Assembly (NCBI RefSeq): GCF_000377645.1
Contig: NZ_KB898492.1
Location: 1-49,493, forward strand
DNA: 49,493 nucleotides
Reading direction: 5' to 3'
DNA from: Thiomonas sp. FB-6
GTDB taxonomy: Bacteria > Pseudomonadota > Gammaproteobacteria > Burkholderiales > Burkholderiaceae_C
Part shown: positions 1-49,493 of the stretch, in pieces
How the letters are laid out: each line of letters starts with the position of its first letter
How positions within the stretch are numbered: the first letter of the stretch is position 1
Notes under the pieces: model-generated
The model's input: the letters and a program-made list of their open reading frames with translations, nothing else
The model's database searches: none
Told to the model about the DNA's origin: nothing
Program-made: the position numbers and the translations under genes

Positions 1-213
1 CGCCAGTGGAAACGACCCCGCACCCGGGAATCGCGCCTGCGCGCGCTCGGCCTGGACGCGCAACGCGCCCGGAAATCGAGCGTCAACGGGCGCGGGCCGT
101 GGTGGAATGCCGGGGCTCTGCACATGCGCCATGCGCTGCCGCCGAAATACTTTGCCAACTTGGGGCTGGTCTCGCTGGTGGATATCCATCAGCGGCTCCA
201 GAGTTCTGCTTGA
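1..213 (+). CDS. Group II intron-encoded reverse transcriptase/maturase, C-terminal fragment (partial)
   Basis: An open frame with no start in the window runs from base 1 to TGA at 211-213, giving 70 residues. Its end reads GPWWNAGALHMRHALPPKYF followed by NLGLVSLVDIHQRL. This matches the conserved C-terminal tail of bacterial group II intron maturases, where a GPWW..A...M..A.P..YF..LGL.SL pattern is typical. The stop codon lies at the edge of domain V, the usual arrangement in compact bacterial introns whose ORF extends to the end of domain IV. The reverse-transcriptase and maturase X domains must lie upstream of the window. Whether the element is still active cannot be judged from this fragment. 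Confidence 0.82.
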   Translation, partial: RQWKRPRTRESRLRALGLDAQRARKSSVNGRGPWWNAGALHMRHALPPKYFANLGLVSLVDIHQRLQSSA

Positions 214-277
214 ACCGCCGGATGCGGAACCGCACGTCCGGTGGTGTGAGAGGGCTGAGGGGGCGACCCCTCACCCT
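212..277 (+). ncRNA. Group II intron domains V and VI
   Basis: Domain V is the catalytic hairpin: the left arm CCGCCGG-AT-GCGG and the right arm GC-ACGT-CCGGTGG enclose an AACC tetraloop. Domain VI follows with a G-rich left arm, a GCGA loop and a C-rich right arm that leads into the 3' splice site. Both stems pair as expected by eye, including one G-U pair. The assignment follows from position directly after a maturase stop codon. Exact helix ends were not computed. Confidence 0.75.
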
Positions 278-294
278 ACTCGATTCCCATGCCC

Positions 295-810
295 TCAGCG
301 CAGCGGCTCCGCGTCCTCTTCCGGCAGCGTCCAGTCGGGGCGCGGGTAGTGGCAGGTGTAGCCCATCGGGTTGCGCGCGAGGTAGTCCTGATGCTCGGGC
401 TCGGCCGGCCAGAACGCGCCCGCGGGACGAAGTTCGGTCACGATCCGGCCGGGCCACACGCCGCTGGCATCCATGCGTGCGATGAGCTGCCGCGCGGTTT
501 CGTGCTGTTCCGGGCTGAGGTACAGGATCTCCGAGCGATACGAACTGCCGACATCGTTGCCCTGGCGGTCGCGGGTGGTCGGGTCGTGGATCTGGAAGAA
601 CACCTTCAGCAGATCGCGAAAGCTCACACGCCCCGGATCGAAGCGCACTTCGACCGCCTCGGCGTGGCGGCCGTGGTTCCGATAGGTGGCGTTGGCCGTG
701 TCGCCCCCGCAATAGCCCACGCGCGTGGACACGACACCGGGTACGCGGCGCAGCAGTTCCTGCATGCCCCAGAAGCAGCCACCCGCCAGGATCGCGGTCT
801 GTTCCATCAT
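295..810 (-). CDS. msrA: Peptide-methionine (S)-S-oxide reductase MsrA
   Basis: MsrA reduces the S epimer of methionine sulfoxide in proteins and free methionine, using thioredoxin. The 171-residue protein has the catalytic GCFWG motif at residues 11-15 (nucleophile Cys12). It also has the family blocks [25 protein letters not shown] and the C-terminal GYTCHYP, which carries a candidate recycling cysteine. The start ATG overlaps the msrB stop codon (ATGA), so the two are translationally coupled as msrB-msrA. Length is normal for the short bacterial form. The gene ends 11 nt before the inferred end of a group II intron. Confidence 0.95.
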
Positions 811-1253
811 TGGTCCTCCACCAGCGGCAGATAGTCCTCGTAGCCTTGCGCGGCCATGTCCGCGCGAGGGATGAAGCGCAGCGACGCGGAGTTGATGCAA
901 TAGCGCAGTCCGCCGCGCTCGGGCGGGCCGTCGTCGAACACGTGGCCGAGGTGGCTGTCGGCGTCGGCCGAGCGCACTTCGGTGCGGATCATGCCGTGGC
1001 TGGCGTCCCGCTGCTCCTGGATGCGTCCCGATTCGATCGGCCGGCTGAAACTCGGCCATCCGCATCCGCTGTCGAACTTGTCGGACGAGGCGAACAGTGG
1101 TTCGCCCGACACGATGTCGACGTAGATGCCGGGCTCGTGGTGATGCAGGTAGGCGCCCGTGCCCGGCGGCTCGGTCGCCGCCTGCTGGGTCACGCGCCTG
1201 GCCATCGGATCGAGCGCGGCGATGGCTTCGGGGCGGACGGGGTAATGCTTCAT
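807..1253 (-). CDS. msrB: Peptide-methionine (R)-S-oxide reductase MsrB, zinc-free type
   Basis: MsrB repairs the R epimer of methionine sulfoxide and complements MsrA. The 148-residue protein carries SGCGWPSF (Cys64, the usual resolving cysteine) and RYCINSASL (Cys119, the catalytic cysteine). The two CxxC pairs that bind structural zinc in many MsrB proteins are absent: the positions read VDIVSG and SADADSH. The start at 1253 is chosen because AAAGGAG lies 6-7 nt upstream; an in-frame ATG seven codons earlier lacks this support. The gene is first in the msrBA pair and divergent from katG, consistent with a shared oxidative-stress promoter region. Confidence 0.95.
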
Positions 1254-3686
<2,433 letters not shown>

Positions 3687-3722
3687 GCACCCGAGGGCCA
3701 GGGTGGCCGCGCCGCGCAGAAG

Positions 3723-3738
3723 GTGGCCGCGCGGCCAC
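3723..3738. terminator. Palindrome downstream of katG
   Basis: GTGGCCGC immediately followed by GCGGCCAC forms a perfect 16-bp palindrome 37 nt after the katG stop. No T-run follows, so intrinsic termination is uncertain. It may instead be an mRNA 3'-end stabiliser. Confidence 0.35.
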
Positions 3739-3740
3739 TA

Positions 3741-3770
3741 GCATGGAGTCTTTCGCCGGAGACTCCATGC
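3741..3770 (+). promoter_or_regulatory. Hairpin covering the ribosome-binding site and start codon of the EamA-like gene
   Basis: GCATGGAGTCT (3741-3751) and AGACTCCATGC (3760-3770) are exact 11-bp inverted repeats around the 8-nt loop TTCGCCGG. The right arm contains the preferred ATG (3767-3769) and part of the GGAGA Shine-Dalgarno sequence. The left arm contains an alternative in-frame ATG (3743). In mRNA the stem would occlude initiation at 3767. No T-run follows, so a translational switch is more likely than a terminator. Confidence 0.55.
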
Positions 3771-4621
3771 ATTTCCTTGCCCTTGCCGTGTGTTTCAGCG
3801 TCGCCGTCTCGCTGTGGCTGCGCCAGGCGCCCGCATGGCGCCTGGATCTGGGACAGATGGTGCTGTGGAACTACGCCACGGCCTCGATGCTGTGCCTGCT
3901 GCTCCTGCATCCCAGGCTGGATGCCTCCAGCCTGTCGCGCATGCCCTGGGGCATCGCCCTGGCGCTGGGCGTGGTGCTGCCGGGCCTGTTCGTGATCATG
4001 GGGCGCGCGGTGCAAAGCGCGGGCATCGTGCGCGCCGACATCGCGCAGCGCCTGTCGCTGCTGTTGTCGCTGGCGGCGGCCTTCACCCTGTTCGGGCAGC
4101 GGGTGAACGCCTGGCAGTTGCTGGGCATCGCGTTGGGGCTGCTCGCCATGCTGGCGCTGCTGGCGCGCCCGGCGGCGCGCGCGCTGCGCGGCGACGCGGC
4201 GCTCTGGCTGCTCGCCGTGTGGTTCGGCTACGCGCTGGTCGACGTGCTGCTCAAGCTGCTGGCGCTGCGCGGCGCCAACTTCGGCACCGCGCTGCAGAGC
4301 AGTTTCGTGCTGGCCTTCGTCTGCATGGGTGTGGCGCAGGCGCTGCGCCTGGCCCGCGGCACGCGCATGGACCTGCGCAGCCTGGGCGGCGGCATCGTGC
4401 TGGGGCTGCTCAACTACGCCAACATCGACCTCTACATCCGTGCGCACCAGAGCCTGAGCGCCAACCCCGCGGTGGTGTTCGCGGGCATGAACCTGGGCGT
4501 GGTGGGGCTGAGCGCGCTGGTGGGCATGTTGTGGCTGCGCGAGCCGACCAGCCGGCTCAATCGCGCGGGCATCGTGCTGGCGGGCCTGGCCATCGCCGCG
4601 CTGACCCGCGCGGCGGGCTGA
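3767..4621 (+). CDS. EamA/DMT-superfamily-like membrane transporter
   Basis: The predicted 284-residue protein is almost entirely hydrophobic, with about ten membrane segments in two similar halves, as in drug/metabolite transporters. The C-terminal half shows the DMT pattern of a conserved helix ending in GMLWLREP followed by a last helix beginning RAGIVLAGLAIAAL. The substrate cannot be inferred. ATG 3767 is preferred because of GGAGA at 3758-3762; ATG 3743 is an in-frame alternative eight codons earlier. The start lies inside an 11-bp stem-loop. It is transcribed in the same direction as katG, 80 bp downstream, so partial read-through is possible. Confidence 0.75.
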   Translation: MHFLALAVCFSVAVSLWLRQAPAWRLDLGQMVLWNYATASMLCLLLLHPRLDASSLSRMPWGIALALGVVLPGLFVIMGRAVQSAGIVRADIAQRLSLLLSLAAAFTLFGQRVNAWQLLGIALGLLAMLALLARPAARALRGDAALWLLAVWFGYALVDVLLKLLALRGANFGTALQSSFVLAFVCMGVAQALRLARGTRMDLRSLGGGIVLGLLNYANIDLYIRAHQSLSANPAVVFAGMNLGVVGLSALVGMLWLREPTSRLNRAGIVLAGLAIAALTRAAG

Positions 4622-4639
4622 GGCAGCCGGCGCGGGCCG

Positions 4640-5380
4640 TCAGCCGGCGGCCTGCCCGGGCTGCGCGCTGGCCAGCTGCCGGCCGACGTAGGTGACGGGG
4701 CCGGTGGGCTGGCCGGTGGGCGAGCCGCCCAGCGGCTCGACGCTGATGGCGAAGCCCTTGGCCTGCACCGCCGCCTCCACCAGTTTCGGCGGCATCGGCA
4801 TGTGTTCGGTGCCCTTCAGGCTGACCACGCCGGCGGCGATGGGCTTGCCCTGGCGCGGCAGCACCCACAGCTCGAAGGACTTGCCGGGGGGAGCCACCTG
4901 CTCGCCCACCGCGGTCAGCGCGGCGCGGGTGCCGCGCACCTGCAGCACCGCGGCGTGGCCGGCGGGGCCGTCGAGCACCGCCACCAGCTGGGCCGGCGCG
5001 GGCGCCGGCCCGGACGTGCGCAGCAGCAGGGCCACCAGCAGCGCCAGCGACACGGCGGCGGTGGCACCCAGTCCCAGCGCCAGGCCGCGCCAGGCGCGCA
5101 GGCCCCAGCCCACGATGCCGTTCGTGCCCGGCGCCGCCGAAGCCGCCGGCGGCCGCGCGCCGTCCAGGCGGCGCTGCACGGCGGCCCAGACCGCCTCGGG
5201 CGTGTGTTCGGGCAGCAGCGCTTGGTCCAGGCGAGCGCGCCATTGCTCGTGCGCGAGGGCCAGTTCCGGGCGCTCGGCCAGCAGGGTCTGGTAACGCCGG
5301 CGCGCAGCCGCGCCCATGCCGCCGGTGAGATAGTCGGCGGCCAGGCGCTCGAGCAGTTCGGGGTGGCGTTCGAGGCGCAT
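4640..5380 (-). CDS. Membrane anti-sigma factor, RskA type
   Basis: The 246-residue protein begins with a cytoplasmic helical domain that would bind the sigma factor. A single transmembrane helix follows at about residues 97-118 (GLALGLGATAAVSLALLVAL). The periplasmic C-terminal domain carries the RskA-like pattern FELWVLPRQGKPIAAGVVSL, then ISVEPLGGSPTGQPTGPVTYVG. There is no cysteine and so no zinc-binding HxxxCxxC motif, which separates it from ChrR-type anti-sigmas. Its ATG overlaps the stop of the sigma gene (ATGA), the standard coupling for a sigma/anti-sigma pair. Release would probably need regulated proteolysis; the signal is unknown. Confidence 0.88.
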   Translation of the reverse strand: MRLERHPELLERLAADYLTGGMGAAARRRYQTLLAERPELALAHEQWRARLDQALLPEHTPEAVWAAVQRRLDGARPPAASAAPGTNGIVGWGLRAWRGLALGLGATAAVSLALLVALLLRTSGPAPAPAQLVAVLDGPAGHAAVLQVRGTRAALTAVGEQVAPPGKSFELWVLPRQGKPIAAGVVSLKGTEHMPMPPKLVEAAVQAKGFAISVEPLGGSPTGQPTGPVTYVGRQLASAQPGQAAG

Positions 5381-5934
5381 CAGGCCGCTCCCCGCGCGAG
5401 GCATTCGCGCAGTGCCAGCACCGAGCGCCGGATCACCGTCTTCACGGTGCCCAGCGCCATGTCGAAGCGCGCGGAGATTTCGGAATGGCTCAGGCCCAGC
5501 ACGTAGGACTCGGTCAGCAACTCGCGCTGGCGCGGCTGCAGTTGCTCGAAGCAGCGGCGCACCTGGCCTTGCGAAAGGCTGGCCTCCAGGCGCTGCTCCG
5601 GGTTGGGCGCGGGGTCGGCGTACTCGGCCGCCTCGGGCAGTTCCTCGAGGCTGCCGGCCGGGTCCCGGCGTTGCGCGCGCAGGCGGTCGCGGCAGGTGTT
5701 GCGCACCACCGCGGCCAGCCAGGCCTCGGCGGCGCCGGCCGCCGGGCGATAGCTGGCGGCCTGGTGCCAGATTTTCACGTAGGCGTCCTGCATGGCGTCC
5801 TCGGCCTGGGTGGCGTCGCGCAGCAGGCGCAGGCAGATGGCCCAGGCTCGGCGGCGCGTGGCCTCGTACAGGCGCGAGAAGGCCTCGCGGTCGCCGAGTG
5901 CGGTGAAGGCCAGGAGTTTTTCCAGGTCGGGCAT
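5380..5934 (-). CDS. ECF-family RNA polymerase sigma factor
   Basis: The 184-residue protein has sigma region 2 (RLYEATRRRAWAICLRLLRD, then AEDAMQDAYVKIWH) and region 4 (RELLTESYVLGLSHSEISARFDMALGTVKT), joined by a short linker with no region 3, as in ECF sigma factors. Its coupling to an RskA-type anti-sigma supports a SigK-like ECF group. The start at 5934 follows the conserved N-terminus; no strong ribosome-binding site is visible, and the leader is occupied by two very stable hairpins. The ferritin-like gene lies 110 bp upstream and is preceded by a promoter that this sigma may recognise itself. Confidence 0.93.
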   Translation of the reverse strand: MPDLEKLLAFTALGDREAFSRLYEATRRRAWAICLRLLRDATQAEDAMQDAYVKIWHQAASYRPAAGAAEAWLAAVVRNTCRDRLRAQRRDPAGSLEELPEAAEYADPAPNPEQRLEASLSQGQVRRCFEQLQPRQRELLTESYVLGLSHSEISARFDMALGTVKTVIRRSVLALRECLARGAA

Positions 5935-5955
5935 GCCGTGCGGCGTCGTGCTCGG

Positions 5956-6015
5956 CCGCGCGCGGCGGGGCGCCGCGCGCGGGCGCCACGGGCGGCCGGA
6001 ATCGCCCGTGGCGCC
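5956..6015 (-). promoter_or_regulatory. Two tandem perfect hairpins between the ferritin-like gene and the sigma gene
   Basis: Hairpin A has arms CCGCGCGCGGCG (5956-5967) and CGCCGCGCGCGG (5971-5982) around a 3-nt loop. Hairpin B has arms GGCGCCACGGGCG (5982-5994) and CGCCCGTGGCGCC (6003-6015) around an 8-nt loop. They share base 5982. Both are perfect and G/C-dominated, and neither has a following T-run on the minus strand. They would suit an attenuator, a processing site, or a stabiliser of the ferritin-like mRNA that lowers downstream sigma/anti-sigma output. Confidence 0.65.
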
Positions 6016-6044
6016 ACGCATCTTAGCCGCGGACGCGTGCGGGT

Positions 6045-6623
6045 TCAGGCGATGAAAGCCGCCGGCACCGGGTTCTCGCCCAGCGCGTTGAGCAGGATGG
6101 CCCAGTGCATGGTCTCGTCGCCGAGGATGCTGGCGGCCGCCTTGGCCAGGTCGCGGTTGTGGAACTGCGGCACCGTGCCCAGGTAGGCGCTGGCCGCGCC
6201 CTTTTCCAGGCCGGCGGCGAAGCGCAGCACGTCGGCCTGGTTCTTCAGCTTGTCGGTGGGAAAGCCGTAGTCGGCGGGCTTCTTGGCCATCACCGGGGCG
6301 CCACCCAGCTTGGAGATGGTGGCCTCGAGAATGCCCGCGTGCGCCTTGTGCTGGCCCTGGAAGTCCACGGCCACGGCGAGCACGGGCTTTTGCAGCAGCC
6401 CCGACTCGGCGCCCACCTGGTAGGCGGCGATGGCCTGGTACTCCAGGCCGAGGGCCACGTTGAGCATGTCGATGTCGCTTTGCGTGGACATCGAGGCGGC
6501 GAAACTGCGCGTGGGCAGCGCCAGCGCCGAGGCGGCGCCCAGCCCGGCCACGAACAGTCCTCCGCGCTTGAACCAGTCGCGGCGGTCGAGGGCGGGGGTG
6601 TTGCGGTCGTCGGATGCGTTCAT
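6045..6623 (-). CDS. Ferritin-like domain protein with Tat signal
   Basis: The 192-residue protein starts with a twin-arginine-type signal (RRDWFKRGGLFVAGLGAAS), so export as a folded protein is likely. The mature part is an all-helical ferritin-like bundle of the kind seen in desiccation-related proteins, with candidate metal-ligand patches LGLEYQAIAAY, QGQHKAH and GDETMHWA. Its function is unproven; metal or oxidant handling is the family expectation. The start is supported by CAGGAG 6 nt upstream. It is the first gene of a unit with the ECF sigma and its anti-sigma and carries the ECF-like promoter, so it is probably a direct target. Confidence 0.85.
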   Translation of the reverse strand: MNASDDRNTPALDRRDWFKRGGLFVAGLGAASALALPTRSFAASMSTQSDIDMLNVALGLEYQAIAAYQVGAESGLLQKPVLAVAVDFQGQHKAHAGILEATISKLGGAPVMAKKPADYGFPTDKLKNQADVLRFAAGLEKGAASAYLGTVPQFHNRDLAKAAASILGDETMHWAILLNALGENPVPAAFIA

Positions 6624-6689
6624 GGGATGCTCCTGAGCGTTGTAGGGAAGGTTCAAGGAGAGCCGCCGAGGGCCGCGCTCCTTGTCCTG

Positions 6690-6719
6690 ACTTACGCGGC
6701 GGACGAGCAATCGGATTCA
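6690..6719 (-). promoter_or_regulatory. Predicted ECF-type promoter of the ferritin-like/sigma unit
   Basis: Read on the minus strand, TGAATCCG (6719-6712) is followed after exactly 15 nt by CGTAAGT (6696-6690), about 67 nt before the ferritin-like start codon. The -35/-10 layout is typical of ECF sigma promoters with a CGT -10. The same -35 octamer, spacing and CGTA core recur at 28888-28916. Autoregulation by the adjacent sigma gene is the simplest reading. Confidence 0.65.
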
Positions 6720-6853
6720 AACGCCTGTCACGCGGCCGGCGCATGCTGCGCGGCGGGAGGATTCGCGCTGCCCGACGCCACGCTCGACACCCGTCTGGGC
6801 GCCGCCTTGCGCCTGGCGCGGCCGCGATCGACCTGAGCGCGCTGCGCGTCGGC

Positions 6854-7561
6854 TCAGCGCTCCGGCAGGTCGAACACCAGCACTTCGGCGCCTTCGCCGT
6901 GGCGCAGCTGCAGGGTGTCGGCGTGGCGCAGCATCAGCGCGTCGCCCGCGCGCAGTTCGACGGCGTTGGCGTGCAGCGAGCCGCGCACCAGGTGCACGTA
7001 GGCGCGGCGCGCCGGGTCCAGGCTCAGCTCGGCGTGTTCGCCGCCGTCGAACAGCCCGGCGTACAGGCTGGCGTCCTGGTGCATGCGCAGCGCACCATCG
7101 CGGCCCTGGCCGTCGACGATGCGGCACAGGCGTCCGCGCCGCGCGTCCGGCGCGAAATGTTTCTGTTCGTATCCCGGAGCGATGCCGGTGGACCGCGGCT
7201 GGATCCAGATCTGCAGGAAATGCACGGCCTGGGTGCGCGAGGGATTGAATTCGCTGTGCTGCACCCCGGTGCCGGCGCTCATGCGCTGCACGTCGCCCGG
7301 GCGCAGCGTGGATCCGTTGCCCAGCGAGTCCTGGTGCGCGAGTTCGCCTTCGAGCACGTAGCTGATGATCTCCATGTCTCGGTGCCCGTGCTCGCCGAAA
7401 CCTGCGCCGGGCTGTACCCGGTCCTCGTTGATCACCCGCAGCGGGCCGAACTCGATGTGGTTCGGGTCGTAGTAGGACGCGAAACTGAAGCTGTGGAAGG
7501 ATTCCAGCCAGCCGTGGTTGGCGTGGCCTCGTTGTTCAGACCTGCGAATCTGCTGCAGCAT
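6854..7561 (-). CDS. Pirin family protein (quercetin 2,3-dioxygenase-like bicupin)
   Basis: The 235-residue protein matches the YhhW/pirin layout. The N-terminal cupin has HGWLESFHSFSFASYYDP, then GFGEHGHRDMEIISYVLEGE with the metal-binding His cluster, then GTGVQHSEFN carrying a further histidine. A smaller C-terminal cupin follows (AYVHLVRGSL). Family members bind iron and some oxidise quercetin; the natural substrate here is unknown. It is divergent from ovoA across 110 bp. The preceding 230 bp (6624-6853) hold the ferritin-like promoter and otherwise nothing recognisable. Confidence 0.9.
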   Translation of the reverse strand: MLQQIRRSEQRGHANHGWLESFHSFSFASYYDPNHIEFGPLRVINEDRVQPGAGFGEHGHRDMEIISYVLEGELAHQDSLGNGSTLRPGDVQRMSAGTGVQHSEFNPSRTQAVHFLQIWIQPRSTGIAPGYEQKHFAPDARRGRLCRIVDGQGRDGALRMHQDASLYAGLFDGGEHAELSLDPARRAYVHLVRGSLHANAVELRAGDALMLRHADTLQLRHGEGAEVLVFDLPER

Positions 7562-7589
7562 GGTGTCAGGGACGGTGATGTTCTGTCGA

Positions 7590-7618
7590 CGAATCCAGCA
7601 TACGGGAACGTACGTACT
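7590..7618 (+). promoter_or_regulatory. Weak ECF-type promoter candidate upstream of ovoA
   Basis: CGAATCCA (7590-7597) is followed after exactly 15 nt by CGTACT (7613-7618). This differs at two of eight -35 positions from the TGAATCCG element seen at the other two sites but keeps the spacing and CGTA core. It lies about 54 nt before the first ovoA ATG. The -10 overlaps a GTACGTAC palindrome. The call depends on the other two sites being real. Confidence 0.4.
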
Positions 7619-7671
7619 CGTTTCGGACGCCGCGCACGCGGCGGCGTCAACTGAACAATAATCGAAATCCC

Positions 7672-9834
7672 ATGCGGAAATCCCAAGAAGGCCCCGCGGG
7701 GCCGCAGACGAGGCCCGTCCCGATGTGTCATTCCGTTGCGTTGCGCAGCATCGCGCTAGCCGATCCCGATCCCCAGCGCCTGCGCGAGCGGGTGCTGGCC
7801 GACTTCCACGCCAGCTTCGACCGCTACGAGAGCCTGTTCGAGGTGTTGCAGGGGGAGCAGGCCTTCACGGTCAAGCCGATCGCGCTGCGCCACCCGCTGA
7901 TCTTCTATCTCGGCCACACGGCGACTTTTTTCATCAACAAGCTGGTGCTCGCCGGCGTGCTGCAGCAGCGCATCGATCCGCGCCTGGAGTCGATGTTCGC
8001 GGTGGGCGTGGACGAGATGAGCTGGGACGACCTGGACGAGGCGCATTACGACTGGCCCTCGGCGGCGCAGGTGCGCGCCTACCGCGACCGCGTGCGCCAG
8101 ACCGTGGACCGGCTGATCCGCGAGTTGCCGATCAGCTCGCCGATCGCCTGGGACAGCCCCTGGTGGGTGATCCTGATGGGCATCGAGCACGAGCGCATCC
8201 ACCTGGAGACCTCCTCGGTGCTGATCCGCCAGCATCGCCTGGAGTTCGTGCGTCCGCATCCGCACTGGCAGCCCTGTCCGGAGCGCGGCGAGCCGCCCGC
8301 CAATGAACTGGTGCCGGTGGCCGCGGCCAGCTTGCGCCTGGGCCGCGACCGCGCCGACCCGGGCTATTACGGCTGGGACAACGAATTCGGCGAGCACGTG
8401 GCGAATACCGCTGCCTTCCAGGCCGCGCGCCATCTGGTGAGCAACCGGGAATTCCTGGGATTCGTGCAGGCCGGGGGCTACGCCGACGATGCCCTGTGGA
8501 GCGAGGAGGGCGCGGCCTGGAAGGCCTTCGCGCGGGCCGAGCACCCGAGCTTCTGGCTGCGCGAGGGCGCGCACTGGAAGCTGCGCCTGATGTGCGAGGT
8601 GGTGGACATGCCGTGGAACTGGCCGGTGGAGACCAATTTCCACGAGGCGCAGGCCTTTTGCAACTGGAAGGCACGGCGCGACGGACTGCCGGTGCGCCTG
8701 CCCAGCGAGGACGAATGGCACGCGCTGCGCCGCGCCGCCGGCATCGGCGACGGGCCGCAGCCGCGCCCGGCTGCGGCGAACTTCGAACTCGACCACTGGG
8801 CCTCCTCCTGCCCGGTGGACCGCTTCGCCCATGGCCCGTTCTTCGACGCCGTGGGCAATGTGTGGCAGTGGCTGGACACGCCGACCTACCCCTTCCCGGG
8901 TTTCCAGGTGCATCCGATCTACGACGACTTCACCACGCCCACTTTCGATGAACGCCACAATCTGATCAAGGGCGGGTCGTGGGTGTCCTGCGGAAACCAG
9001 GCGCTGCCGGTGTCGCGCTATGCCTTCCGCCGGCACTTTTTCCAACATGCCGGGTTCCGCTACGTGGTGGGCGAGCGCCCGGCGCCGCCGGAGGGCTCGA
9101 TGTACGAGACCGATGCGCTTGTTTCGCAGTACTGCGAGTTCCATTGGGGGGCCGAGCCCTTCGGCGTGCCGAACTTCCCGCGCGCGCTGGCCGAGATCGC
9201 GGTGCGCGCGATGCAGGGTCGGCCGATGCGCCGCGCCCTCGACCTGGGCTGCGCGACGGGGCGCGCCAGCTTCGCGCTGGCGCGGCATTTCGAGCATGTC
9301 GTGGGCATCGACTTCTCGGCCCGTTTCATCGGCGTGGGCACGCAGCTGGCCGAGCAGGGACGCATCCGCTACCAGCTTCCCGACGAGGGCGAGCTGGTGT
9401 CCTACCACGAGCGCAGCCTGCGCGAGTACGCGCTGCAGGACCTGGCCGGCAAGGTGGAGTTCGTGCAGGGCGATGCCTGCAACCTCAAGGCCACGGTTCG
9501 CGACTTCGATCTCGTGCTCGCGGCCAACCTGATCGACCGGCTCTACAGCCCGGCGCTGTTCCTGCGCGAGGTGCACCGGCGCATCGTCAGCGGGGGCATG
9601 CTGGTGATCACCTCGCCGTATACATGGCTGGAGGAGCACACGCGGCGCGAGGAGTGGATCGGAGGCTTCAAGAAGGACGGCGAGAACTTCAGCACCCTGG
9701 ACGGGCTGGAGCAGATGCTGGGCGAGCATTTCGAGCGCGTGGGCGAGCCGCTGCAAGTGCCCTTCGTGATTCGCGAGACGCGGCGCAAGTTCCAGCACAC
9801 GGTTTCCGAGCTCACGGTCTGGCGCCGCCGCTGA
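7672..9834 (+). CDS. ovoA: 5-histidylcysteine sulfoxide synthase / methyltransferase OvoA (ovothiol biosynthesis)
   Basis: OvoA is a non-haem iron enzyme that joins cysteine to C5 of histidine with O2; its C-terminal domain later N-methylates the thiohistidine to ovothiol A. The 720-residue protein has three parts. A DinB-like N-terminal domain holds HERIHLE, the HX3HXE iron ligands. A formylglycine-generating-enzyme-like middle domain has VSNREFLGFV, VRLPSEDEWHALRR and IKGGSWVSCGN. A SAM-dependent methyltransferase follows (ALDLGCATGRASFALA). The first ATG (7672) adds a short N-terminal extension; ATG 7723 would already include the conserved start. Neither has a clear Shine-Dalgarno. Ovothiol is a thiol antioxidant, which fits the msr, katG and sulfur genes nearby. 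Confidence 0.93.
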   Translation: MRKSQEGPAGPQTRPVPMCHSVALRSIALADPDPQRLRERVLADFHASFDRYESLFEVLQGEQAFTVKPIALRHPLIFYLGHTATFFINKLVLAGVLQQRIDPRLESMFAVGVDEMSWDDLDEAHYDWPSAAQVRAYRDRVRQTVDRLIRELPISSPIAWDSPWWVILMGIEHERIHLETSSVLIRQHRLEFVRPHPHWQPCPERGEPPANELVPVAAASLRLGRDRADPGYYGWDNEFGEHVANTAAFQAARHLVSNREFLGFVQAGGYADDALWSEEGAAWKAFARAEHPSFWLREGAHWKLRLMCEVVDMPWNWPVETNFHEAQAFCNWKARRDGLPVRLPSEDEWHALRRAAGIGDGPQPRPAAANFELDHWASSCPVDRFAHGPFFDAVGNVWQWLDTPTYPFPGFQVHPIYDDFTTPTFDERHNLIKGGSWVSCGNQALPVSRYAFRRHFFQHAGFRYVVGERPAPPEGSMYETDALVSQYCEFHWGAEPFGVPNFPRALAEIAVRAMQGRPMRRALDLGCATGRASFALARHFEHVVGIDFSARFIGVGTQLAEQGRIRYQLPDEGELVSYHERSLREYALQDLAGKVEFVQGDACNLKATVRDFDLVLAANLIDRLYSPALFLREVHRRIVSGGMLVITSPYTWLEEHTRREEWIGGFKKDGENFSTLDGLEQMLGEHFERVGEPLQVPFVIRETRRKFQHTVSELTVWRRR

Positions 9835-9918
9835 GGCGGCATGCGGGAGGCGGCGCCGGGGGGAGGCGGCGGCGGCGAATTCGTACACTGTGGCCGCCGC
9901 AGCCCCCCACGTCGCCGG

Positions 9919-10656
9919 ATGAAGCACCTGCTCGAAAACCTGTTCTCGGAACGCCACCGCCTGACCGCGCGACGGCGCGCCATGGCGGTGCTGCACGAGG
10001 TCTGCCGCAATCACGAGAGGCTGAACCTGTTCGCCGACGGCGCGCCGCGCGAGATGCCGTCCATCCTGCTGGATGTGGACGAGGACGCCGGCACCGTGGT
10101 GTTCGACATCCCGCCGCAGGTGGAGGGGGTGGAGTGGGATCAGCGCGATCCGGTGCTGGCGGTAGCGCGCTACGAAGGCGTGTTCGTCGGTTTCGAGCTG
10201 GACGACATCGAGCCCGTGGCCTGGAACGGGGCGCAGGCCTTGCAGGCGACGCTGCCGCCGCGGGTGTACTACCTGCAGCGGCGCCAGTATTTCCGGGTTC
10301 CGGTGGCCAGCGGCGACGTCAGCGCCGTGGTGCTGGTGCGCCAGGGCGCGGCGGCGGTCAACGCCCGCTGCCATGACCTGAGCGCCGGAGGCATGCGCGT
10401 ACTGGTCGCCCCGGTGAGCGGAGATTTCCCGCTGCGTGCCGGCGAACTCCTGCAGGAGCTGCGCTTCCAGCTCAAGGGCACCGCGCTGCAGACGGCGGCG
10501 CGCATCCAGCACGTGGACCAGCCCGTGCAGCTGCCCAACGGCAAGAGCCTGGTGCCGCTGGGCCTGGAGTTCTGCGACAAGAGCTTCGCCTTCGACCAGG
10601 CGGTGGTTCGCTACGTGCAGCAGCGCGACCGCGACCTGCTCAGCGGCCGGGCCTGA
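9919..10656 (+). CDS. PilZ-domain c-di-GMP receptor, YcgR-like
   Basis: The 245-residue protein has a YcgR-type N-terminal domain (about 1-115) followed by a PilZ domain. The c-di-GMP motifs are present: RQYFR fits RxxxR at about residue 120, and DLSAGGMR fits DxSxxG. YcgR-like proteins slow flagellar motors or control adhesion when c-di-GMP is high; the partner here is unknown. It lies upstream of a GGDEF-EAL protein in the same direction, so the two may form a local signalling module. No clear ribosome-binding site precedes the ATG; the start is placed at the conserved N-terminus. Confidence 0.87.
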   Translation: MKHLLENLFSERHRLTARRRAMAVLHEVCRNHERLNLFADGAPREMPSILLDVDEDAGTVVFDIPPQVEGVEWDQRDPVLAVARYEGVFVGFELDDIEPVAWNGAQALQATLPPRVYYLQRRQYFRVPVASGDVSAVVLVRQGAAAVNARCHDLSAGGMRVLVAPVSGDFPLRAGELLQELRFQLKGTALQTAARIQHVDQPVQLPNGKSLVPLGLEFCDKSFAFDQAVVRYVQQRDRDLLSGRA

Positions 10657-10904
10657 CGGGTCCATCCCCGCAGCGACCTGGCCTGTGGGGAAATTGTCAT
10701 AAGCCGCGGGCAATTTGGCCCCTTCGGGGTGTTCCCCCGGCCGCCGGCGCGCCGATTCACGGCACAATCACGGCACAATCATGTCCTTTGACCACCGGGC
10801 CCCTTGCGCAGGGGCGCAGGGCGGCGCTCCGGCGGAGCGGCCGCCGCAGCGCGGGGCCCGCAGATCCACGAAGGTCCGCATTCCAGGTGTTCCAGCGCCC
10901 GCCG
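10657..10904 (+). promoter_or_regulatory. Intergenic leader of the GGDEF-EAL gene
   Basis: This 248-bp gap holds a short hairpin, CCCC-TTC-GGGG, near 10721-10731 and a tandem direct repeat CACGGCACAAT just before 10780. A further hairpin (GCTCC-GGC-GGAGC) lies near 10827-10839. An open frame from 10788 could add 39 Arg/Ala-rich residues to the next protein, but these have no recognisable domain. The CACAAT copies could contribute to a -10 element. No RNA gene is visible. Confidence 0.35.
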
Positions 10905-13900
10905 ATGTCTTCCGAGCCCTCCCGACAACGCCAGTGGCTTGAATTCGCCACCTCCATCCTGCGCGAACTGGTGGCGGGGCATGCGCCTTCGGCGCTCGCG
11001 CAGCGCCTGTGCCGGCTGGCCGAGAGCCAGGCGCCGGGGCGCGTGGCCAGCATCATGGTGCTGGGCGAGGACCGCTGCCTGTACGTCTACGCGGCTCCTG
11101 GCGCGCCGCCGGCGCTGCTGGCCGAGCTCGAGGGGCTGCGCCCCGGGCAGGGCAGCGGCTCCTGCGGCAACGCCGCGCTGGCGGAGGAGCCGGTGCTGGT
11201 CGACGACATCGCCTCCGACACGCGCTGGGAGGACCTGCGCGCCTCGGCGCAGCGCTTCAACCTGGGCTCCTGCCATTCCTATCCCGTCTGGCACGAGGGC
11301 GAACTCATTGGCACCTTCGCGCTGACCGCCACCGCCTCGGGGCCGGCGGCCGCCGAGGAACTGGAACTGCTGGAGTTCGCGGCCACCATGGCCGGCACGC
11401 TGCTGGGCTTCGAGCGCCTGCGCCGGCGCGGCGAGCGCGAGCAGGCGGTGCACGCGGCCATGCTGGACAACGCACTCGTGGGCATGGCCCTGCTGCAGGG
11501 GCGCATCATCCGCGCCGCCAACGCCACGCTGGCCCAGATGCTCGGCCATGCCGACGCGAGCGAGCTGGTCGGGCGCGGCGTGGACGAGCTCTACGCCGCC
11601 TCGGGCGACTTCAAGCGCTGGCGCCAGCAACTGGAAGGGCCGCTGCGAGACTCCGGGCAGGCGCGCGCGGAGCTCTGCGTGCGACGGCTCGACGGCGAGA
11701 CGGCCTGGTGGGAGATCGCCGGCCGCCGGGTCGAGCACGACCATGGGGATTTCGATTCGGTCTGGTCGGCGGTGGACATCACGCAGCGCCGCCAGGCGCA
11801 GGAACGCCTGCGCTGGCAGGCACGCCACGATGCGCTGACGCAGTTGCCCAACCGCTACGGGCTGGACCATTTCCTGCAGCGTGAACTCGAACAGGTGGCG
11901 CAGGAAGGCGCGCGCCTGGCGCTGGGCTGGCTGGACCTGGACGATTTCGCCGGGGTCAACGAACGCTGGGGCCACCTGGTGGGCGACGCCGTGCTGCGCC
12001 AGGTGGCGCAGCGCCTGAGCGGGGCGCTGGGTCCGCGCGACCTGCTGGCGCGCATCGGCGGCGACGAGTTCGTGCTGGTGCTCAACCACGTCGAGGGGCC
12101 GGAGCAACTGGCGCGGCGCCTGCAGCCCTTCGAGCAGGCCATGCAGGCCGAGTTCGGCACCGGCTCGTCGGCGCTGCGCCTGGGCATGAGCCTGGGCCTG
12201 GCCATGTTCCCCGACGACGAGACCAGCGTGGACGGGCTGTTGCGCCAGGCCGACGCCGCGCTGCTGAGCTGCAAGATGCGCAAGGCCGAGCGCGACAACT
12301 GGTGGCTGCGCTGGGGCGAGCCCATGCGCGGGGAGCTTTCCGCGCTGGGGGCCGCGCGCACCCCGCAGGCCTACGGGGAGGCCGCCGGACAGCTGCTGGC
12401 GGAGGCGCGCTCGCAGGGCCTGAGCCTGGACGATGCGCTGCTGCAGGCCTATTTCGGGCGCCTGCACGAGGACGCGCAGACAGCCGCCGCGCTGAACGCG
12501 CTGGACGGGGACACCCGCGCGAGGCTGCGCGAGCGCGAGACCGCGCAACTGCGCGCGCTGCTCGAGCCGGGCGCCGCCGAGCATGAACGCGGCGACACGG
12601 CGCTGCGCGCCGGGCGCAGGCACGCGCTGGTGGGCGTGGCTTCGGCCGCGCTGACCCGCGCCCTGTTCGGGCTGCACCACGAGCTGGCCGAGCGCATCGG
12701 CCAGCTTTCCATGCACAGCCTGCGCCGCCTGCAGTTGCTGGACGTGCTGGCGCAGCGGGTGAGCCGGGAGTTGCAGCAGCGCATCCTGGGAGCCGACGAG
12801 GTCACGCGCGCCTACCGCGAGTGGGCCACGCAGGCCCTGGGCGATCTGGAGCGCTTCGGCGTGTGGGCGGACTTCGTCGGCCACGTCGGGCGCGCGCTGG
12901 AGGGGCTTCCGGGCATCGCGGGTGTGGCGCTGGCGCGTCCGCGCGAGGACGGCCGCTTCGTGTTCGAGTACCACAGCCAGGCCCTGCAGGCGCTGGTGGA
13001 CGTGGGGGCCGAGGTCAGCGGCGACGGCACCCTGGCGCGTTGCTGGATGCAGGGCCGGGTGCAGATGACCGTGGTGCATGCGCTGGATCCGACGGTGGCG
13101 CGCTGGCACGCCGCCGCGGCGGCGGCCGGGGTGCGCAGCAGCGCGGCCATTCCGGTGCTGGACGCACACGGCCGCCCGGTGGCCGTGGTGTCGCTGTTCG
13201 CGCGCAACCCGGGGCAGTTCGGGCCCCAGGCGGTGGGGCCGTGGCTGGACACCGTGATGCAGATCTTCCGCCAGGCCTGGGCCCGTTTCGAGGCCGCCGC
13301 GCTGACGGTGCCGATGTCCGGCGCGGCGATGGCGCGCTCGCGCGAACTGATCGGCGCGCAGAAGGTGTGCATGCTGTACCAGCCCATCATCGACCTGTGC
13401 GACGGCAGCTGTACCAAGGTGGAGGCGCTGGCGCGCCTGAGCGACGGCGAGCGCCTGCGCACTCCCGACGAATTCCTGCCCGCCTGCGGCAGCGTGGAGC
13501 TGGGCCAGCTGTTCAGCCAGGGCCTCGGCCAGGTGCTGCGCCAGCTGGGCGAATGGGAACGCGAGGGCCTGGTGCTCGACGCGTCCATCAACCTGCCTCC
13601 CAGCGTGCTGCGCCAGCGCGACCTGTGCACGGTGGTGGAGCGGGCGCTGGTGGCGCACGGCATCGAGCCCGCGCGCCTGACCTTCGAGCTGCTGGAGACC
13701 GAGCAGTGGATCGGCGACTCCAGCATCGACCGCACGGTGCAGGCGCTGAAGGACCTGGGTACGCGCATGGCCATGGACGACATGGGCGCAGGCCATTCCA
13801 CGCTGCTGCGCCTGCGCCAGCTGCAGTTCGACCTGGTCAAGATCGACCGCGGCCTGGTGCGCGACATGCCCTCCAATCCGCAGGCGGTGGCGGCCATCGT

Positions 13901-14114
13901 CGGCGGCCTCACCGAACTGATGCACCGCCTCGGCCTGGCCGTGGTGGTGGAGGGCCTGGAGACTCCCGAACTGGTGCGCCTGGCCACCGAGCTCGGCGCC
14001 GACGCCGGCCAGGGCTACGCCATCGCCCGCCCGCTGGCGCCGCGCCAGGCGCTGCAGTGGTTCCTGGCGCGCCGCGCCTCCGAGGGGCGCCGCGAGGCGG
14101 AACCGGCCTTATAA
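10905..14114 (+). CDS. Multi-sensor diguanylate cyclase/phosphodiesterase: GAF-PAS-GGDEF-globin-like-GAF-EAL
   Basis: This 1069-residue soluble protein would make and/or break c-di-GMP. Domains in order are: GAF (about 10-165, GSGSCGNAALAEEPVLVDDI); PAS (about 185-300); GGDEF (about 305-465) with intact RIGGDEF at about 383-389; a helical domain (about 470-640) with AGRRHALVGV at about 570, resembling the proximal-His F-helix motif of globin-coupled sensors; a second GAF (about 640-785); and EAL (about 805-1060). The EAL motif VEALARL, INLPP, ELLETE, DDMGAGHS, VKIDRGL and VVEGLET are all present, so both enzymatic domains may be active. ATG 10905 is preferred over 10788, whose 39-residue extension is low-complexity. 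It follows a PilZ receptor gene. Confidence 0.9.
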   Translation: MSSEPSRQRQWLEFATSILRELVAGHAPSALAQRLCRLAESQAPGRVASIMVLGEDRCLYVYAAPGAPPALLAELEGLRPGQGSGSCGNAALAEEPVLVDDIASDTRWEDLRASAQRFNLGSCHSYPVWHEGELIGTFALTATASGPAAAEELELLEFAATMAGTLLGFERLRRRGEREQAVHAAMLDNALVGMALLQGRIIRAANATLAQMLGHADASELVGRGVDELYAASGDFKRWRQQLEGPLRDSGQARAELCVRRLDGETAWWEIAGRRVEHDHGDFDSVWSAVDITQRRQAQERLRWQARHDALTQLPNRYGLDHFLQRELEQVAQEGARLALGWLDLDDFAGVNERWGHLVGDAVLRQVAQRLSGALGPRDLLARIGGDEFVLVLNHVEGPEQLARRLQPFEQAMQAEFGTGSSALRLGMSLGLAMFPDDETSVDGLLRQADAALLSCKMRKAERDNWWLRWGEPMRGELSALGAARTPQAYGEAAGQLLAEARSQGLSLDDALLQAYFGRLHEDAQTAAALNALDGDTRARLRERETAQLRALLEPGAAEHERGDTALRAGRRHALVGVASAALTRALFGLHHELAERIGQLSMHSLRRLQLLDVLAQRVSRELQQRILGADEVTRAYREWATQALGDLERFGVWADFVGHVGRALEGLPGIAGVALARPREDGRFVFEYHSQALQALVDVGAEVSGDGTLARCWMQGRVQMTVVHALDPTVARWHAAAAAAGVRSSAAIPVLDAHGRPVAVVSLFARNPGQFGPQAVGPWLDTVMQIFRQAWARFEAAALTVPMSGAAMARSRELIGAQKVCMLYQPIIDLCDGSCTKVEALARLSDGERLRTPDEFLPACGSVELGQLFSQGLGQVLRQLGEWEREGLVLDASINLPPSVLRQRDLCTVVERALVAHGIEPARLTFELLETEQWIGDSSIDRTVQALKDLGTRMAMDDMGAGHSTLLRLRQLQFDLVKIDRGLVRDMPSNPQAVAAIVGGLTELMHRLGLAVVVEGLETPELVRLATELGADAGQGYAIARPLAPRQALQWFLARRASEGRREAEPAL

Positions 14115-14230
14115 CCGGCGCGTCTAACGGTATCACGACACGGTAGTTGGGATCGAGGGGGGGCCTGCCTAGCATGCAGGCTGTGTCGAACCCTGCACGC
14201 GCGCCGCGGCGACGTGCGAACCCCCGCCCC
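14115..14230 (+). promoter_or_regulatory. Leader of the sulfate-assimilation operon
   Basis: The 116-bp gap before cysI contains an inverted repeat, GCCTGC (14163-14168) and GCAGGC (14176-14181), around a 7-nt loop, preceded by an A/T-containing stretch (TAACGGTATCACGACACGGTA). This is the expected place for a CysB-controlled promoter, but CysB sites are too degenerate to assign by eye. No riboswitch is recognisable. Confidence 0.4.
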
Positions 14231-15949
14231 ATGTACCGCTACAGTGCATTCGACCGCGCCTTCGTGCATGCGCGCGCGGCTCAGTTCCGAGACCAGTTGC
14301 ACAGGCATCTGGAAGGCTCGCTGAGCGAAGAGGAATTCAAGCCGCTGCGCCTGCAGAACGGCTGGTACATCCAGCGCCACGCGCCGATGTTGCGCGTGGC
14401 GGTGCCCTACGGCGCGCTGGCGACGCGCCAGCTGCGCGCGCTGGCCGACATCGCCGAGCGCTTCGACCGCGGCTACGCGCATTTCACGACGCGCCAGAAC
14501 GTCCAGTACAACTGGATCGAGCTGCCGCGCAGCGCCGACGTCATGGACCTGCTGGCCGAGGTGGACATGCACGGCATCCAGACCAGCGGCAATTGCGTGC
14601 GCAACATCACCACCGACGCGCTCGCCGGAGTAGCGCCGGACGAGATCGCCGATCCGCGCCCGTATTGCGAGATCCTGCGCCAGTGGAGCACCCTGCACCC
14701 CGAGTTCGCCTTCCTGCCGCGCAAGTTCAAGATCGCGGTCGGCGGCGCGCGGGAGGACCGCGTGGCCTCGGGCTGGTACGACATCGGCATGCACCTGGTG
14801 CGCGATGCGGCCGGCGAACTCGGCCTGCGCGTGCTGGCCGGCGGCGGCATGGGCCGCACCCCCCTGATCGGCAGCGTGGTGCGCGAGTTCCTGCCCGTGC
14901 GCCACATGCTGCTCTACACCGAGGCGATCCTGCGGGTCTACAACCTGTACGGGCGCCGGGACAATCTGTGGAAGGCGCGCATCAAGATCCTGGTGCGCTC
15001 CGAGGGACAGCGTTTCGTGGACGCGGTGGAACGCGAGTTCGCCGCCATGGTCGAGCGCGACGTGGGTGCCGAGGCGCTGCTCGTGAGCGAGGCCCAGGTG
15101 CAGGCCATGGCCGCGCATTTCGAGGCGCCGCCCGAGCAGCTGCCGAGCGCCCAGCAGGCGGCGGAGGCGGCCGAGGCCGCGCGGCGCGCGCAGCCAATCC
15201 AGGCCTATGCGCGCTGGCTGGAGCGCAATGTGCATGCGCACCGGCTGGCCGACCACCGCGTGGTCACGCTGTCGCTCAAGCGAACCGGGCAGGCGCCGGG
15301 CAACGCCACCGCGCAGCAGATGCGCGCGGCGGCGGCGCTGGCCGAGCGCTTCGGGCGCGGCGAGCTGCGCGTGAGCCACGAGCAGAACCTGGTGCTGCCG
15401 TGGGTGCGCGAGTCCGAGCTCGCGCTGCTGTGGGAACAGGCGCGCGAGGCCGGCATGGCTACCCCCAACATCGGCCTGCTCGGCGACATCATCGCCTGCC
15501 CCGGGGGTGATTTCTGCGCGCTGGCCAACGCGCGCTCGCTGCCGGTTGCCGAGGACATCGCCCAGCGTTTCCAGGACCTGGACGAGATGTTCGACATCGG
15601 CGACCTGGACCTGAACATCAGCGGGTGCATCAACTCCTGCGGGCACCATCACAGCGGCCACATCGGAATCCTCGGCGTGGACAAGGACGGTTCCGAGTGG
15701 TACCAGATCACCGTGGGCGGCGGCGACGGCTCCACGCGCGGCGGCAGCGCCGCGCCGGGGCGCATCATCGGCGCGTCCTTCGCCGCCGACGAGGTGGCCG
15801 ACGCGGTGGAAGCGCTGGTGGACGTCTACCGGGAACAGCGCCAGCAGGGCGAACGTTTCATCGACACGGCGCGCCGGCTCGGCCCGGCGCCTTTCGCGGC
15901 GGCCGCGGATGCGGTGCGGCGCAGCACGGCACGCAAGGTGGCGGCATGA
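14231..15949 (+). CDS. cysI: Sulfite reductase, haemoprotein (nitrite/sulfite reductase family)
   Basis: This enzyme reduces sulfite to sulfide by six electrons using coupled sirohaem and a [4Fe-4S] cluster. The 572-residue protein has two ferredoxin-like/sirohaem half-domains. The cluster cysteines are in CPGGDFC and CINSCGHHHSGHIG, the hallmark pair of the family. The TTRQNVQYNWI block of the first half is also present. The start MYRYSAFDRAFV matches the usual N-terminus of betaproteobacterial members; an in-frame ATG 28 codons earlier would add an unlikely Arg/Pro-rich stretch. The sirohaem it needs is supplied in part by cobA at the end of the same operon. Its stop overlaps the next start (ATGA). 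Confidence 0.94.
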   Translation: MYRYSAFDRAFVHARAAQFRDQLHRHLEGSLSEEEFKPLRLQNGWYIQRHAPMLRVAVPYGALATRQLRALADIAERFDRGYAHFTTRQNVQYNWIELPRSADVMDLLAEVDMHGIQTSGNCVRNITTDALAGVAPDEIADPRPYCEILRQWSTLHPEFAFLPRKFKIAVGGAREDRVASGWYDIGMHLVRDAAGELGLRVLAGGGMGRTPLIGSVVREFLPVRHMLLYTEAILRVYNLYGRRDNLWKARIKILVRSEGQRFVDAVEREFAAMVERDVGAEALLVSEAQVQAMAAHFEAPPEQLPSAQQAAEAAEAARRAQPIQAYARWLERNVHAHRLADHRVVTLSLKRTGQAPGNATAQQMRAAAALAERFGRGELRVSHEQNLVLPWVRESELALLWEQAREAGMATPNIGLLGDIIACPGGDFCALANARSLPVAEDIAQRFQDLDEMFDIGDLDLNISGCINSCGHHHSGHIGILGVDKDGSEWYQITVGGGDGSTRGGSAAPGRIIGASFAADEVADAVEALVDVYREQRQQGERFIDTARRLGPAPFAAAADAVRRSTARKVAA

Positions 15950-16461
15950 AATTCATCGATTCCTCGCGCGACCCCTGGGTCGCCCACGATCCGGCTGCGC
16001 AGCAAGCCGGGCAGGCTCCCGCGTACGCGCTGCTGGCGTTGCAGGACTGGCTGGGCCTCGAGCGCTCGCAGCGCCAGCAGCTGTCGCGCGGCTCGCGGGT
16101 CGGCCTCGTGCTGCCCAACGACTTCGAGGTCGAGGCGCTGGAGGCTGAGCTGCCCGCGCTGGCCCTGCTCGCGCTGCAGTTCCCCAAGTGGACCGACGGA
16201 CGCGCCTATACCCAGGCCCGGCTGCTGCGCCTGCGCTACCGCTTCGCCGGCGAGCTGCGCGCCACCGGCCAGGTGCTGGTGGACATGCTGCTGCCGCTGG
16301 CGCGCAGCGGCTTCGACTCCGCGCAACTGCGCGAGGACCAGGACCCGCTGGCCGCGCGCCGCGCATTGGAATTCTTCCCCGGTCACTACCAGGCCGACGC
16401 TCGGCAGCCGCTGCAGCGGCCGGCAGGCCTGGCCTGGGCCGCGCTGGCGGAGGCCGCATGA
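15946..16461 (+). CDS. DUF934 family protein (sulfite-reduction accessory)
   Basis: The 171-residue protein has the DUF934 signature (RVGLVLPNDFEVEALEAEL, FPKWTDGRAYTQARLLR, LRATGQVLVDMLLPLARSGFD). These proteins sit next to cysI in most Burkholderiales and pseudomonads and are thought to support electron delivery to sulfite reductase; the biochemistry is not settled. No cofactor motif is evident. The start overlaps the cysI stop by four bases. The stop lies at the left copy of an 11-nt direct repeat that flanks a hairpin insertion before cysH. Confidence 0.88.
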   Translation: MKFIDSSRDPWVAHDPAAQQAGQAPAYALLALQDWLGLERSQRQQLSRGSRVGLVLPNDFEVEALEAELPALALLALQFPKWTDGRAYTQARLLRLRYRFAGELRATGQVLVDMLLPLARSGFDSAQLREDQDPLAARRALEFFPGHYQADARQPLQRPAGLAWAALAEAA

Positions 16462-16538
16462 GCGCCGTGCACGGCCGCTCCGAAGCGGCGCTCCACTCCC
16501 TCGGGGAGTCGAGCGTAGCGAGGAGGGTCGTCCAGTGA
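16458..16538 (+). CDS. Possible 26-codon ORF bridging DUF934 and cysH
   Basis: An ATG overlapping the DUF934 stop (ATGA at 16458) opens a 26-codon frame that ends at TGA 16536-16538, which itself overlaps the cysH GTG start (GTGA). The peptide begins MSAV, the same first four residues as CysH, then diverges through the hairpin region. It is probably a by-product of a small insertion rather than a functional protein. It could still pass ribosomes from DUF934 to cysH by stepwise termination-reinitiation. Confidence 0.25.
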   Translation: MSAVHGRSEAALHSLGESSVARRVVQ

Positions 16539-16546
16539 GCGCGGTG
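16459..16546 (+). repeat. Small hairpin element flanked by 11-nt direct repeats, inside the cys operon
   Basis: TGAGCGCCGTG (16459-16469) and TGAGCGCGGTG (16536-16546) match at 10 of 11 bases and lie 77 nt apart. Between them are two perfect stem-loops: GCCGCT-CCGA-AGCGGC (16474-16489) and ACTCCC-TCG-GGGAGT (16495-16509). The insert also supplies AGGAGGG (16521-16527), the cysH ribosome-binding site. The layout suggests a REP/MITE-like insertion that split an originally overlapping DUF934-cysH junction. Confidence 0.55.
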
Positions 16547-17323
16547 GAGGCCTTCGAGCCCCTCGGCGCGCGCCCGGCCCCGGTGCAGCCGGCGGCGCTG
16601 CGCCACGCCAGCGCCGGCGCGCACTACCCGCAGCGCCTGGCGCGCAGCGTCGAGCTGCTGCGCCAGGCGGCCGCGGAGCATGCGGGCGCGGTGGTGCAGG
16701 CCAGCAGCCTGGGGGTGGAGGACATGGTGCTGACCGACCTGATCCAGCGCCACGGCCTGGACATCCGCGTGGCCACTCTGGACACCGGCGCGCTGCACCT
16801 GGAGACCCTGGAGCTGATCGCGCGCGTGCGCCGCCACTACGGCATCGACGTGGAAGTGCTGCAGCCCAGCCAGGAGGCGGTGGTGGCTTTCGTCGGCCGC
16901 CACGGCCCGGATGCGATGTACCGAAGCGTGGAGCTGCGCAAGGCCTGCTGCGCGGTGCGCAAGCTCGAGCCCCTGGGGCGCATGCTCGACGGACGCAGGG
17001 CCTGGATCACCGGCCTGCGCCGCGAGCAGTCGGCGCAGCGCGAAGGCGTGGTCGAGCGTGAGGTGGGCGCCGACGGCCGCGTGAAGTTCAGCCCGCTGGC
17101 TTCCTGGAGCCTGGGCGAGGTCTGGCATTACGTGGCCGAGCACGGCGTGCCCTACAACCCCCTGCACGACCGCTTCTATCCCAGCATCGGCTGCGCGCCC
17201 TGTACGCGCGCGGTGTCCGTGGGAGAGGACCAGCGGGCGGGCCGCTGGTGGTGGGAACTGGACGGAGCCAAGGAGTGCGGTCTGCACCCCGAGGGCCGGC
17301 ATGTCGTGGGAGCCAAAGCGTGA
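16535..17323 (+). CDS. cysH: Adenylyl-sulfate (APS) reductase, [4Fe-4S] type
   Basis: It reduces adenylyl sulfate to sulfite and AMP, using thioredoxin or glutathione. The 262-residue protein has a PP-loop ATPase-like fold (SSLGVEDMVLTDLI, TLDTGALHLETLEL) and the CC...CxxC cluster motif (KACCAVRK, GCAPCTRAV). The cluster motif marks the APS-specific rather than the PAPS-specific enzyme. A C-terminal ECGLH carries the catalytic cysteine. The GTG start at 16535 is backed by AGGAGGG with 7-nt spacing. No APS kinase is encoded nearby, consistent with the direct APS route. Its stop overlaps the cysD GTG start. Confidence 0.93.
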   Translation: MSAVEAFEPLGARPAPVQPAALRHASAGAHYPQRLARSVELLRQAAAEHAGAVVQASSLGVEDMVLTDLIQRHGLDIRVATLDTGALHLETLELIARVRRHYGIDVEVLQPSQEAVVAFVGRHGPDAMYRSVELRKACCAVRKLEPLGRMLDGRRAWITGLRREQSAQREGVVEREVGADGRVKFSPLASWSLGEVWHYVAEHGVPYNPLHDRFYPSIGCAPCTRAVSVGEDQRAGRWWWELDGAKECGLHPEGRHVVGAKA

Positions 17324-18303
17324 ACGCTATCGTGCAACAAGAAGTTCAGGCCGTGCATCGGGCGCAGCGCGCGCTGCCCGCGGTGGACCGGCGTCATCTG
17401 GATGCGCTGGAGGAAGAAGCCATCTTCATCCTGCGCGAAGTGGCCGGGGCCTTCGAGCGTCCGGCGCTGCTGTTCTCCGGGGGCAAGGATTCCTGCGTGG
17501 TGCTGCGCCTGGCCCACAAGGCCTTCCGCGAACGCCGCGGCGACGGCGGTTTCGACGGGCGCCTGCCCTTCCCGCTGCTGCACGTCGACACCGGACACAA
17601 CTTTCCCGAAGTCATCGAGTTCCGCGACCGCGAGGTGGCGCGCCAGGGCGACGAGCTGATCGTCGCCAACCTGGAGGACTCCATCCGCCGCGGCAGCGTG
17701 CGCCTGCGCGATCCGCTGGAATCGCGCAACGGCCACCAGAGCGTCACGCTGCTCGAGGCCATCGAGCAGCACCGTTTCGACTGCCTCGTCGGCGGCGCGC
17801 GGCGCGACGAGGAAAAGGCGCGCGCCAAGGAGCGCATCTTCAGCCATCGCGACGCCTTCGGCCAGTGGCAGCCCAAGGAACAACGGGCCGAACTGTGGTC
17901 CCTGTTCAACACGCGCCTGCGCCCCGGCGAGCATTTCCGCGCCTTCCCCATCAGCAACTGGACCGAGCTCGACGTGTGGATGTACATCGCGCGCGAGAAC
18001 ATCCCGCTGCCCTCGCTGTACTACAGCCACCATCGCGAGGTGGTGCCGCGCGCGGGCCTGCTGGTGCCGGTGACCGAGCTGACCCCGCCGCGCCCCGGCG
18101 AGGCGGTCGAGCTGGCCGAGGTGCGTTTTCGCACCGTGGGCGACATGAGCTGCACCTGCCCGGTGCCCAGCCGCGCGGCCGATGCCGCGGAGGTGGTGGC
18201 CGAGACCCTGACCGTCACGCTGAGCGAGCGCGGAGCCACGCGCATGGACGACCGCAGCAGCCAGGCCGCGATGGAGCGGCGCAAGAAGGAGGGCTATTTC
18301 TGA
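17320..18303 (+). CDS. cysD: Sulfate adenylyltransferase small subunit
   Basis: CysD is the catalytic ATP-sulfurylase subunit that forms APS from sulfate and ATP, driven by the CysN GTPase. The 327-residue protein has the PP-loop LFSGGKDSCVVLRLA, then LLHVDTGHNFPEVIEFRD, GGARRDEEKARAKER and FPISNWTELDVW. It ends in RKKEGYF, typical of CysD. A GTG start at 17320 overlaps the cysH stop (GTGA) and has GGGAG seven bases upstream. Starting further upstream would run back into cysH. The end overlaps cysN (TGATG). Confidence 0.95.
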   Translation: MNAIVQQEVQAVHRAQRALPAVDRRHLDALEEEAIFILREVAGAFERPALLFSGGKDSCVVLRLAHKAFRERRGDGGFDGRLPFPLLHVDTGHNFPEVIEFRDREVARQGDELIVANLEDSIRRGSVRLRDPLESRNGHQSVTLLEAIEQHRFDCLVGGARRDEEKARAKERIFSHRDAFGQWQPKEQRAELWSLFNTRLRPGEHFRAFPISNWTELDVWMYIARENIPLPSLYYSHHREVVPRAGLLVPVTELTPPRPGEAVELAEVRFRTVGDMSCTCPVPSRAADAAEVVAETLTVTLSERGATRMDDRSSQAAMERRKKEGYF

Positions 18304-19625
18304 TGCGAGCCGAACTCGAAATGCTGGCGCAGGCCGGCGGCATCGGGCAGGCCCCGGCGCAATTGCCAGCCCTGCGCTTTCTCACCGCCGGCAGCGTGGA
18401 CGACGGCAAGAGCACGTTGATCGGGCGCCTGCTGCTGGACAGCCGCGCGCTGCTGGCCGACCAGCTCGCCGCGGTCGGGCACGGCAGCGACGCCTCGCTG
18501 CTGGCACAGCTCACCGACGGGCTGGAGGCCGAGCGCGAGCAGGGCATCACCATCGACGTGGCCTATCGCTACTTCGCCACGCCGCGGCGCAAGTTCATCA
18601 TCGCCGACGCCCCCGGGCACGAGCAGTACACCCGCAACATGGTCACCGCGGCCGCCGGCAGCGATTGCGCGGTGGTGCTGGTGGACGTGACCAAGCTGGA
18701 CTTCGCGCGGGGGCGCCCGCGCCTGCTGCCGCAGACCCGACGGCATGCGCTGCTCGCGCATCTTCTGCGCGTGCGCTCCATCGTGTTCGCGGTGAACAAG
18801 CTCGACGCCGTGGACGACGCGCGCGCCGTGTTCGAGGCCGTGCGCGAATCCCTGCTGGAATTCGCCGACGGCGCCGGCATCGTGCCGGCCGGGGTGATTC
18901 CGATTTCCGCGCTGCGCGCGGACAACGTCGCCTCCCCCAGCGAGCACTGGCCGTGGTGGACCGGCCCGACGCTGCTGCGCCTGCTCGAGGGCCTGCCGGC
19001 CGGCGAGGGCGCCGCCGACGGCTCGCTGCTGTTGCCGGTGCAGTACGTGGCTCGCGGGCACGACGCCGAGGGGCACCCGCGACGCGTGTTCTGGGGCCGC
19101 CTGGCGCGCGGGGAACTGCGTGTGGGCCAGCGCGTGCGCGTGCACTCCAGCGGGCAGACGGCGCAGGTGCGCGAGCTCTGGCAGGCGGGGGAACGCGTGG
19201 CGGAATGCCTGGCCGGAACCTCGGCCGGGCTGGTGCTGGACGCCCACGTCGACGTCTCGCGCGGCGACTGGTTCACCGATGCCGCACAGCCCCAGGAGGC
19301 AGCCAGCGAGTTCGACGCCACGCTGGCGTGGCTGGATCGCGATCCGGCCGTGGTCGGGCGCAAGTACTGGATCCGCCACGGCCACGCCTGGGTGGCCGCG
19401 CGCATCGTGCAGGTGCACGGGCGCCTGGACATCCACAGCCTGGAGCAGGTGCAGGCGCACAGCCTGGAGGCCAACGAGATCGGCAGGGTGCGCGTGCAGG
19501 CGCAGGCCGAGCTGCCGCTGAGCGACTATGCGCACAACCGCGTGGCCGGGGGCATGATCCTGGTCGATCCGCATTCGCACCGCACCAGCGGCGCGCTGCT
19601 CGTGGGCGCTCCGGCGCGCGCCTGA
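18303..19625 (+). CDS. cysN: Sulfate adenylyltransferase subunit 1 (GTPase)
   Basis: CysN is an elongation-factor-like GTPase that couples GTP hydrolysis to APS formation by CysD. The 440-residue protein has G1 GSVDDGKSTLIG, G3 DAPGHEQYTRNM and G4 NKLD, followed by two beta-barrel domains. It ends at the barrel domain with no C-terminal APS kinase (CysC) fusion. This agrees with an APS-reducing pathway that does not need PAPS. The G3-G4 segment contains a slightly unusual insert rich in Arg/Leu (ARGRPRLLPQTRRHALLAHLL), where CysN proteins normally read GVL.QT+RH. The start overlaps the cysD stop and the end overlaps cobA. Confidence 0.94.
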   Translation: MRAELEMLAQAGGIGQAPAQLPALRFLTAGSVDDGKSTLIGRLLLDSRALLADQLAAVGHGSDASLLAQLTDGLEAEREQGITIDVAYRYFATPRRKFIIADAPGHEQYTRNMVTAAAGSDCAVVLVDVTKLDFARGRPRLLPQTRRHALLAHLLRVRSIVFAVNKLDAVDDARAVFEAVRESLLEFADGAGIVPAGVIPISALRADNVASPSEHWPWWTGPTLLRLLEGLPAGEGAADGSLLLPVQYVARGHDAEGHPRRVFWGRLARGELRVGQRVRVHSSGQTAQVRELWQAGERVAECLAGTSAGLVLDAHVDVSRGDWFTDAAQPQEAASEFDATLAWLDRDPAVVGRKYWIRHGHAWVAARIVQVHGRLDIHSLEQVQAHSLEANEIGRVRVQAQAELPLSDYAHNRVAGGMILVDPHSHRTSGALLVGAPARA

Positions 19626-20368
19626 TGGGACGCGTGGCCTTTATCGGGGCGGGGCCGGGCGCGGCCGACCTGCTCACGCTGCGCGCGGCGCGCCTGCTGG
19701 CGAAGGCCGACGTGGTGCTGGTCGACGCGCTCGCCGGTGCCGAGCTGCGCGAGCTGGCACCCGAGGCGCGCTGGATCGACGTGGGCAAGCGCGGCTTCCG
19801 CGCCAGCACCGCGCAGGACGTGATCTGCGCGCTGCTCGTGCGCAGCGCGCGCGAGTACGGCCTGGTGGTGCGCCTCAAGGGCGGCGACCCCAGTGTGTTC
19901 GGCCGCCTGGACGAGGAATTGCGGGCACTGCACGCCGCCGGCATCGAGTTCGAGATCGTGCCCGGGGTCAGCGCGGCGCTGGCGGCCGCGGCCGATACCG
20001 CGCGGCCGCTGACCCGCCGCGGCAGGGGGCGCAGCGTGGCGCTGTGCACCGCGATGACCCGCGAGGGCAAGGTACAGGCAGGACGCAGCGCCGACACCGA
20101 GGTGTACTACATGGCCGGTTGCCGGCTGGGCGCGCTGGCGCGCGAACTGCAGGCCGCGGGCTGGCCCGCCGGCACGCCGGCCAGCGTGGTGTCGCGGGCC
20201 GGGTGCGCCGACATGCTGCAAAGCGACCACACGGTGGCCGAACTGGGGCGCGCGGCCCTGCTGCACGCCGGCAGGCCCAGCGTGGTGGTGGTGGGCGTGG
20301 GCGCCGAGCCGCTGGGGGCCTCGCGCACCGCGGGAGCACGACGCGCCCGCGCCGCAGCGCCCAGCTGA
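19625..20368 (+). CDS. cobA: Uroporphyrinogen-III C-methyltransferase (SUMT)
   Basis: It adds two methyl groups from SAM to uroporphyrinogen III to give precorrin-2, the first step to sirohaem. The 247-residue protein has the SUMT motifs VAFIGAGPGAADLLTLRA, VRLKGGDPSVFGR, EIVPGVSAALAA and YYMAG. It lacks the N-terminal dehydrogenase/ferrochelatase domain of CysG, so the remaining sirohaem steps must be encoded elsewhere. It is last in the cys operon, with its ATG overlapping the cysN stop, and serves sulfite reductase. A 41-bp gap separates it from the convergent xdhC gene. Confidence 0.92.
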   Translation: MGRVAFIGAGPGAADLLTLRAARLLAKADVVLVDALAGAELRELAPEARWIDVGKRGFRASTAQDVICALLVRSAREYGLVVRLKGGDPSVFGRLDEELRALHAAGIEFEIVPGVSAALAAAADTARPLTRRGRGRSVALCTAMTREGKVQAGRSADTEVYYMAGCRLGALARELQAAGWPAGTPASVVSRAGCADMLQSDHTVAELGRAALLHAGRPSVVVVGVGAEPLGASRTAGARRARAAAPS

Positions 20369-20409
20369 GCGCGCTTCGCCGGCGGCGGCCCCGCCGTGGC
20401 GCGGACGGC

Positions 20410-21411
20410 TCAGCCCACCGCGCAGATCGATGCCGACAGGCTCCAGTCCGTCAGCGGCTGCGAGACGTCGGCCCCGCGGCGGATGGCGGTCATCTCGGCC
20501 ACGATGCTGGCGGCGATCTCGGGCGGGGTGAGCCCGCCCAGGCGCAGGCCCACGGGCCCGCGCAGGCGCGCGGCCTGCTCGGGGCTGACGTCGAACTCCA
20601 GCAGGCGCTCGCGGCGCCTTTCATTGTTCACCCGCGAGCCCAGCGCGCCGACGTAGAAAGCCGGCGTGCGCAGCGCCTCCATCAGCGCCAGGTCGTCGAG
20701 CTTGGGGTCGTGGGTCAGCGCCACCACCGCGCTGGCCTCGTCCAGGCGCATGGCCAGCACCTCGTCGTCGGGCATGCGCGTGGACAGTTCCACCCCCGGC
20801 AGCGCGTCCCAGCCCTCGTGGTACTCGACCCTCGGCTCGCACACCGTCACGCGATAGTCCAGCATCACCGCCATCGAGGCCAGGTAGCGCGAGAGCTGGC
20901 CGCCGCCGATGATCAGCAGCCGCTGCCGCGGCCCGTGCACGGTACGCAGTTCGCGCCCGTCGTAGAACAGCTGGTCGCCGTGCTTGGCGCGCTGCAGGCG
21001 CACCGCTCCGGAGTCCAGCTCGACCACGCGCTCGGTGCGCTCGGCGGCCTCCACGCGGCGCAGCAGTTCGGCCGGCCAGGTGCTGTCGTTCAGCGGCTCC
21101 AGCACCACCTGCACGCTGCCGCCGCAGGGCAGGCCGAAGCGCTGGGCTTCCTCCGCGTTGCTGCCGTAGACGGTGGCCTCCGGCCGGTGCAGCGCCAGTT
21201 CGCCGGCGGCCACGCGCCGGATCAGGTCATCCTCGATGCAGCCGCCCGACAGCGAGCCGGCGACCTGCCCGTCGTCGCGGATGATCATCAGCGAGCCGGG
21301 AGGGCGCGGGGCCGAGCCCCAGGTGCGCACCACCGTGCCGAGCACTACCCGCCGGCCCGCGCCCAGCCAGTCCAGCGCGCTGCGGAGCACCTCGATGTCG
21401 ATGCTGTTCAT
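20410..21411 (-). CDS. xdhC: XdhC/CoxI-family molybdenum-cofactor maturation protein
   Basis: XdhC-family proteins bind molybdenum cofactor, promote its sulfuration and load it into xanthine dehydrogenase or related hydroxylases. The 333-residue protein has the N-terminal motif GSAPRPPGSLMII, then GSLSGGCIEDDLI. A C-terminal Rossmann-like domain follows (LLIIGGGQLSRYLASMA and TRMPDDEVL, ALTHDPKLDDLAL, YVGALGSR). No xdhA or xdhB is in the window, so its client enzyme is elsewhere. It lies directly downstream of a coxG-like gene in the same direction. The position near azgA and guaD suggests purine catabolism via xanthine. Confidence 0.88.
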   Translation of the reverse strand: MNSIDIEVLRSALDWLGAGRRVVLGTVVRTWGSAPRPPGSLMIIRDDGQVAGSLSGGCIEDDLIRRVAAGELALHRPEATVYGSNAEEAQRFGLPCGGSVQVVLEPLNDSTWPAELLRRVEAAERTERVVELDSGAVRLQRAKHGDQLFYDGRELRTVHGPRQRLLIIGGGQLSRYLASMAVMLDYRVTVCEPRVEYHEGWDALPGVELSTRMPDDEVLAMRLDEASAVVALTHDPKLDDLALMEALRTPAFYVGALGSRVNNERRRERLLEFDVSPEQAARLRGPVGLRLGGLTPPEIAASIVAEMTAIRRGADVSQPLTDWSLSASICAVG

Positions 21412-21436
21412 CGTCGCCTCCCCCTCGTGCGGGACG

Positions 21437-22117
21437 CTAGCGGCCGCGTCGGCCGAACAGGCCGGCGAACCAGGACTTGAGCAGGGCCCACAGGATGGCC
21501 AGGCCGTTGAGCTCGCCGGCCGAGGCCCGCGGTGCGGAGCCCGGCGCGGACGCGGAGGGCGGGGCGCCGGGCGGCGCGGCGCCCGCGGCAGCGGTCGCGG
21601 GAGTTGCGGGGGTTGCAGCGGATGCCGGCGCCGCCGCCGAGGCCTCCGAGGCCGCCGCCAGTTGCTGCGCCGCCTTCTGGAAGTTGGCGACGAACTGGCC
21701 CAGCAGCAGCTCCGAGACCTGCACCATCATGCGGGAGCCGAACTGCGCGAACTTGCCAGTGACCTCCACCCGCGCCTGGCCGTGCAGTGTCGATTGGCCC
21801 GGGGCGTCGGCGCTGGGCTCGAGCACCGCGTGCAGTTCCATGGACGCGGAGGAGCCGCCCTTGTCGGCCCCCTTGCCGCGCAGGGCCAGGCGGCGCGCGC
21901 CCGGGTCGAGTTCGAGCACGTCCACGGTGCCGCCGAACTGGGCCTGCGCAGGGCCCACCTTCACCTTCATCAGACCCTGGTAGCTGGTGTCCGAGTTCTG
22001 CTCGGTGATCTGCGCACCCGGCATGCAGCCGGCCACCGCGCGGATGTCGCTGAGCAGGCCCCATGCGCGCTCGGGGTCCACCTGCAGGGGGTAACGCTTG
22101 TCGATGGTGACTTCCAT
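21437..22117 (-). CDS. coxG: CoxG-like SRPBCC protein (CO dehydrogenase subunit G family)
   Basis: The 226-residue protein has an SRPBCC/CoxG domain in its first 150 residues (PLQVDPERAWGLLSDI, VAGCMPGAQI, YQGLMKVKVGPAQAQFGGTV). An Ala/Pro-rich linker and a hydrophobic C-terminal tail (LAILWALLKSWFAGLFG) follow. CoxG proteins anchor molybdenum hydroxylases to the membrane, and this tail would do so. The start at ATG 22117 begins at the domain edge (MEVTIDKRYPLQV); longer frames add no conserved sequence. It precedes xdhC, so the two probably serve the same molybdoenzyme. No coxMSL genes are present. Confidence 0.83.
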   Translation of the reverse strand: MEVTIDKRYPLQVDPERAWGLLSDIRAVAGCMPGAQITEQNSDTSYQGLMKVKVGPAQAQFGGTVDVLELDPGARRLALRGKGADKGGSSASMELHAVLEPSADAPGQSTLHGQARVEVTGKFAQFGSRMMVQVSELLLGQFVANFQKAAQQLAAASEASAAAPASAATPATPATAAAGAAPPGAPPSASAPGSAPRASAGELNGLAILWALLKSWFAGLFGRRGR

Positions 22118-22292
22118 GATCGTTTCGGAACCGGAAAGTGGGCGCCGTCGAGGGCCGGCAGGGCCCGCGGCGCGCGGACAACACGCGATGACGGGCCCAA
22201 GATTACCTGCCCGGGAGCAAGTGTGCATCGGATCCGTCGATTTCGCAGCCTGCTAGGCTACTCATCGCCCGCGAAACCGGAGGAGAACAAGA

Positions 22293-23591
22293 ATGAGTCT
22301 GCAATCCCTGTTCAAGCTGGGGGAGCACGGAACCGACGTGCGCACCGAGGTCATGGCCGGCGTGACGACCTTCCTGACCATGTCGTACATCATCTTCGTC
22401 AACCCGTCGATCCTGTCCACGACGGGGATGGACCACAACGCCGTGTTCGTCGCGACCTGCCTGGCGGCGGCGCTGGGCACCTTCATCATGGCCTTCGTCG
22501 CCAACTGGCCCGTCGGCCTGGCGCCGGGCATGGGGCTCAACGCCTTCTTCGCCTTCACCGTGGTCAAGGGCATGGGCTTCACCTGGGAGCAGGCGCTGGG
22601 CGCGGTGTTCATCTCGGGCTGCGTGTTCGTCGCGCTGACCATCACCGGGGTGCGACGCTGGCTGGTGGAGGGCATCCCGAAGTCCCTGCGCAGCGCCATC
22701 GCCGCCGGCATCGGCATGTTCCTGGCCATCATCGCGCTGTCGGGCGCGGGCATCGTCGTGGCCAACCCGGCCACCAAGGTCGGGCTGGGCGACCTGCACA
22801 GCCTGCCGGTGCTGCTGGCGGCGCTGGGATTCCTGCTGATCGCCGTGCTGGACTACTTCCGGCTGCGCGGGGCGATCCTCATCGGCATCCTCGCCGTGAC
22901 CGCGGCCAGCATGCTGCTGGGCCTGACCCACTTCCAGGGCATCGTGTCGGCCCCGCCGAGCATTTCCCCGACCCTGTTCAGGCTGGACATCCCCGGGGCG
23001 CTGCGCGGGGGCTTTTTCCACATCATCCTGGTGTTCGTGCTGGTGGAGATCTTCGACGCCACCGGCACCCTGACCGGGCTGGCGCGCAAGGCCGGCCTGC
23101 TCGACGGCGGGCGCGAGGAAGGCCTGGGCAGGGCGCTGTTCGCCGACAGCCTGGCGATCTTCTCCGGTTCGCTGCTGGGCACCAGTAGCACCACCGCCTA
23201 CATCGAGAGCGCCTCGGGCGTGCAGGCGGGCGGGCGCACGGGCCTGACCGCGCTGACCGTGGGCGTGCTGTTCCTGGCCGCGCTGTTCTTCGCCCCGCTG
23301 GCCGCCGTGGTGCCGCCCTGGGCCACGGCGCCGGCCTTGCTGTACGTGGCCGGGCTGATGATGCGCGAACTGCTGGAAATCGACTGGAGCGACGTCACCG
23401 AGGCGGTGCCCTCGGCGCTGGCCGCGCTGGTCATGCCCTTCACCTACTCGATCGCCAACGGCCTGGCCTTCGGCTTCATCGCCTATGCGGCGCTCAAGCT
23501 GTTCACCGGGCGCGCGCGCGAGGTGCACCCGGCGCTGTGGGTGGTGGCGGCGCTGTTCGTGCTGCGTTTCGTGCTGTTCCCTGCCGATTGA
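22293..23591 (+). CDS. azgA: NCS2-family purine permease, AzgA/PbuG type
   Basis: The 432-residue protein has about 12-14 membrane segments and AzgA hallmarks: TEVMAGVTTFLTMSYIIFVNP near the start, GLAPGMGLNAFFAF, and FDATGTLTGLARKAGL before GTSSTTAYIESASGV. The family takes up hypoxanthine, guanine or adenine by proton symport. The start has a strong GGAGGAG ribosome-binding site. Guanine deaminase follows with a four-base overlap, so guanine uptake and deamination are coupled. No purine riboswitch is recognisable in the 175 bp upstream; a -10-like TAGGCT lies near 22253. Confidence 0.93.
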   Translation: MSLQSLFKLGEHGTDVRTEVMAGVTTFLTMSYIIFVNPSILSTTGMDHNAVFVATCLAAALGTFIMAFVANWPVGLAPGMGLNAFFAFTVVKGMGFTWEQALGAVFISGCVFVALTITGVRRWLVEGIPKSLRSAIAAGIGMFLAIIALSGAGIVVANPATKVGLGDLHSLPVLLAALGFLLIAVLDYFRLRGAILIGILAVTAASMLLGLTHFQGIVSAPPSISPTLFRLDIPGALRGGFFHIILVFVLVEIFDATGTLTGLARKAGLLDGGREEGLGRALFADSLAIFSGSLLGTSSTTAYIESASGVQAGGRTGLTALTVGVLFLAALFFAPLAAVVPPWATAPALLYVAGLMMRELLEIDWSDVTEAVPSALAALVMPFTYSIANGLAFGFIAYAALKLFTGRAREVHPALWVVAALFVLRFVLFPAD

Positions 23592-24952
23592 GTCCGCGCG
23601 AAGCCTCCGCCCCTGCGATCGCGCCCGCGGCCGCGCCGGGGCGTGAGCGCGTCGCCTTGCGCGGCGACGTGCTTCACCTGCGCGCCGACCCCGGCGCGGC
23701 GGCCGAGGCGCCGCCTTGCGTCCATTTCGAGCCCGACGGCTGGCTGTTGGCCGAGGGCGGGCGCGTCGTGGAGCTGCGAGCGGCGGATGCGCCTCCCGAC
23801 CCGAGCTGGCCCCGCGAGGACTGGCGCGGGCACCTGCTGTTGCCCGGCTTCATCGACCTGCACGTGCACGCGCCGCAGCTCGACGTGATCGGCGCCTGGG
23901 GCGACGGGCTGCTGCGCTGGCTGGACGACTTCACCTACCCGGCCGAGGCGCGCTGGGCGGATGCGGAACACGCCCGCCGCGGGGCCGGGCGCTTCGTGCG
24001 CCAGTTGCTGGCGCACGGCACCACCAGCGCGATGGTCTTCCCCACCGTGCATCGCCACGGCGTCGACGCCCTGTTCGAGGCCGCGCGGGAGCAGGGCATG
24101 TGCCTGGTCAGCGGCAAGGTGCTGATGGACCGCAACGTCCCCGAGGCCCTGCGCGACGAGGTGACGCAGGCCGAGCGCGACTGCGTGGCGCTGATCGAAT
24201 CCTGGCACGGACGCGAGCGCCTGCGCTACGCGCTGACCCCGCGCTTCGCGCCGGCCTGCAGCGACGAGCAGCTGCGCATGTGCGCGCGCCTGCTGCGCAT
24301 CGAGCATCCCCGCGCCGGCGCGCCCTACCTGCAGACCCATGTGGCGGAGAACCGCGACGAGCTGCGCTGGGTGCGCGAGCTGTACCCGGCCAGCCGCAGC
24401 TACCTGGACGTATACGCCGGCTTCGGGCTGCTGGGCCGGCGCAGCGTGCTGGCGCACGGCATCTGGCTGGACGACGCCGACCGCGCCCTGCTCGCCGAGC
24501 GCGGCAGCACGCTGGCCTTCTCGCCGTCGTCCAACCTGTTCCTGGGCAGCGGCCTGTTCGACTGGGCGCGCGCCGACGCCGCCGGCGTGCGCGTGGCCGT
24601 GGCCAGCGACGTGGGGGCGGGCACCAGCCTGTGCCAGCTGCGCAGCGCGGCCGAGGCCTGCAAGGTGCTGGCGCTGCAGGGTACGCGCCTGAGCGCCTGG
24701 CGCGCCTTGTACGCGCTCACCCGCGGCGCCGCCGCGGCGCTGGAACTCGAGCCGGAGCTCGGGCATTTCGAGCCCGGTGCCTGGGCCGACGTGGTGGCCT
24801 GGCGCTGGGCCGCCGGCGAACTGCAGGAACACCGCCTGGGGCTCGCGCGCAGCCTGCACGAACGCCTGTACGCCTGGCTTCACATGGCCGACGAGCGCAA
24901 CGTGGCCGCTGTGTACGTGGCCGGCCGGCGGGTTCAGCACAGGCCGTCGTAG
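23588..24952 (+). CDS. guaD: Guanine deaminase
   Basis: It deaminates guanine to xanthine and ammonia in purine salvage and catabolism. The roughly 454-residue protein is an amidohydrolase with the metal-binding motif GFIDLHVHAPQLD. Also present are HGTTSAMVFPTVH, THVAENRDEL, AHGIWLDD, SPSSNLFLGSG and VASDVGAGTS, all in family order. The start is uncertain: TTG 23588 overlaps the azgA stop (TTGA) and gives a sensible N-terminus, while ATG 23537 would overlap azgA by 55 bp. The pairing with azgA and with xdhC opposite predicts a guanine to xanthine to urate route. Confidence 0.9.
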   Translation: MSPREASAPAIAPAAAPGRERVALRGDVLHLRADPGAAAEAPPCVHFEPDGWLLAEGGRVVELRAADAPPDPSWPREDWRGHLLLPGFIDLHVHAPQLDVIGAWGDGLLRWLDDFTYPAEARWADAEHARRGAGRFVRQLLAHGTTSAMVFPTVHRHGVDALFEAAREQGMCLVSGKVLMDRNVPEALRDEVTQAERDCVALIESWHGRERLRYALTPRFAPACSDEQLRMCARLLRIEHPRAGAPYLQTHVAENRDELRWVRELYPASRSYLDVYAGFGLLGRRSVLAHGIWLDDADRALLAERGSTLAFSPSSNLFLGSGLFDWARADAAGVRVAVASDVGAGTSLCQLRSAAEACKVLALQGTRLSAWRALYALTRGAAAALELEPELGHFEPGAWADVVAWRWAAGELQEHRLGLARSLHERLYAWLHMADERNVAAVYVAGRRVQHRPS

Positions 24953-25209
24953 CGCGCCAGCGCCGACAGGCTCAGGATCAGCGCGCGCCCGGGCTGCAGC
25001 CCCCAGCCCTGCGCGGCGGCGAGCAGCAGCGCCGCCGCGATCGCCTGCACGGCCATGCTGAGCATCTGGTAGGCCCCGGTGAGCGCCACGCGCGCCAGCC
25101 AGAAACGCGTGAAGCCGGGGATGCGCCAGACCGAGCGCTCGGGGGAGGCGGAGGATCCCGGAGCGGCAGGGGAGACGGGCGAGGTGGGCGGCAAGGGAGC
25201 GGGGGCCAT
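24934..25209 (-). pseudogene. Short MFS-like remnant or small membrane protein
   Basis: The 91-codon frame has a Pro/Ser-rich start, then WRIPGFTRFWLARVALTGAYQMLSMAVQ. This resembles the first helix of many MFS exporters (FRRFW.AR..S.LAYQML..AV). It runs straight into a second hydrophobic stretch, AIAAALLLAAAQGWGL, and ends 30 residues later, far short of a 400-residue transporter. The stop overlaps the guaD 3' end in convergent orientation. A decayed or internally deleted MFS gene is the best reading. A genuine two-helix small protein cannot be excluded. Confidence 0.45.
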
Positions 25210-25346
25210 CGTTCGCGGCCGGGCGAGGCCCTCATTGTGGGGGGGAACGGCCGGCCCTGCAGCGTGCCGCGCGGGCGCCCGGCCGGCCGGGCCTATGCTG
25301 TGGGCTGCGCGGCCATGCGCGGCCGCCTTCGCACCCTTCCTTGCGC

Positions 25347-25754
25347 ATGAGCCAGCCCGCAGACCGCGAATCCCCAAGCCCCGCGACCCCGGTCGCGGCG
25401 GACCCGGCCCCCGTGGCGCGCTTCCGGCTGCGCCTGACCCAGGGCGCGCGCATCGCCGTCGGGCCCGGGCGCATCGAACTGCTGGAAGCGGTGCGCGACG
25501 CGGGCTCGATCACCGCGGCCGCGCGCAGCCTGGACATGTCCTACCGGCGCGCGTGGATGCTGCTCGACGAGCTCAACCGCTGCCTGCGCGCCCCGGTGGT
25601 GGAGTCGGTGCATGGCGGCGCGCAGGGCGGCGGCAGCCGCCTGACCGAGACCGGGCTGGAACTGGTGCGCCTGTACCGGCGCATCGAGCACACCGCGGCG
25701 CGCGCCTGCCGCGGCGACATCGACGCGCTGACCGCCCTGCTGGGTACGCGCTAG
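25347..25754 (+). CDS. ModE-type N-terminal winged-helix regulator
   Basis: The 135-residue protein corresponds to the DNA-binding domain of ModE alone: ALLEAVRDAGSITAAARSLDMSYRRAW in variant form (here ELLEAVRDAGSITAA), then MLLDELNR and GGGSRLTETGLELV. The molybdate-binding TOBE/MOP domains are missing, as in many short ModE/MopB-like proteins. It probably regulates molybdate or molybdoenzyme genes, which fits xdhC and coxG nearby. ATG 25347 is preferred over a TTG two codons earlier; neither has a clear ribosome-binding site. Its 3' end overlaps the convergent GGDEF-EAL gene by four bases. Confidence 0.85.
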   Translation: MSQPADRESPSPATPVAADPAPVARFRLRLTQGARIAVGPGRIELLEAVRDAGSITAAARSLDMSYRRAWMLLDELNRCLRAPVVESVHGGAQGGGSRLTETGLELVRLYRRIEHTAARACRGDIDALTALLGTR

Positions 25755-27847
25755 GAGCCCGGATCCGCGGGGGCCGGGCGCGCGCGGTCCTCCACCACCC
25801 ATTGGGTGGCGGCTTGCACGTCCAGCGGGCGCGCATACAGGTAGCCCTGCGCGAATTCGCAGCCGATGTCGCGCACGCGGGCCAGTTCCTCCTCCGTCTC
25901 GACGCCCTCGGCGATGACGCCGATGCCCAGGCGATGCGACATCGCGACGATGGCCTCGCAGATCGCGTGCTTGCGCGTATCGCCGGGGAGCTTGCGCACC
26001 AGCGACTGGTCGATCTTCAGGTAGTCCACCTCCACGCGGCTGAGCGAGGCGAGGTTGGAATGGCCGGTGCCGAAGTCGTCCACCGCGATCTGCAGGCCCC
26101 GCGCGCGCAGCTCCCGCAGGCGCTGCGCGATGCGCGGGGATTCGTCGAGGATCACCGTCTCCGTCACCTCCATCACCAGGCGCTGCGGCGCCAGCCCGAT
26201 GCGTTCGAGGTAGTCGACCCAGCCCTGCGTGGGGTCGAGCTCGGCGGCCAGTTGCACCGGCGAGACGTTGAAGCTGATCTGCGGCCCGCCGCCATCCGGC
26301 GCCCGCCAGCGCAGCGCCTGCTGCGCCGCGCTGCGGAACACCCACTCGCCGAGTTCCACGATCAGCCCGCTTTCCTCGGCCAGCGCGATGAAGCGCGCCG
26401 GCGGCACCACGCCGAAGGCCGGGTGCCTCCAGCGCAGCAGGGCCTCGAACTTGGCCAGCGTGCGGTCGGCGATGCTCACCACCGGCTGGTACAGCAGGAA
26501 CATCTCGCCCAATTGCGAGGCGCGGCGCAGGTCGCCGGCCAGCACCAGGCGCCCGCGCGCGCGCTGATCCATCGGCGTCTCGTAGGCCACGGTGCGGTTG
26601 CGGCCGCCGTGCTTGGCCTCGTACATGGCCAGATCGGCGCAGCGCAACAGATCCTCCGGGCCGGCCGCGTCGTGGGGAAACACCGAGAAGCCGACGCTGG
26701 CGGAAATGTGCACCGCGTGGCCCTGGATCTCGAAGGGGGCCGCCAGCGCATCGAGCAGCTTGGCGCCGACCCGGCGTGCCGTTTGCGCATCGGCCGGGGC
26801 CGGCAGCAGCGCGCTGAACTCGTCGCCGCCCAGGCGGGCCAGCACGTCGGAGGCGCGCAGCACCGAGCGCATGCGCTCGGACACCAAGCTCAGAAGGGCA
26901 TCGCCGGCCTCGTGCCCCAGCGAGTCGTTGACCGCCTTGAAATGGTCCAGATCCACGTACAGCAGCGCGAAGGCGATGCGGTCGCGTTGCGCGCGCTGCA
27001 CGTCCAGGCGCAGCCGCTGGCCGAAGGCATGGCGATTGGGAAGCCCGGTCAGCGCGTCCTGGTTGGCCTGGCGCCAGATGGTCTGCGCGGCCCGGATGCG
27101 CTCGCCGATGTCGCGCGCGATCTTGGAGGCGCCGACGATGCGCCCGGCCCCGTCGCGCAGCGGCGAGATGGTCACCGACACGTTCACCAGATGGCCGTCC
27201 CGGTGCACGCGCACGGTCTCGAAGTGCTCCACGCGCTCGCCGGCGGCGATGCGCTGCAGGATCGTCTCCTCCTCGTGCACGCGCTCCACCGGGATCAGCT
27301 TGGTGATCGGCTCGCCGATCATCTCGGCCGCGCTGAAGCCGAAGATGCGCTGCGCGCCCGGGTTCCAGCTCAGCACGATGCCGCCCAGGGTCTTGGTGAT
27401 GATGGCGTCGTCGGTGGACTCGACCAGGGACTCGTAGACGTTGATCGGCTGTACCCTGGTCCCCGGCCCCTGCGCCTGCGACAGGGCCTGGCGCAGCGGA
27501 TGCACGGTGACCAGCGTGCCCACCGCGCCCATCCGGGGATCGTGCAGCGGGCGCCGGGTCACCAGCGCCGAGATCAGCGTGCCGGCCGCGTCGCGCAGCA
27601 GCGCCGGGCAACTCAGGGCCTGCGCGGCATCGGACTCCCGGCCCAGCAGCGGTGGCGGGTTGTGCTGCACCAGCAGCGCGTCGATCGGCTGCCCCAGCGC
27701 CTGCCCCGGCGAATGCCCGAACAGAAGCTCCGCGGCGCGATTCCAGCTGCTGACCAGGCCGTCCGGCGTGAGGCTGACCATCGCGTCGTCATGCGATGCG
27801 ACGATGGCCTCGAACAGACAGGCGCGGCCTCGTGGTTGCACGTCCAT
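25751..27847 (-). CDS. PAS-PAS-GGDEF-EAL bifunctional c-di-GMP enzyme
   Basis: The 698-residue protein has two PAS domains (about 10-125 and 140-255), the second with SLVESTDDAIITKTLGGIV and SWNPGAQRIFGFSAAEMIG. A GGDEF domain follows with intact RLGGDEF at about 337-343, then an EAL domain with KFEALLRW at about 465. The EAL catalytic set FNVSP, EVTETV, DDFGTGHS, YLKIDQSL and AEGVETEEE is complete, so both cyclase and phosphodiesterase activity are possible. It has no membrane segment. The start at 27847 has CGGGAGC about 9 nt upstream; longer frames add only Arg/Ala-rich sequence. Cofactor and signal are unknown. Confidence 0.93.
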   Translation of the reverse strand: MDVQPRGRACLFEAIVASHDDAMVSLTPDGLVSSWNRAAELLFGHSPGQALGQPIDALLVQHNPPPLLGRESDAAQALSCPALLRDAAGTLISALVTRRPLHDPRMGAVGTLVTVHPLRQALSQAQGPGTRVQPINVYESLVESTDDAIITKTLGGIVLSWNPGAQRIFGFSAAEMIGEPITKLIPVERVHEEETILQRIAAGERVEHFETVRVHRDGHLVNVSVTISPLRDGAGRIVGASKIARDIGERIRAAQTIWRQANQDALTGLPNRHAFGQRLRLDVQRAQRDRIAFALLYVDLDHFKAVNDSLGHEAGDALLSLVSERMRSVLRASDVLARLGGDEFSALLPAPADAQTARRVGAKLLDALAAPFEIQGHAVHISASVGFSVFPHDAAGPEDLLRCADLAMYEAKHGGRNRTVAYETPMDQRARGRLVLAGDLRRASQLGEMFLLYQPVVSIADRTLAKFEALLRWRHPAFGVVPPARFIALAEESGLIVELGEWVFRSAAQQALRWRAPDGGGPQISFNVSPVQLAAELDPTQGWVDYLERIGLAPQRLVMEVTETVILDESPRIAQRLRELRARGLQIAVDDFGTGHSNLASLSRVEVDYLKIDQSLVRKLPGDTRKHAICEAIVAMSHRLGIGVIAEGVETEEELARVRDIGCEFAQGYLYARPLDVQAATQWVVEDRARPAPADPGS

Positions 27848-27903
27848 GGCACGAAGCTCCCGTTCCGTGGCGCGGTGATGCGCTGTGCCCAGGATACCCG
27901 CAA

Positions 27904-28704
27904 TCAAGCGCGCCGGGATACCCCGCGCAGCAAGTTGACGGCCCCGCCGCCCGAGGCGAAGGCCACGTGGCCCAGCACCGCGGCGCCCAGGGCGCCCAGC
28001 ATGGCCACGCCGTAGGCGGCGGCCATGCCGCCACGCTGCAGCCACAGCGCCACCACCAGGTTGAAGGTGGCGGCCCCCAGGCAACCGACGATGATGCCCC
28101 GCAGCAGCGCGCGCGCCGCCTCGGGGCCGGCCTGCCGGTGGGTGAAGCCTCCCATGGTCGCCGACAGCACGGGCAGCGCCGCCAGCAGGCCGCTCCAGGT
28201 GGGGCCCAGGTGCAGCGAGGCCGCGGTGATGCCCAGCACCACGGCGAGCGCGAAGGCCATGCGCGCCGGCAGATCCCACCAGGGGTGCGCCGTCTGCAGG
28301 ATCGGGCCCTGCCGGCCTGCCAGCAGGGCCAGCGCCACCAGCGCGGGGAACACCATCGCGGCGGCCATGACGGGTCGTTGCGGCAGGTGCGCCAGCAGCA
28401 CGAACAAGGCGCCGCTGGCCAGGCTGGCCAGCATCAGCGCCGGCGCCCAGCGGCGCCCGCGCGCGGCCCGCGCATAGGTGGCGCAGAAGCCGGCCGTGCC
28501 GGTCAGGCCCAGCAGCGTGCCCACGGCGGCGTGGGATGCGAAGTCCGCTCCGTTCTGCACGGCCAGGAACACCGAGAGCGGCGCCGACGTCAGCGGCAGC
28601 CCGGTCAGCAGCCCGCCGATGGATCCCCCGAAGCGCCGTTGCAGCAGGGTCGCGCCCAGGACCAGCAGCGGCGTGACGGCGATCTTGAACAGCAGCAGGC
28701 TCAT
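27904..28704 (-). CDS. Membrane protein with internal duplication, function unknown
   Basis: The 266-residue protein has about eight membrane helices and two related halves. SIGGLLTGLPLTSAPLSVFL (about 28-47) aligns with TWSGLLAALPVLSATMGGFT in the second half. In each case an acidic/Ala stretch and another helix follow (GTLLGLTGTAGFCATYA against GIIVGCLGAATFNLVVA). I do not recognise a named family with confidence; GlpM-like small membrane proteins are a distant possibility. It is divergent from the lipid-modification operon across 253 bp that carry two symmetric operator-like elements, so co-regulation is plausible. Confidence 0.7.
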   Translation of the reverse strand: MSLLLFKIAVTPLLVLGATLLQRRFGGSIGGLLTGLPLTSAPLSVFLAVQNGADFASHAAVGTLLGLTGTAGFCATYARAARGRRWAPALMLASLASGALFVLLAHLPQRPVMAAAMVFPALVALALLAGRQGPILQTAHPWWDLPARMAFALAVVLGITAASLHLGPTWSGLLAALPVLSATMGGFTHRQAGPEAARALLRGIIVGCLGAATFNLVVALWLQRGGMAAAYGVAMLGALGAAVLGHVAFASGGGAVNLLRGVSRRA

Positions 28705-28775
28705 GGTGAACCCGCAGTCTAGGCCTTCGTGGGCCGGGCGGCGCGAGGCGCGCGATTCATCTGCGCCGCAAGTCG

Positions 28776-28851
28776 GCATGCTGTCCATGACAAAGCTGGT
28801 AGATTTGCCTGAATCATGGCGGACGTCCATAACTGTCTTGGACAAACATGC
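28776..28851. repeat. Pair of inverted operator-like elements (TGTC[A/T]TGGACA)
   Basis: The plus strand has TGTCTTGGACAAACATGC at 28834-28851. The minus strand has TGTCATGGACAGCATGC at 28792-28776. The 11-nt cores differ at one base, each core is itself symmetric (TGTC-N3-GACA), and the flank CATGC is shared with a 1-nt offset. Core centres are about 52 bp apart, close to five helical turns. They lie upstream of the predicted ECF promoter. Confidence 0.6.
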
Positions 28852-28887
28852 GACAATGGCGCCGATCGGAACCTCCGTACCGAAACC

Positions 28888-28916
28888 TGAATCCGTTGCG
28901 GCGCGCGCAGCGTAGC
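28888..28916 (+). promoter_or_regulatory. Predicted ECF-type promoter of the lipid-modification operon
   Basis: TGAATCCG (28888-28895), exactly 15 nt, then CGTAGC (28911-28916), about 41 nt before the FAD-oxidoreductase start. The -35 octamer, spacing and CGTA core are identical to the element in front of the ferritin-like/ECF-sigma unit. The same octamer also occurs inside this operon near 30065, but there it has no CGTA at the right distance. Confidence 0.65.
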
Positions 28917-28957
28917 TAAGGCAGGAACCCCGCGAAACCTCTTCCACGACCGCAACC

Positions 28958-30334
28958 ATGTTGAGCCTGACCCCCCCGCGCCGCGACCACGGCGAGCCGC
29001 CGCCCCGGGTGGCCATCGTCGGCAGCGGCATCGCCGGACTGGCCGCCGCCTGGGCGCTGAAGGAGCACGCGCGCCTGAGCCTGTTCGAGGCGGGCACCCA
29101 CTTCGGCGGCCACGTGCACACGGTGGACGCCACGGTGGACGGCATCAGCTACCCGGTGGACACCGGCTTCCTGGTGCTCAACGAGCGCACCTACCCGGGC
29201 CTGCTCGGGCTGTTCGCCGAACTCGGCGTGGAACTGGCGAAGTCCGACATGTCCTTTTCGGTGCAGCGCCCGCTGGCCGCGGGCAGGCGCCTGGAATGGA
29301 GCGGCTCGAGCCTGGACACCGTGTTCGCGCAACGCGCCAACCTGCTGCGCCCGCGCTTCTGGGGCATGCTGCGCGACATCCTGCGCTTCAACCGCGAGGC
29401 CACGGCGCTGGTGCTGGCGGGCCTGGCTGGCGAGCACCGCAGCGTGGGCGAGTTCCTGCGCCAGGGGGGGTACGGCGAGGCCTTCGCGCAGGACTACCTG
29501 TTGCCCATGCTCGCCTGCATCTGGTCCTGCCCGGCGCGGCGCATGCTGGAGTTCCCGCTGGCCTCGATCGTGCGCTTCTGCCACAACCACGGGCTGCTGC
29601 AAGTGGAGGACCGGCCGCAGTGGTACACCGTGCGCGGCGGCGCGAGGCGCTACGTGCAGCGCATCGTGGAGCGCCTGCCCGACGCGCGCCTGAATTGCCC
29701 GGTACGCATGGTCAAGCGCCACGACGTCGGCGTGGAAGTGGCGACCGACGGCGGCACGGAATGGTTCGACCACGTCGTGCTGGCCTGCCACAGCGACCAG
29801 GCGCTGGCGCTGCTGGCCGATGCGGACGATACCGAGCGCGAGGTGCTCGGCGCCGTGCGCTACCAGTCCAACCGCGCGCTGCTGCACACCGACGCGGCGC
29901 TGCTGCCACGCCGGCACCGGGCCTGGGCGGCCTGGAATTTCGAAAGCGCCGCGGCCCCGGATGCGCCGGGCCTGCCGGCCGACGGCGGGTCCGCGCCGGT
30001 GTGCCTGCACTACCTGATCAACCGCCTGCAGCCCGTGCCTTTCGCGCGGCCGCTGCTGGTCTCGCTGAATCCGCTGCGCGAGCCCGATCCCGCGCAGGTG
30101 CTGCAGGAAATGCACTACGCCCACCCGGTGTTCGACGCCCCCGCCATCGCGGCGCAGGCGCGGGTGCCGCAACTGCAGGGCCGACGCCGCAGCTACTTCT
30201 GCGGCGCCTGGTGCGGCCATGGTTTCCACGAGGACGGCCTGCGTGCCGGGCGCGCGGCGGCGCAGGCCTGGCTGGAGCAGCGACGCGCGCACGCGCAGGG
30301 CCGGCTCGGCGATCGCGTGGAGGTGGCGGCGTGA
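28958..30334 (+). CDS. FAD-dependent amine-oxidase-like oxidoreductase
   Basis: The 458-residue flavoprotein has the dinucleotide-binding motif VAIVGSGIAGLAAAWAL followed by FEAGTHFGGHVHTV. It belongs to the NAD(P)/FAD-binding 'amine oxidase' type that is regularly found beside DUF1365 and Cfa-like genes. The C-terminal FAD contact YFCGAWCGHGFHEDGLRAG is intact. In this gene set the flavoprotein is thought to oxidise or desaturate a modified acyl chain; the substrate here is inferred. It is the first gene of an operon extending at least to the SDR gene. The start has no convincing Shine-Dalgarno, but the GxGxxG lies at the expected distance. An ECF-type promoter lies just upstream. Confidence 0.85.
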   Translation: MLSLTPPRRDHGEPPPRVAIVGSGIAGLAAAWALKEHARLSLFEAGTHFGGHVHTVDATVDGISYPVDTGFLVLNERTYPGLLGLFAELGVELAKSDMSFSVQRPLAAGRRLEWSGSSLDTVFAQRANLLRPRFWGMLRDILRFNREATALVLAGLAGEHRSVGEFLRQGGYGEAFAQDYLLPMLACIWSCPARRMLEFPLASIVRFCHNHGLLQVEDRPQWYTVRGGARRYVQRIVERLPDARLNCPVRMVKRHDVGVEVATDGGTEWFDHVVLACHSDQALALLADADDTEREVLGAVRYQSNRALLHTDAALLPRRHRAWAAWNFESAAAPDAPGLPADGGSAPVCLHYLINRLQPVPFARPLLVSLNPLREPDPAQVLQEMHYAHPVFDAPAIAAQARVPQLQGRRRSYFCGAWCGHGFHEDGLRAGRAAAQAWLEQRRAHAQGRLGDRVEVAA

Positions 30335-30368
30335 GCGCGTGCCGCAGGCTCCGCGACGGGGAGGGGCG

Positions 30369-31142
30369 ATGCCCGCGGCGCTGATCGGTCGCGGCGTGGT
30401 GCACCACGCGCGCCTGCGCCCGGCGCGCCACGCCTTCGCCTACCGGGTGTTCTTTCTCATGCTCCCGATGCGCGCGCTGGCGCGCGGCGAGGCCACGCTG
30501 GCGATCGCGCGCAACCGCGCGGGCTGGCTCAGCTTCCACGATGCCGACCACGGCGACGGCGGCGCCGATAGCCTGGCCTGGGTCGAGCGCCTGCTGCGCG
30601 AGCAGGGCGTGCACGATGCGCAGGGCGAGATCTGGCTGCAGACCTTCGCCCGCGTGCTGGGCTACGTGTTCAAGCCGGTGAGCTTCTGGTATTGCCACCG
30701 TGCCGACGGCTCGCTGGCCGCCGTGGTGGCGGAGGTGAACAACACCTTCGGCGACCGGCACTGCTACGTGCTCAAGCCCGGCGCCGGCCGCGGCGTGGCC
30801 TGGGGTGAGGAACTGCGCGCCGACAAGGCCCTGCATGTCTCGCCCTTCTGCCGCGTCGAGGGCGGCTATCGCTTCCGCTTCCTGCGTTGCACGCGCGACG
30901 GCGCCGAGCGCGTGGTGGCCCGCGTGGACCACGACGACGCGCTGGGCCCGCTGCTGCGCACCAGCGTCGCCGGCGCGCTGCAGCCTCTGACGAGGCGCTC
31001 CGCGCGGCGCGCGCTGCTCGCCCACCCCCTGCACAGCTTCGGGGTCATCGCGCGCATCCACTGGCAGGCGTTGGGCCTCTGGCGCAAGCGCGTGCCTTTC
31101 TTTTCCCGGCCCGAGGCCTCCCGAGACCCCCTGACCCGATGA
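30369..31142 (+). CDS. DUF1365 family protein
   Basis: The 257-residue protein has the DUF1365 signature: GRGVVHHARLRPARHAFAYRVFFLMLP at the start, LGYVFKPVSFWYCHRADGSL, VVAEVNNTFGDRHCYVL and KALHVSPFCRVEGGYRFRF. Its biochemical role is unknown. It nearly always accompanies an FAD oxidoreductase and a Cfa-like methyltransferase, suggesting a part in acyl-chain modification. ATG 30369 is chosen because GGGAGGGG precedes it and it opens the conserved N-terminus. The stop overlaps the next ATG (ATGA). Confidence 0.88.
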   Translation: MPAALIGRGVVHHARLRPARHAFAYRVFFLMLPMRALARGEATLAIARNRAGWLSFHDADHGDGGADSLAWVERLLREQGVHDAQGEIWLQTFARVLGYVFKPVSFWYCHRADGSLAAVVAEVNNTFGDRHCYVLKPGAGRGVAWGEELRADKALHVSPFCRVEGGYRFRFLRCTRDGAERVVARVDHDDALGPLLRTSVAGALQPLTRRSARRALLAHPLHSFGVIARIHWQALGLWRKRVPFFSRPEASRDPLTR

Positions 31143-32413
31143 ATTCACGCTCCGACTCCCCTGCCGCCGGCGCCGTGCCCCGTGGTGCCGCGCCTGTTCA
31201 CCGAGCCGGTCCTGCGCGCATGCCGCTGGCGGCGCGCAGCGTGCTGGCCATGTTGCGCAAACTGCGCTACGGACGCCTGGAGCTCCAGTTGCCCGACCGC
31301 AGCACGCTTTCCCTGGGCAGCGGCGAGCGCGACCAGCCCCTGGCCTGGGTGCAGGTGCAGGACTGGTCGGTGTTCGGCGCCGTGCTGCGGCGGGGCGACA
31401 TCGGCCTGGCGGAGGCCTATTTCCACGGCCAGTGGAGCACCAGCGACCTGCCGGCCCTGCTCGGCCTGCTGCTGGCCAACCGCGCGGCGCTGGAGCGCGG
31501 GCTTCACGGCAGTCCGCTGGGCACCCTGCTGGCGCGGCTGCGCCACCTGCTGCTGCGGCGCAACACCCGGCGCGGCAGCCGCGACAACATCCACGCCCAC
31601 TACGACCTCGGCAACGACTTCTACCGCCTGTGGCTGGATCCGGGCATGAACTATTCGTCGGCGCTGTTCACGCAGCCTGGCATGAGCCTGGAGCGGGCGC
31701 AGCAGGCCAAGCTCGACCGCGTGCTGGGCGAACTGGACGCCAGCCCCGGCCAGCGCGTGGTCGAGCTGGGCTGCGGCTGGGGCGGCTTCGCCGAGACCGC
31801 GGCGCGTGCCGGGCTGCAGCTCGACGGCATCACGCTGTCCCAGGCGCAGCTGGAGTTCGCGCGCGCACGCCTGCAGGAGGCCGGACTGGAGCAGCGCGCC
31901 CGCGTGCACCTGTGCGACTACCGCGACGCCCAGCGCCTGGCGCCGCAGGGCGGATTCGACGCGCTGGCCTCCATCGAGATGTTCGAGGCCGTGGGGGAAG
32001 CCTACTGGCCGGCCTATTTCCGCAGCGTGTTCTCCCTGCTGCGTCCCGGCGGGCGCGCCTGCATCCAGTCCATCGTCATCGACGACGCGCTGTTCCCCGC
32101 CTACCGCCGCGGCACCGATTTCATCCAGCGCTACGTGTTCCCGGGCGGCATGCTCCCCAGCCGCGGCGCCTTCGTCGAACAGGCGCGCAAGGCGGGCCTG
32201 GAACTGCTGCACAGCCACGCTTTCGGCGCCGACTACGCCAGCACCCTGGCGCTGTGGCGCGAGCGTTTCCTGGGCCGGCTCGCGGCGGTGCGCGAACAGG
32301 GCTTCGACCGCCGCTTCGAACGGTTGTGGGACTTCTACCTGGCCTATTGCGAGGCCGGCTTCGCCGATGGCAGCATCGACGTCATCCAGTTCACGTTGCG
32401 CCGTCCGGCCTGA
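31139..32413 (+). CDS. cfa: Cyclopropane-fatty-acid-synthase-like SAM methyltransferase with altered bicarbonate site
   Basis: The 424-residue protein has the Cfa layout: an N-terminal lipid-binding domain, then HYDLGNDFYRLWLDPGMNYS and the SAM motif VVELGCGWGGFAETAARAG, EMFEAVG and FGADYASTLALW. Compared with E. coli Cfa from memory, three positions around the catalytic bicarbonate differ: QYSC becomes NYSS, MFEHVG becomes MFEAVG, and LLHTIG becomes CIQSIV. The Glu and the Tyr of FGADY are kept. The reaction may therefore yield a methyl- or methylene-branched chain rather than a cyclopropane; this is inference. The start overlaps the DUF1365 stop. Confidence 0.85.
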   Translation: MNSRSDSPAAGAVPRGAAPVHRAGPARMPLAARSVLAMLRKLRYGRLELQLPDRSTLSLGSGERDQPLAWVQVQDWSVFGAVLRRGDIGLAEAYFHGQWSTSDLPALLGLLLANRAALERGLHGSPLGTLLARLRHLLLRRNTRRGSRDNIHAHYDLGNDFYRLWLDPGMNYSSALFTQPGMSLERAQQAKLDRVLGELDASPGQRVVELGCGWGGFAETAARAGLQLDGITLSQAQLEFARARLQEAGLEQRARVHLCDYRDAQRLAPQGGFDALASIEMFEAVGEAYWPAYFRSVFSLLRPGGRACIQSIVIDDALFPAYRRGTDFIQRYVFPGGMLPSRGAFVEQARKAGLELLHSHAFGADYASTLALWRERFLGRLAAVREQGFDRRFERLWDFYLAYCEAGFADGSIDVIQFTLRRPA

Positions 32414-32429
32414 GGCGCCGGCGCGGCGC

Positions 32430-32999
32430 ATGGCGCTGCGGGCCTGCGCCGCCTGGCTGGCCGGCGCGCTGGCGCCCTGCCGCGGCGACGCGGCCGTGCC
32501 GCGCCCTCCCGCCTGCGTGGACAGCGCGCTCGCCGCTGCGAGGCTGAGCGGCAGCGCGGAGTTGCGCTGGTGGGGGCTGGACATCTACCGCGCCTGGTTG
32601 TGGGTGGGTCCGCGGGGGCTGGACCCGGCGCATCTTGGAGCGCAGGCCTTCGCGCTGGAGCTGCGCTATGCGCGCAGCCTGCGCGGCGCGGACATCGCCG
32701 ACAAGTCCGCCGAACTGATCGCGCGCCTGGGCCTGGGCAGCGCGGCGCAGCGCCAGGCCTGGCGCGAGCGCATGCGCGCGCTGTTCCCCGACGTGCGCGA
32801 CGGCGACACGCTGGTGGGCCTGTACCTGCCCGACGCGCCGGGTGGCGCGCGCACCCGCTTCGTGTTCAACGGGCGCGCCATCGGCAGCATCGGCGGGCGG
32901 GACTTCGCCGAGGCCTTCTTCGCCATCTGGCTGTCGCCGCGCAGCAGCGAGCCGGCGCTGCGACAGGCCTTGCTGGCCGGCGTGGAGCGCTCGCGATGA
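32430..32999 (+). CDS. Exported chalcone-isomerase-like protein
   Basis: The 189-residue protein begins with a signal-peptide-like hydrophobic stretch (MALRACAAWLAGALAP). The bacterial chalcone-isomerase-like domain follows: LRWWGLDIYRAWLWV, FALELRYARSLRGADIADKS, FPDVRDGDTLVGLYLPDAPGG and FVFNGRAIGSIGGRDFAEAFFAIWLS. The fold binds fatty acids in relatives; enzymatic activity is not implied. It follows the Cfa-like gene by 16 bp and overlaps the MFS gene by four bases (ATGA), so it is clearly part of the same operon. A periplasmic lipid-binding role is plausible. Confidence 0.83.
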   Translation: MALRACAAWLAGALAPCRGDAAVPRPPACVDSALAAARLSGSAELRWWGLDIYRAWLWVGPRGLDPAHLGAQAFALELRYARSLRGADIADKSAELIARLGLGSAAQRQAWRERMRALFPDVRDGDTLVGLYLPDAPGGARTRFVFNGRAIGSIGGRDFAEAFFAIWLSPRSSEPALRQALLAGVERSR

Positions 33000-34348
33000 A
33001 GGCCGTGGCGCGCGATGCGGGCGAGCCATCGGGCGAGCCATCGGGCGTGCAACTGGCGCGCTATGGCGCGCTGCAGTTCGCGTTGAGCTTCGTCGCGCTG
33101 CCGCTGTACGTGTTCCTGCCCGCCTATTACGGGGTCGAATACCGCGTGCCCCTGGGTCTGCTCGGGGCGCTGCTGCTGGGCACCCGTCTGGCCGACGCCC
33201 TGGTGGATCCGGCCCTCGGCCGCCTGGCCGATCGCATGCTCGCGCGCCGCCGCGCCTGGGGCCTCATCGCCGCGGCCAGCCTGGTTTCGCTGGCTGGCTT
33301 CGCCGTGCTGATGAGGCTTCCGGCCTGGTTGCCCTACGCGGCCGGCGGGGCCGGTTTCATCGCCGCCTTCGCCGCCGCCTTGTGGCTGGCGCAGGCCGGC
33401 GGCACGGCGGCCACGGTCGCCCACCAGGCCTGGGGCGCCGCGCTGGGGCAGGGCGAGGCGGCCCGCACGCGTGTGTTCGCCTGGCGCGAGTCCCTGGGGC
33501 TGGCAGGGGTGCTGGCGGCGGCAGCGGCGACCCAGCTGGGCGGCGCGAGCGTGTTCACACTGGGCTTCGCACTGAGCCTGGGCGCGGCGCTGGTGCTGCT
33601 GCGCGGCGTCGAGCTGCCGCGCCTGTTCGCGCCGCGAGCATCCGCATTCGCCTCCATCCCGGGCGGCCTGCGCGCCGTCGTCGAGCCGCTGCGCCACCGG
33701 GCCTTCCGCGGCCTGCTCGCCACCTTTGTCACCAGCGGCGTGGCCGCCTCGATCCCGGCCACGCTGGTGTTGTTCTTCGTGCGCGACCGCATCGGGGCGC
33801 CGCAGTGGGCCGGGGCCTACCTGTTGTTGTATTTCGCCGCCGCCGCCGCCGGCGTGCCCCTGTGGCTGCACGGGGTGCGGCGCTTCGGCGCGGCGCCGAC
33901 CTGGCTGTTCGGCATCGCACTCACCGTCTGCAGCTTTGCCTGGGCGGCCGCCCTGCGGCCCGGGCAGAGCGAGGCCTACGCCGTGCTGTGCGCGGCCTGC
34001 GGCCTGGCGCTGGGCTCGGACCTCATCGTGCCTCCCGCGCTGCTGGCCGGACTGATCCGCAGCCTCGGCCACGGCGGCCGGCTCGAAGGCGCGTACTTCG
34101 GGCTGTGGAACCTGGCCGCCAAGTTCACGCTGGCGCTGGCCGCGGGCGTCGCGCTGCCCCTGCTCGGCGCCATGGGCTACCGCCCCGGCACCCCCGCGCA
34201 GGGCGCGCTTCCGGCGCTGGTGGTGGCCTATGCGCTGCTGCCCTGCGCGCTGAAGATCCTGTCGGGGTGGATGCTGTGGCGCGGGTGGATGCGTCCGGCC
34301 GCGAGCGACCCCGGTTTTCTGTTGGACTCGACGAGGAGAGAGGCATGA
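32996..34348 (+). CDS. MFS transporter, GPH (melibiose-carrier-like) type
   Basis: The 450-residue protein has 12 predicted membrane segments. The N-terminal LRYG-like LARYGALQFALSFVALPLYVFLPAYY and TRLADALVDPALGRLADRM match the sodium/sugar symporter-like (GPH) branch. The loop DRIGAPQWAGAYLLLYFAAAAAGVPLW fits the second half. Members of this operon type are not known to carry sugars; a lipid or lipid-precursor role is possible but untested. The start overlaps the chalcone-isomerase-like stop, and the end overlaps the DUF3833 start (ATGATG). Confidence 0.85.
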   Translation: MKAVARDAGEPSGEPSGVQLARYGALQFALSFVALPLYVFLPAYYGVEYRVPLGLLGALLLGTRLADALVDPALGRLADRMLARRRAWGLIAAASLVSLAGFAVLMRLPAWLPYAAGGAGFIAAFAAALWLAQAGGTAATVAHQAWGAALGQGEAARTRVFAWRESLGLAGVLAAAAATQLGGASVFTLGFALSLGAALVLLRGVELPRLFAPRASAFASIPGGLRAVVEPLRHRAFRGLLATFVTSGVAASIPATLVLFFVRDRIGAPQWAGAYLLLYFAAAAAGVPLWLHGVRRFGAAPTWLFGIALTVCSFAWAAALRPGQSEAYAVLCAACGLALGSDLIVPPALLAGLIRSLGHGGRLEGAYFGLWNLAAKFTLALAAGVALPLLGAMGYRPGTPAQGALPALVVAYALLPCALKILSGWMLWRGWMRPAASDPGFLLDSTRREA

Positions 34349-34905
34349 TGATTCCCTGGTACAAGCCCCTGCGCCTGGCCGCGGGCACCCTGCTGGCCGC
34401 CGGCATGCTGGCCGGCTGCGCGAGCGTCACCCCGGCCGACTATCGGAGCGAGAAACCGGAACTGGCGCTGGAGCAGTATTTCAACGGCCCGCTCAGCGCC
34501 GACGGCGTCGTGTTCAACCGCTCGGGCAAGGTCATCAAGCGCTTCCACGTCGACATGGTGGGCGAGTGGAAGGGCGGCGAGGGCACGCTGACCGAGCATT
34601 TCCTGTACAGCGACGGCACCCGCTCCGAGCGGATCTGGCATCTGCGCCGCCTGCCCGGCGAGGGGCCGCAGCGGCGCTACGAGGGAAGCGCCGGCGACGT
34701 GGTGGGCACGGCCGCAGGCTATGCCGAGGGCAACGCCTTCCACTGGCAATACACGCTGGCGCTTCCGGTCGGCACGCACACCTACGACATGCACATGGAC
34801 GACTGGATGTACCTGATGAACGAACAGGTGCTGCTCAACCGCACCGAGATGAGCAAGTTCGGCATACGGGTCGCCAGCATTTTCATCGCCTTTCACAAGC
34901 CCTGA
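34345..34905 (+). CDS. DUF3833 lipoprotein
   Basis: The 186-residue protein has a lipoprotein signal (LLAAGMLAGCAS, lipobox LAGC). The DUF3833 domain follows: LEQYFNGPLSADGVVFNRSGKV, GTLTEHFLYSDGTRSERIW, YEGSAGDVVGTAAGYAEGNAFHW and MDDWMYLMNEQVLLNRTEMSKFGIRV. It probably sits in a cell-envelope membrane. Its role is unknown, but it recurs with the Cfa/DUF1365 gene set. GAGGAGAG lies just upstream; either of two adjacent ATG codons (34345 or 34348) could be used. The SDR gene follows after 25 bp. Confidence 0.86.
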   Translation: MMIPWYKPLRLAAGTLLAAGMLAGCASVTPADYRSEKPELALEQYFNGPLSADGVVFNRSGKVIKRFHVDMVGEWKGGEGTLTEHFLYSDGTRSERIWHLRRLPGEGPQRRYEGSAGDVVGTAAGYAEGNAFHWQYTLALPVGTHTYDMHMDDWMYLMNEQVLLNRTEMSKFGIRVASIFIAFHKP

Positions 34906-34930
34906 GGGCCTGGCCCTGTCCGGAGTACCC

Positions 34931-35692
34931 ATGGCCTGCAACCCCGCGATTCGCGACTGGGCCGCCCAGCGCGTGTGGATCGTCGGCGCCTCCAGCGGCA
35001 TCGGCGCGGCGCTGGCGCGCGAGCTGATCGCCCGCGGCGCGCGCGTGGCCGTCTCGGCCCGCAGCGCCGCCGGGCTGGCGGCGGTGCGCGGCGCATGGGC
35101 GCTGCCGCTGGACGTGCGCGACGCGCAGGCCCTGGAGGCCGCGGCCGGGCAGCTGCGCGCGCAATTCGGGGGCCTCGACCTGGTCGTGTATTGCGCCGGC
35201 ACCTACGCCCCCCAGCGCGCCACCCGCTTCGACCTGGATGCGGCGCTGGCCCACGACGAGATCAACTACCGCGGCGCGCTGCGATTCCTGAACGCGGTGC
35301 TGCCGCTGCTGCTCGAGCAGGGCAGCGGGCACCTGAGCCTGGTGTCCAGCGTGGCCGGCTGGCGCGGCCTGCCGCAGGCCCTGGCCTACGGGCCGACCAA
35401 GGCCGCGCTGATCAACCTGGCGCAGGTCCTGTACCTGGACCTGCGTCCCGCGGGCCTTGGCGTCAGCGTGGTCAATCCGGGCTTCGTCGAAACGCCCCTG
35501 ACGTCGGGCAATGACTTCGCGATGCCCGGGCTGCTGCGCCCCGAACAGGCGGCCGCGCGCATGCTGCGCGGCTGGGAGCAGGGGCGCTTCGAGCTGCACT
35601 TCCCCCGCCGCTTCACGCTGTGGCTGCGGCTGCTGCGCTTGCTGCCCGACCGCCTGTACTTCCGCGCGGTGCGGCGTTTCACGGGAATGTGA
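34931..35692 (+). CDS. Short-chain dehydrogenase/reductase
   Basis: The 253-residue protein is a classical SDR with the nucleotide-binding motif VWIVGASSGIGAALA, the CAGTY region, a Ser in SLVSSVAGWRG and the catalytic AYGPTKAAL (Tyr-x3-Lys). VVNPGFVETPLT completes the fold. It probably uses NADP(H), judging from the basic residues after strand 2, but the substrate is unknown. SDRs of this kind recur in the FAD/DUF1365/Cfa operon. It follows DUF3833 by 25 bp in the same direction and is likely the last strongly linked gene. Confidence 0.9.
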   Translation: MACNPAIRDWAAQRVWIVGASSGIGAALARELIARGARVAVSARSAAGLAAVRGAWALPLDVRDAQALEAAAGQLRAQFGGLDLVVYCAGTYAPQRATRFDLDAALAHDEINYRGALRFLNAVLPLLLEQGSGHLSLVSSVAGWRGLPQALAYGPTKAALINLAQVLYLDLRPAGLGVSVVNPGFVETPLTSGNDFAMPGLLRPEQAAARMLRGWEQGRFELHFPRRFTLWLRLLRLLPDRLYFRAVRRFTGM

Positions 35693-35775
35693 GTGCGGGT
35701 TGGGGGGCCGGGCGGGCCTATAGTCGCCGTTGCGCCGGCGCACGGCGCGCCCTCCGACCGCTGACGAGACGCCCG

Positions 35776-36066
35776 ATGCCCGCCTACCTGATCGCCGATA
35801 CCCAGTTGACCGACCCCGAGGCCTACGAGGAATACAAGCGCAAGGCCAAGGCCCTGGCCGAGCAGCATGGCGGCGAATACATCGTGCGCGGAGGCGACAT
35901 GGTGCTCGAGGAGTCCGAGCTGTGGAGCCCGGCGCGCCTGGTGGTCGTGCGCTTCCCCTCGATGGACAAGGCGCGCGGCTTCTACGAGTCCCCGGAGTAC
36001 CAGCAGGTGCTGGGCATCAGCAGGCGCGCGGCGCGGCGCACCGTGGTGATCGTCGAGGGCGTGTGA
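35776..36066 (+). CDS. DUF1330 family protein
   Basis: The 96-residue protein shows the DUF1330 (dimeric alpha/beta barrel) pattern: AYLIADTQLTDPEAYEEYKRKA, GGEYIVRGGDMVLEE, RLVVVRFPSMDKARGFYESPEYQQVLGIS. The function is unknown. It lies 83 bp after the SDR gene, possibly transcribed from the same operon or separately. The start ATG has only a weak purine-rich region (GACGAGACG). Confidence 0.85.
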   Translation: MPAYLIADTQLTDPEAYEEYKRKAKALAEQHGGEYIVRGGDMVLEESELWSPARLVVVRFPSMDKARGFYESPEYQQVLGISRRAARRTVVIVEGV

Positions 36067-36347
36067 GCCGGCCCCCGGCCCCCGAGGCCCGGTGACCGGA
36101 CCCGCCTGTCGGAAATACGCGGCAGGCAGGGCACAGCGGCGGGGAGCGCTGATACCCTGCGCCTACACGGCACACGCAGCGTACGCGAGGCTGGCGGTCC
36201 CGCTCCAAGGGGACGGTCGCGCGCACGCGGGAAAACCCGACTTATGGCAACGCGGCCCCCAAGCGTAGAGTCGCATCCAGATCAGGATTGGAACGAACGA
36301 TCGTTTCTTTTTTCGGGCGCTACTGCTTCTCCCACGGAGAAATGTCA
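36067..36347 (+). promoter_or_regulatory. Intergenic region with palindrome before the GDSL esterase
   Basis: This 281-bp gap contains the palindrome AACGATCGTT at about 36296-36305 within a wider imperfect repeat (GAACGAACGA against TCGTTTCTTT). The pattern resembles many TetR-family operators. It lies about 45 bp before the GDSL start, where a repressor would block transcription. C- and G-rich short inverted repeats follow the DUF1330 stop and could end the upstream transcript. The regulator is not identified. Confidence 0.4.
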
Positions 36348-37580
36348 ATGAACAGGGGACTTACCTTCGCGGTTGCCGCAGGCGCCGCGCTGCTGATGGC
36401 CGGTTGCGGCGGCGGCAGCAATCCGAGCGCACCGACGCTGTCCACGGTGGCCAGCGTCAACGCGGCGAGCACCGCGCCGAGCGCGGGGCCCAGCAGCGGC
36501 TTCAACAATTTCGTCGTGTTCGGCGACAGCCTGTCGGACGACGGCGCCTACACGCTGGCCGCGGTCGGCGTCTACGCCTCGGTACCCTTCCTCGGCACCC
36601 TGCCGTACTCGGCCGGCGGGCAGTTCACCGTCAACGGCGCGAGCACCGGCAACTGGACCGGCGTGCTGGCGCAAAACCTGGGCCTGAGCCTCGCGCCCAA
36701 CGTGGTCGGCTACACCACCAGCGGCGTCACCGCCTACCTCACCCCGACCGGCACCACCACCACGCTGTCGAGCGCCACCTGCGCCTTCAACACGGCGCCC
36801 TCCGGCAGCCCGAAGAACTGCACCGACTTCGCCCAGGGCGGCTCCATGGTGGCCAACTCTGACGGCATCGGCCACAGCACCGGCGCGCTGACCTACCCGG
36901 TGACCCAGCAGTTGCAGAACTACCTGGGTGAGTTCGGCTCCTTCAACAGCTCGCAGCTGGTCTCGGTGCTGGCCGGCAACAACGACATCTTCACCGCGCT
37001 CAGCGGGGTGCAGACCGCCGAGAGCCAGGGCGTGGCGCAGTCCACCGCGGTGGCGCAGGCGCAGGCGACGGTGGCCGTGGCCGCCGACCAGCTGGCCGGC
37101 GTGGTCAAGAGCATCCTCGGCAACGGCGGGCGCTACGTCGTGGTCTACACCTTGCCGGACTCCTCGCTCAGCCCCTTCGGCCAGAGCCTGGCCGGCGGCA
37201 CCACCTGCGACAACAAGAACCCGCAGACCGCCTGTTACCTGCTGTCCAACCTGGTGCAGGTGTTCAACCAGCGCCTGCTGAACGACCTGCAGGGCCAGCC
37301 GGTGAAGATGATCGACGGCTTCGCGCTGCTCAACCAGGAGGTCGCCAGCCCCGCGAGCTTCGGCTTCACCAACGTGACCACGCCGTGGTGCGACCTGAGC
37401 CACGTGAACAACACCTCGCTGCTGTGCAATGTGAACACCCCCGCGACGGCCTATGGCGCGAGCACGTCGAACCTGGGAAGCTGGCTGTTCGCCGACGCCG
37501 TGCACCCGACGCCGGCGGGATACCAGGTCATCGCCAACGCCACCCTGGCGGAGCTGCGAAGCTTCGGCTGGGTGTCCTGA
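36348..37580 (+). CDS. GDSL/SGNH-family esterase-lipase, predicted lipoprotein
   Basis: The 410-residue protein has a signal with lipobox LLMAGCGGG, so it is probably a lipoprotein. SGNH blocks are present: block I VVFGDSLSDDGAY with the Ser nucleophile; block II near FAQGGSM; block III AGNNDIF; block V DAVHPTPAGYQVI with Asp and His. It is of the phospholipase/lecithinase type, hydrolysing esters or phospholipids; the substrate is unknown. ATG 36348 is preferred because GGAGA (36336-36340) gives 7-nt spacing; ATG 36342 would be only 1 nt from it. An OmpW-type porin follows by 48 bp. Confidence 0.88.
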   Translation: MNRGLTFAVAAGAALLMAGCGGGSNPSAPTLSTVASVNAASTAPSAGPSSGFNNFVVFGDSLSDDGAYTLAAVGVYASVPFLGTLPYSAGGQFTVNGASTGNWTGVLAQNLGLSLAPNVVGYTTSGVTAYLTPTGTTTTLSSATCAFNTAPSGSPKNCTDFAQGGSMVANSDGIGHSTGALTYPVTQQLQNYLGEFGSFNSSQLVSVLAGNNDIFTALSGVQTAESQGVAQSTAVAQAQATVAVAADQLAGVVKSILGNGGRYVVVYTLPDSSLSPFGQSLAGGTTCDNKNPQTACYLLSNLVQVFNQRLLNDLQGQPVKMIDGFALLNQEVASPASFGFTNVTTPWCDLSHVNNTSLLCNVNTPATAYGASTSNLGSWLFADAVHPTPAGYQVIANATLAELRSFGWVS

Positions 37581-37628
37581 GGCCCGCATGGTCCCGTTCG
37601 CGCTCCCATCTTCCTGGAGACACCCCGC

Positions 37629-38405
37629 ATGATCCGCCAACATTCTGAACGCGCCGGCGCGCGCGGTTCATTGCCGGGCCGGCGCACCGCCGCCGCCTCG
37701 CTGCTCGCCGCCGCCGCGGCCTTCGGGGGTGCCTGCGCCCATGCCGATACCCTCGGCGGAGCCGGCACCAACACCATCTACGCCGGCGTGGCCGCGCTGC
37801 AGAACCACGCCTCGCTGGGCGACCTGCACGGCCTGAACACGCCGCCCGGGCTGAACCTGGACATCGGCAACGCCACCACGCTGGGCCTGGGCCTGGTGCA
37901 CAACTTCAGCGACCGCTGGAGCGTGGAACTGGCGCTGGGCGCGCCGCCCACCGTGCACACCGACGCCAAGGGCGCGAACTGGGCGTTGCTGGGTATCCCC
38001 CCGGGCACGCGCATCGCCGACGCGGACGTGCTGTCGCCGACCGTGTTCCTGAACTGGCACCCGATGAGCACCCGCTCGCGCTGGGACCCCTTCGTCGGCC
38101 TCGGCCTGAATTACACGCGCTTCGCCAACACCAAGGCGCTGACGCCCCTGACCAACGCGCTGGGCCCGACCGAGCTGAGCCTGTCGGACTCGTGGGGCCC
38201 GGCCGCGCACGTGGGCCTGAGCTACCACATCGACCAGCATTGGTCGCTGGTCGGCACGGTGGCCATCGCGGACGTCAAGAGCACGCTGACCGTGACCTCC
38301 TATTCGCCCGCGGCGGTCTCCCCGCGCATCGTGACCTCGCAGTCCAGCACGGACATCAACTTCCACCCGGTGATCTACACCCTGGCGGTGGGCTACAGCT
38401 TCTGA
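37629..38405 (+). CDS. ompW: OmpW-family outer-membrane protein
   Basis: The 258-residue protein has an N-terminal signal ending near ACAHA-D, then an eight-stranded beta-barrel pattern with alternating hydrophobic residues. Family blocks include LGLGLVHNFSDRWSVELALG, PTVFLNWHP, FVGLGLNYTRF, LSLSDSWGPAAHVGLSYHI and a final aromatic LAVGYSF, the signal for outer-membrane assembly. OmpW forms a narrow hydrophobic channel, proposed to move small hydrophobic molecules. It lies 48 bp after the GDSL esterase and may form a pair that handles lipid-derived compounds; that link is inference. Confidence 0.9.
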   Translation: MIRQHSERAGARGSLPGRRTAAASLLAAAAAFGGACAHADTLGGAGTNTIYAGVAALQNHASLGDLHGLNTPPGLNLDIGNATTLGLGLVHNFSDRWSVELALGAPPTVHTDAKGANWALLGIPPGTRIADADVLSPTVFLNWHPMSTRSRWDPFVGLGLNYTRFANTKALTPLTNALGPTELSLSDSWGPAAHVGLSYHIDQHWSLVGTVAIADVKSTLTVTSYSPAAVSPRIVTSQSSTDINFHPVIYTLAVGYSF

Positions 38406-38418
38406 TCCTCCGGATCAG
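38402..38418. terminator. Short bidirectional hairpin between convergent ompW and pdxI
   Basis: CTGATCC (38402-38408), loop TCC, GGATCAG (38412-38418). The perfect 7-bp stem contains both stop codons. No T-run is present, so it may act as a weak terminator or a 3'-end protector for both transcripts. Confidence 0.4.
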
Positions 38419-39299
38419 GCCCCGGCGGACGCGATGGCGTCCAGCCGGCGCACGCTGGCGGCGTCCAGGCGCAAGCTCTCGGCCGCCAGGTTGTCGCGCA
38501 GATGCGCGGCGGAGGCCGTGCCTGGGATCAGCAGGATGTTGGGCGAGCGTTGCAACAGCCAGGCCAGCGCCACCTGCATCGGCGTGGCGCCGAGTTCCCC
38601 CGCGACTTCCGACAAGGTCGTCGACTGCAGCGGCGTGAAGCCCCCCAGCGGGAAATAGGGCACGTAGGCGATGCCGGCCCCGGCCAGCTCGTCGATCAGT
38701 GCATCGTCGTCTCGGTGGGCCAGGTTGTAGTGGTTCTGCACGCAGGCCAGATCGGTCATGGAGCGGGCCAGGCGCACCTGCGCGGGCGTGGCGTTGCTCA
38801 GGCCGATGTGACGCACCAGGCCTTCGCGGCGAAGCTGCTCCAGGGTTCCCAGCGGCTGCTCGATCGGCCCCTCGGCCGGGTCGTGCGTGTCGAACATCAG
38901 GCGCAGGTTGACCACCTCCAGGCGCTCCACGCCGAGGTTGCGCAGGTTGTCGTGGACCGCGCTGCGCAGTTCCTCCGCGGAAAAGGCCGGATTCCAGGAG
39001 CCTCCGAGCCCGCGGCGCGCGCCGATCTTGGTGACCAGGGTCAGCGACTGCGCGTAGGGATGCAAGGCTTCGCGGATCAGCTGGTTGGTGACGTGCGGGC
39101 CGTAGAAGTCGCTGGTGTCGATATGGTCCACGCCGGCCGCGACCGCCTCGCGCAGCAGGGCGATCGCCGCTTGCGGGTCCGCGGGCGGACCGTAGACAGC
39201 CGGGCCGGCCAGTTGCATGGCGCCGTAGCCCATGCGGCGCACCTCGCGGCTGCCCAGGCGGTAACGGAGGGAATCGGAATTCGGGGTCGATGGGTTCAT
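38415..39299 (-). CDS. pdxI: Aldo/keto reductase, YdbC/PdxI (pyridoxal reductase) type
   Basis: The 294-residue TIM-barrel protein closely follows E. coli YdbC: RMGYGAMQLAGPAVYGPP, VDHIDTSDFYGPHVTNQLIREAL, VTKIGARRG, VHDNLRNLGVERLEVVNLRLM and FPLGGFTPLQSTTLS. YdbC has been characterised as an NADPH-dependent pyridoxal reductase (PdxI). The Asp, Tyr and Lys of the AKR tetrad are present. The usual His position reads NLR, as it does in YdbC. A LysR gene is divergent, 97 bp away, and is the likely regulator. Symbol given by similarity; the actual substrate is untested. Confidence 0.85.
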   Translation of the reverse strand: MNPSTPNSDSLRYRLGSREVRRMGYGAMQLAGPAVYGPPADPQAAIALLREAVAAGVDHIDTSDFYGPHVTNQLIREALHPYAQSLTLVTKIGARRGLGGSWNPAFSAEELRSAVHDNLRNLGVERLEVVNLRLMFDTHDPAEGPIEQPLGTLEQLRREGLVRHIGLSNATPAQVRLARSMTDLACVQNHYNLAHRDDDALIDELAGAGIAYVPYFPLGGFTPLQSTTLSEVAGELGATPMQVALAWLLQRSPNILLIPGTASAAHLRDNLAAESLRLDAASVRRLDAIASAGA

Positions 39300-39396
39300 G
39301 GTGAGGGTTCCAGGTTGAGCCTGGAGAAACTCTAGAAGCCATTTGCTTGTTCGACTAGCCGTACTACGATGCACGGCCTGTACGGAATGCCGAACA
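39300..39396. promoter_or_regulatory. Divergent pdxI/LysR promoter region
   Basis: The 97-bp gap is where a LysR-type regulator would bind to control both itself and pdxI. It contains the inverted repeat CCAGG-N5-CCTGG near 39310-39324 and a short A/T-richer stretch at 39331-39372. A specific T-N11-A operator could not be picked out with confidence. Confidence 0.45.
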
Positions 39397-40299
39397 ATGG
39401 AGCCCCGACTCGACGATCTCTCCGCATTCGCCGCGGTGGCACGCGCCGGCGGGTTCCGCGACGCCGCCCGCGCGCGCGGCACCAGCGCCTCCAGCCTGAG
39501 CGAGGCCGTGCGCAGGCTCGAGGCCCAGCTGGGGGTGCGGCTGTTGAACCGCAGCACCCGCAGCGTGGCGCCCACCGAGGCGGGGCGGCAGCTGCTGGGC
39601 CGCCTCGCACCCGCGCTGGAGCAGATCGGCAGCGCGCTGGAGCAGGCGCACGCCTCGCGCGACCGGCCTGCCGGCACGCTGCGACTCAACGTGCCGGTGG
39701 CCGCGGTGCGCCTGGTGCTGCCGCGCCTGCTGCCGGAGTTTCTCGCCGCCTATCCCCAGATCCGCCTGGAGATCCGCGCCGAGGATCGTTTCGTGGACAT
39801 CCTGGCCGAGGGCTGCGACGCCGGCATCCGCTACGACGAGCGCCTGGAGCAGGACATGGTGGCCGTGCCCATCGGCCCGGCCCGCCAGCGTTTCGCGGCC
39901 GCGGCCTCGACGGCCTATCTGCGGCGCGCCGGGCGCCCCCGGCATCCGCGCGACCTGATGCGCCACGCCTGCCTGCGCGGGCGCTTTTCCAGCGGCGCCA
40001 TGCCACCCTGGGAGTTCGCGCGCGACGGCGAGGTGCTGCGCCTGGATCCGCAGGGTCCGTTGCTCGTGGGCATCGGCGCCGCCACCGACCTGGCGGTGGA
40101 CGCGGCGGTTTCGGGCGTGGGCATCGTGTATTTGTTCGAGGACTGGCTGGCCCCGTATTTCGAGCGCGGCGAGCTCGAGCCGGTGCTGCAGCCCTGGTGG
40201 CCGAGTTTCACCGGCCCCTTCCTGTACTACCCCGGCCAGCGCCAGCTGCCGCCCGCGCTGCGCGCCCTGGTCGACTTCGTCAAGACCCGGCGCTGGTAG
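39397..40299 (+). CDS. LysR-family transcriptional regulator
   Basis: The 300-residue protein has an N-terminal winged HTH (LDDLSAFAAVARAGGFRDAARARGTSASSLSEAVRRLEAQLGVRLLNRSTRS) and a LysR substrate-binding domain in the DUF/YhjC-like group that senses small ligands (FLAAYPQIRLEI, FVDILAEGCDAGIRYDERL). Divergence from a PdxI-like aldo/keto reductase suggests control of that gene. The start has no strong ribosome-binding site but places the HTH at the expected N-terminal position. Confidence 0.93.
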   Translation: MEPRLDDLSAFAAVARAGGFRDAARARGTSASSLSEAVRRLEAQLGVRLLNRSTRSVAPTEAGRQLLGRLAPALEQIGSALEQAHASRDRPAGTLRLNVPVAAVRLVLPRLLPEFLAAYPQIRLEIRAEDRFVDILAEGCDAGIRYDERLEQDMVAVPIGPARQRFAAAASTAYLRRAGRPRHPRDLMRHACLRGRFSSGAMPPWEFARDGEVLRLDPQGPLLVGIGAATDLAVDAAVSGVGIVYLFEDWLAPYFERGELEPVLQPWWPSFTGPFLYYPGQRQLPPALRALVDFVKTRRW

Positions 40300-40366
40300 C
40301 GTCGCCGCCGGGCTGCCGATAGCATGCGGGGCCCGAATCCAGTTGCCGCAGCCGCGAGCCCTTCCC

Positions 40367-40975
40367 ATGCCAGGCCGAATCCTTGTTTCCCGCCGTGCCA
40401 TTGCCGTCCCGATGCTGCTCGCCGCGCTGACGGCACCGCCAGCGCTGGCGCATCGCCGCGAGGGCGATGCCGGCGGAGTGGCGGACGCGCAGGGCCGCTA
40501 CGGGGTCGTCTTTCCCGCCGCGAGTGCCGAGCCGAACCCCGAGCTCACGCCCGGCGCCCTGAACCCGCGGGTGACCCAGGCCAACATCCGCTCGAGCATC
40601 TGCGTCGCCGGGTTCACACGGGGCATCCGCCCGGCGGAGGGTTACACCGAACGGCTCAAGCGCGAGGGCATCCGCGCCTACGCCTACGCGGACCACCGCC
40701 TGCGCGACTACGAGGAGGATCACCTGATCAGCCTGGAACTCGGCGGCTCGCCCGACTCGCCGCGCAACCTGTGGCCCGAGCCGCACCACGTGATCGGCGG
40801 CTGGGGCAGCTACGCCAAGGACCGCCTGGAAAACCGCCTGCACCGCCTGGTGTGCGGCGGGCGCATCCCGCTGGCGCAGGCGCAGTACGACATCAGCCAC
40901 GACTGGATCGCCGCCTACCGCAGGTACGTGGCGGAGCAGCCGCGGCCGCAGCGGGGGCACCGCTACGGCGACTGA
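40367..40975 (+). CDS. Secreted HNH-like nuclease-domain protein
   Basis: The 202-residue protein has a signal peptide (LLAALTAPPALA-HR). A conserved exported module follows: VTQANIRSSICVAGFTRGIRP, then YEEDHLISLELGGSPDSPRNLWPEP. The DHLI..ELGG...N.WP pattern resembles the HNH/His-Me metal site of small nucleases. Two cysteines (ICVAG and LVCGG) could form a disulfide. The activity and target are unproven; a role in extracellular DNA use is one possibility. ATG 40367 is preferred over an upstream in-frame TTG because it opens directly into the signal peptide. Confidence 0.68.
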   Translation: MPGRILVSRRAIAVPMLLAALTAPPALAHRREGDAGGVADAQGRYGVVFPAASAEPNPELTPGALNPRVTQANIRSSICVAGFTRGIRPAEGYTERLKREGIRAYAYADHRLRDYEEDHLISLELGGSPDSPRNLWPEPHHVIGGWGSYAKDRLENRLHRLVCGGRIPLAQAQYDISHDWIAAYRRYVAEQPRPQRGHRYGD

Positions 40976-40985
40976 GTGCCTGGGC

Positions 40986-41774
40986 TTAAAGGGAGGTTTC
41001 GTCGACGTCGACGAAACGCCCTCCCTGCAGCGGCGGCTCCGGCTCGCCGTCCGCGAGCGGGCCGGCGTGCTCCGTGGCGGAGTCCAGCGGCTTGAACCCG
41101 AGGACCCCGGCGGGATCGGCCTCCCAGTAGCTGCCGGGATTGTCCGAGACTCCGTAGGCCACGGTGTGGCCGACCCGCGGCGCCCGCAGCGCGCAGCCGA
41201 CCAGGCGCACGAAGTCCCGGTGGCTCAGCCAGGTGCGCAGCATGCGCCGGTCGCGGGGGCGCTCGAAGCACGAGCCGATGCGCAGCCCCACCGATTCGAC
41301 GCCGTACTTGTCCCAATACAACTGGGCCAGGTCCTCGCCGAAGGCCTTGGACAGGCCGTAGAAGGAGTCCGGCCGGTGCGGCATGTCGGGGCGGACCTTG
41401 TCCGAGGCCGCGTAGTAGCCGGTGACGTGGTTCGAGCTCGCGTAGACCACGCGGCGCATGCCCTGCAGGCGCGCGGCCTCGAACACGTGGAAACTGCCGC
41501 AGATGTTGGCCGACAGGACCGCGCCGAAAGGCGCGGTGGTGGAAATTCCTCCCAGGTGCACCACGGCCTCCACCCCCTGCAGCGCTCGAAGCGTGGCCTG
41601 CGCATCGGCGAGGTCGCAGCGCAGGAAGGTCTCGTTCGCATGCAGCAGCGCGGGCTCGCGCAGGTCGAGGCTGAGGGTGTCGATGCCCGCGCGCGCGAGC
41701 TCGGCGCGCAGCACCGTGCCCAGTGCGCCGGCAGCGCCGGTGACGGCCAGGCGTGCGTTCCATTCGAGTTCCAT
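40986..41774 (-). CDS. udh: Uronate dehydrogenase (NAD-dependent epimerase family)
   Basis: The 262-residue extended-SDR protein matches uronate dehydrogenase: LAVTGAAGALGTVLR (NAD binding), VHLGGIS, FYGLSKAFGEDLAQLYWDKYG (Tyr-x3-Lys), RIGSCFERPRDRRMLRTWLS and YGVSDNPGSYWEADPAGVLGFKPLDSA. It oxidises glucuronate or galacturonate to the aldarolactone. No other uronate genes are nearby, so it may act on its own or with distant aldarate genes. It is convergent with the HNH-like gene, 10 bp away. Confidence 0.88.
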   Translation of the reverse strand: MELEWNARLAVTGAAGALGTVLRAELARAGIDTLSLDLREPALLHANETFLRCDLADAQATLRALQGVEAVVHLGGISTTAPFGAVLSANICGSFHVFEAARLQGMRRVVYASSNHVTGYYAASDKVRPDMPHRPDSFYGLSKAFGEDLAQLYWDKYGVESVGLRIGSCFERPRDRRMLRTWLSHRDFVRLVGCALRAPRVGHTVAYGVSDNPGSYWEADPAGVLGFKPLDSATEHAGPLADGEPEPPLQGGRFVDVDETSL

Positions 41775-41888
41775 GGGCGCGCTCTCCGGTTCGCGGTTCC
41801 AGACAGAGCGGCATCCTAGCCCCGGCGGCGCCGCAAGCCCCCAAGGCCCGCCAGGGCGGCCCCCGAGCGCCGGAAGCCGGCCGGCACC

Positions 41889-41916
41889 GTCAGGCCGACA
41901 GCGTCAGGCCGACAGC
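41889..41916. repeat. Tandem 14-bp duplication at the end of thiM
   Basis: GTCAGGCCGACAGC occurs twice in a row at 41889-41902 and 41903-41916, and a partial third copy starts at 41917. The thiM stop (41904-41906) lies in the second copy, so the duplication creates a second TLSA-type end in another frame. It looks like a simple slippage product. Confidence 0.7.
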
Positions 41917-42746
41917 GTCAGCCGCAGCCTTTGCTCGAAGGTCTCGCGGTCGAGCAGGTGCACGGCATCCAGCAAGGCCACCTGAAAACTGCCCAGGCCC
42001 CCGCCCGTCCCGAGGGTGCGCTCGGCCGCGCATTCGCCGGCCACGCCCAGCCAGGCCATGGCGGCCAGCGTGGCTCGCCACGGGTCCGGCTGCACCGCGG
42101 CGAAGGCGCCCACCAGGGCGCTGGCCGAGCAGCCCACGCCGGTCACCCGGCTCATCCACGGGTGGCCGTTGGAGAGCACGGCGTGGCGGCCGTCGGCGGC
42201 CACGACATGGTCGCGCGCGCCGGAAATGCACACCACGCCGCGCGTCAGCCCGGCCAGCTTGCATGCCGCGGGCAGGGCCTCGTCCGAGCCCGCCGCGCTG
42301 TCGACGCCGCGGGTTCCCGGCGCCTGTCCGGCCACGCTCATGATTTCCGAGGCGTTGCCGCGCACGATGTCGGGGTAGGCGTCGCCGAACAACTCGGCCA
42401 CCGCGCGGTTGCGGTAGCTGGTGGCTCCGGCTCCCACCGGGTCCAGCACCACCGGCCTGCCGTGTGCGCGCGCGCCGCGCGCGGCCAGGCGCATCGCCCG
42501 CACCCAGGGCGGGGACAGGGTGCCGATATTCAGCACCAGCGCGCCGGCCAGCGCGGCCATCTCCTCGACTTCCTCCTCGGCGTGCGCCATGACCGGTGCG
42601 GCACCGAGCGCCAGCAGCATGTTCGCGCTGAACTGCATGACCACCAGGTTGGTCACGTTGTGCACCAGGGGAATGGCCTCGCGCACCGAGCAGGCGTCCT
42701 GCCAGAGTTCGGCGGCCCCGACCGGGGCGGCGGCGTGCCCGCTCAC
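41904..42746 (-). CDS. thiM: Hydroxyethylthiazole kinase ThiM
   Basis: It phosphorylates 4-methyl-5-hydroxyethylthiazole for thiamine salvage. The 280-residue ribokinase-like protein shows [68 protein letters not shown] and the catalytic block [21 protein letters not shown] start at 42746 overlaps the ubiT stop (GTGA), so it is translationally coupled to the ubiUVT operon. No thiE or thiD is seen in the window. A role for a thiamine gene in a quinone operon is not obvious and may simply reflect co-expression at low oxygen. Confidence 0.92.
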
Positions 42747-43246
42747 CGCGGGCCCCCCGCGCCGCCCAGCGGCCCGAGGGCGTCGAGGGTGTTTTTCAGC
42801 AGCAGCCCGAACTCGGTGTCGCCCTCCATCACCAGCGCCCGCTCGAAGAACAGGCGGTCGGCGTCGTCGTGGCCGCGCACCAGGCGCCACAGCGCCTGCG
42901 CGGCGCCGCGTATGCACAGTGCGGGAGCGCCCTGCGCCGGCCGGAAACCCCGCGCGTCCAGCAGCAGGCGCGCACGCAGCCCGAGGTCCCGCACCTCCAG
43001 CTCCACCACGCGCCCGCTCAGCGCCGCGCGCGTGGCCTGGTCCAGGCGCGGCAGCAGCACGCGGTCGAGCACCCGCGCCAGCACGACGGACGGGGGCTGC
43101 AGCGGCAGCGAGCGCACGAGGCCTCGCAGGCCGGGCGGTGCGCCCGCGGCCAGCCGTGCAAGCCCGAGCACGCAGGCGTCCAGCCAGCCCTGCGCGGGCT
43201 CGCTGCTCGAGGTTTCATGCAGGGTTCTGGTCGTCATGGAGCCCAT
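42743..43246 (-). CDS. ubiT: UbiT, SCP2-domain lipid carrier for O2-independent ubiquinone synthesis
   Basis: The 167-residue protein has an SCP2-like domain with [35 protein letters not shown], and the characteristic UbiT end [26 protein letters not shown]. UbiT is an accessory factor that binds ubiquinone precursors and is needed with UbiU and UbiV for oxygen-independent hydroxylation. Its position after ubiU and ubiV confirms the assignment. Either ATG 43246 or ATG 43237 could be the start; neither has a strong ribosome-binding site. The stop overlaps the thiM GTG. Confidence 0.9.
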
Positions 43247-43255
43247 CCGGGGAGT

Positions 43256-44248
43256 TCAGTCGATCGCGGAGGCCATGCCGGCGGCCCCCTTGGCGTAGCC
43301 GTCCACCAGCGGTCCCGGCAGATCCAGGCCGCGCAGGTGGCGTAGCGCATCGGCGGCATCGGCGCCGTCATTGCACACGGCATCGAAGCTGCGCAGCACC
43401 TCGAAAAAGCCCTGGCTGCACGGTGACAGACGCAGGCGTCCGACCCCGGCCGCGTGCAGTTCCGGCCACGGGCCCAGCACGGCGTGCAGGCCCGCCGACT
43501 GGATCTGCGTGCCGTTGATGCACAGGAAGGCCTGGCCCTCGGTGCTGTCCAGGCGCAGGCCGTCCGCGTCGTCGCGACAGCGGAACTCGCAGGCGTCCTT
43601 GCGCAGGCGATGGTGCCGGGCCGTGAAGCAGCGCGCCGACAGCGCCAACGGCAGGCGCCCGAATCCCCAGGCCTCGGTGGCGATCTCGCCGTGGGGGCCG
43701 CGCACCCGCGCATGCTGCGGGTTGACACGACCGATGGCGGTCGCTGCGAGCTCGACCGGTGCCACCCAGCGCACGGCGCCCAGGGCGGCGTGCTCGCGCA
43801 GCGCGTCGCCGTTGTAGATGTTCAGGTGCGGGCCGATGACAAAGCGCGGCAGGCGGCCGCGCTGCTCCCCGGCCTGCTCCAGCGCCTGCAGCGCCGAGGC
43901 ATCGCCGGCTTCCAGCAGGAATTCCTCCTGCCCCGCGAGTTCGCGCACCGCGCGCCATTCGGCCTCGCTGCTCAGCAGGGGCAGCGTGGCCAGCACCACC
44001 TCCTTGCCGCTGTCGCGCAGTTCGCGCGCCAGCGCGAGCCAGTCGCCCGGCTTCATCTCGGTGCGGCGGGAGCACACGGTCTCGCCCAGCACCACGCAGT
44101 GCGCGGCGCTGTCGGCGACCTCGGCGTAGAAGGCCAGCAGGGCCGGGCGTGGCCACCAGTAGGGCAGCGCGCCGACGGTGAACTCGGTGCGGCTCGCGGC
44201 CGCGCCGGAATCGATGGTCATGGGGGTCTGCGAAGGTGCGAGCTGCAT
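43256..44248 (-). CDS. ubiV: UbiV, U32-family Fe-S hydroxylase subunit for ubiquinone
   Basis: The 330-residue U32 'peptidase-like' protein pairs with UbiU to hydroxylate ubiquinone precursors without O2, using prephenate as oxygen donor in known systems. Candidate [4Fe-4S] ligands are Cys in VVLGETVCSRR and the group ARCFTARHHRLRKDACEFRC. Other family blocks are FVIGPHLNIYNGDAL and WVAPVELAATAI. It starts 4 bp after the ubiU stop and ends 9 bp before ubiT. ATG 44248 is used; ATG 44221 (MTIDSGAAAS) is an alternative that loses nothing conserved. Confidence 0.93.
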   Translation of the reverse strand: MQLAPSQTPMTIDSGAAASRTEFTVGALPYWWPRPALLAFYAEVADSAAHCVVLGETVCSRRTEMKPGDWLALARELRDSGKEVVLATLPLLSSEAEWRAVRELAGQEEFLLEAGDASALQALEQAGEQRGRLPRFVIGPHLNIYNGDALREHAALGAVRWVAPVELAATAIGRVNPQHARVRGPHGEIATEAWGFGRLPLALSARCFTARHHRLRKDACEFRCRDDADGLRLDSTEGQAFLCINGTQIQSAGLHAVLGPWPELHAAGVGRLRLSPCSQGFFEVLRSFDAVCNDGADAADALRHLRGLDLPGPLVDGYAKGAAGMASAID

Positions 44249-44252
44249 GGTG

Positions 44253-45257
44253 TCAGCGCCAGGGCCTGTCGTAGGCGCCCAGCGTGTGTTGCTGGCCTTC
44301 GGCCCAGCGCGCCAGCCGCGCGCTCCAGTCCGCCTGCGGCGCGTAAGGCTCGGAGGAGGCGGCCAGGTCGATCGCCGCGCGCCACACCCGCGTGACCTCG
44401 GCGACGTAGGCCGGGCTGCGCTGCCGGCCTTCGATTTTCACCGCCTTCACGCCGGCCTCGATGAGCCGCGGCAGGATGTCCAGGGTGTTCAGGCTCGTGG
44501 GCTCCTCCAGCGCGTAGTCGCGCTGGCCCTCGACCAGGAAGCGGCCCTTGCACAGGGTCGGGTAGCCGCGCGGCTCGGTGGGGCCGTAGCGGTCGATCAG
44601 CACCTCGTTGAGCCGTGCCTCCACCGTGCCGTCGCGCTCCGTCCAGCGCACCGCCGCCGGCGGAGAGCACACGCCGGCGTTGTTGGGCGACGAACCGGTC
44701 GCATAGGAGGACAGCGCGCAGCGGCCCTCGACCATCACGCACAGGCTGCCGAAGCCGAACACCTCGATGTCCACCGAGGTGTTGCGGATCACGTGGGCCA
44801 CCTGCGACAGGGTCAGCACCCGCGGCAGCACGGCGCGCTGGATTCCGTAATGCCGGCGGTAGAACTCGATGGCCGCGTGGGTCGTGGCCGAGGCCTGTAC
44901 CGACAGGTGCAACCGCAGGCCCGGATGGTTGCGGCTGGCGTGCGCCAGCACCGCGGTGTCGGCGACGATCAGCGCGTCGGCGCCCAGTTCCGCCGCGCGG
45001 TCCACCGCGCGCAGCCACGGGCCGGCGTCGCCCGCATCGGCGAAGGTGTTCAGCGCCATCAGCACCTTCGCGCCCTGCGCGTGGGCCTGCTCCACGCCTG
45101 CCCGCACCTGCGCATCGTCGAAGTTCAGGCCGGCGAAATTGCGGGCGTTGGTGGCATCGCGCAGGCCCAGGTACACGGCGTCGGCTCCGGCCTCCAGCGC
45201 CATCTGCAAGGCGCGCAGCGAGCCGGCAGGACAGACCAGTTCGGGGGCAGCACGCAT
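44253..45257 (-). CDS. ubiU: UbiU, U32-family Fe-S hydroxylase subunit for ubiquinone
   Basis: The 334-residue protein closely follows E. coli UbiU (YhbU): ELVCPAGSLRALQMALEAGADAVYLGL, NARNFAGLNF, HLSVQASATTHAAIEFY, AVLPRVLTLSQV, EVFGFGSLCVMVEGRC, GVCSP, YPTLCKGRFLVEG and VKIEGRQRSPAYV. The four cysteines (SLCVM, GRCAL, GVCSP, TLCKG) are the expected Fe-S ligands. With UbiV and UbiT it makes ubiquinone when oxygen is absent. ATG 45257 fits the conserved N-terminus; an in-frame ATG at 45323 would add 22 residues. An FNR-type box lies 181 bp upstream. Confidence 0.95.
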   Translation of the reverse strand: MRAAPELVCPAGSLRALQMALEAGADAVYLGLRDATNARNFAGLNFDDAQVRAGVEQAHAQGAKVLMALNTFADAGDAGPWLRAVDRAAELGADALIVADTAVLAHASRNHPGLRLHLSVQASATTHAAIEFYRRHYGIQRAVLPRVLTLSQVAHVIRNTSVDIEVFGFGSLCVMVEGRCALSSYATGSSPNNAGVCSPPAAVRWTERDGTVEARLNEVLIDRYGPTEPRGYPTLCKGRFLVEGQRDYALEEPTSLNTLDILPRLIEAGVKAVKIEGRQRSPAYVAEVTRVWRAAIDLAASSEPYAPQADWSARLARWAEGQQHTLGAYDRPWR

Positions 45258-45409
45258 GGGCGGGGTCCCGGTTGGCGTGGAGAGGGCAGAGGAGGTGGGC
45301 GCAACGCGTGGGGAGTGGGACATCGCCAGGAAGTGAGGGGCGAGCCGGGGCCGCGCCTTGGCCGAGGACATGCGGCTGCGAGCGCGCCCGGCTGTTCGGG
45401 CATCGGGCC

Positions 45410-45415
45410 ATTGTC
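45410..45415 (-). promoter_or_regulatory. Candidate -10 element for ubiUVT-thiM
   Basis: On the minus strand it reads GACAAT, matching four of six bases of TATAAT. Its centre is 33 bp from the centre of the FNR-type box, which would place that box near -41 to -43, the class II activating position. Confidence 0.45.
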
Positions 45416-45437
45416 GGCGCCGGTTCGGCATGCTCGT

Positions 45438-45453
45438 CTTGACCGGAGTCAAG
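45438..45453. promoter_or_regulatory. FNR/ANR/DNR-type operator upstream of ubiUVT-thiM
   Basis: CTTGAC-CGGA-GTCAAG is a perfect inverted repeat containing TTGAC-N4-GTCAA, which fits TTGA-N6-TCAA of FNR-family regulators and the TTGAC variant seen for DNR-like proteins. Its spacing to the -10-like GACAAT fits class II activation. Activation at low oxygen or during nitrate respiration matches the role of UbiUVT. The regulator gene is not in the window. Confidence 0.7.
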
Positions 45454-45584
45454 CAGGGCCCAGGCACGCCGATGCGCAGGGCCCGCGGCCGCGCCGCACC
45501 GCGGATCCGAGGGCGGACAGCAGACCCCGCCTCAGGCGGCCGATGCTGCGAGAATCGGAGGCTCCATTCCGAGGAGACCGGGTC

Positions 45585-46466
45585 ATGCGGCCATCCGTGC
45601 CGATCAGCGAGGGAGTGCATGTGCGGCGGGGGGCCGGAGACCTGGACTATCTGCACGTCGGCGCCGCCTCGGGCAGCGCGGTGCTGTGCCTGCAGGGAGC
45701 CCAGCTGCTGGAGTACCGCAGCGCGCGCAGCGCGGCGCCGCTGCTATGGGTGTCGGAAGCGGCCGAGTATCGCCAGGGCCGGCCGCTGCGCGGGGGCATC
45801 CCCATCTGTTGGCCCTGGTTCGGGCCGCACCCGGACGATGCCTCGGCGCCGTCCCACGGCTACGCCCGCATCACGCCGTGGACCCTGCACGCCAGCGAAC
45901 GCGTGGGCGATGCCGTGGCGCTGGAGTTGCGCATGGCCGCGCCCGACGCAGGCCTGCGGCCGTGGCGCGCCGAGCTGGAGTTGCGGGTGGAGGTCGGCGA
46001 ATCCCTGCGGCTGCTGCTGCGCACCCGCAACCTGGAAGCGCGCCCGATGCGCACGAGCGAGGCGCTGCACGCCTACCTGCAGGTGGGCGACGTACGCCGG
46101 GTGCGCCTGCAGGGGCTGGACGGAGCCGCCTTCGTGGACAAGCTCGACGCCATGCGCGGCGGGGTGCATCACGGCGAGTTGCACTTCGACGGGCCCGTGG
46201 ACCGCATGTTCGTGGGCACCACCTCGGCCTGCGTGGTGGAGGACCCCGTGCTGCGCCGGAGCATCCGCGTCAGCAAGCAGGGCTCGGCCAGCACCGTGGT
46301 GTGGAACCCCTGGCAGGACGCAGCCGCCGGCATGCGCGACATGCGCGGTGACGGCTGGGGGCGCATGCTGTGCGTGGAAGCCGGCAACGTCGAACGCGAC
46401 CAGCTGATGCTGGCGCCAGGCGCCGAGCACGTGCTCGGCACCCGCTACGAGCTGCTGGACGCCTGA
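45585..46466 (+). CDS. yeaD: D-hexose-6-phosphate mutarotase (YeaD-like aldose-1-epimerase family)
   Basis: It probably interconverts alpha and beta anomers of hexose 6-phosphates. The 293-residue protein has LRGGIPICWPWFGPHP, SHGYAR (first catalytic His), SEALHAYLQVGD (second His) and MLCVEAGNV (catalytic Glu), the standard YeaD set. The start has GAGGAG nine bases upstream. It is divergent from ubiU and convergent with hflX, so it is likely monocistronic. Confidence 0.92.
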   Translation: MRPSVPISEGVHVRRGAGDLDYLHVGAASGSAVLCLQGAQLLEYRSARSAAPLLWVSEAAEYRQGRPLRGGIPICWPWFGPHPDDASAPSHGYARITPWTLHASERVGDAVALELRMAAPDAGLRPWRAELELRVEVGESLRLLLRTRNLEARPMRTSEALHAYLQVGDVRRVRLQGLDGAAFVDKLDAMRGGVHHGELHFDGPVDRMFVGTTSACVVEDPVLRRSIRVSKQGSASTVVWNPWQDAAAGMRDMRGDGWGRMLCVEAGNVERDQLMLAPGAEHVLGTRYELLDA

Positions 46467-46478
46467 ACGGGTCGCGCG

Positions 46479-46503
46479 CCGGGCCGGTGCGGGCGCGGCC
46501 CGG
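46479..46503. terminator. Hairpin between convergent yeaD and hflX
   Basis: CCGGGCC (46479-46485) and GGCCCGG (46497-46503) are exact inverted repeats with an 11-nt loop in the 40-bp gap between two converging genes. It could end or protect both transcripts. No T-run is present. Confidence 0.4.
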
Positions 46504-46506
46504 GCT

Positions 46507-47877
<1,371 letters not shown>

Positions 47878-47957
47878 GGGCTGCGGGGGTACCGGGTGTT
47901 GCGGGCGAAGCCTCGCATGCTACGCCCGGGCGCGCCCGCGTGGGCGCCGGCCGGGCC

Positions 47958-48371
47958 TCAGCCCGCGGACCCAGGCGGCTGCTCGGCCGGCAGGTAGGCG
48001 AAGCGCGGATCCTCGGGCGTGCCCTCGAGCGCGCTGCCCGGCTGTCCGCGCGGGCGCCAGGTCAGCAGCTGCTCGATTCTGGCGGCCAACTCGAAGTCCT
48101 TGTCGGTCACGCCGTCCGCGCTGTGGGTGCTCAGGCGCACCACCAGGTGGTCGTAGCCCACCGAGAGCTCCGGATGGTGCCATGCCGCCTCGGCCAGGTG
48201 CGCGACGGCGCCCACCGCCAGCACGCTGGCCTTCCAGCCGGCGGTGCGGTAGCGGCGCTGGATGCCGTCGCCGTCGCGCGACCAGCGCGGCAACTCGGCC
48301 CGCAGCCGTGCGTCGACGGCTTGCGCGTCATACACCCGTTCGCGCGGGGCGCTCGCGGAACGCTCGGGCAT
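47958..48371 (-). CDS. 4a-hydroxytetrahydrobiopterin dehydratase (PCD/PhhB)-like protein
   Basis: The 137-residue protein has a pterin-4a-carbinolamine dehydratase motif, AEAAWHHPELSVGYDHLVVRL, followed by STHSADGVTDKDFELAARIEQ. The His-His-Pro-Glu motif is in place. Canonical PCDs recycle pterin for phenylalanine hydroxylase, but no phhA is nearby; many bacteria use PCD-like proteins in molybdopterin or other pterin chemistry. AGGAG lies seven bases before the ATG. The N- and C-terminal tails are longer than usual and probably disordered. Confidence 0.85.
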   Translation of the reverse strand: MPERSASAPRERVYDAQAVDARLRAELPRWSRDGDGIQRRYRTAGWKASVLAVGAVAHLAEAAWHHPELSVGYDHLVVRLSTHSADGVTDKDFELAARIEQLLTWRPRGQPGSALEGTPEDPRFAYLPAEQPPGSAG

Positions 48372-48618
48372 TGCGTTCTCCTGGGGGTTGAGAGTCCTAG
48401 TGGATCTTGGCTCGAATTCTGCCGCGTCGGCGTGTCCGCTCGCAAGAGATGGCGCTGCCGCAAGGCTGGTTGTCGTCGGCACGAAAGCGCAGCCGCTGTG
48501 ATCGCCGACCCGAATCAAGCATTTGTTGGATGTGAAAGGGAAGCGACAGGGCCTGGAGACGGCGAACTTACTCAACCGCCAAGAGTCGAACGGCAATTCG
48601 TCGAATTGGATTCATCGC
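48372..48618. other. Intergenic region without a recognised gene
   Basis: This 247-bp gap between the pterin gene and the pseudogene is less GC-rich than the core. TTGCGA and CAGAAT on the minus strand, 18 nt apart, could form a weak sigma-70 promoter for the pterin gene. Nothing else is recognisable. Confidence 0.4.
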
Positions 48619-49212
48619 ATGGTTCACGATATCGCAGTCATCGGAGCGGGCGCAACCGCTGTCAGCCTGTTGTTATCCCTGAGAGATGAGGCAAGGGCGG
48701 CATTCCTGAGCTATCTGTAGCAGCGCGGGCGGGCGGGGGACCTTCCCCTGCAGGACCTCCTCCTGTCAACGCGCCCGTACATGCACCGGCTGTGGCGGGT
48801 GTTGCCAGCGGATGATCAACTGCGCTTCGTCCGAGTATGGTGCACGCTATGGAGCGTTTGGCGCCACCCAGTCCCGATCGGACTCTATGAGCAACTCCAC
48901 GATGCAGTGCGTGAGGGCATCGTTCATTTCCATCGGATGGATCAGCCCCCGGTGCATCGGGATGGTCAATTTCAGATGCGCACGGAACAGGATCGCACAG
49001 TTCACGGCTCTATTCTTGTGGACGCCACCGGTTGGGGTGCATGCACAGACTCCATCGCTGTGTTGCGGGCGCTTCGCAGCCGCCGATTGATCGAGATTCA
49101 TCCCTGCGGCGGCATTCATGTGGATCCGGTGGGCATGCGGTGCATGGTCGGATCACGACCTCTTCCGGGTCTTTTCGCGATCGGTCCGATTGCCAGGGGC
49201 GTGCTGTTTTGG
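48619..49212 (+). pseudogene. Decayed FAD/NAD(P)-binding oxidoreductase, truncated by an insertion sequence
   Basis: The N-terminal piece starts MVHDIAVIGAGATAVSLLLSL (GxGxxA-type dinucleotide fold) but stops at TAG 48718-48720 after 33 codons. In the same frame after the stop comes PLQDLLLSTRPYMHRLWRVL, then DDQLRFVRVWCTLWSVWRHP, VDATGWG and PLPGLFAIGPIARGVLFW. These are consecutive blocks of the YdhS-like FAD-NAD(P)-binding family. The central region between the first two blocks is missing, and the C-terminus ends where an IS256-type element begins. An ORF from 48781 reads on its own but lacks the cofactor site. Confidence 0.75.
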
Positions 49213-49245
49213 TAATGTCCCGCCGAGTGGTGTAAGTCTTTGGTG

Positions 49246-49284
49246 CGGTGAGCTGCGAAGGGCGTAGCCCGGAGCAGCTCACCG
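49246..49284 (+). promoter_or_regulatory. Stem-loop in the insertion-sequence leader
   Basis: CGGTGAGCTGC (49246-49256) and GCAGCTCACCG (49274-49284) are exact 11-bp arms. The 17-nt loop itself contains GGGC-GTA-GCCC, giving a two-tier hairpin about 94 nt before the transposase ATG. Such structures in IS leaders can stop transcription from neighbouring genes or limit transposase translation. Confidence 0.55.
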
Positions 49285-49377
49285 CGCGCCGGTCGTCCCT
49301 GGAGATGGGGGTGGCCATCGTGAAGTCCGGATAAGGTTGAGGTGCGACCCACCAATCCTTGTCTGAAGGAAACCACG

Positions 49378-49493
49378 ATGACCAACGCCACTATCGCATT
49401 GACCGAGCTCGCTGAGAAGGGGGCCGATGTCGACGTGCTGCGCCAGATGGTGCAGTTCATGGCCCAGCGCCTCATGGAGATCGACGTGGAGGG
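49378..49493 (+). CDS. IS256-family (Mutator-type) transposase, N-terminal fragment (partial)
   Basis: The frame begins MTNATIALTELAEKGADVDV, then LRQMVQFMAQRLMEIDVEG, and runs off the window after 38 codons. This is the typical N-terminus of a subgroup of IS256-like transposases (TELAEKGAD.D.LR.M..F..QR.M..DVE). The DDE catalytic domain lies downstream, outside the window. AAGGA is positioned eight bases before the ATG. Activity cannot be assessed. Confidence 0.8.
   Translation, partial: MTNATIALTELAEKGADVDVLRQMVQFMAQRLMEIDVE

What the first reader, a model, noticed from the sequence alone, without database searches (positions are those of the whole stretch)
6690..28916. A shared ECF promoter motif links the ferritin-like/sigma unit and a distant lipid-modification operon
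TGAATCCG-N15-CGTA occurs exactly twice in promoter position: upstream of the ferritin-like/ECF-sigma/RskA unit (minus, 6690-6719) and upstream of the FAD-oxidoreductase/DUF1365/Cfa-like operon (plus, 28888-28916). Twelve fixed bases at identical spacing, both within about 70 bp of a start codon, are unlikely by chance. Related lipid operons are known to belong to the sigmaE/ChrR singlet-oxygen regulon in Rhodobacter, but there the anti-sigma is a zinc-binding ChrR. Here the candidate sigma has an RskA-type, cysteine-free partner, which would be a different wiring of a similar output.
Basis: partly seen in the sequence, partly recalled or inferred. Interest (0 to 1): 0.85.

Follow-up and report, generated by a model that had tools for sequence, protein, structure and literature searches.

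The report
SigK-type promoter joins ferritin, furan-lipid operons
Two gene sets 22 kb apart, one for a ferritin-like protein with its own gene switch and one that probably makes protective furan fats, carry the same promoter signal, which is kept in many related bacteria and points to one shared switch.

Summary
Observation confirmed; the core interpretation holds at sequence level. TGAATCCG-N15-CGTA occurs exactly twice in the window, 6693-6719(-) and 28888-28914(+); 100 shuffles gave none. The working motif is TGAATCC-N16-CGTA. Across 28 genus genomes it gives 49 exact hits, reversed control 1: by my assignment 18 before the ferritin/sigma/RskA unit, 14 before or within the lipid operon, 7 before an HD-GYP gene. 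The four genomes without the sigma gene have none. Where the operon is rearranged or split, a site sits before the new first gene. The motif recurs upstream of distant SigK/RskA relatives (21 of 33 betaproteobacterial loci, 0 of 47 others), so it belongs to this sigma family. The sigma is SigK-like with its cysteine pair; RskA has no cysteine; no ChrR passes its cut-off in 28 genomes. The operon encodes UfaD/UfaO-type furan fatty acid enzymes. A second conserved box may bind a B12-domain MerR. Against: 8 of 25 genomes show no site before the lipid operon, and outside the genus the link is nearly absent. A SigK/RskA-like pair in the RpoE/ChrR role is reported in Rhodobacter capsulatus: a new variant, untested by experiment.

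The parts
6693..6719 (-). ECF promoter TGAATCC-N16-CGTA of the ferritin/sigma/RskA unit
   Evidence: conserved upstream of the unit in the genus
6045..6623 (-). Ferritin_2-domain protein, 192 aa, twin-arginine-like N-terminus (my reading of RRDWFKRGG)
   Evidence: PF13668, E 1.2e-32
5380..5934 (-). ECF sigma factor, SigK type, 184 aa; Cys128 and Cys178 align with the SigK cysteine pair
4640..5380 (-). RskA-type anti-sigma, 246 aa, one strongly hydrophobic stretch at residues 102-120, no cysteine; its start overlaps the sigma stop
   Evidence: (PF10099, E 2.3e-20)
28834..28858 (+). Conserved box TGTCTTGGACAAACATGCGACAATG (TGTCYWGG... in relatives), candidate operator of a LitR-type MerR
   Evidence: 23 of 25 columns invariant in 7 genomes
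28888..28914 (+). ECF promoter TGAATCC-N16-CGTA of the lipid operon
   Evidence: 11 of 11 core columns invariant in 7 genomes
28958..30334 (+). FAD oxidoreductase (amine-oxidase family), UfaD-like
   Evidence: PF01593, E 5.8e-20; role from PMC7380195 passages
30369..31142 (+). DUF1365 protein, UfaO-like
   Evidence: (PF07103, E 6.7e-78)
31139..32413 (+). CMAS-type methyltransferase, UfaM-like by family only
   Evidence: PF02353, E 5.8e-79
32430..32999 (+). Chalcone isomerase-like protein
   Evidence: PF16036, E 1.9e-10
32996..34348 (+). MFS_2 transporter
   Evidence: PF13347, E 2.8e-39
34348..34905 (+). DUF3833 protein
   Evidence: PF12915, E 6.5e-64
34931..35692 (+). Short-chain dehydrogenase, last gene of the putative operon
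   Evidence: PF00106, E 4.8e-36

Best explanation
The two sites are promoters read by the same SigK-type ECF sigma factor (5380-5934), which the membrane-bound RskA protein holds inactive. On an unknown envelope or oxidative signal RskA lets go. The sigma then transcribes its own ferritin-like/sigma/RskA unit (positive feedback) and the UfaD/UfaO/CMAS operon, which probably makes methylated furan fatty acids that react with singlet oxygen or peroxides in the membrane. In part of the genus it also drives an HD-GYP gene. A TGTC-N3-GACA box just upstream of the ECF site (28834) probably adds a second input, from a B12-domain MerR of LitR type encoded elsewhere (G000:C7). Shown by sequence: the motif, its position, conservation and spread, and the protein families. 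Inferred: binding by this sigma, release from RskA, the signal, the lipid product, the MerR input.
For: (1) Exact scan of 28 genus genomes: 49 hits, reversed-pattern control 1; by my assignment 18 at ferritin/sigma, 14 at the lipid operon in 12 genomes, 7 at HD-GYP in 6 genomes, 3 at a DUF3034 locus, 2 at a hydrolase, 5 single. (2) Sigma gene in 24 of 28 genomes at E <= 1e-30; the 4 without it have 0 exact hits; 21 of the 24 have hits, though in G018, G021 and G022 only single ones. (3) Ferritin/sigma promoter in the 24: 18 exact, 4 with one mismatch (G003, G018, G021, G022), 1 cut by a contig end (G006), 1 without (G012). (4) A site precedes the first gene of the lipid unit although that gene differs: FAD in the window clade, GPx in G003/G006/G021/G022, folE2 and a split-off GPx-cfa unit in G005 and G016. 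(5) Footprint in 7 genomes: 11 of 11 core columns invariant against 19 of 106 other ungapped non-coding columns. (6) A profile trained on 13 ferritin promoters alone: ranks 1-18 are ferritin sites (13 of them the training set) and 11 of the next 12 hits are lipid or HD-GYP sites. (7) Same motif within 400 bases upstream of SigK-like genes at 34-39% identity: 21 of 33 betaproteobacterial loci, 0 of 47 others. (8) None of the sigma-type genes found by PF08281 elsewhere in the genome lies at an exact site.
Against: No site (3 or more mismatches) before the lipid operon's first gene in 8 of 25 genomes tested, 6 of which have the sigma gene (G012, G013, G015, G018, G023, G025); G010 has only a weak one. 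G003, G021 and G022 share CGTT at both promoters, but G001 and G024 have CGTT before GPx and CGTA before ferritin, so the shared change is weak evidence of co-evolution. In G001, G011 and G024 the exact site is internal, before FAD, and its TGA is also the folE2 stop codon by my reading. Profile R1 did not recover the window's own lipid site at E <= 1, and its first look scored only 150 candidates per genome. Outside the genus 3 of 60 upstream regions matched, 2 of them inside coding sequence. Related genomes share descent, so counts are not independent. There are no binding or expression data.
Confidence: 0.86

Rival explanations
1. The lipid operon is controlled by the LitR-type MerR and a sigma70 promoter at the TGTC-N3-GACA box; the ECF-like site is inert or minor.
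For: The box is invariant in 23 of 25 columns across 7 genomes. A MerR with a B12-binding domain is in 27 of 28 genus genomes, and its homologue lies divergently upstream of FAD in 28 of 60 genomes outside the genus. G017 and G020, without the sigma gene, keep the MerR and the operon.
Against: The ECF core is equally invariant in those 7 genomes (11 of 11), and exact sites are absent from the four genomes without the sigma gene. The two inputs can coexist, and I think both do.
Confidence: 0.12
2. A different ECF sigma factor, for example an RpoE/ChrR (ECF11) type, reads the lipid promoter.
For: The motif reported for P. syringae PSPTO_1043, TGATCC-N16-CGTA (PMC5507510 passages), differs from this one only by one extra A in the -35 element, and the related core regulon includes the same enzymes.
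Against: ChrR model TIGR02451 above cut-off in 0 of 28 genomes; 21 of 28 have weak matches over the cupin part only. In the own genome that weak match is a double-cupin protein with no PF08281 match within 25 kb. Other sigma-type genes of the genome do not lie at exact sites.
Confidence: 0.05
3. The two matches are coincidence in a GC-rich genome.
For: The 12 bases were chosen after the fact; the third exact hit overlaps the end of a coding gene; 5 of 49 genus hits look random.
Against: Conservation, position at the head of differently arranged units, and co-occurrence with the sigma gene.
Confidence: 0.02

Closest known systems
Rhodobacter sphaeroides sigmaE-ChrR (ECF11) and Pseudomonas syringae PSPTO_1043/1042
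   Same: Core regulon holds the FAD (RSP_1091), DUF1365 (RSP_1090) and cfa-type genes; the P. syringae promoter has the same CGTA and the same 16-base spacer (PMC5507510, PMC6852236, passages seen).
   Different: The anti-sigma is ChrR there, RskA here; -35 is TGATCC there, TGAATCC here.
Mycobacterium tuberculosis SigK-RskA (ECF18/19 group)
   Same: The sigma is most similar to SigK among solved structures (4nqw, E 1.6e-23), has cysteines at the matching positions and an adjacent RskA (PMC7509140 passages).
   Different: The reported mycobacterial outputs are mpt70 and mpt83, not a furan-lipid operon.
Rhodobacter capsulatus RCAP_rcc00699/00698
   Same: A pair closer to SigK/RskA than to R. sphaeroides RpoE/ChrR, induced by singlet oxygen and next to a glutathione peroxidase gene (PMC7074977 passages): the nearest precedent for this wiring.
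   Different: That paper finds no homologues of the RSP_1087-1091 lipid operon in R. capsulatus.
LitR/CarH-type light regulation (Streptomyces LitR-LitS; Pseudomonas class II LitR)
   Same: B12-domain MerR; in Pseudomonas the light-induced genes include UfaM and FolE; in Streptomyces an ECF (LitS) is the effector (PMC9758184, PMC12705666 passages).
   Different: The box here is not the TGTACA-N12-TGTACA site of P. mendocina; binding untested.

Membership tests
SigK/RskA (ECF18/19) systems | ECF sigma closest to SigK | tested here: met
   Best solved-structure hit SigK 4nqw 86.9 bits, RpoE 2q1z 51.1; NCBIfam SigK model third of 87, below its cut-off
SigK/RskA (ECF18/19) systems | Adjacent membrane anti-sigma of the RskA family | tested here: met
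   PF10099 73.7 bits, cut-off 29.4; one hydrophobic stretch
SigK/RskA (ECF18/19) systems | Cysteine pair matching SigK C133/C183 | tested here: met
   C128 and C178, invariant in the 12 sequences of A1, aligned with SigK; both present in 68 of 80 named loci
SigK/RskA (ECF18/19) systems | Exact ECF subgroup (ECF19 or other) | not testable with these tools
   No ECF classification models held
sigmaE/ChrR (ECF11) systems | Zinc/cupin ChrR anti-sigma beside the sigma gene | tested here: not met
   RskA instead; TIGR02451 above cut-off in 0 of 28 genomes
sigmaE/ChrR (ECF11) systems | TGATCC-N16-CGTA promoter | tested here: not met
   TGAATCC-N16-CGTA; consensus from PMC5507510
Furan fatty acid operon (UfaM, UfaD, UfaO) | Methyltransferase, FAD desaturase and DUF1365 oxygenase genes together | tested here: met
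   PF02353, PF01593 and PF07103 in one gene run; orthology to the Rhodobacter proteins was not tested
Furan fatty acid operon (UfaM, UfaD, UfaO) | Makes a furan fatty acid | not testable with these tools
   needs lipid analysis
LitR/CarH light regulon | B12-binding MerR regulator in the genome | tested here: met
   G000:C7:71883-72788, 54% identical to a G023 protein with PF13411 and PF02310
LitR/CarH light regulon | Regulator binds the box upstream of the operon | tested here: inconclusive
   Box conserved, similar boxes in relatives; no binding data, and the sequence differs from the published Pseudomonas site

The most novel reading that the evidence does not exclude
TGAATCC-N16-CGTA is the general promoter of betaproteobacterial SigK/RskA sigma factors, and one lineage has brought the furan fatty acid operon, elsewhere tied to ECF11/ChrR or to a B12-domain MerR, under SigK/RskA control, so that envelope stress, light and c-di-GMP turnover meet at one membrane-lipid output.
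Probability: 0.65. Interest if true: 0.65.

Novelty: new variant of a known kind. Interest (0 to 1): 0.58.

Why it matters
It gives a promoter motif for a widespread but little-studied sigma family in Betaproteobacteria, with candidate targets that can be tested directly. It also suggests that the furan-lipid response can be reached through different sigma/anti-sigma pairs whose promoters differ by a single inserted base, a useful case for how regulons are rewired.

Tried and rejected
ChrR in the own genome: PF12973 finds one protein with two cupin domains; no PF08281 match lies within 25 kb, so it was set aside. Fourth own-genome hit of the 11-base form, at C59: no convincing gene downstream, treated as chance. 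Single hits in G018, G021 (two) and G022: treated as chance. Profile R1 gave weak E-values because its flanks are specific to ferritin promoters; in G000 it returned only the ferritin site at E <= 1. ECF11-type motif upstream of FAD outside the genus: 1 of 60, about 4.5 kb away, rejected. Two of three SigK-type matches outside the genus lie in merR or folE2 coding sequence and were rejected; the third is 186 bases before the aligned FAD start in G148 and was not pursued. G016:C181 has an HD-GYP site identical to that of G010 and may be contamination.

Rows added, dropped or assigned by hand: 5 of 30 regions (labels ending in b) were added because the motif scan had already shown them; without them 13 of 25 genomes still have a site with at most one mismatch. 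Gene starts there were extrapolated from tblastn alignments. Only 16 of the 24 sigma-bearing genomes were put through for the ferritin side; the rest rest. G004's ferritin site is assigned by identity to its relatives, since its contig (C206) is not the one with the sigma gene. G008 (contig begins inside FAD), G014 and G026 (no FAD match) could not be tested for the lipid site. Two of the four genomes without the sigma gene are only 81-82% complete (G020, G026). In one search, 60 of the 66 matches outside the own genome were fetched, four of them cut short by contig ends. A Ferritin_2 match for the L219 fragment was looked for and not found.

Literature: the listings of searches showed me no paper linking an RskA-type system to a furan-lipid operon, nor one giving TGAATCC-N16-CGTA as an ECF promoter; only open-licence papers are held. 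Papers cited were seen as passages found by term, none in full.
Full report
What is there. The window is a complete contig (C22) of a 4.2 Mb genome held in 79 contigs; the window has 71.6% G+C. Its genus is unnamed in these tools. One member's contig (G003:C96, 36,376 bases) matches in length and sigma position a record titled Betaproteobacteria bacterium REEB268, and the nearest relative of the sigma gene with a species name is Thiomonas bhubaneswarensis at 58% identity. On the minus strand, 6623 to 4640, lie a Ferritin_2 protein, an ECF sigma factor and an RskA_C anti-sigma whose start overlaps the sigma stop. On the plus strand, 28958 to 35692, lie an FAD oxidoreductase, a DUF1365 protein, a CMAS-type methyltransferase, a chalcone isomerase-like protein, an MFS_2 transporter, a DUF3833 protein and a short-chain dehydrogenase.

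The motif. TGAATCCG-N15-CGTA occurs twice in the window, exactly, once before each unit. Since the bases were chosen after comparing the two sites, I relied on relatives. In the genus the conserved form is TGAATCC-N16-CGTA. An exact scan of 28 genomes gave 49 hits in 21 genomes, with 1 hit for the reversed pattern. I assigned them by hand: 18 before the ferritin/sigma unit, 14 (in 12 genomes) at the lipid operon, 7 (in 6 genomes) before an HD-GYP gene, 3 at a DUF3034 locus, 2 at a hydrolase gene, 5 single. Of the 14 lipid sites, 3 (G001, G011, G024) are internal, between folE2 and FAD, and there the TGA of the motif is also the folE2 stop codon by my reading.

Link to the sigma gene. The sigma gene was found at E <= 1e-30 in 24 of 28 genus genomes. 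The four without it (G008, G017, G020, G026) have no exact motif hit. Of the 24 with it 21 have hits, but in G018, G021 and G022 only single ones. In the 24, the ferritin/sigma promoter is exact in 18 and has one mismatch in 4 (G003, G018, G021, G022); in G006 the contig ends too early, and G012, with the most divergent genus sigma and no ferritin match beside it, has none.

Link to the lipid operon. [quoted passage not shown] For the 13, at most 2 of 300 letter shuffles of the same region did as well; for the 4, 5 to 11 of 300. The first gene differs between lineages (FAD; folE2; glutathione peroxidase), and in G005 and G016 the operon is split in two with a site before each part. In G003, G021 and G022 both promoters carry CGTT in place of CGTA; but G001 and G024 have CGTT before GPx and CGTA before ferritin, so this shared change is only weak evidence. 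In the window's own clade of 7 genomes, 11 of 11 core columns are invariant against 19 of 106 other ungapped non-coding columns; these are close relatives, so the Fisher value printed there should not be read literally.

A scan not steered by the lipid sites. A sequence profile built only from 13 ferritin promoters was run over the 28 genomes. Ranks 1 to 18 are ferritin promoters, 13 of them the training set; of the next 12 hits, 11 are lipid-operon or HD-GYP sites. It did not recover the window's own lipid site at E <= 1, and only 150 first-look candidates per genome were scored.

A third target. The HD-GYP gene at G000:C6 has a site with at most one mismatch starting 72-93 bases upstream in 12 of 27 orthologous regions (11 genomes), including all seven genomes of the window clade; the other 15 regions have three or more mismatches. 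The site lies at the end of the preceding gene, and in G005 and G016:C96 its TGA ends that reading frame, but its position relative to that end varies between genomes, which speaks against mere coding constraint.

Beyond the genus. Genes following such sites include proteins matching the window ferritin (L187, L210), DUF3034 and DUF4331. DUF3034 genes also follow the motif in G001 and G011, while the G014 copy keeps the site but its frame closes after 21 codons. So the motif goes with this sigma family, while its use on the lipid operon is nearly confined to the genus: 3 of 60 upstream regions outside it matched, 2 of them inside coding sequence.

Which system. The best solved-structure match of the sigma is SigK (4nqw, 86.9 bits; Rhodobacter RpoE 2q1z 51.1). 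Cysteines 128 and 178 align with the SigK pair, whose oxidation state is reported to affect RskA binding (PMC7509140, passages). RskA of the window has no cysteine; 7 of 19 relatives' matched stretches have one or two. ChrR passes its cut-off in 0 of 28 genomes, with weak cupin matches in 21. The motif reported for P. syringae PSPTO_1043 is TGATCC-N16-CGTA (PMC5507510, passages): same -10 and spacer, -35 one base shorter. The RpoE/ChrR core regulon listed there holds the same FAD, DUF1365 and cfa genes. UfaD (RSP1091) and UfaO (RSP1090, DUF1365) with the methylase UfaM make methylated furan fatty acids (PMC7380195, passages). R. capsulatus has a SigK/RskA-like pair in the RpoE/ChrR role (PMC7074977, passages), so the wiring has a precedent.

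A second input. Upstream of the ECF site lies a box, TGTCTTGGACAAACATGCGACAATG in the window, with 23 of 25 columns invariant in 7 genomes. Similar boxes lie before folE2 or GPx in several other lineages. A MerR protein with a B12-binding domain is in 27 of 28 genus genomes, and its homologue lies divergently upstream of FAD in 28 of 60 genomes outside the genus. I infer a LitR-type input; binding is untested and the box differs from the published Pseudomonas site (PMC9758184, passages).

Verdict. The signal, the lipid product and direct binding remain to be shown.

Noticed in passing
window 7672-9834 (+): OvoA, ovothiol synthase with both domains (TIGR04344 652 bits, TIGR04345 348 bits), next to a pirin gene (6854-7561) and the ferritin unit: an antioxidant neighbourhood.
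   Followed up: partly
window 9841-14114 (+): A weak YcgR match and a GGDEF/EAL protein follow ovoA; with the HD-GYP target this hints at c-di-GMP links.
   Followed up: no
G000:C6:36691-38049 (L012, L328): HD-GYP gene with the third exact 12-base site of the genome; site with at most one mismatch in 11 genus genomes.
   Followed up: yes
G000:C1:285340-285963 (L013): Protein with two ChrR-type cupin domains and no PF08281 match within 25 kb; similar weak matches in 21 of 28 genus genomes.
   Followed up: partly
L176, L190, L208, L212, L216, L224: In 6 of 28 actinobacterial loci a SigK-like gene lies near a cfa-cfa-DUF1365-FAD cluster, which recalls LitS; the link of ECF and furan-lipid genes may have arisen more than once.
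   Followed up: no
L106 (G014): The ECF site and start of a DUF3034 gene are kept but the reading frame closes after 21 codons.
   Followed up: no
L187, L210: Genes 50-53% identical to the window ferritin, near betaproteobacterial SigK/RskA loci, carry their own copy of the motif.
   Followed up: partly
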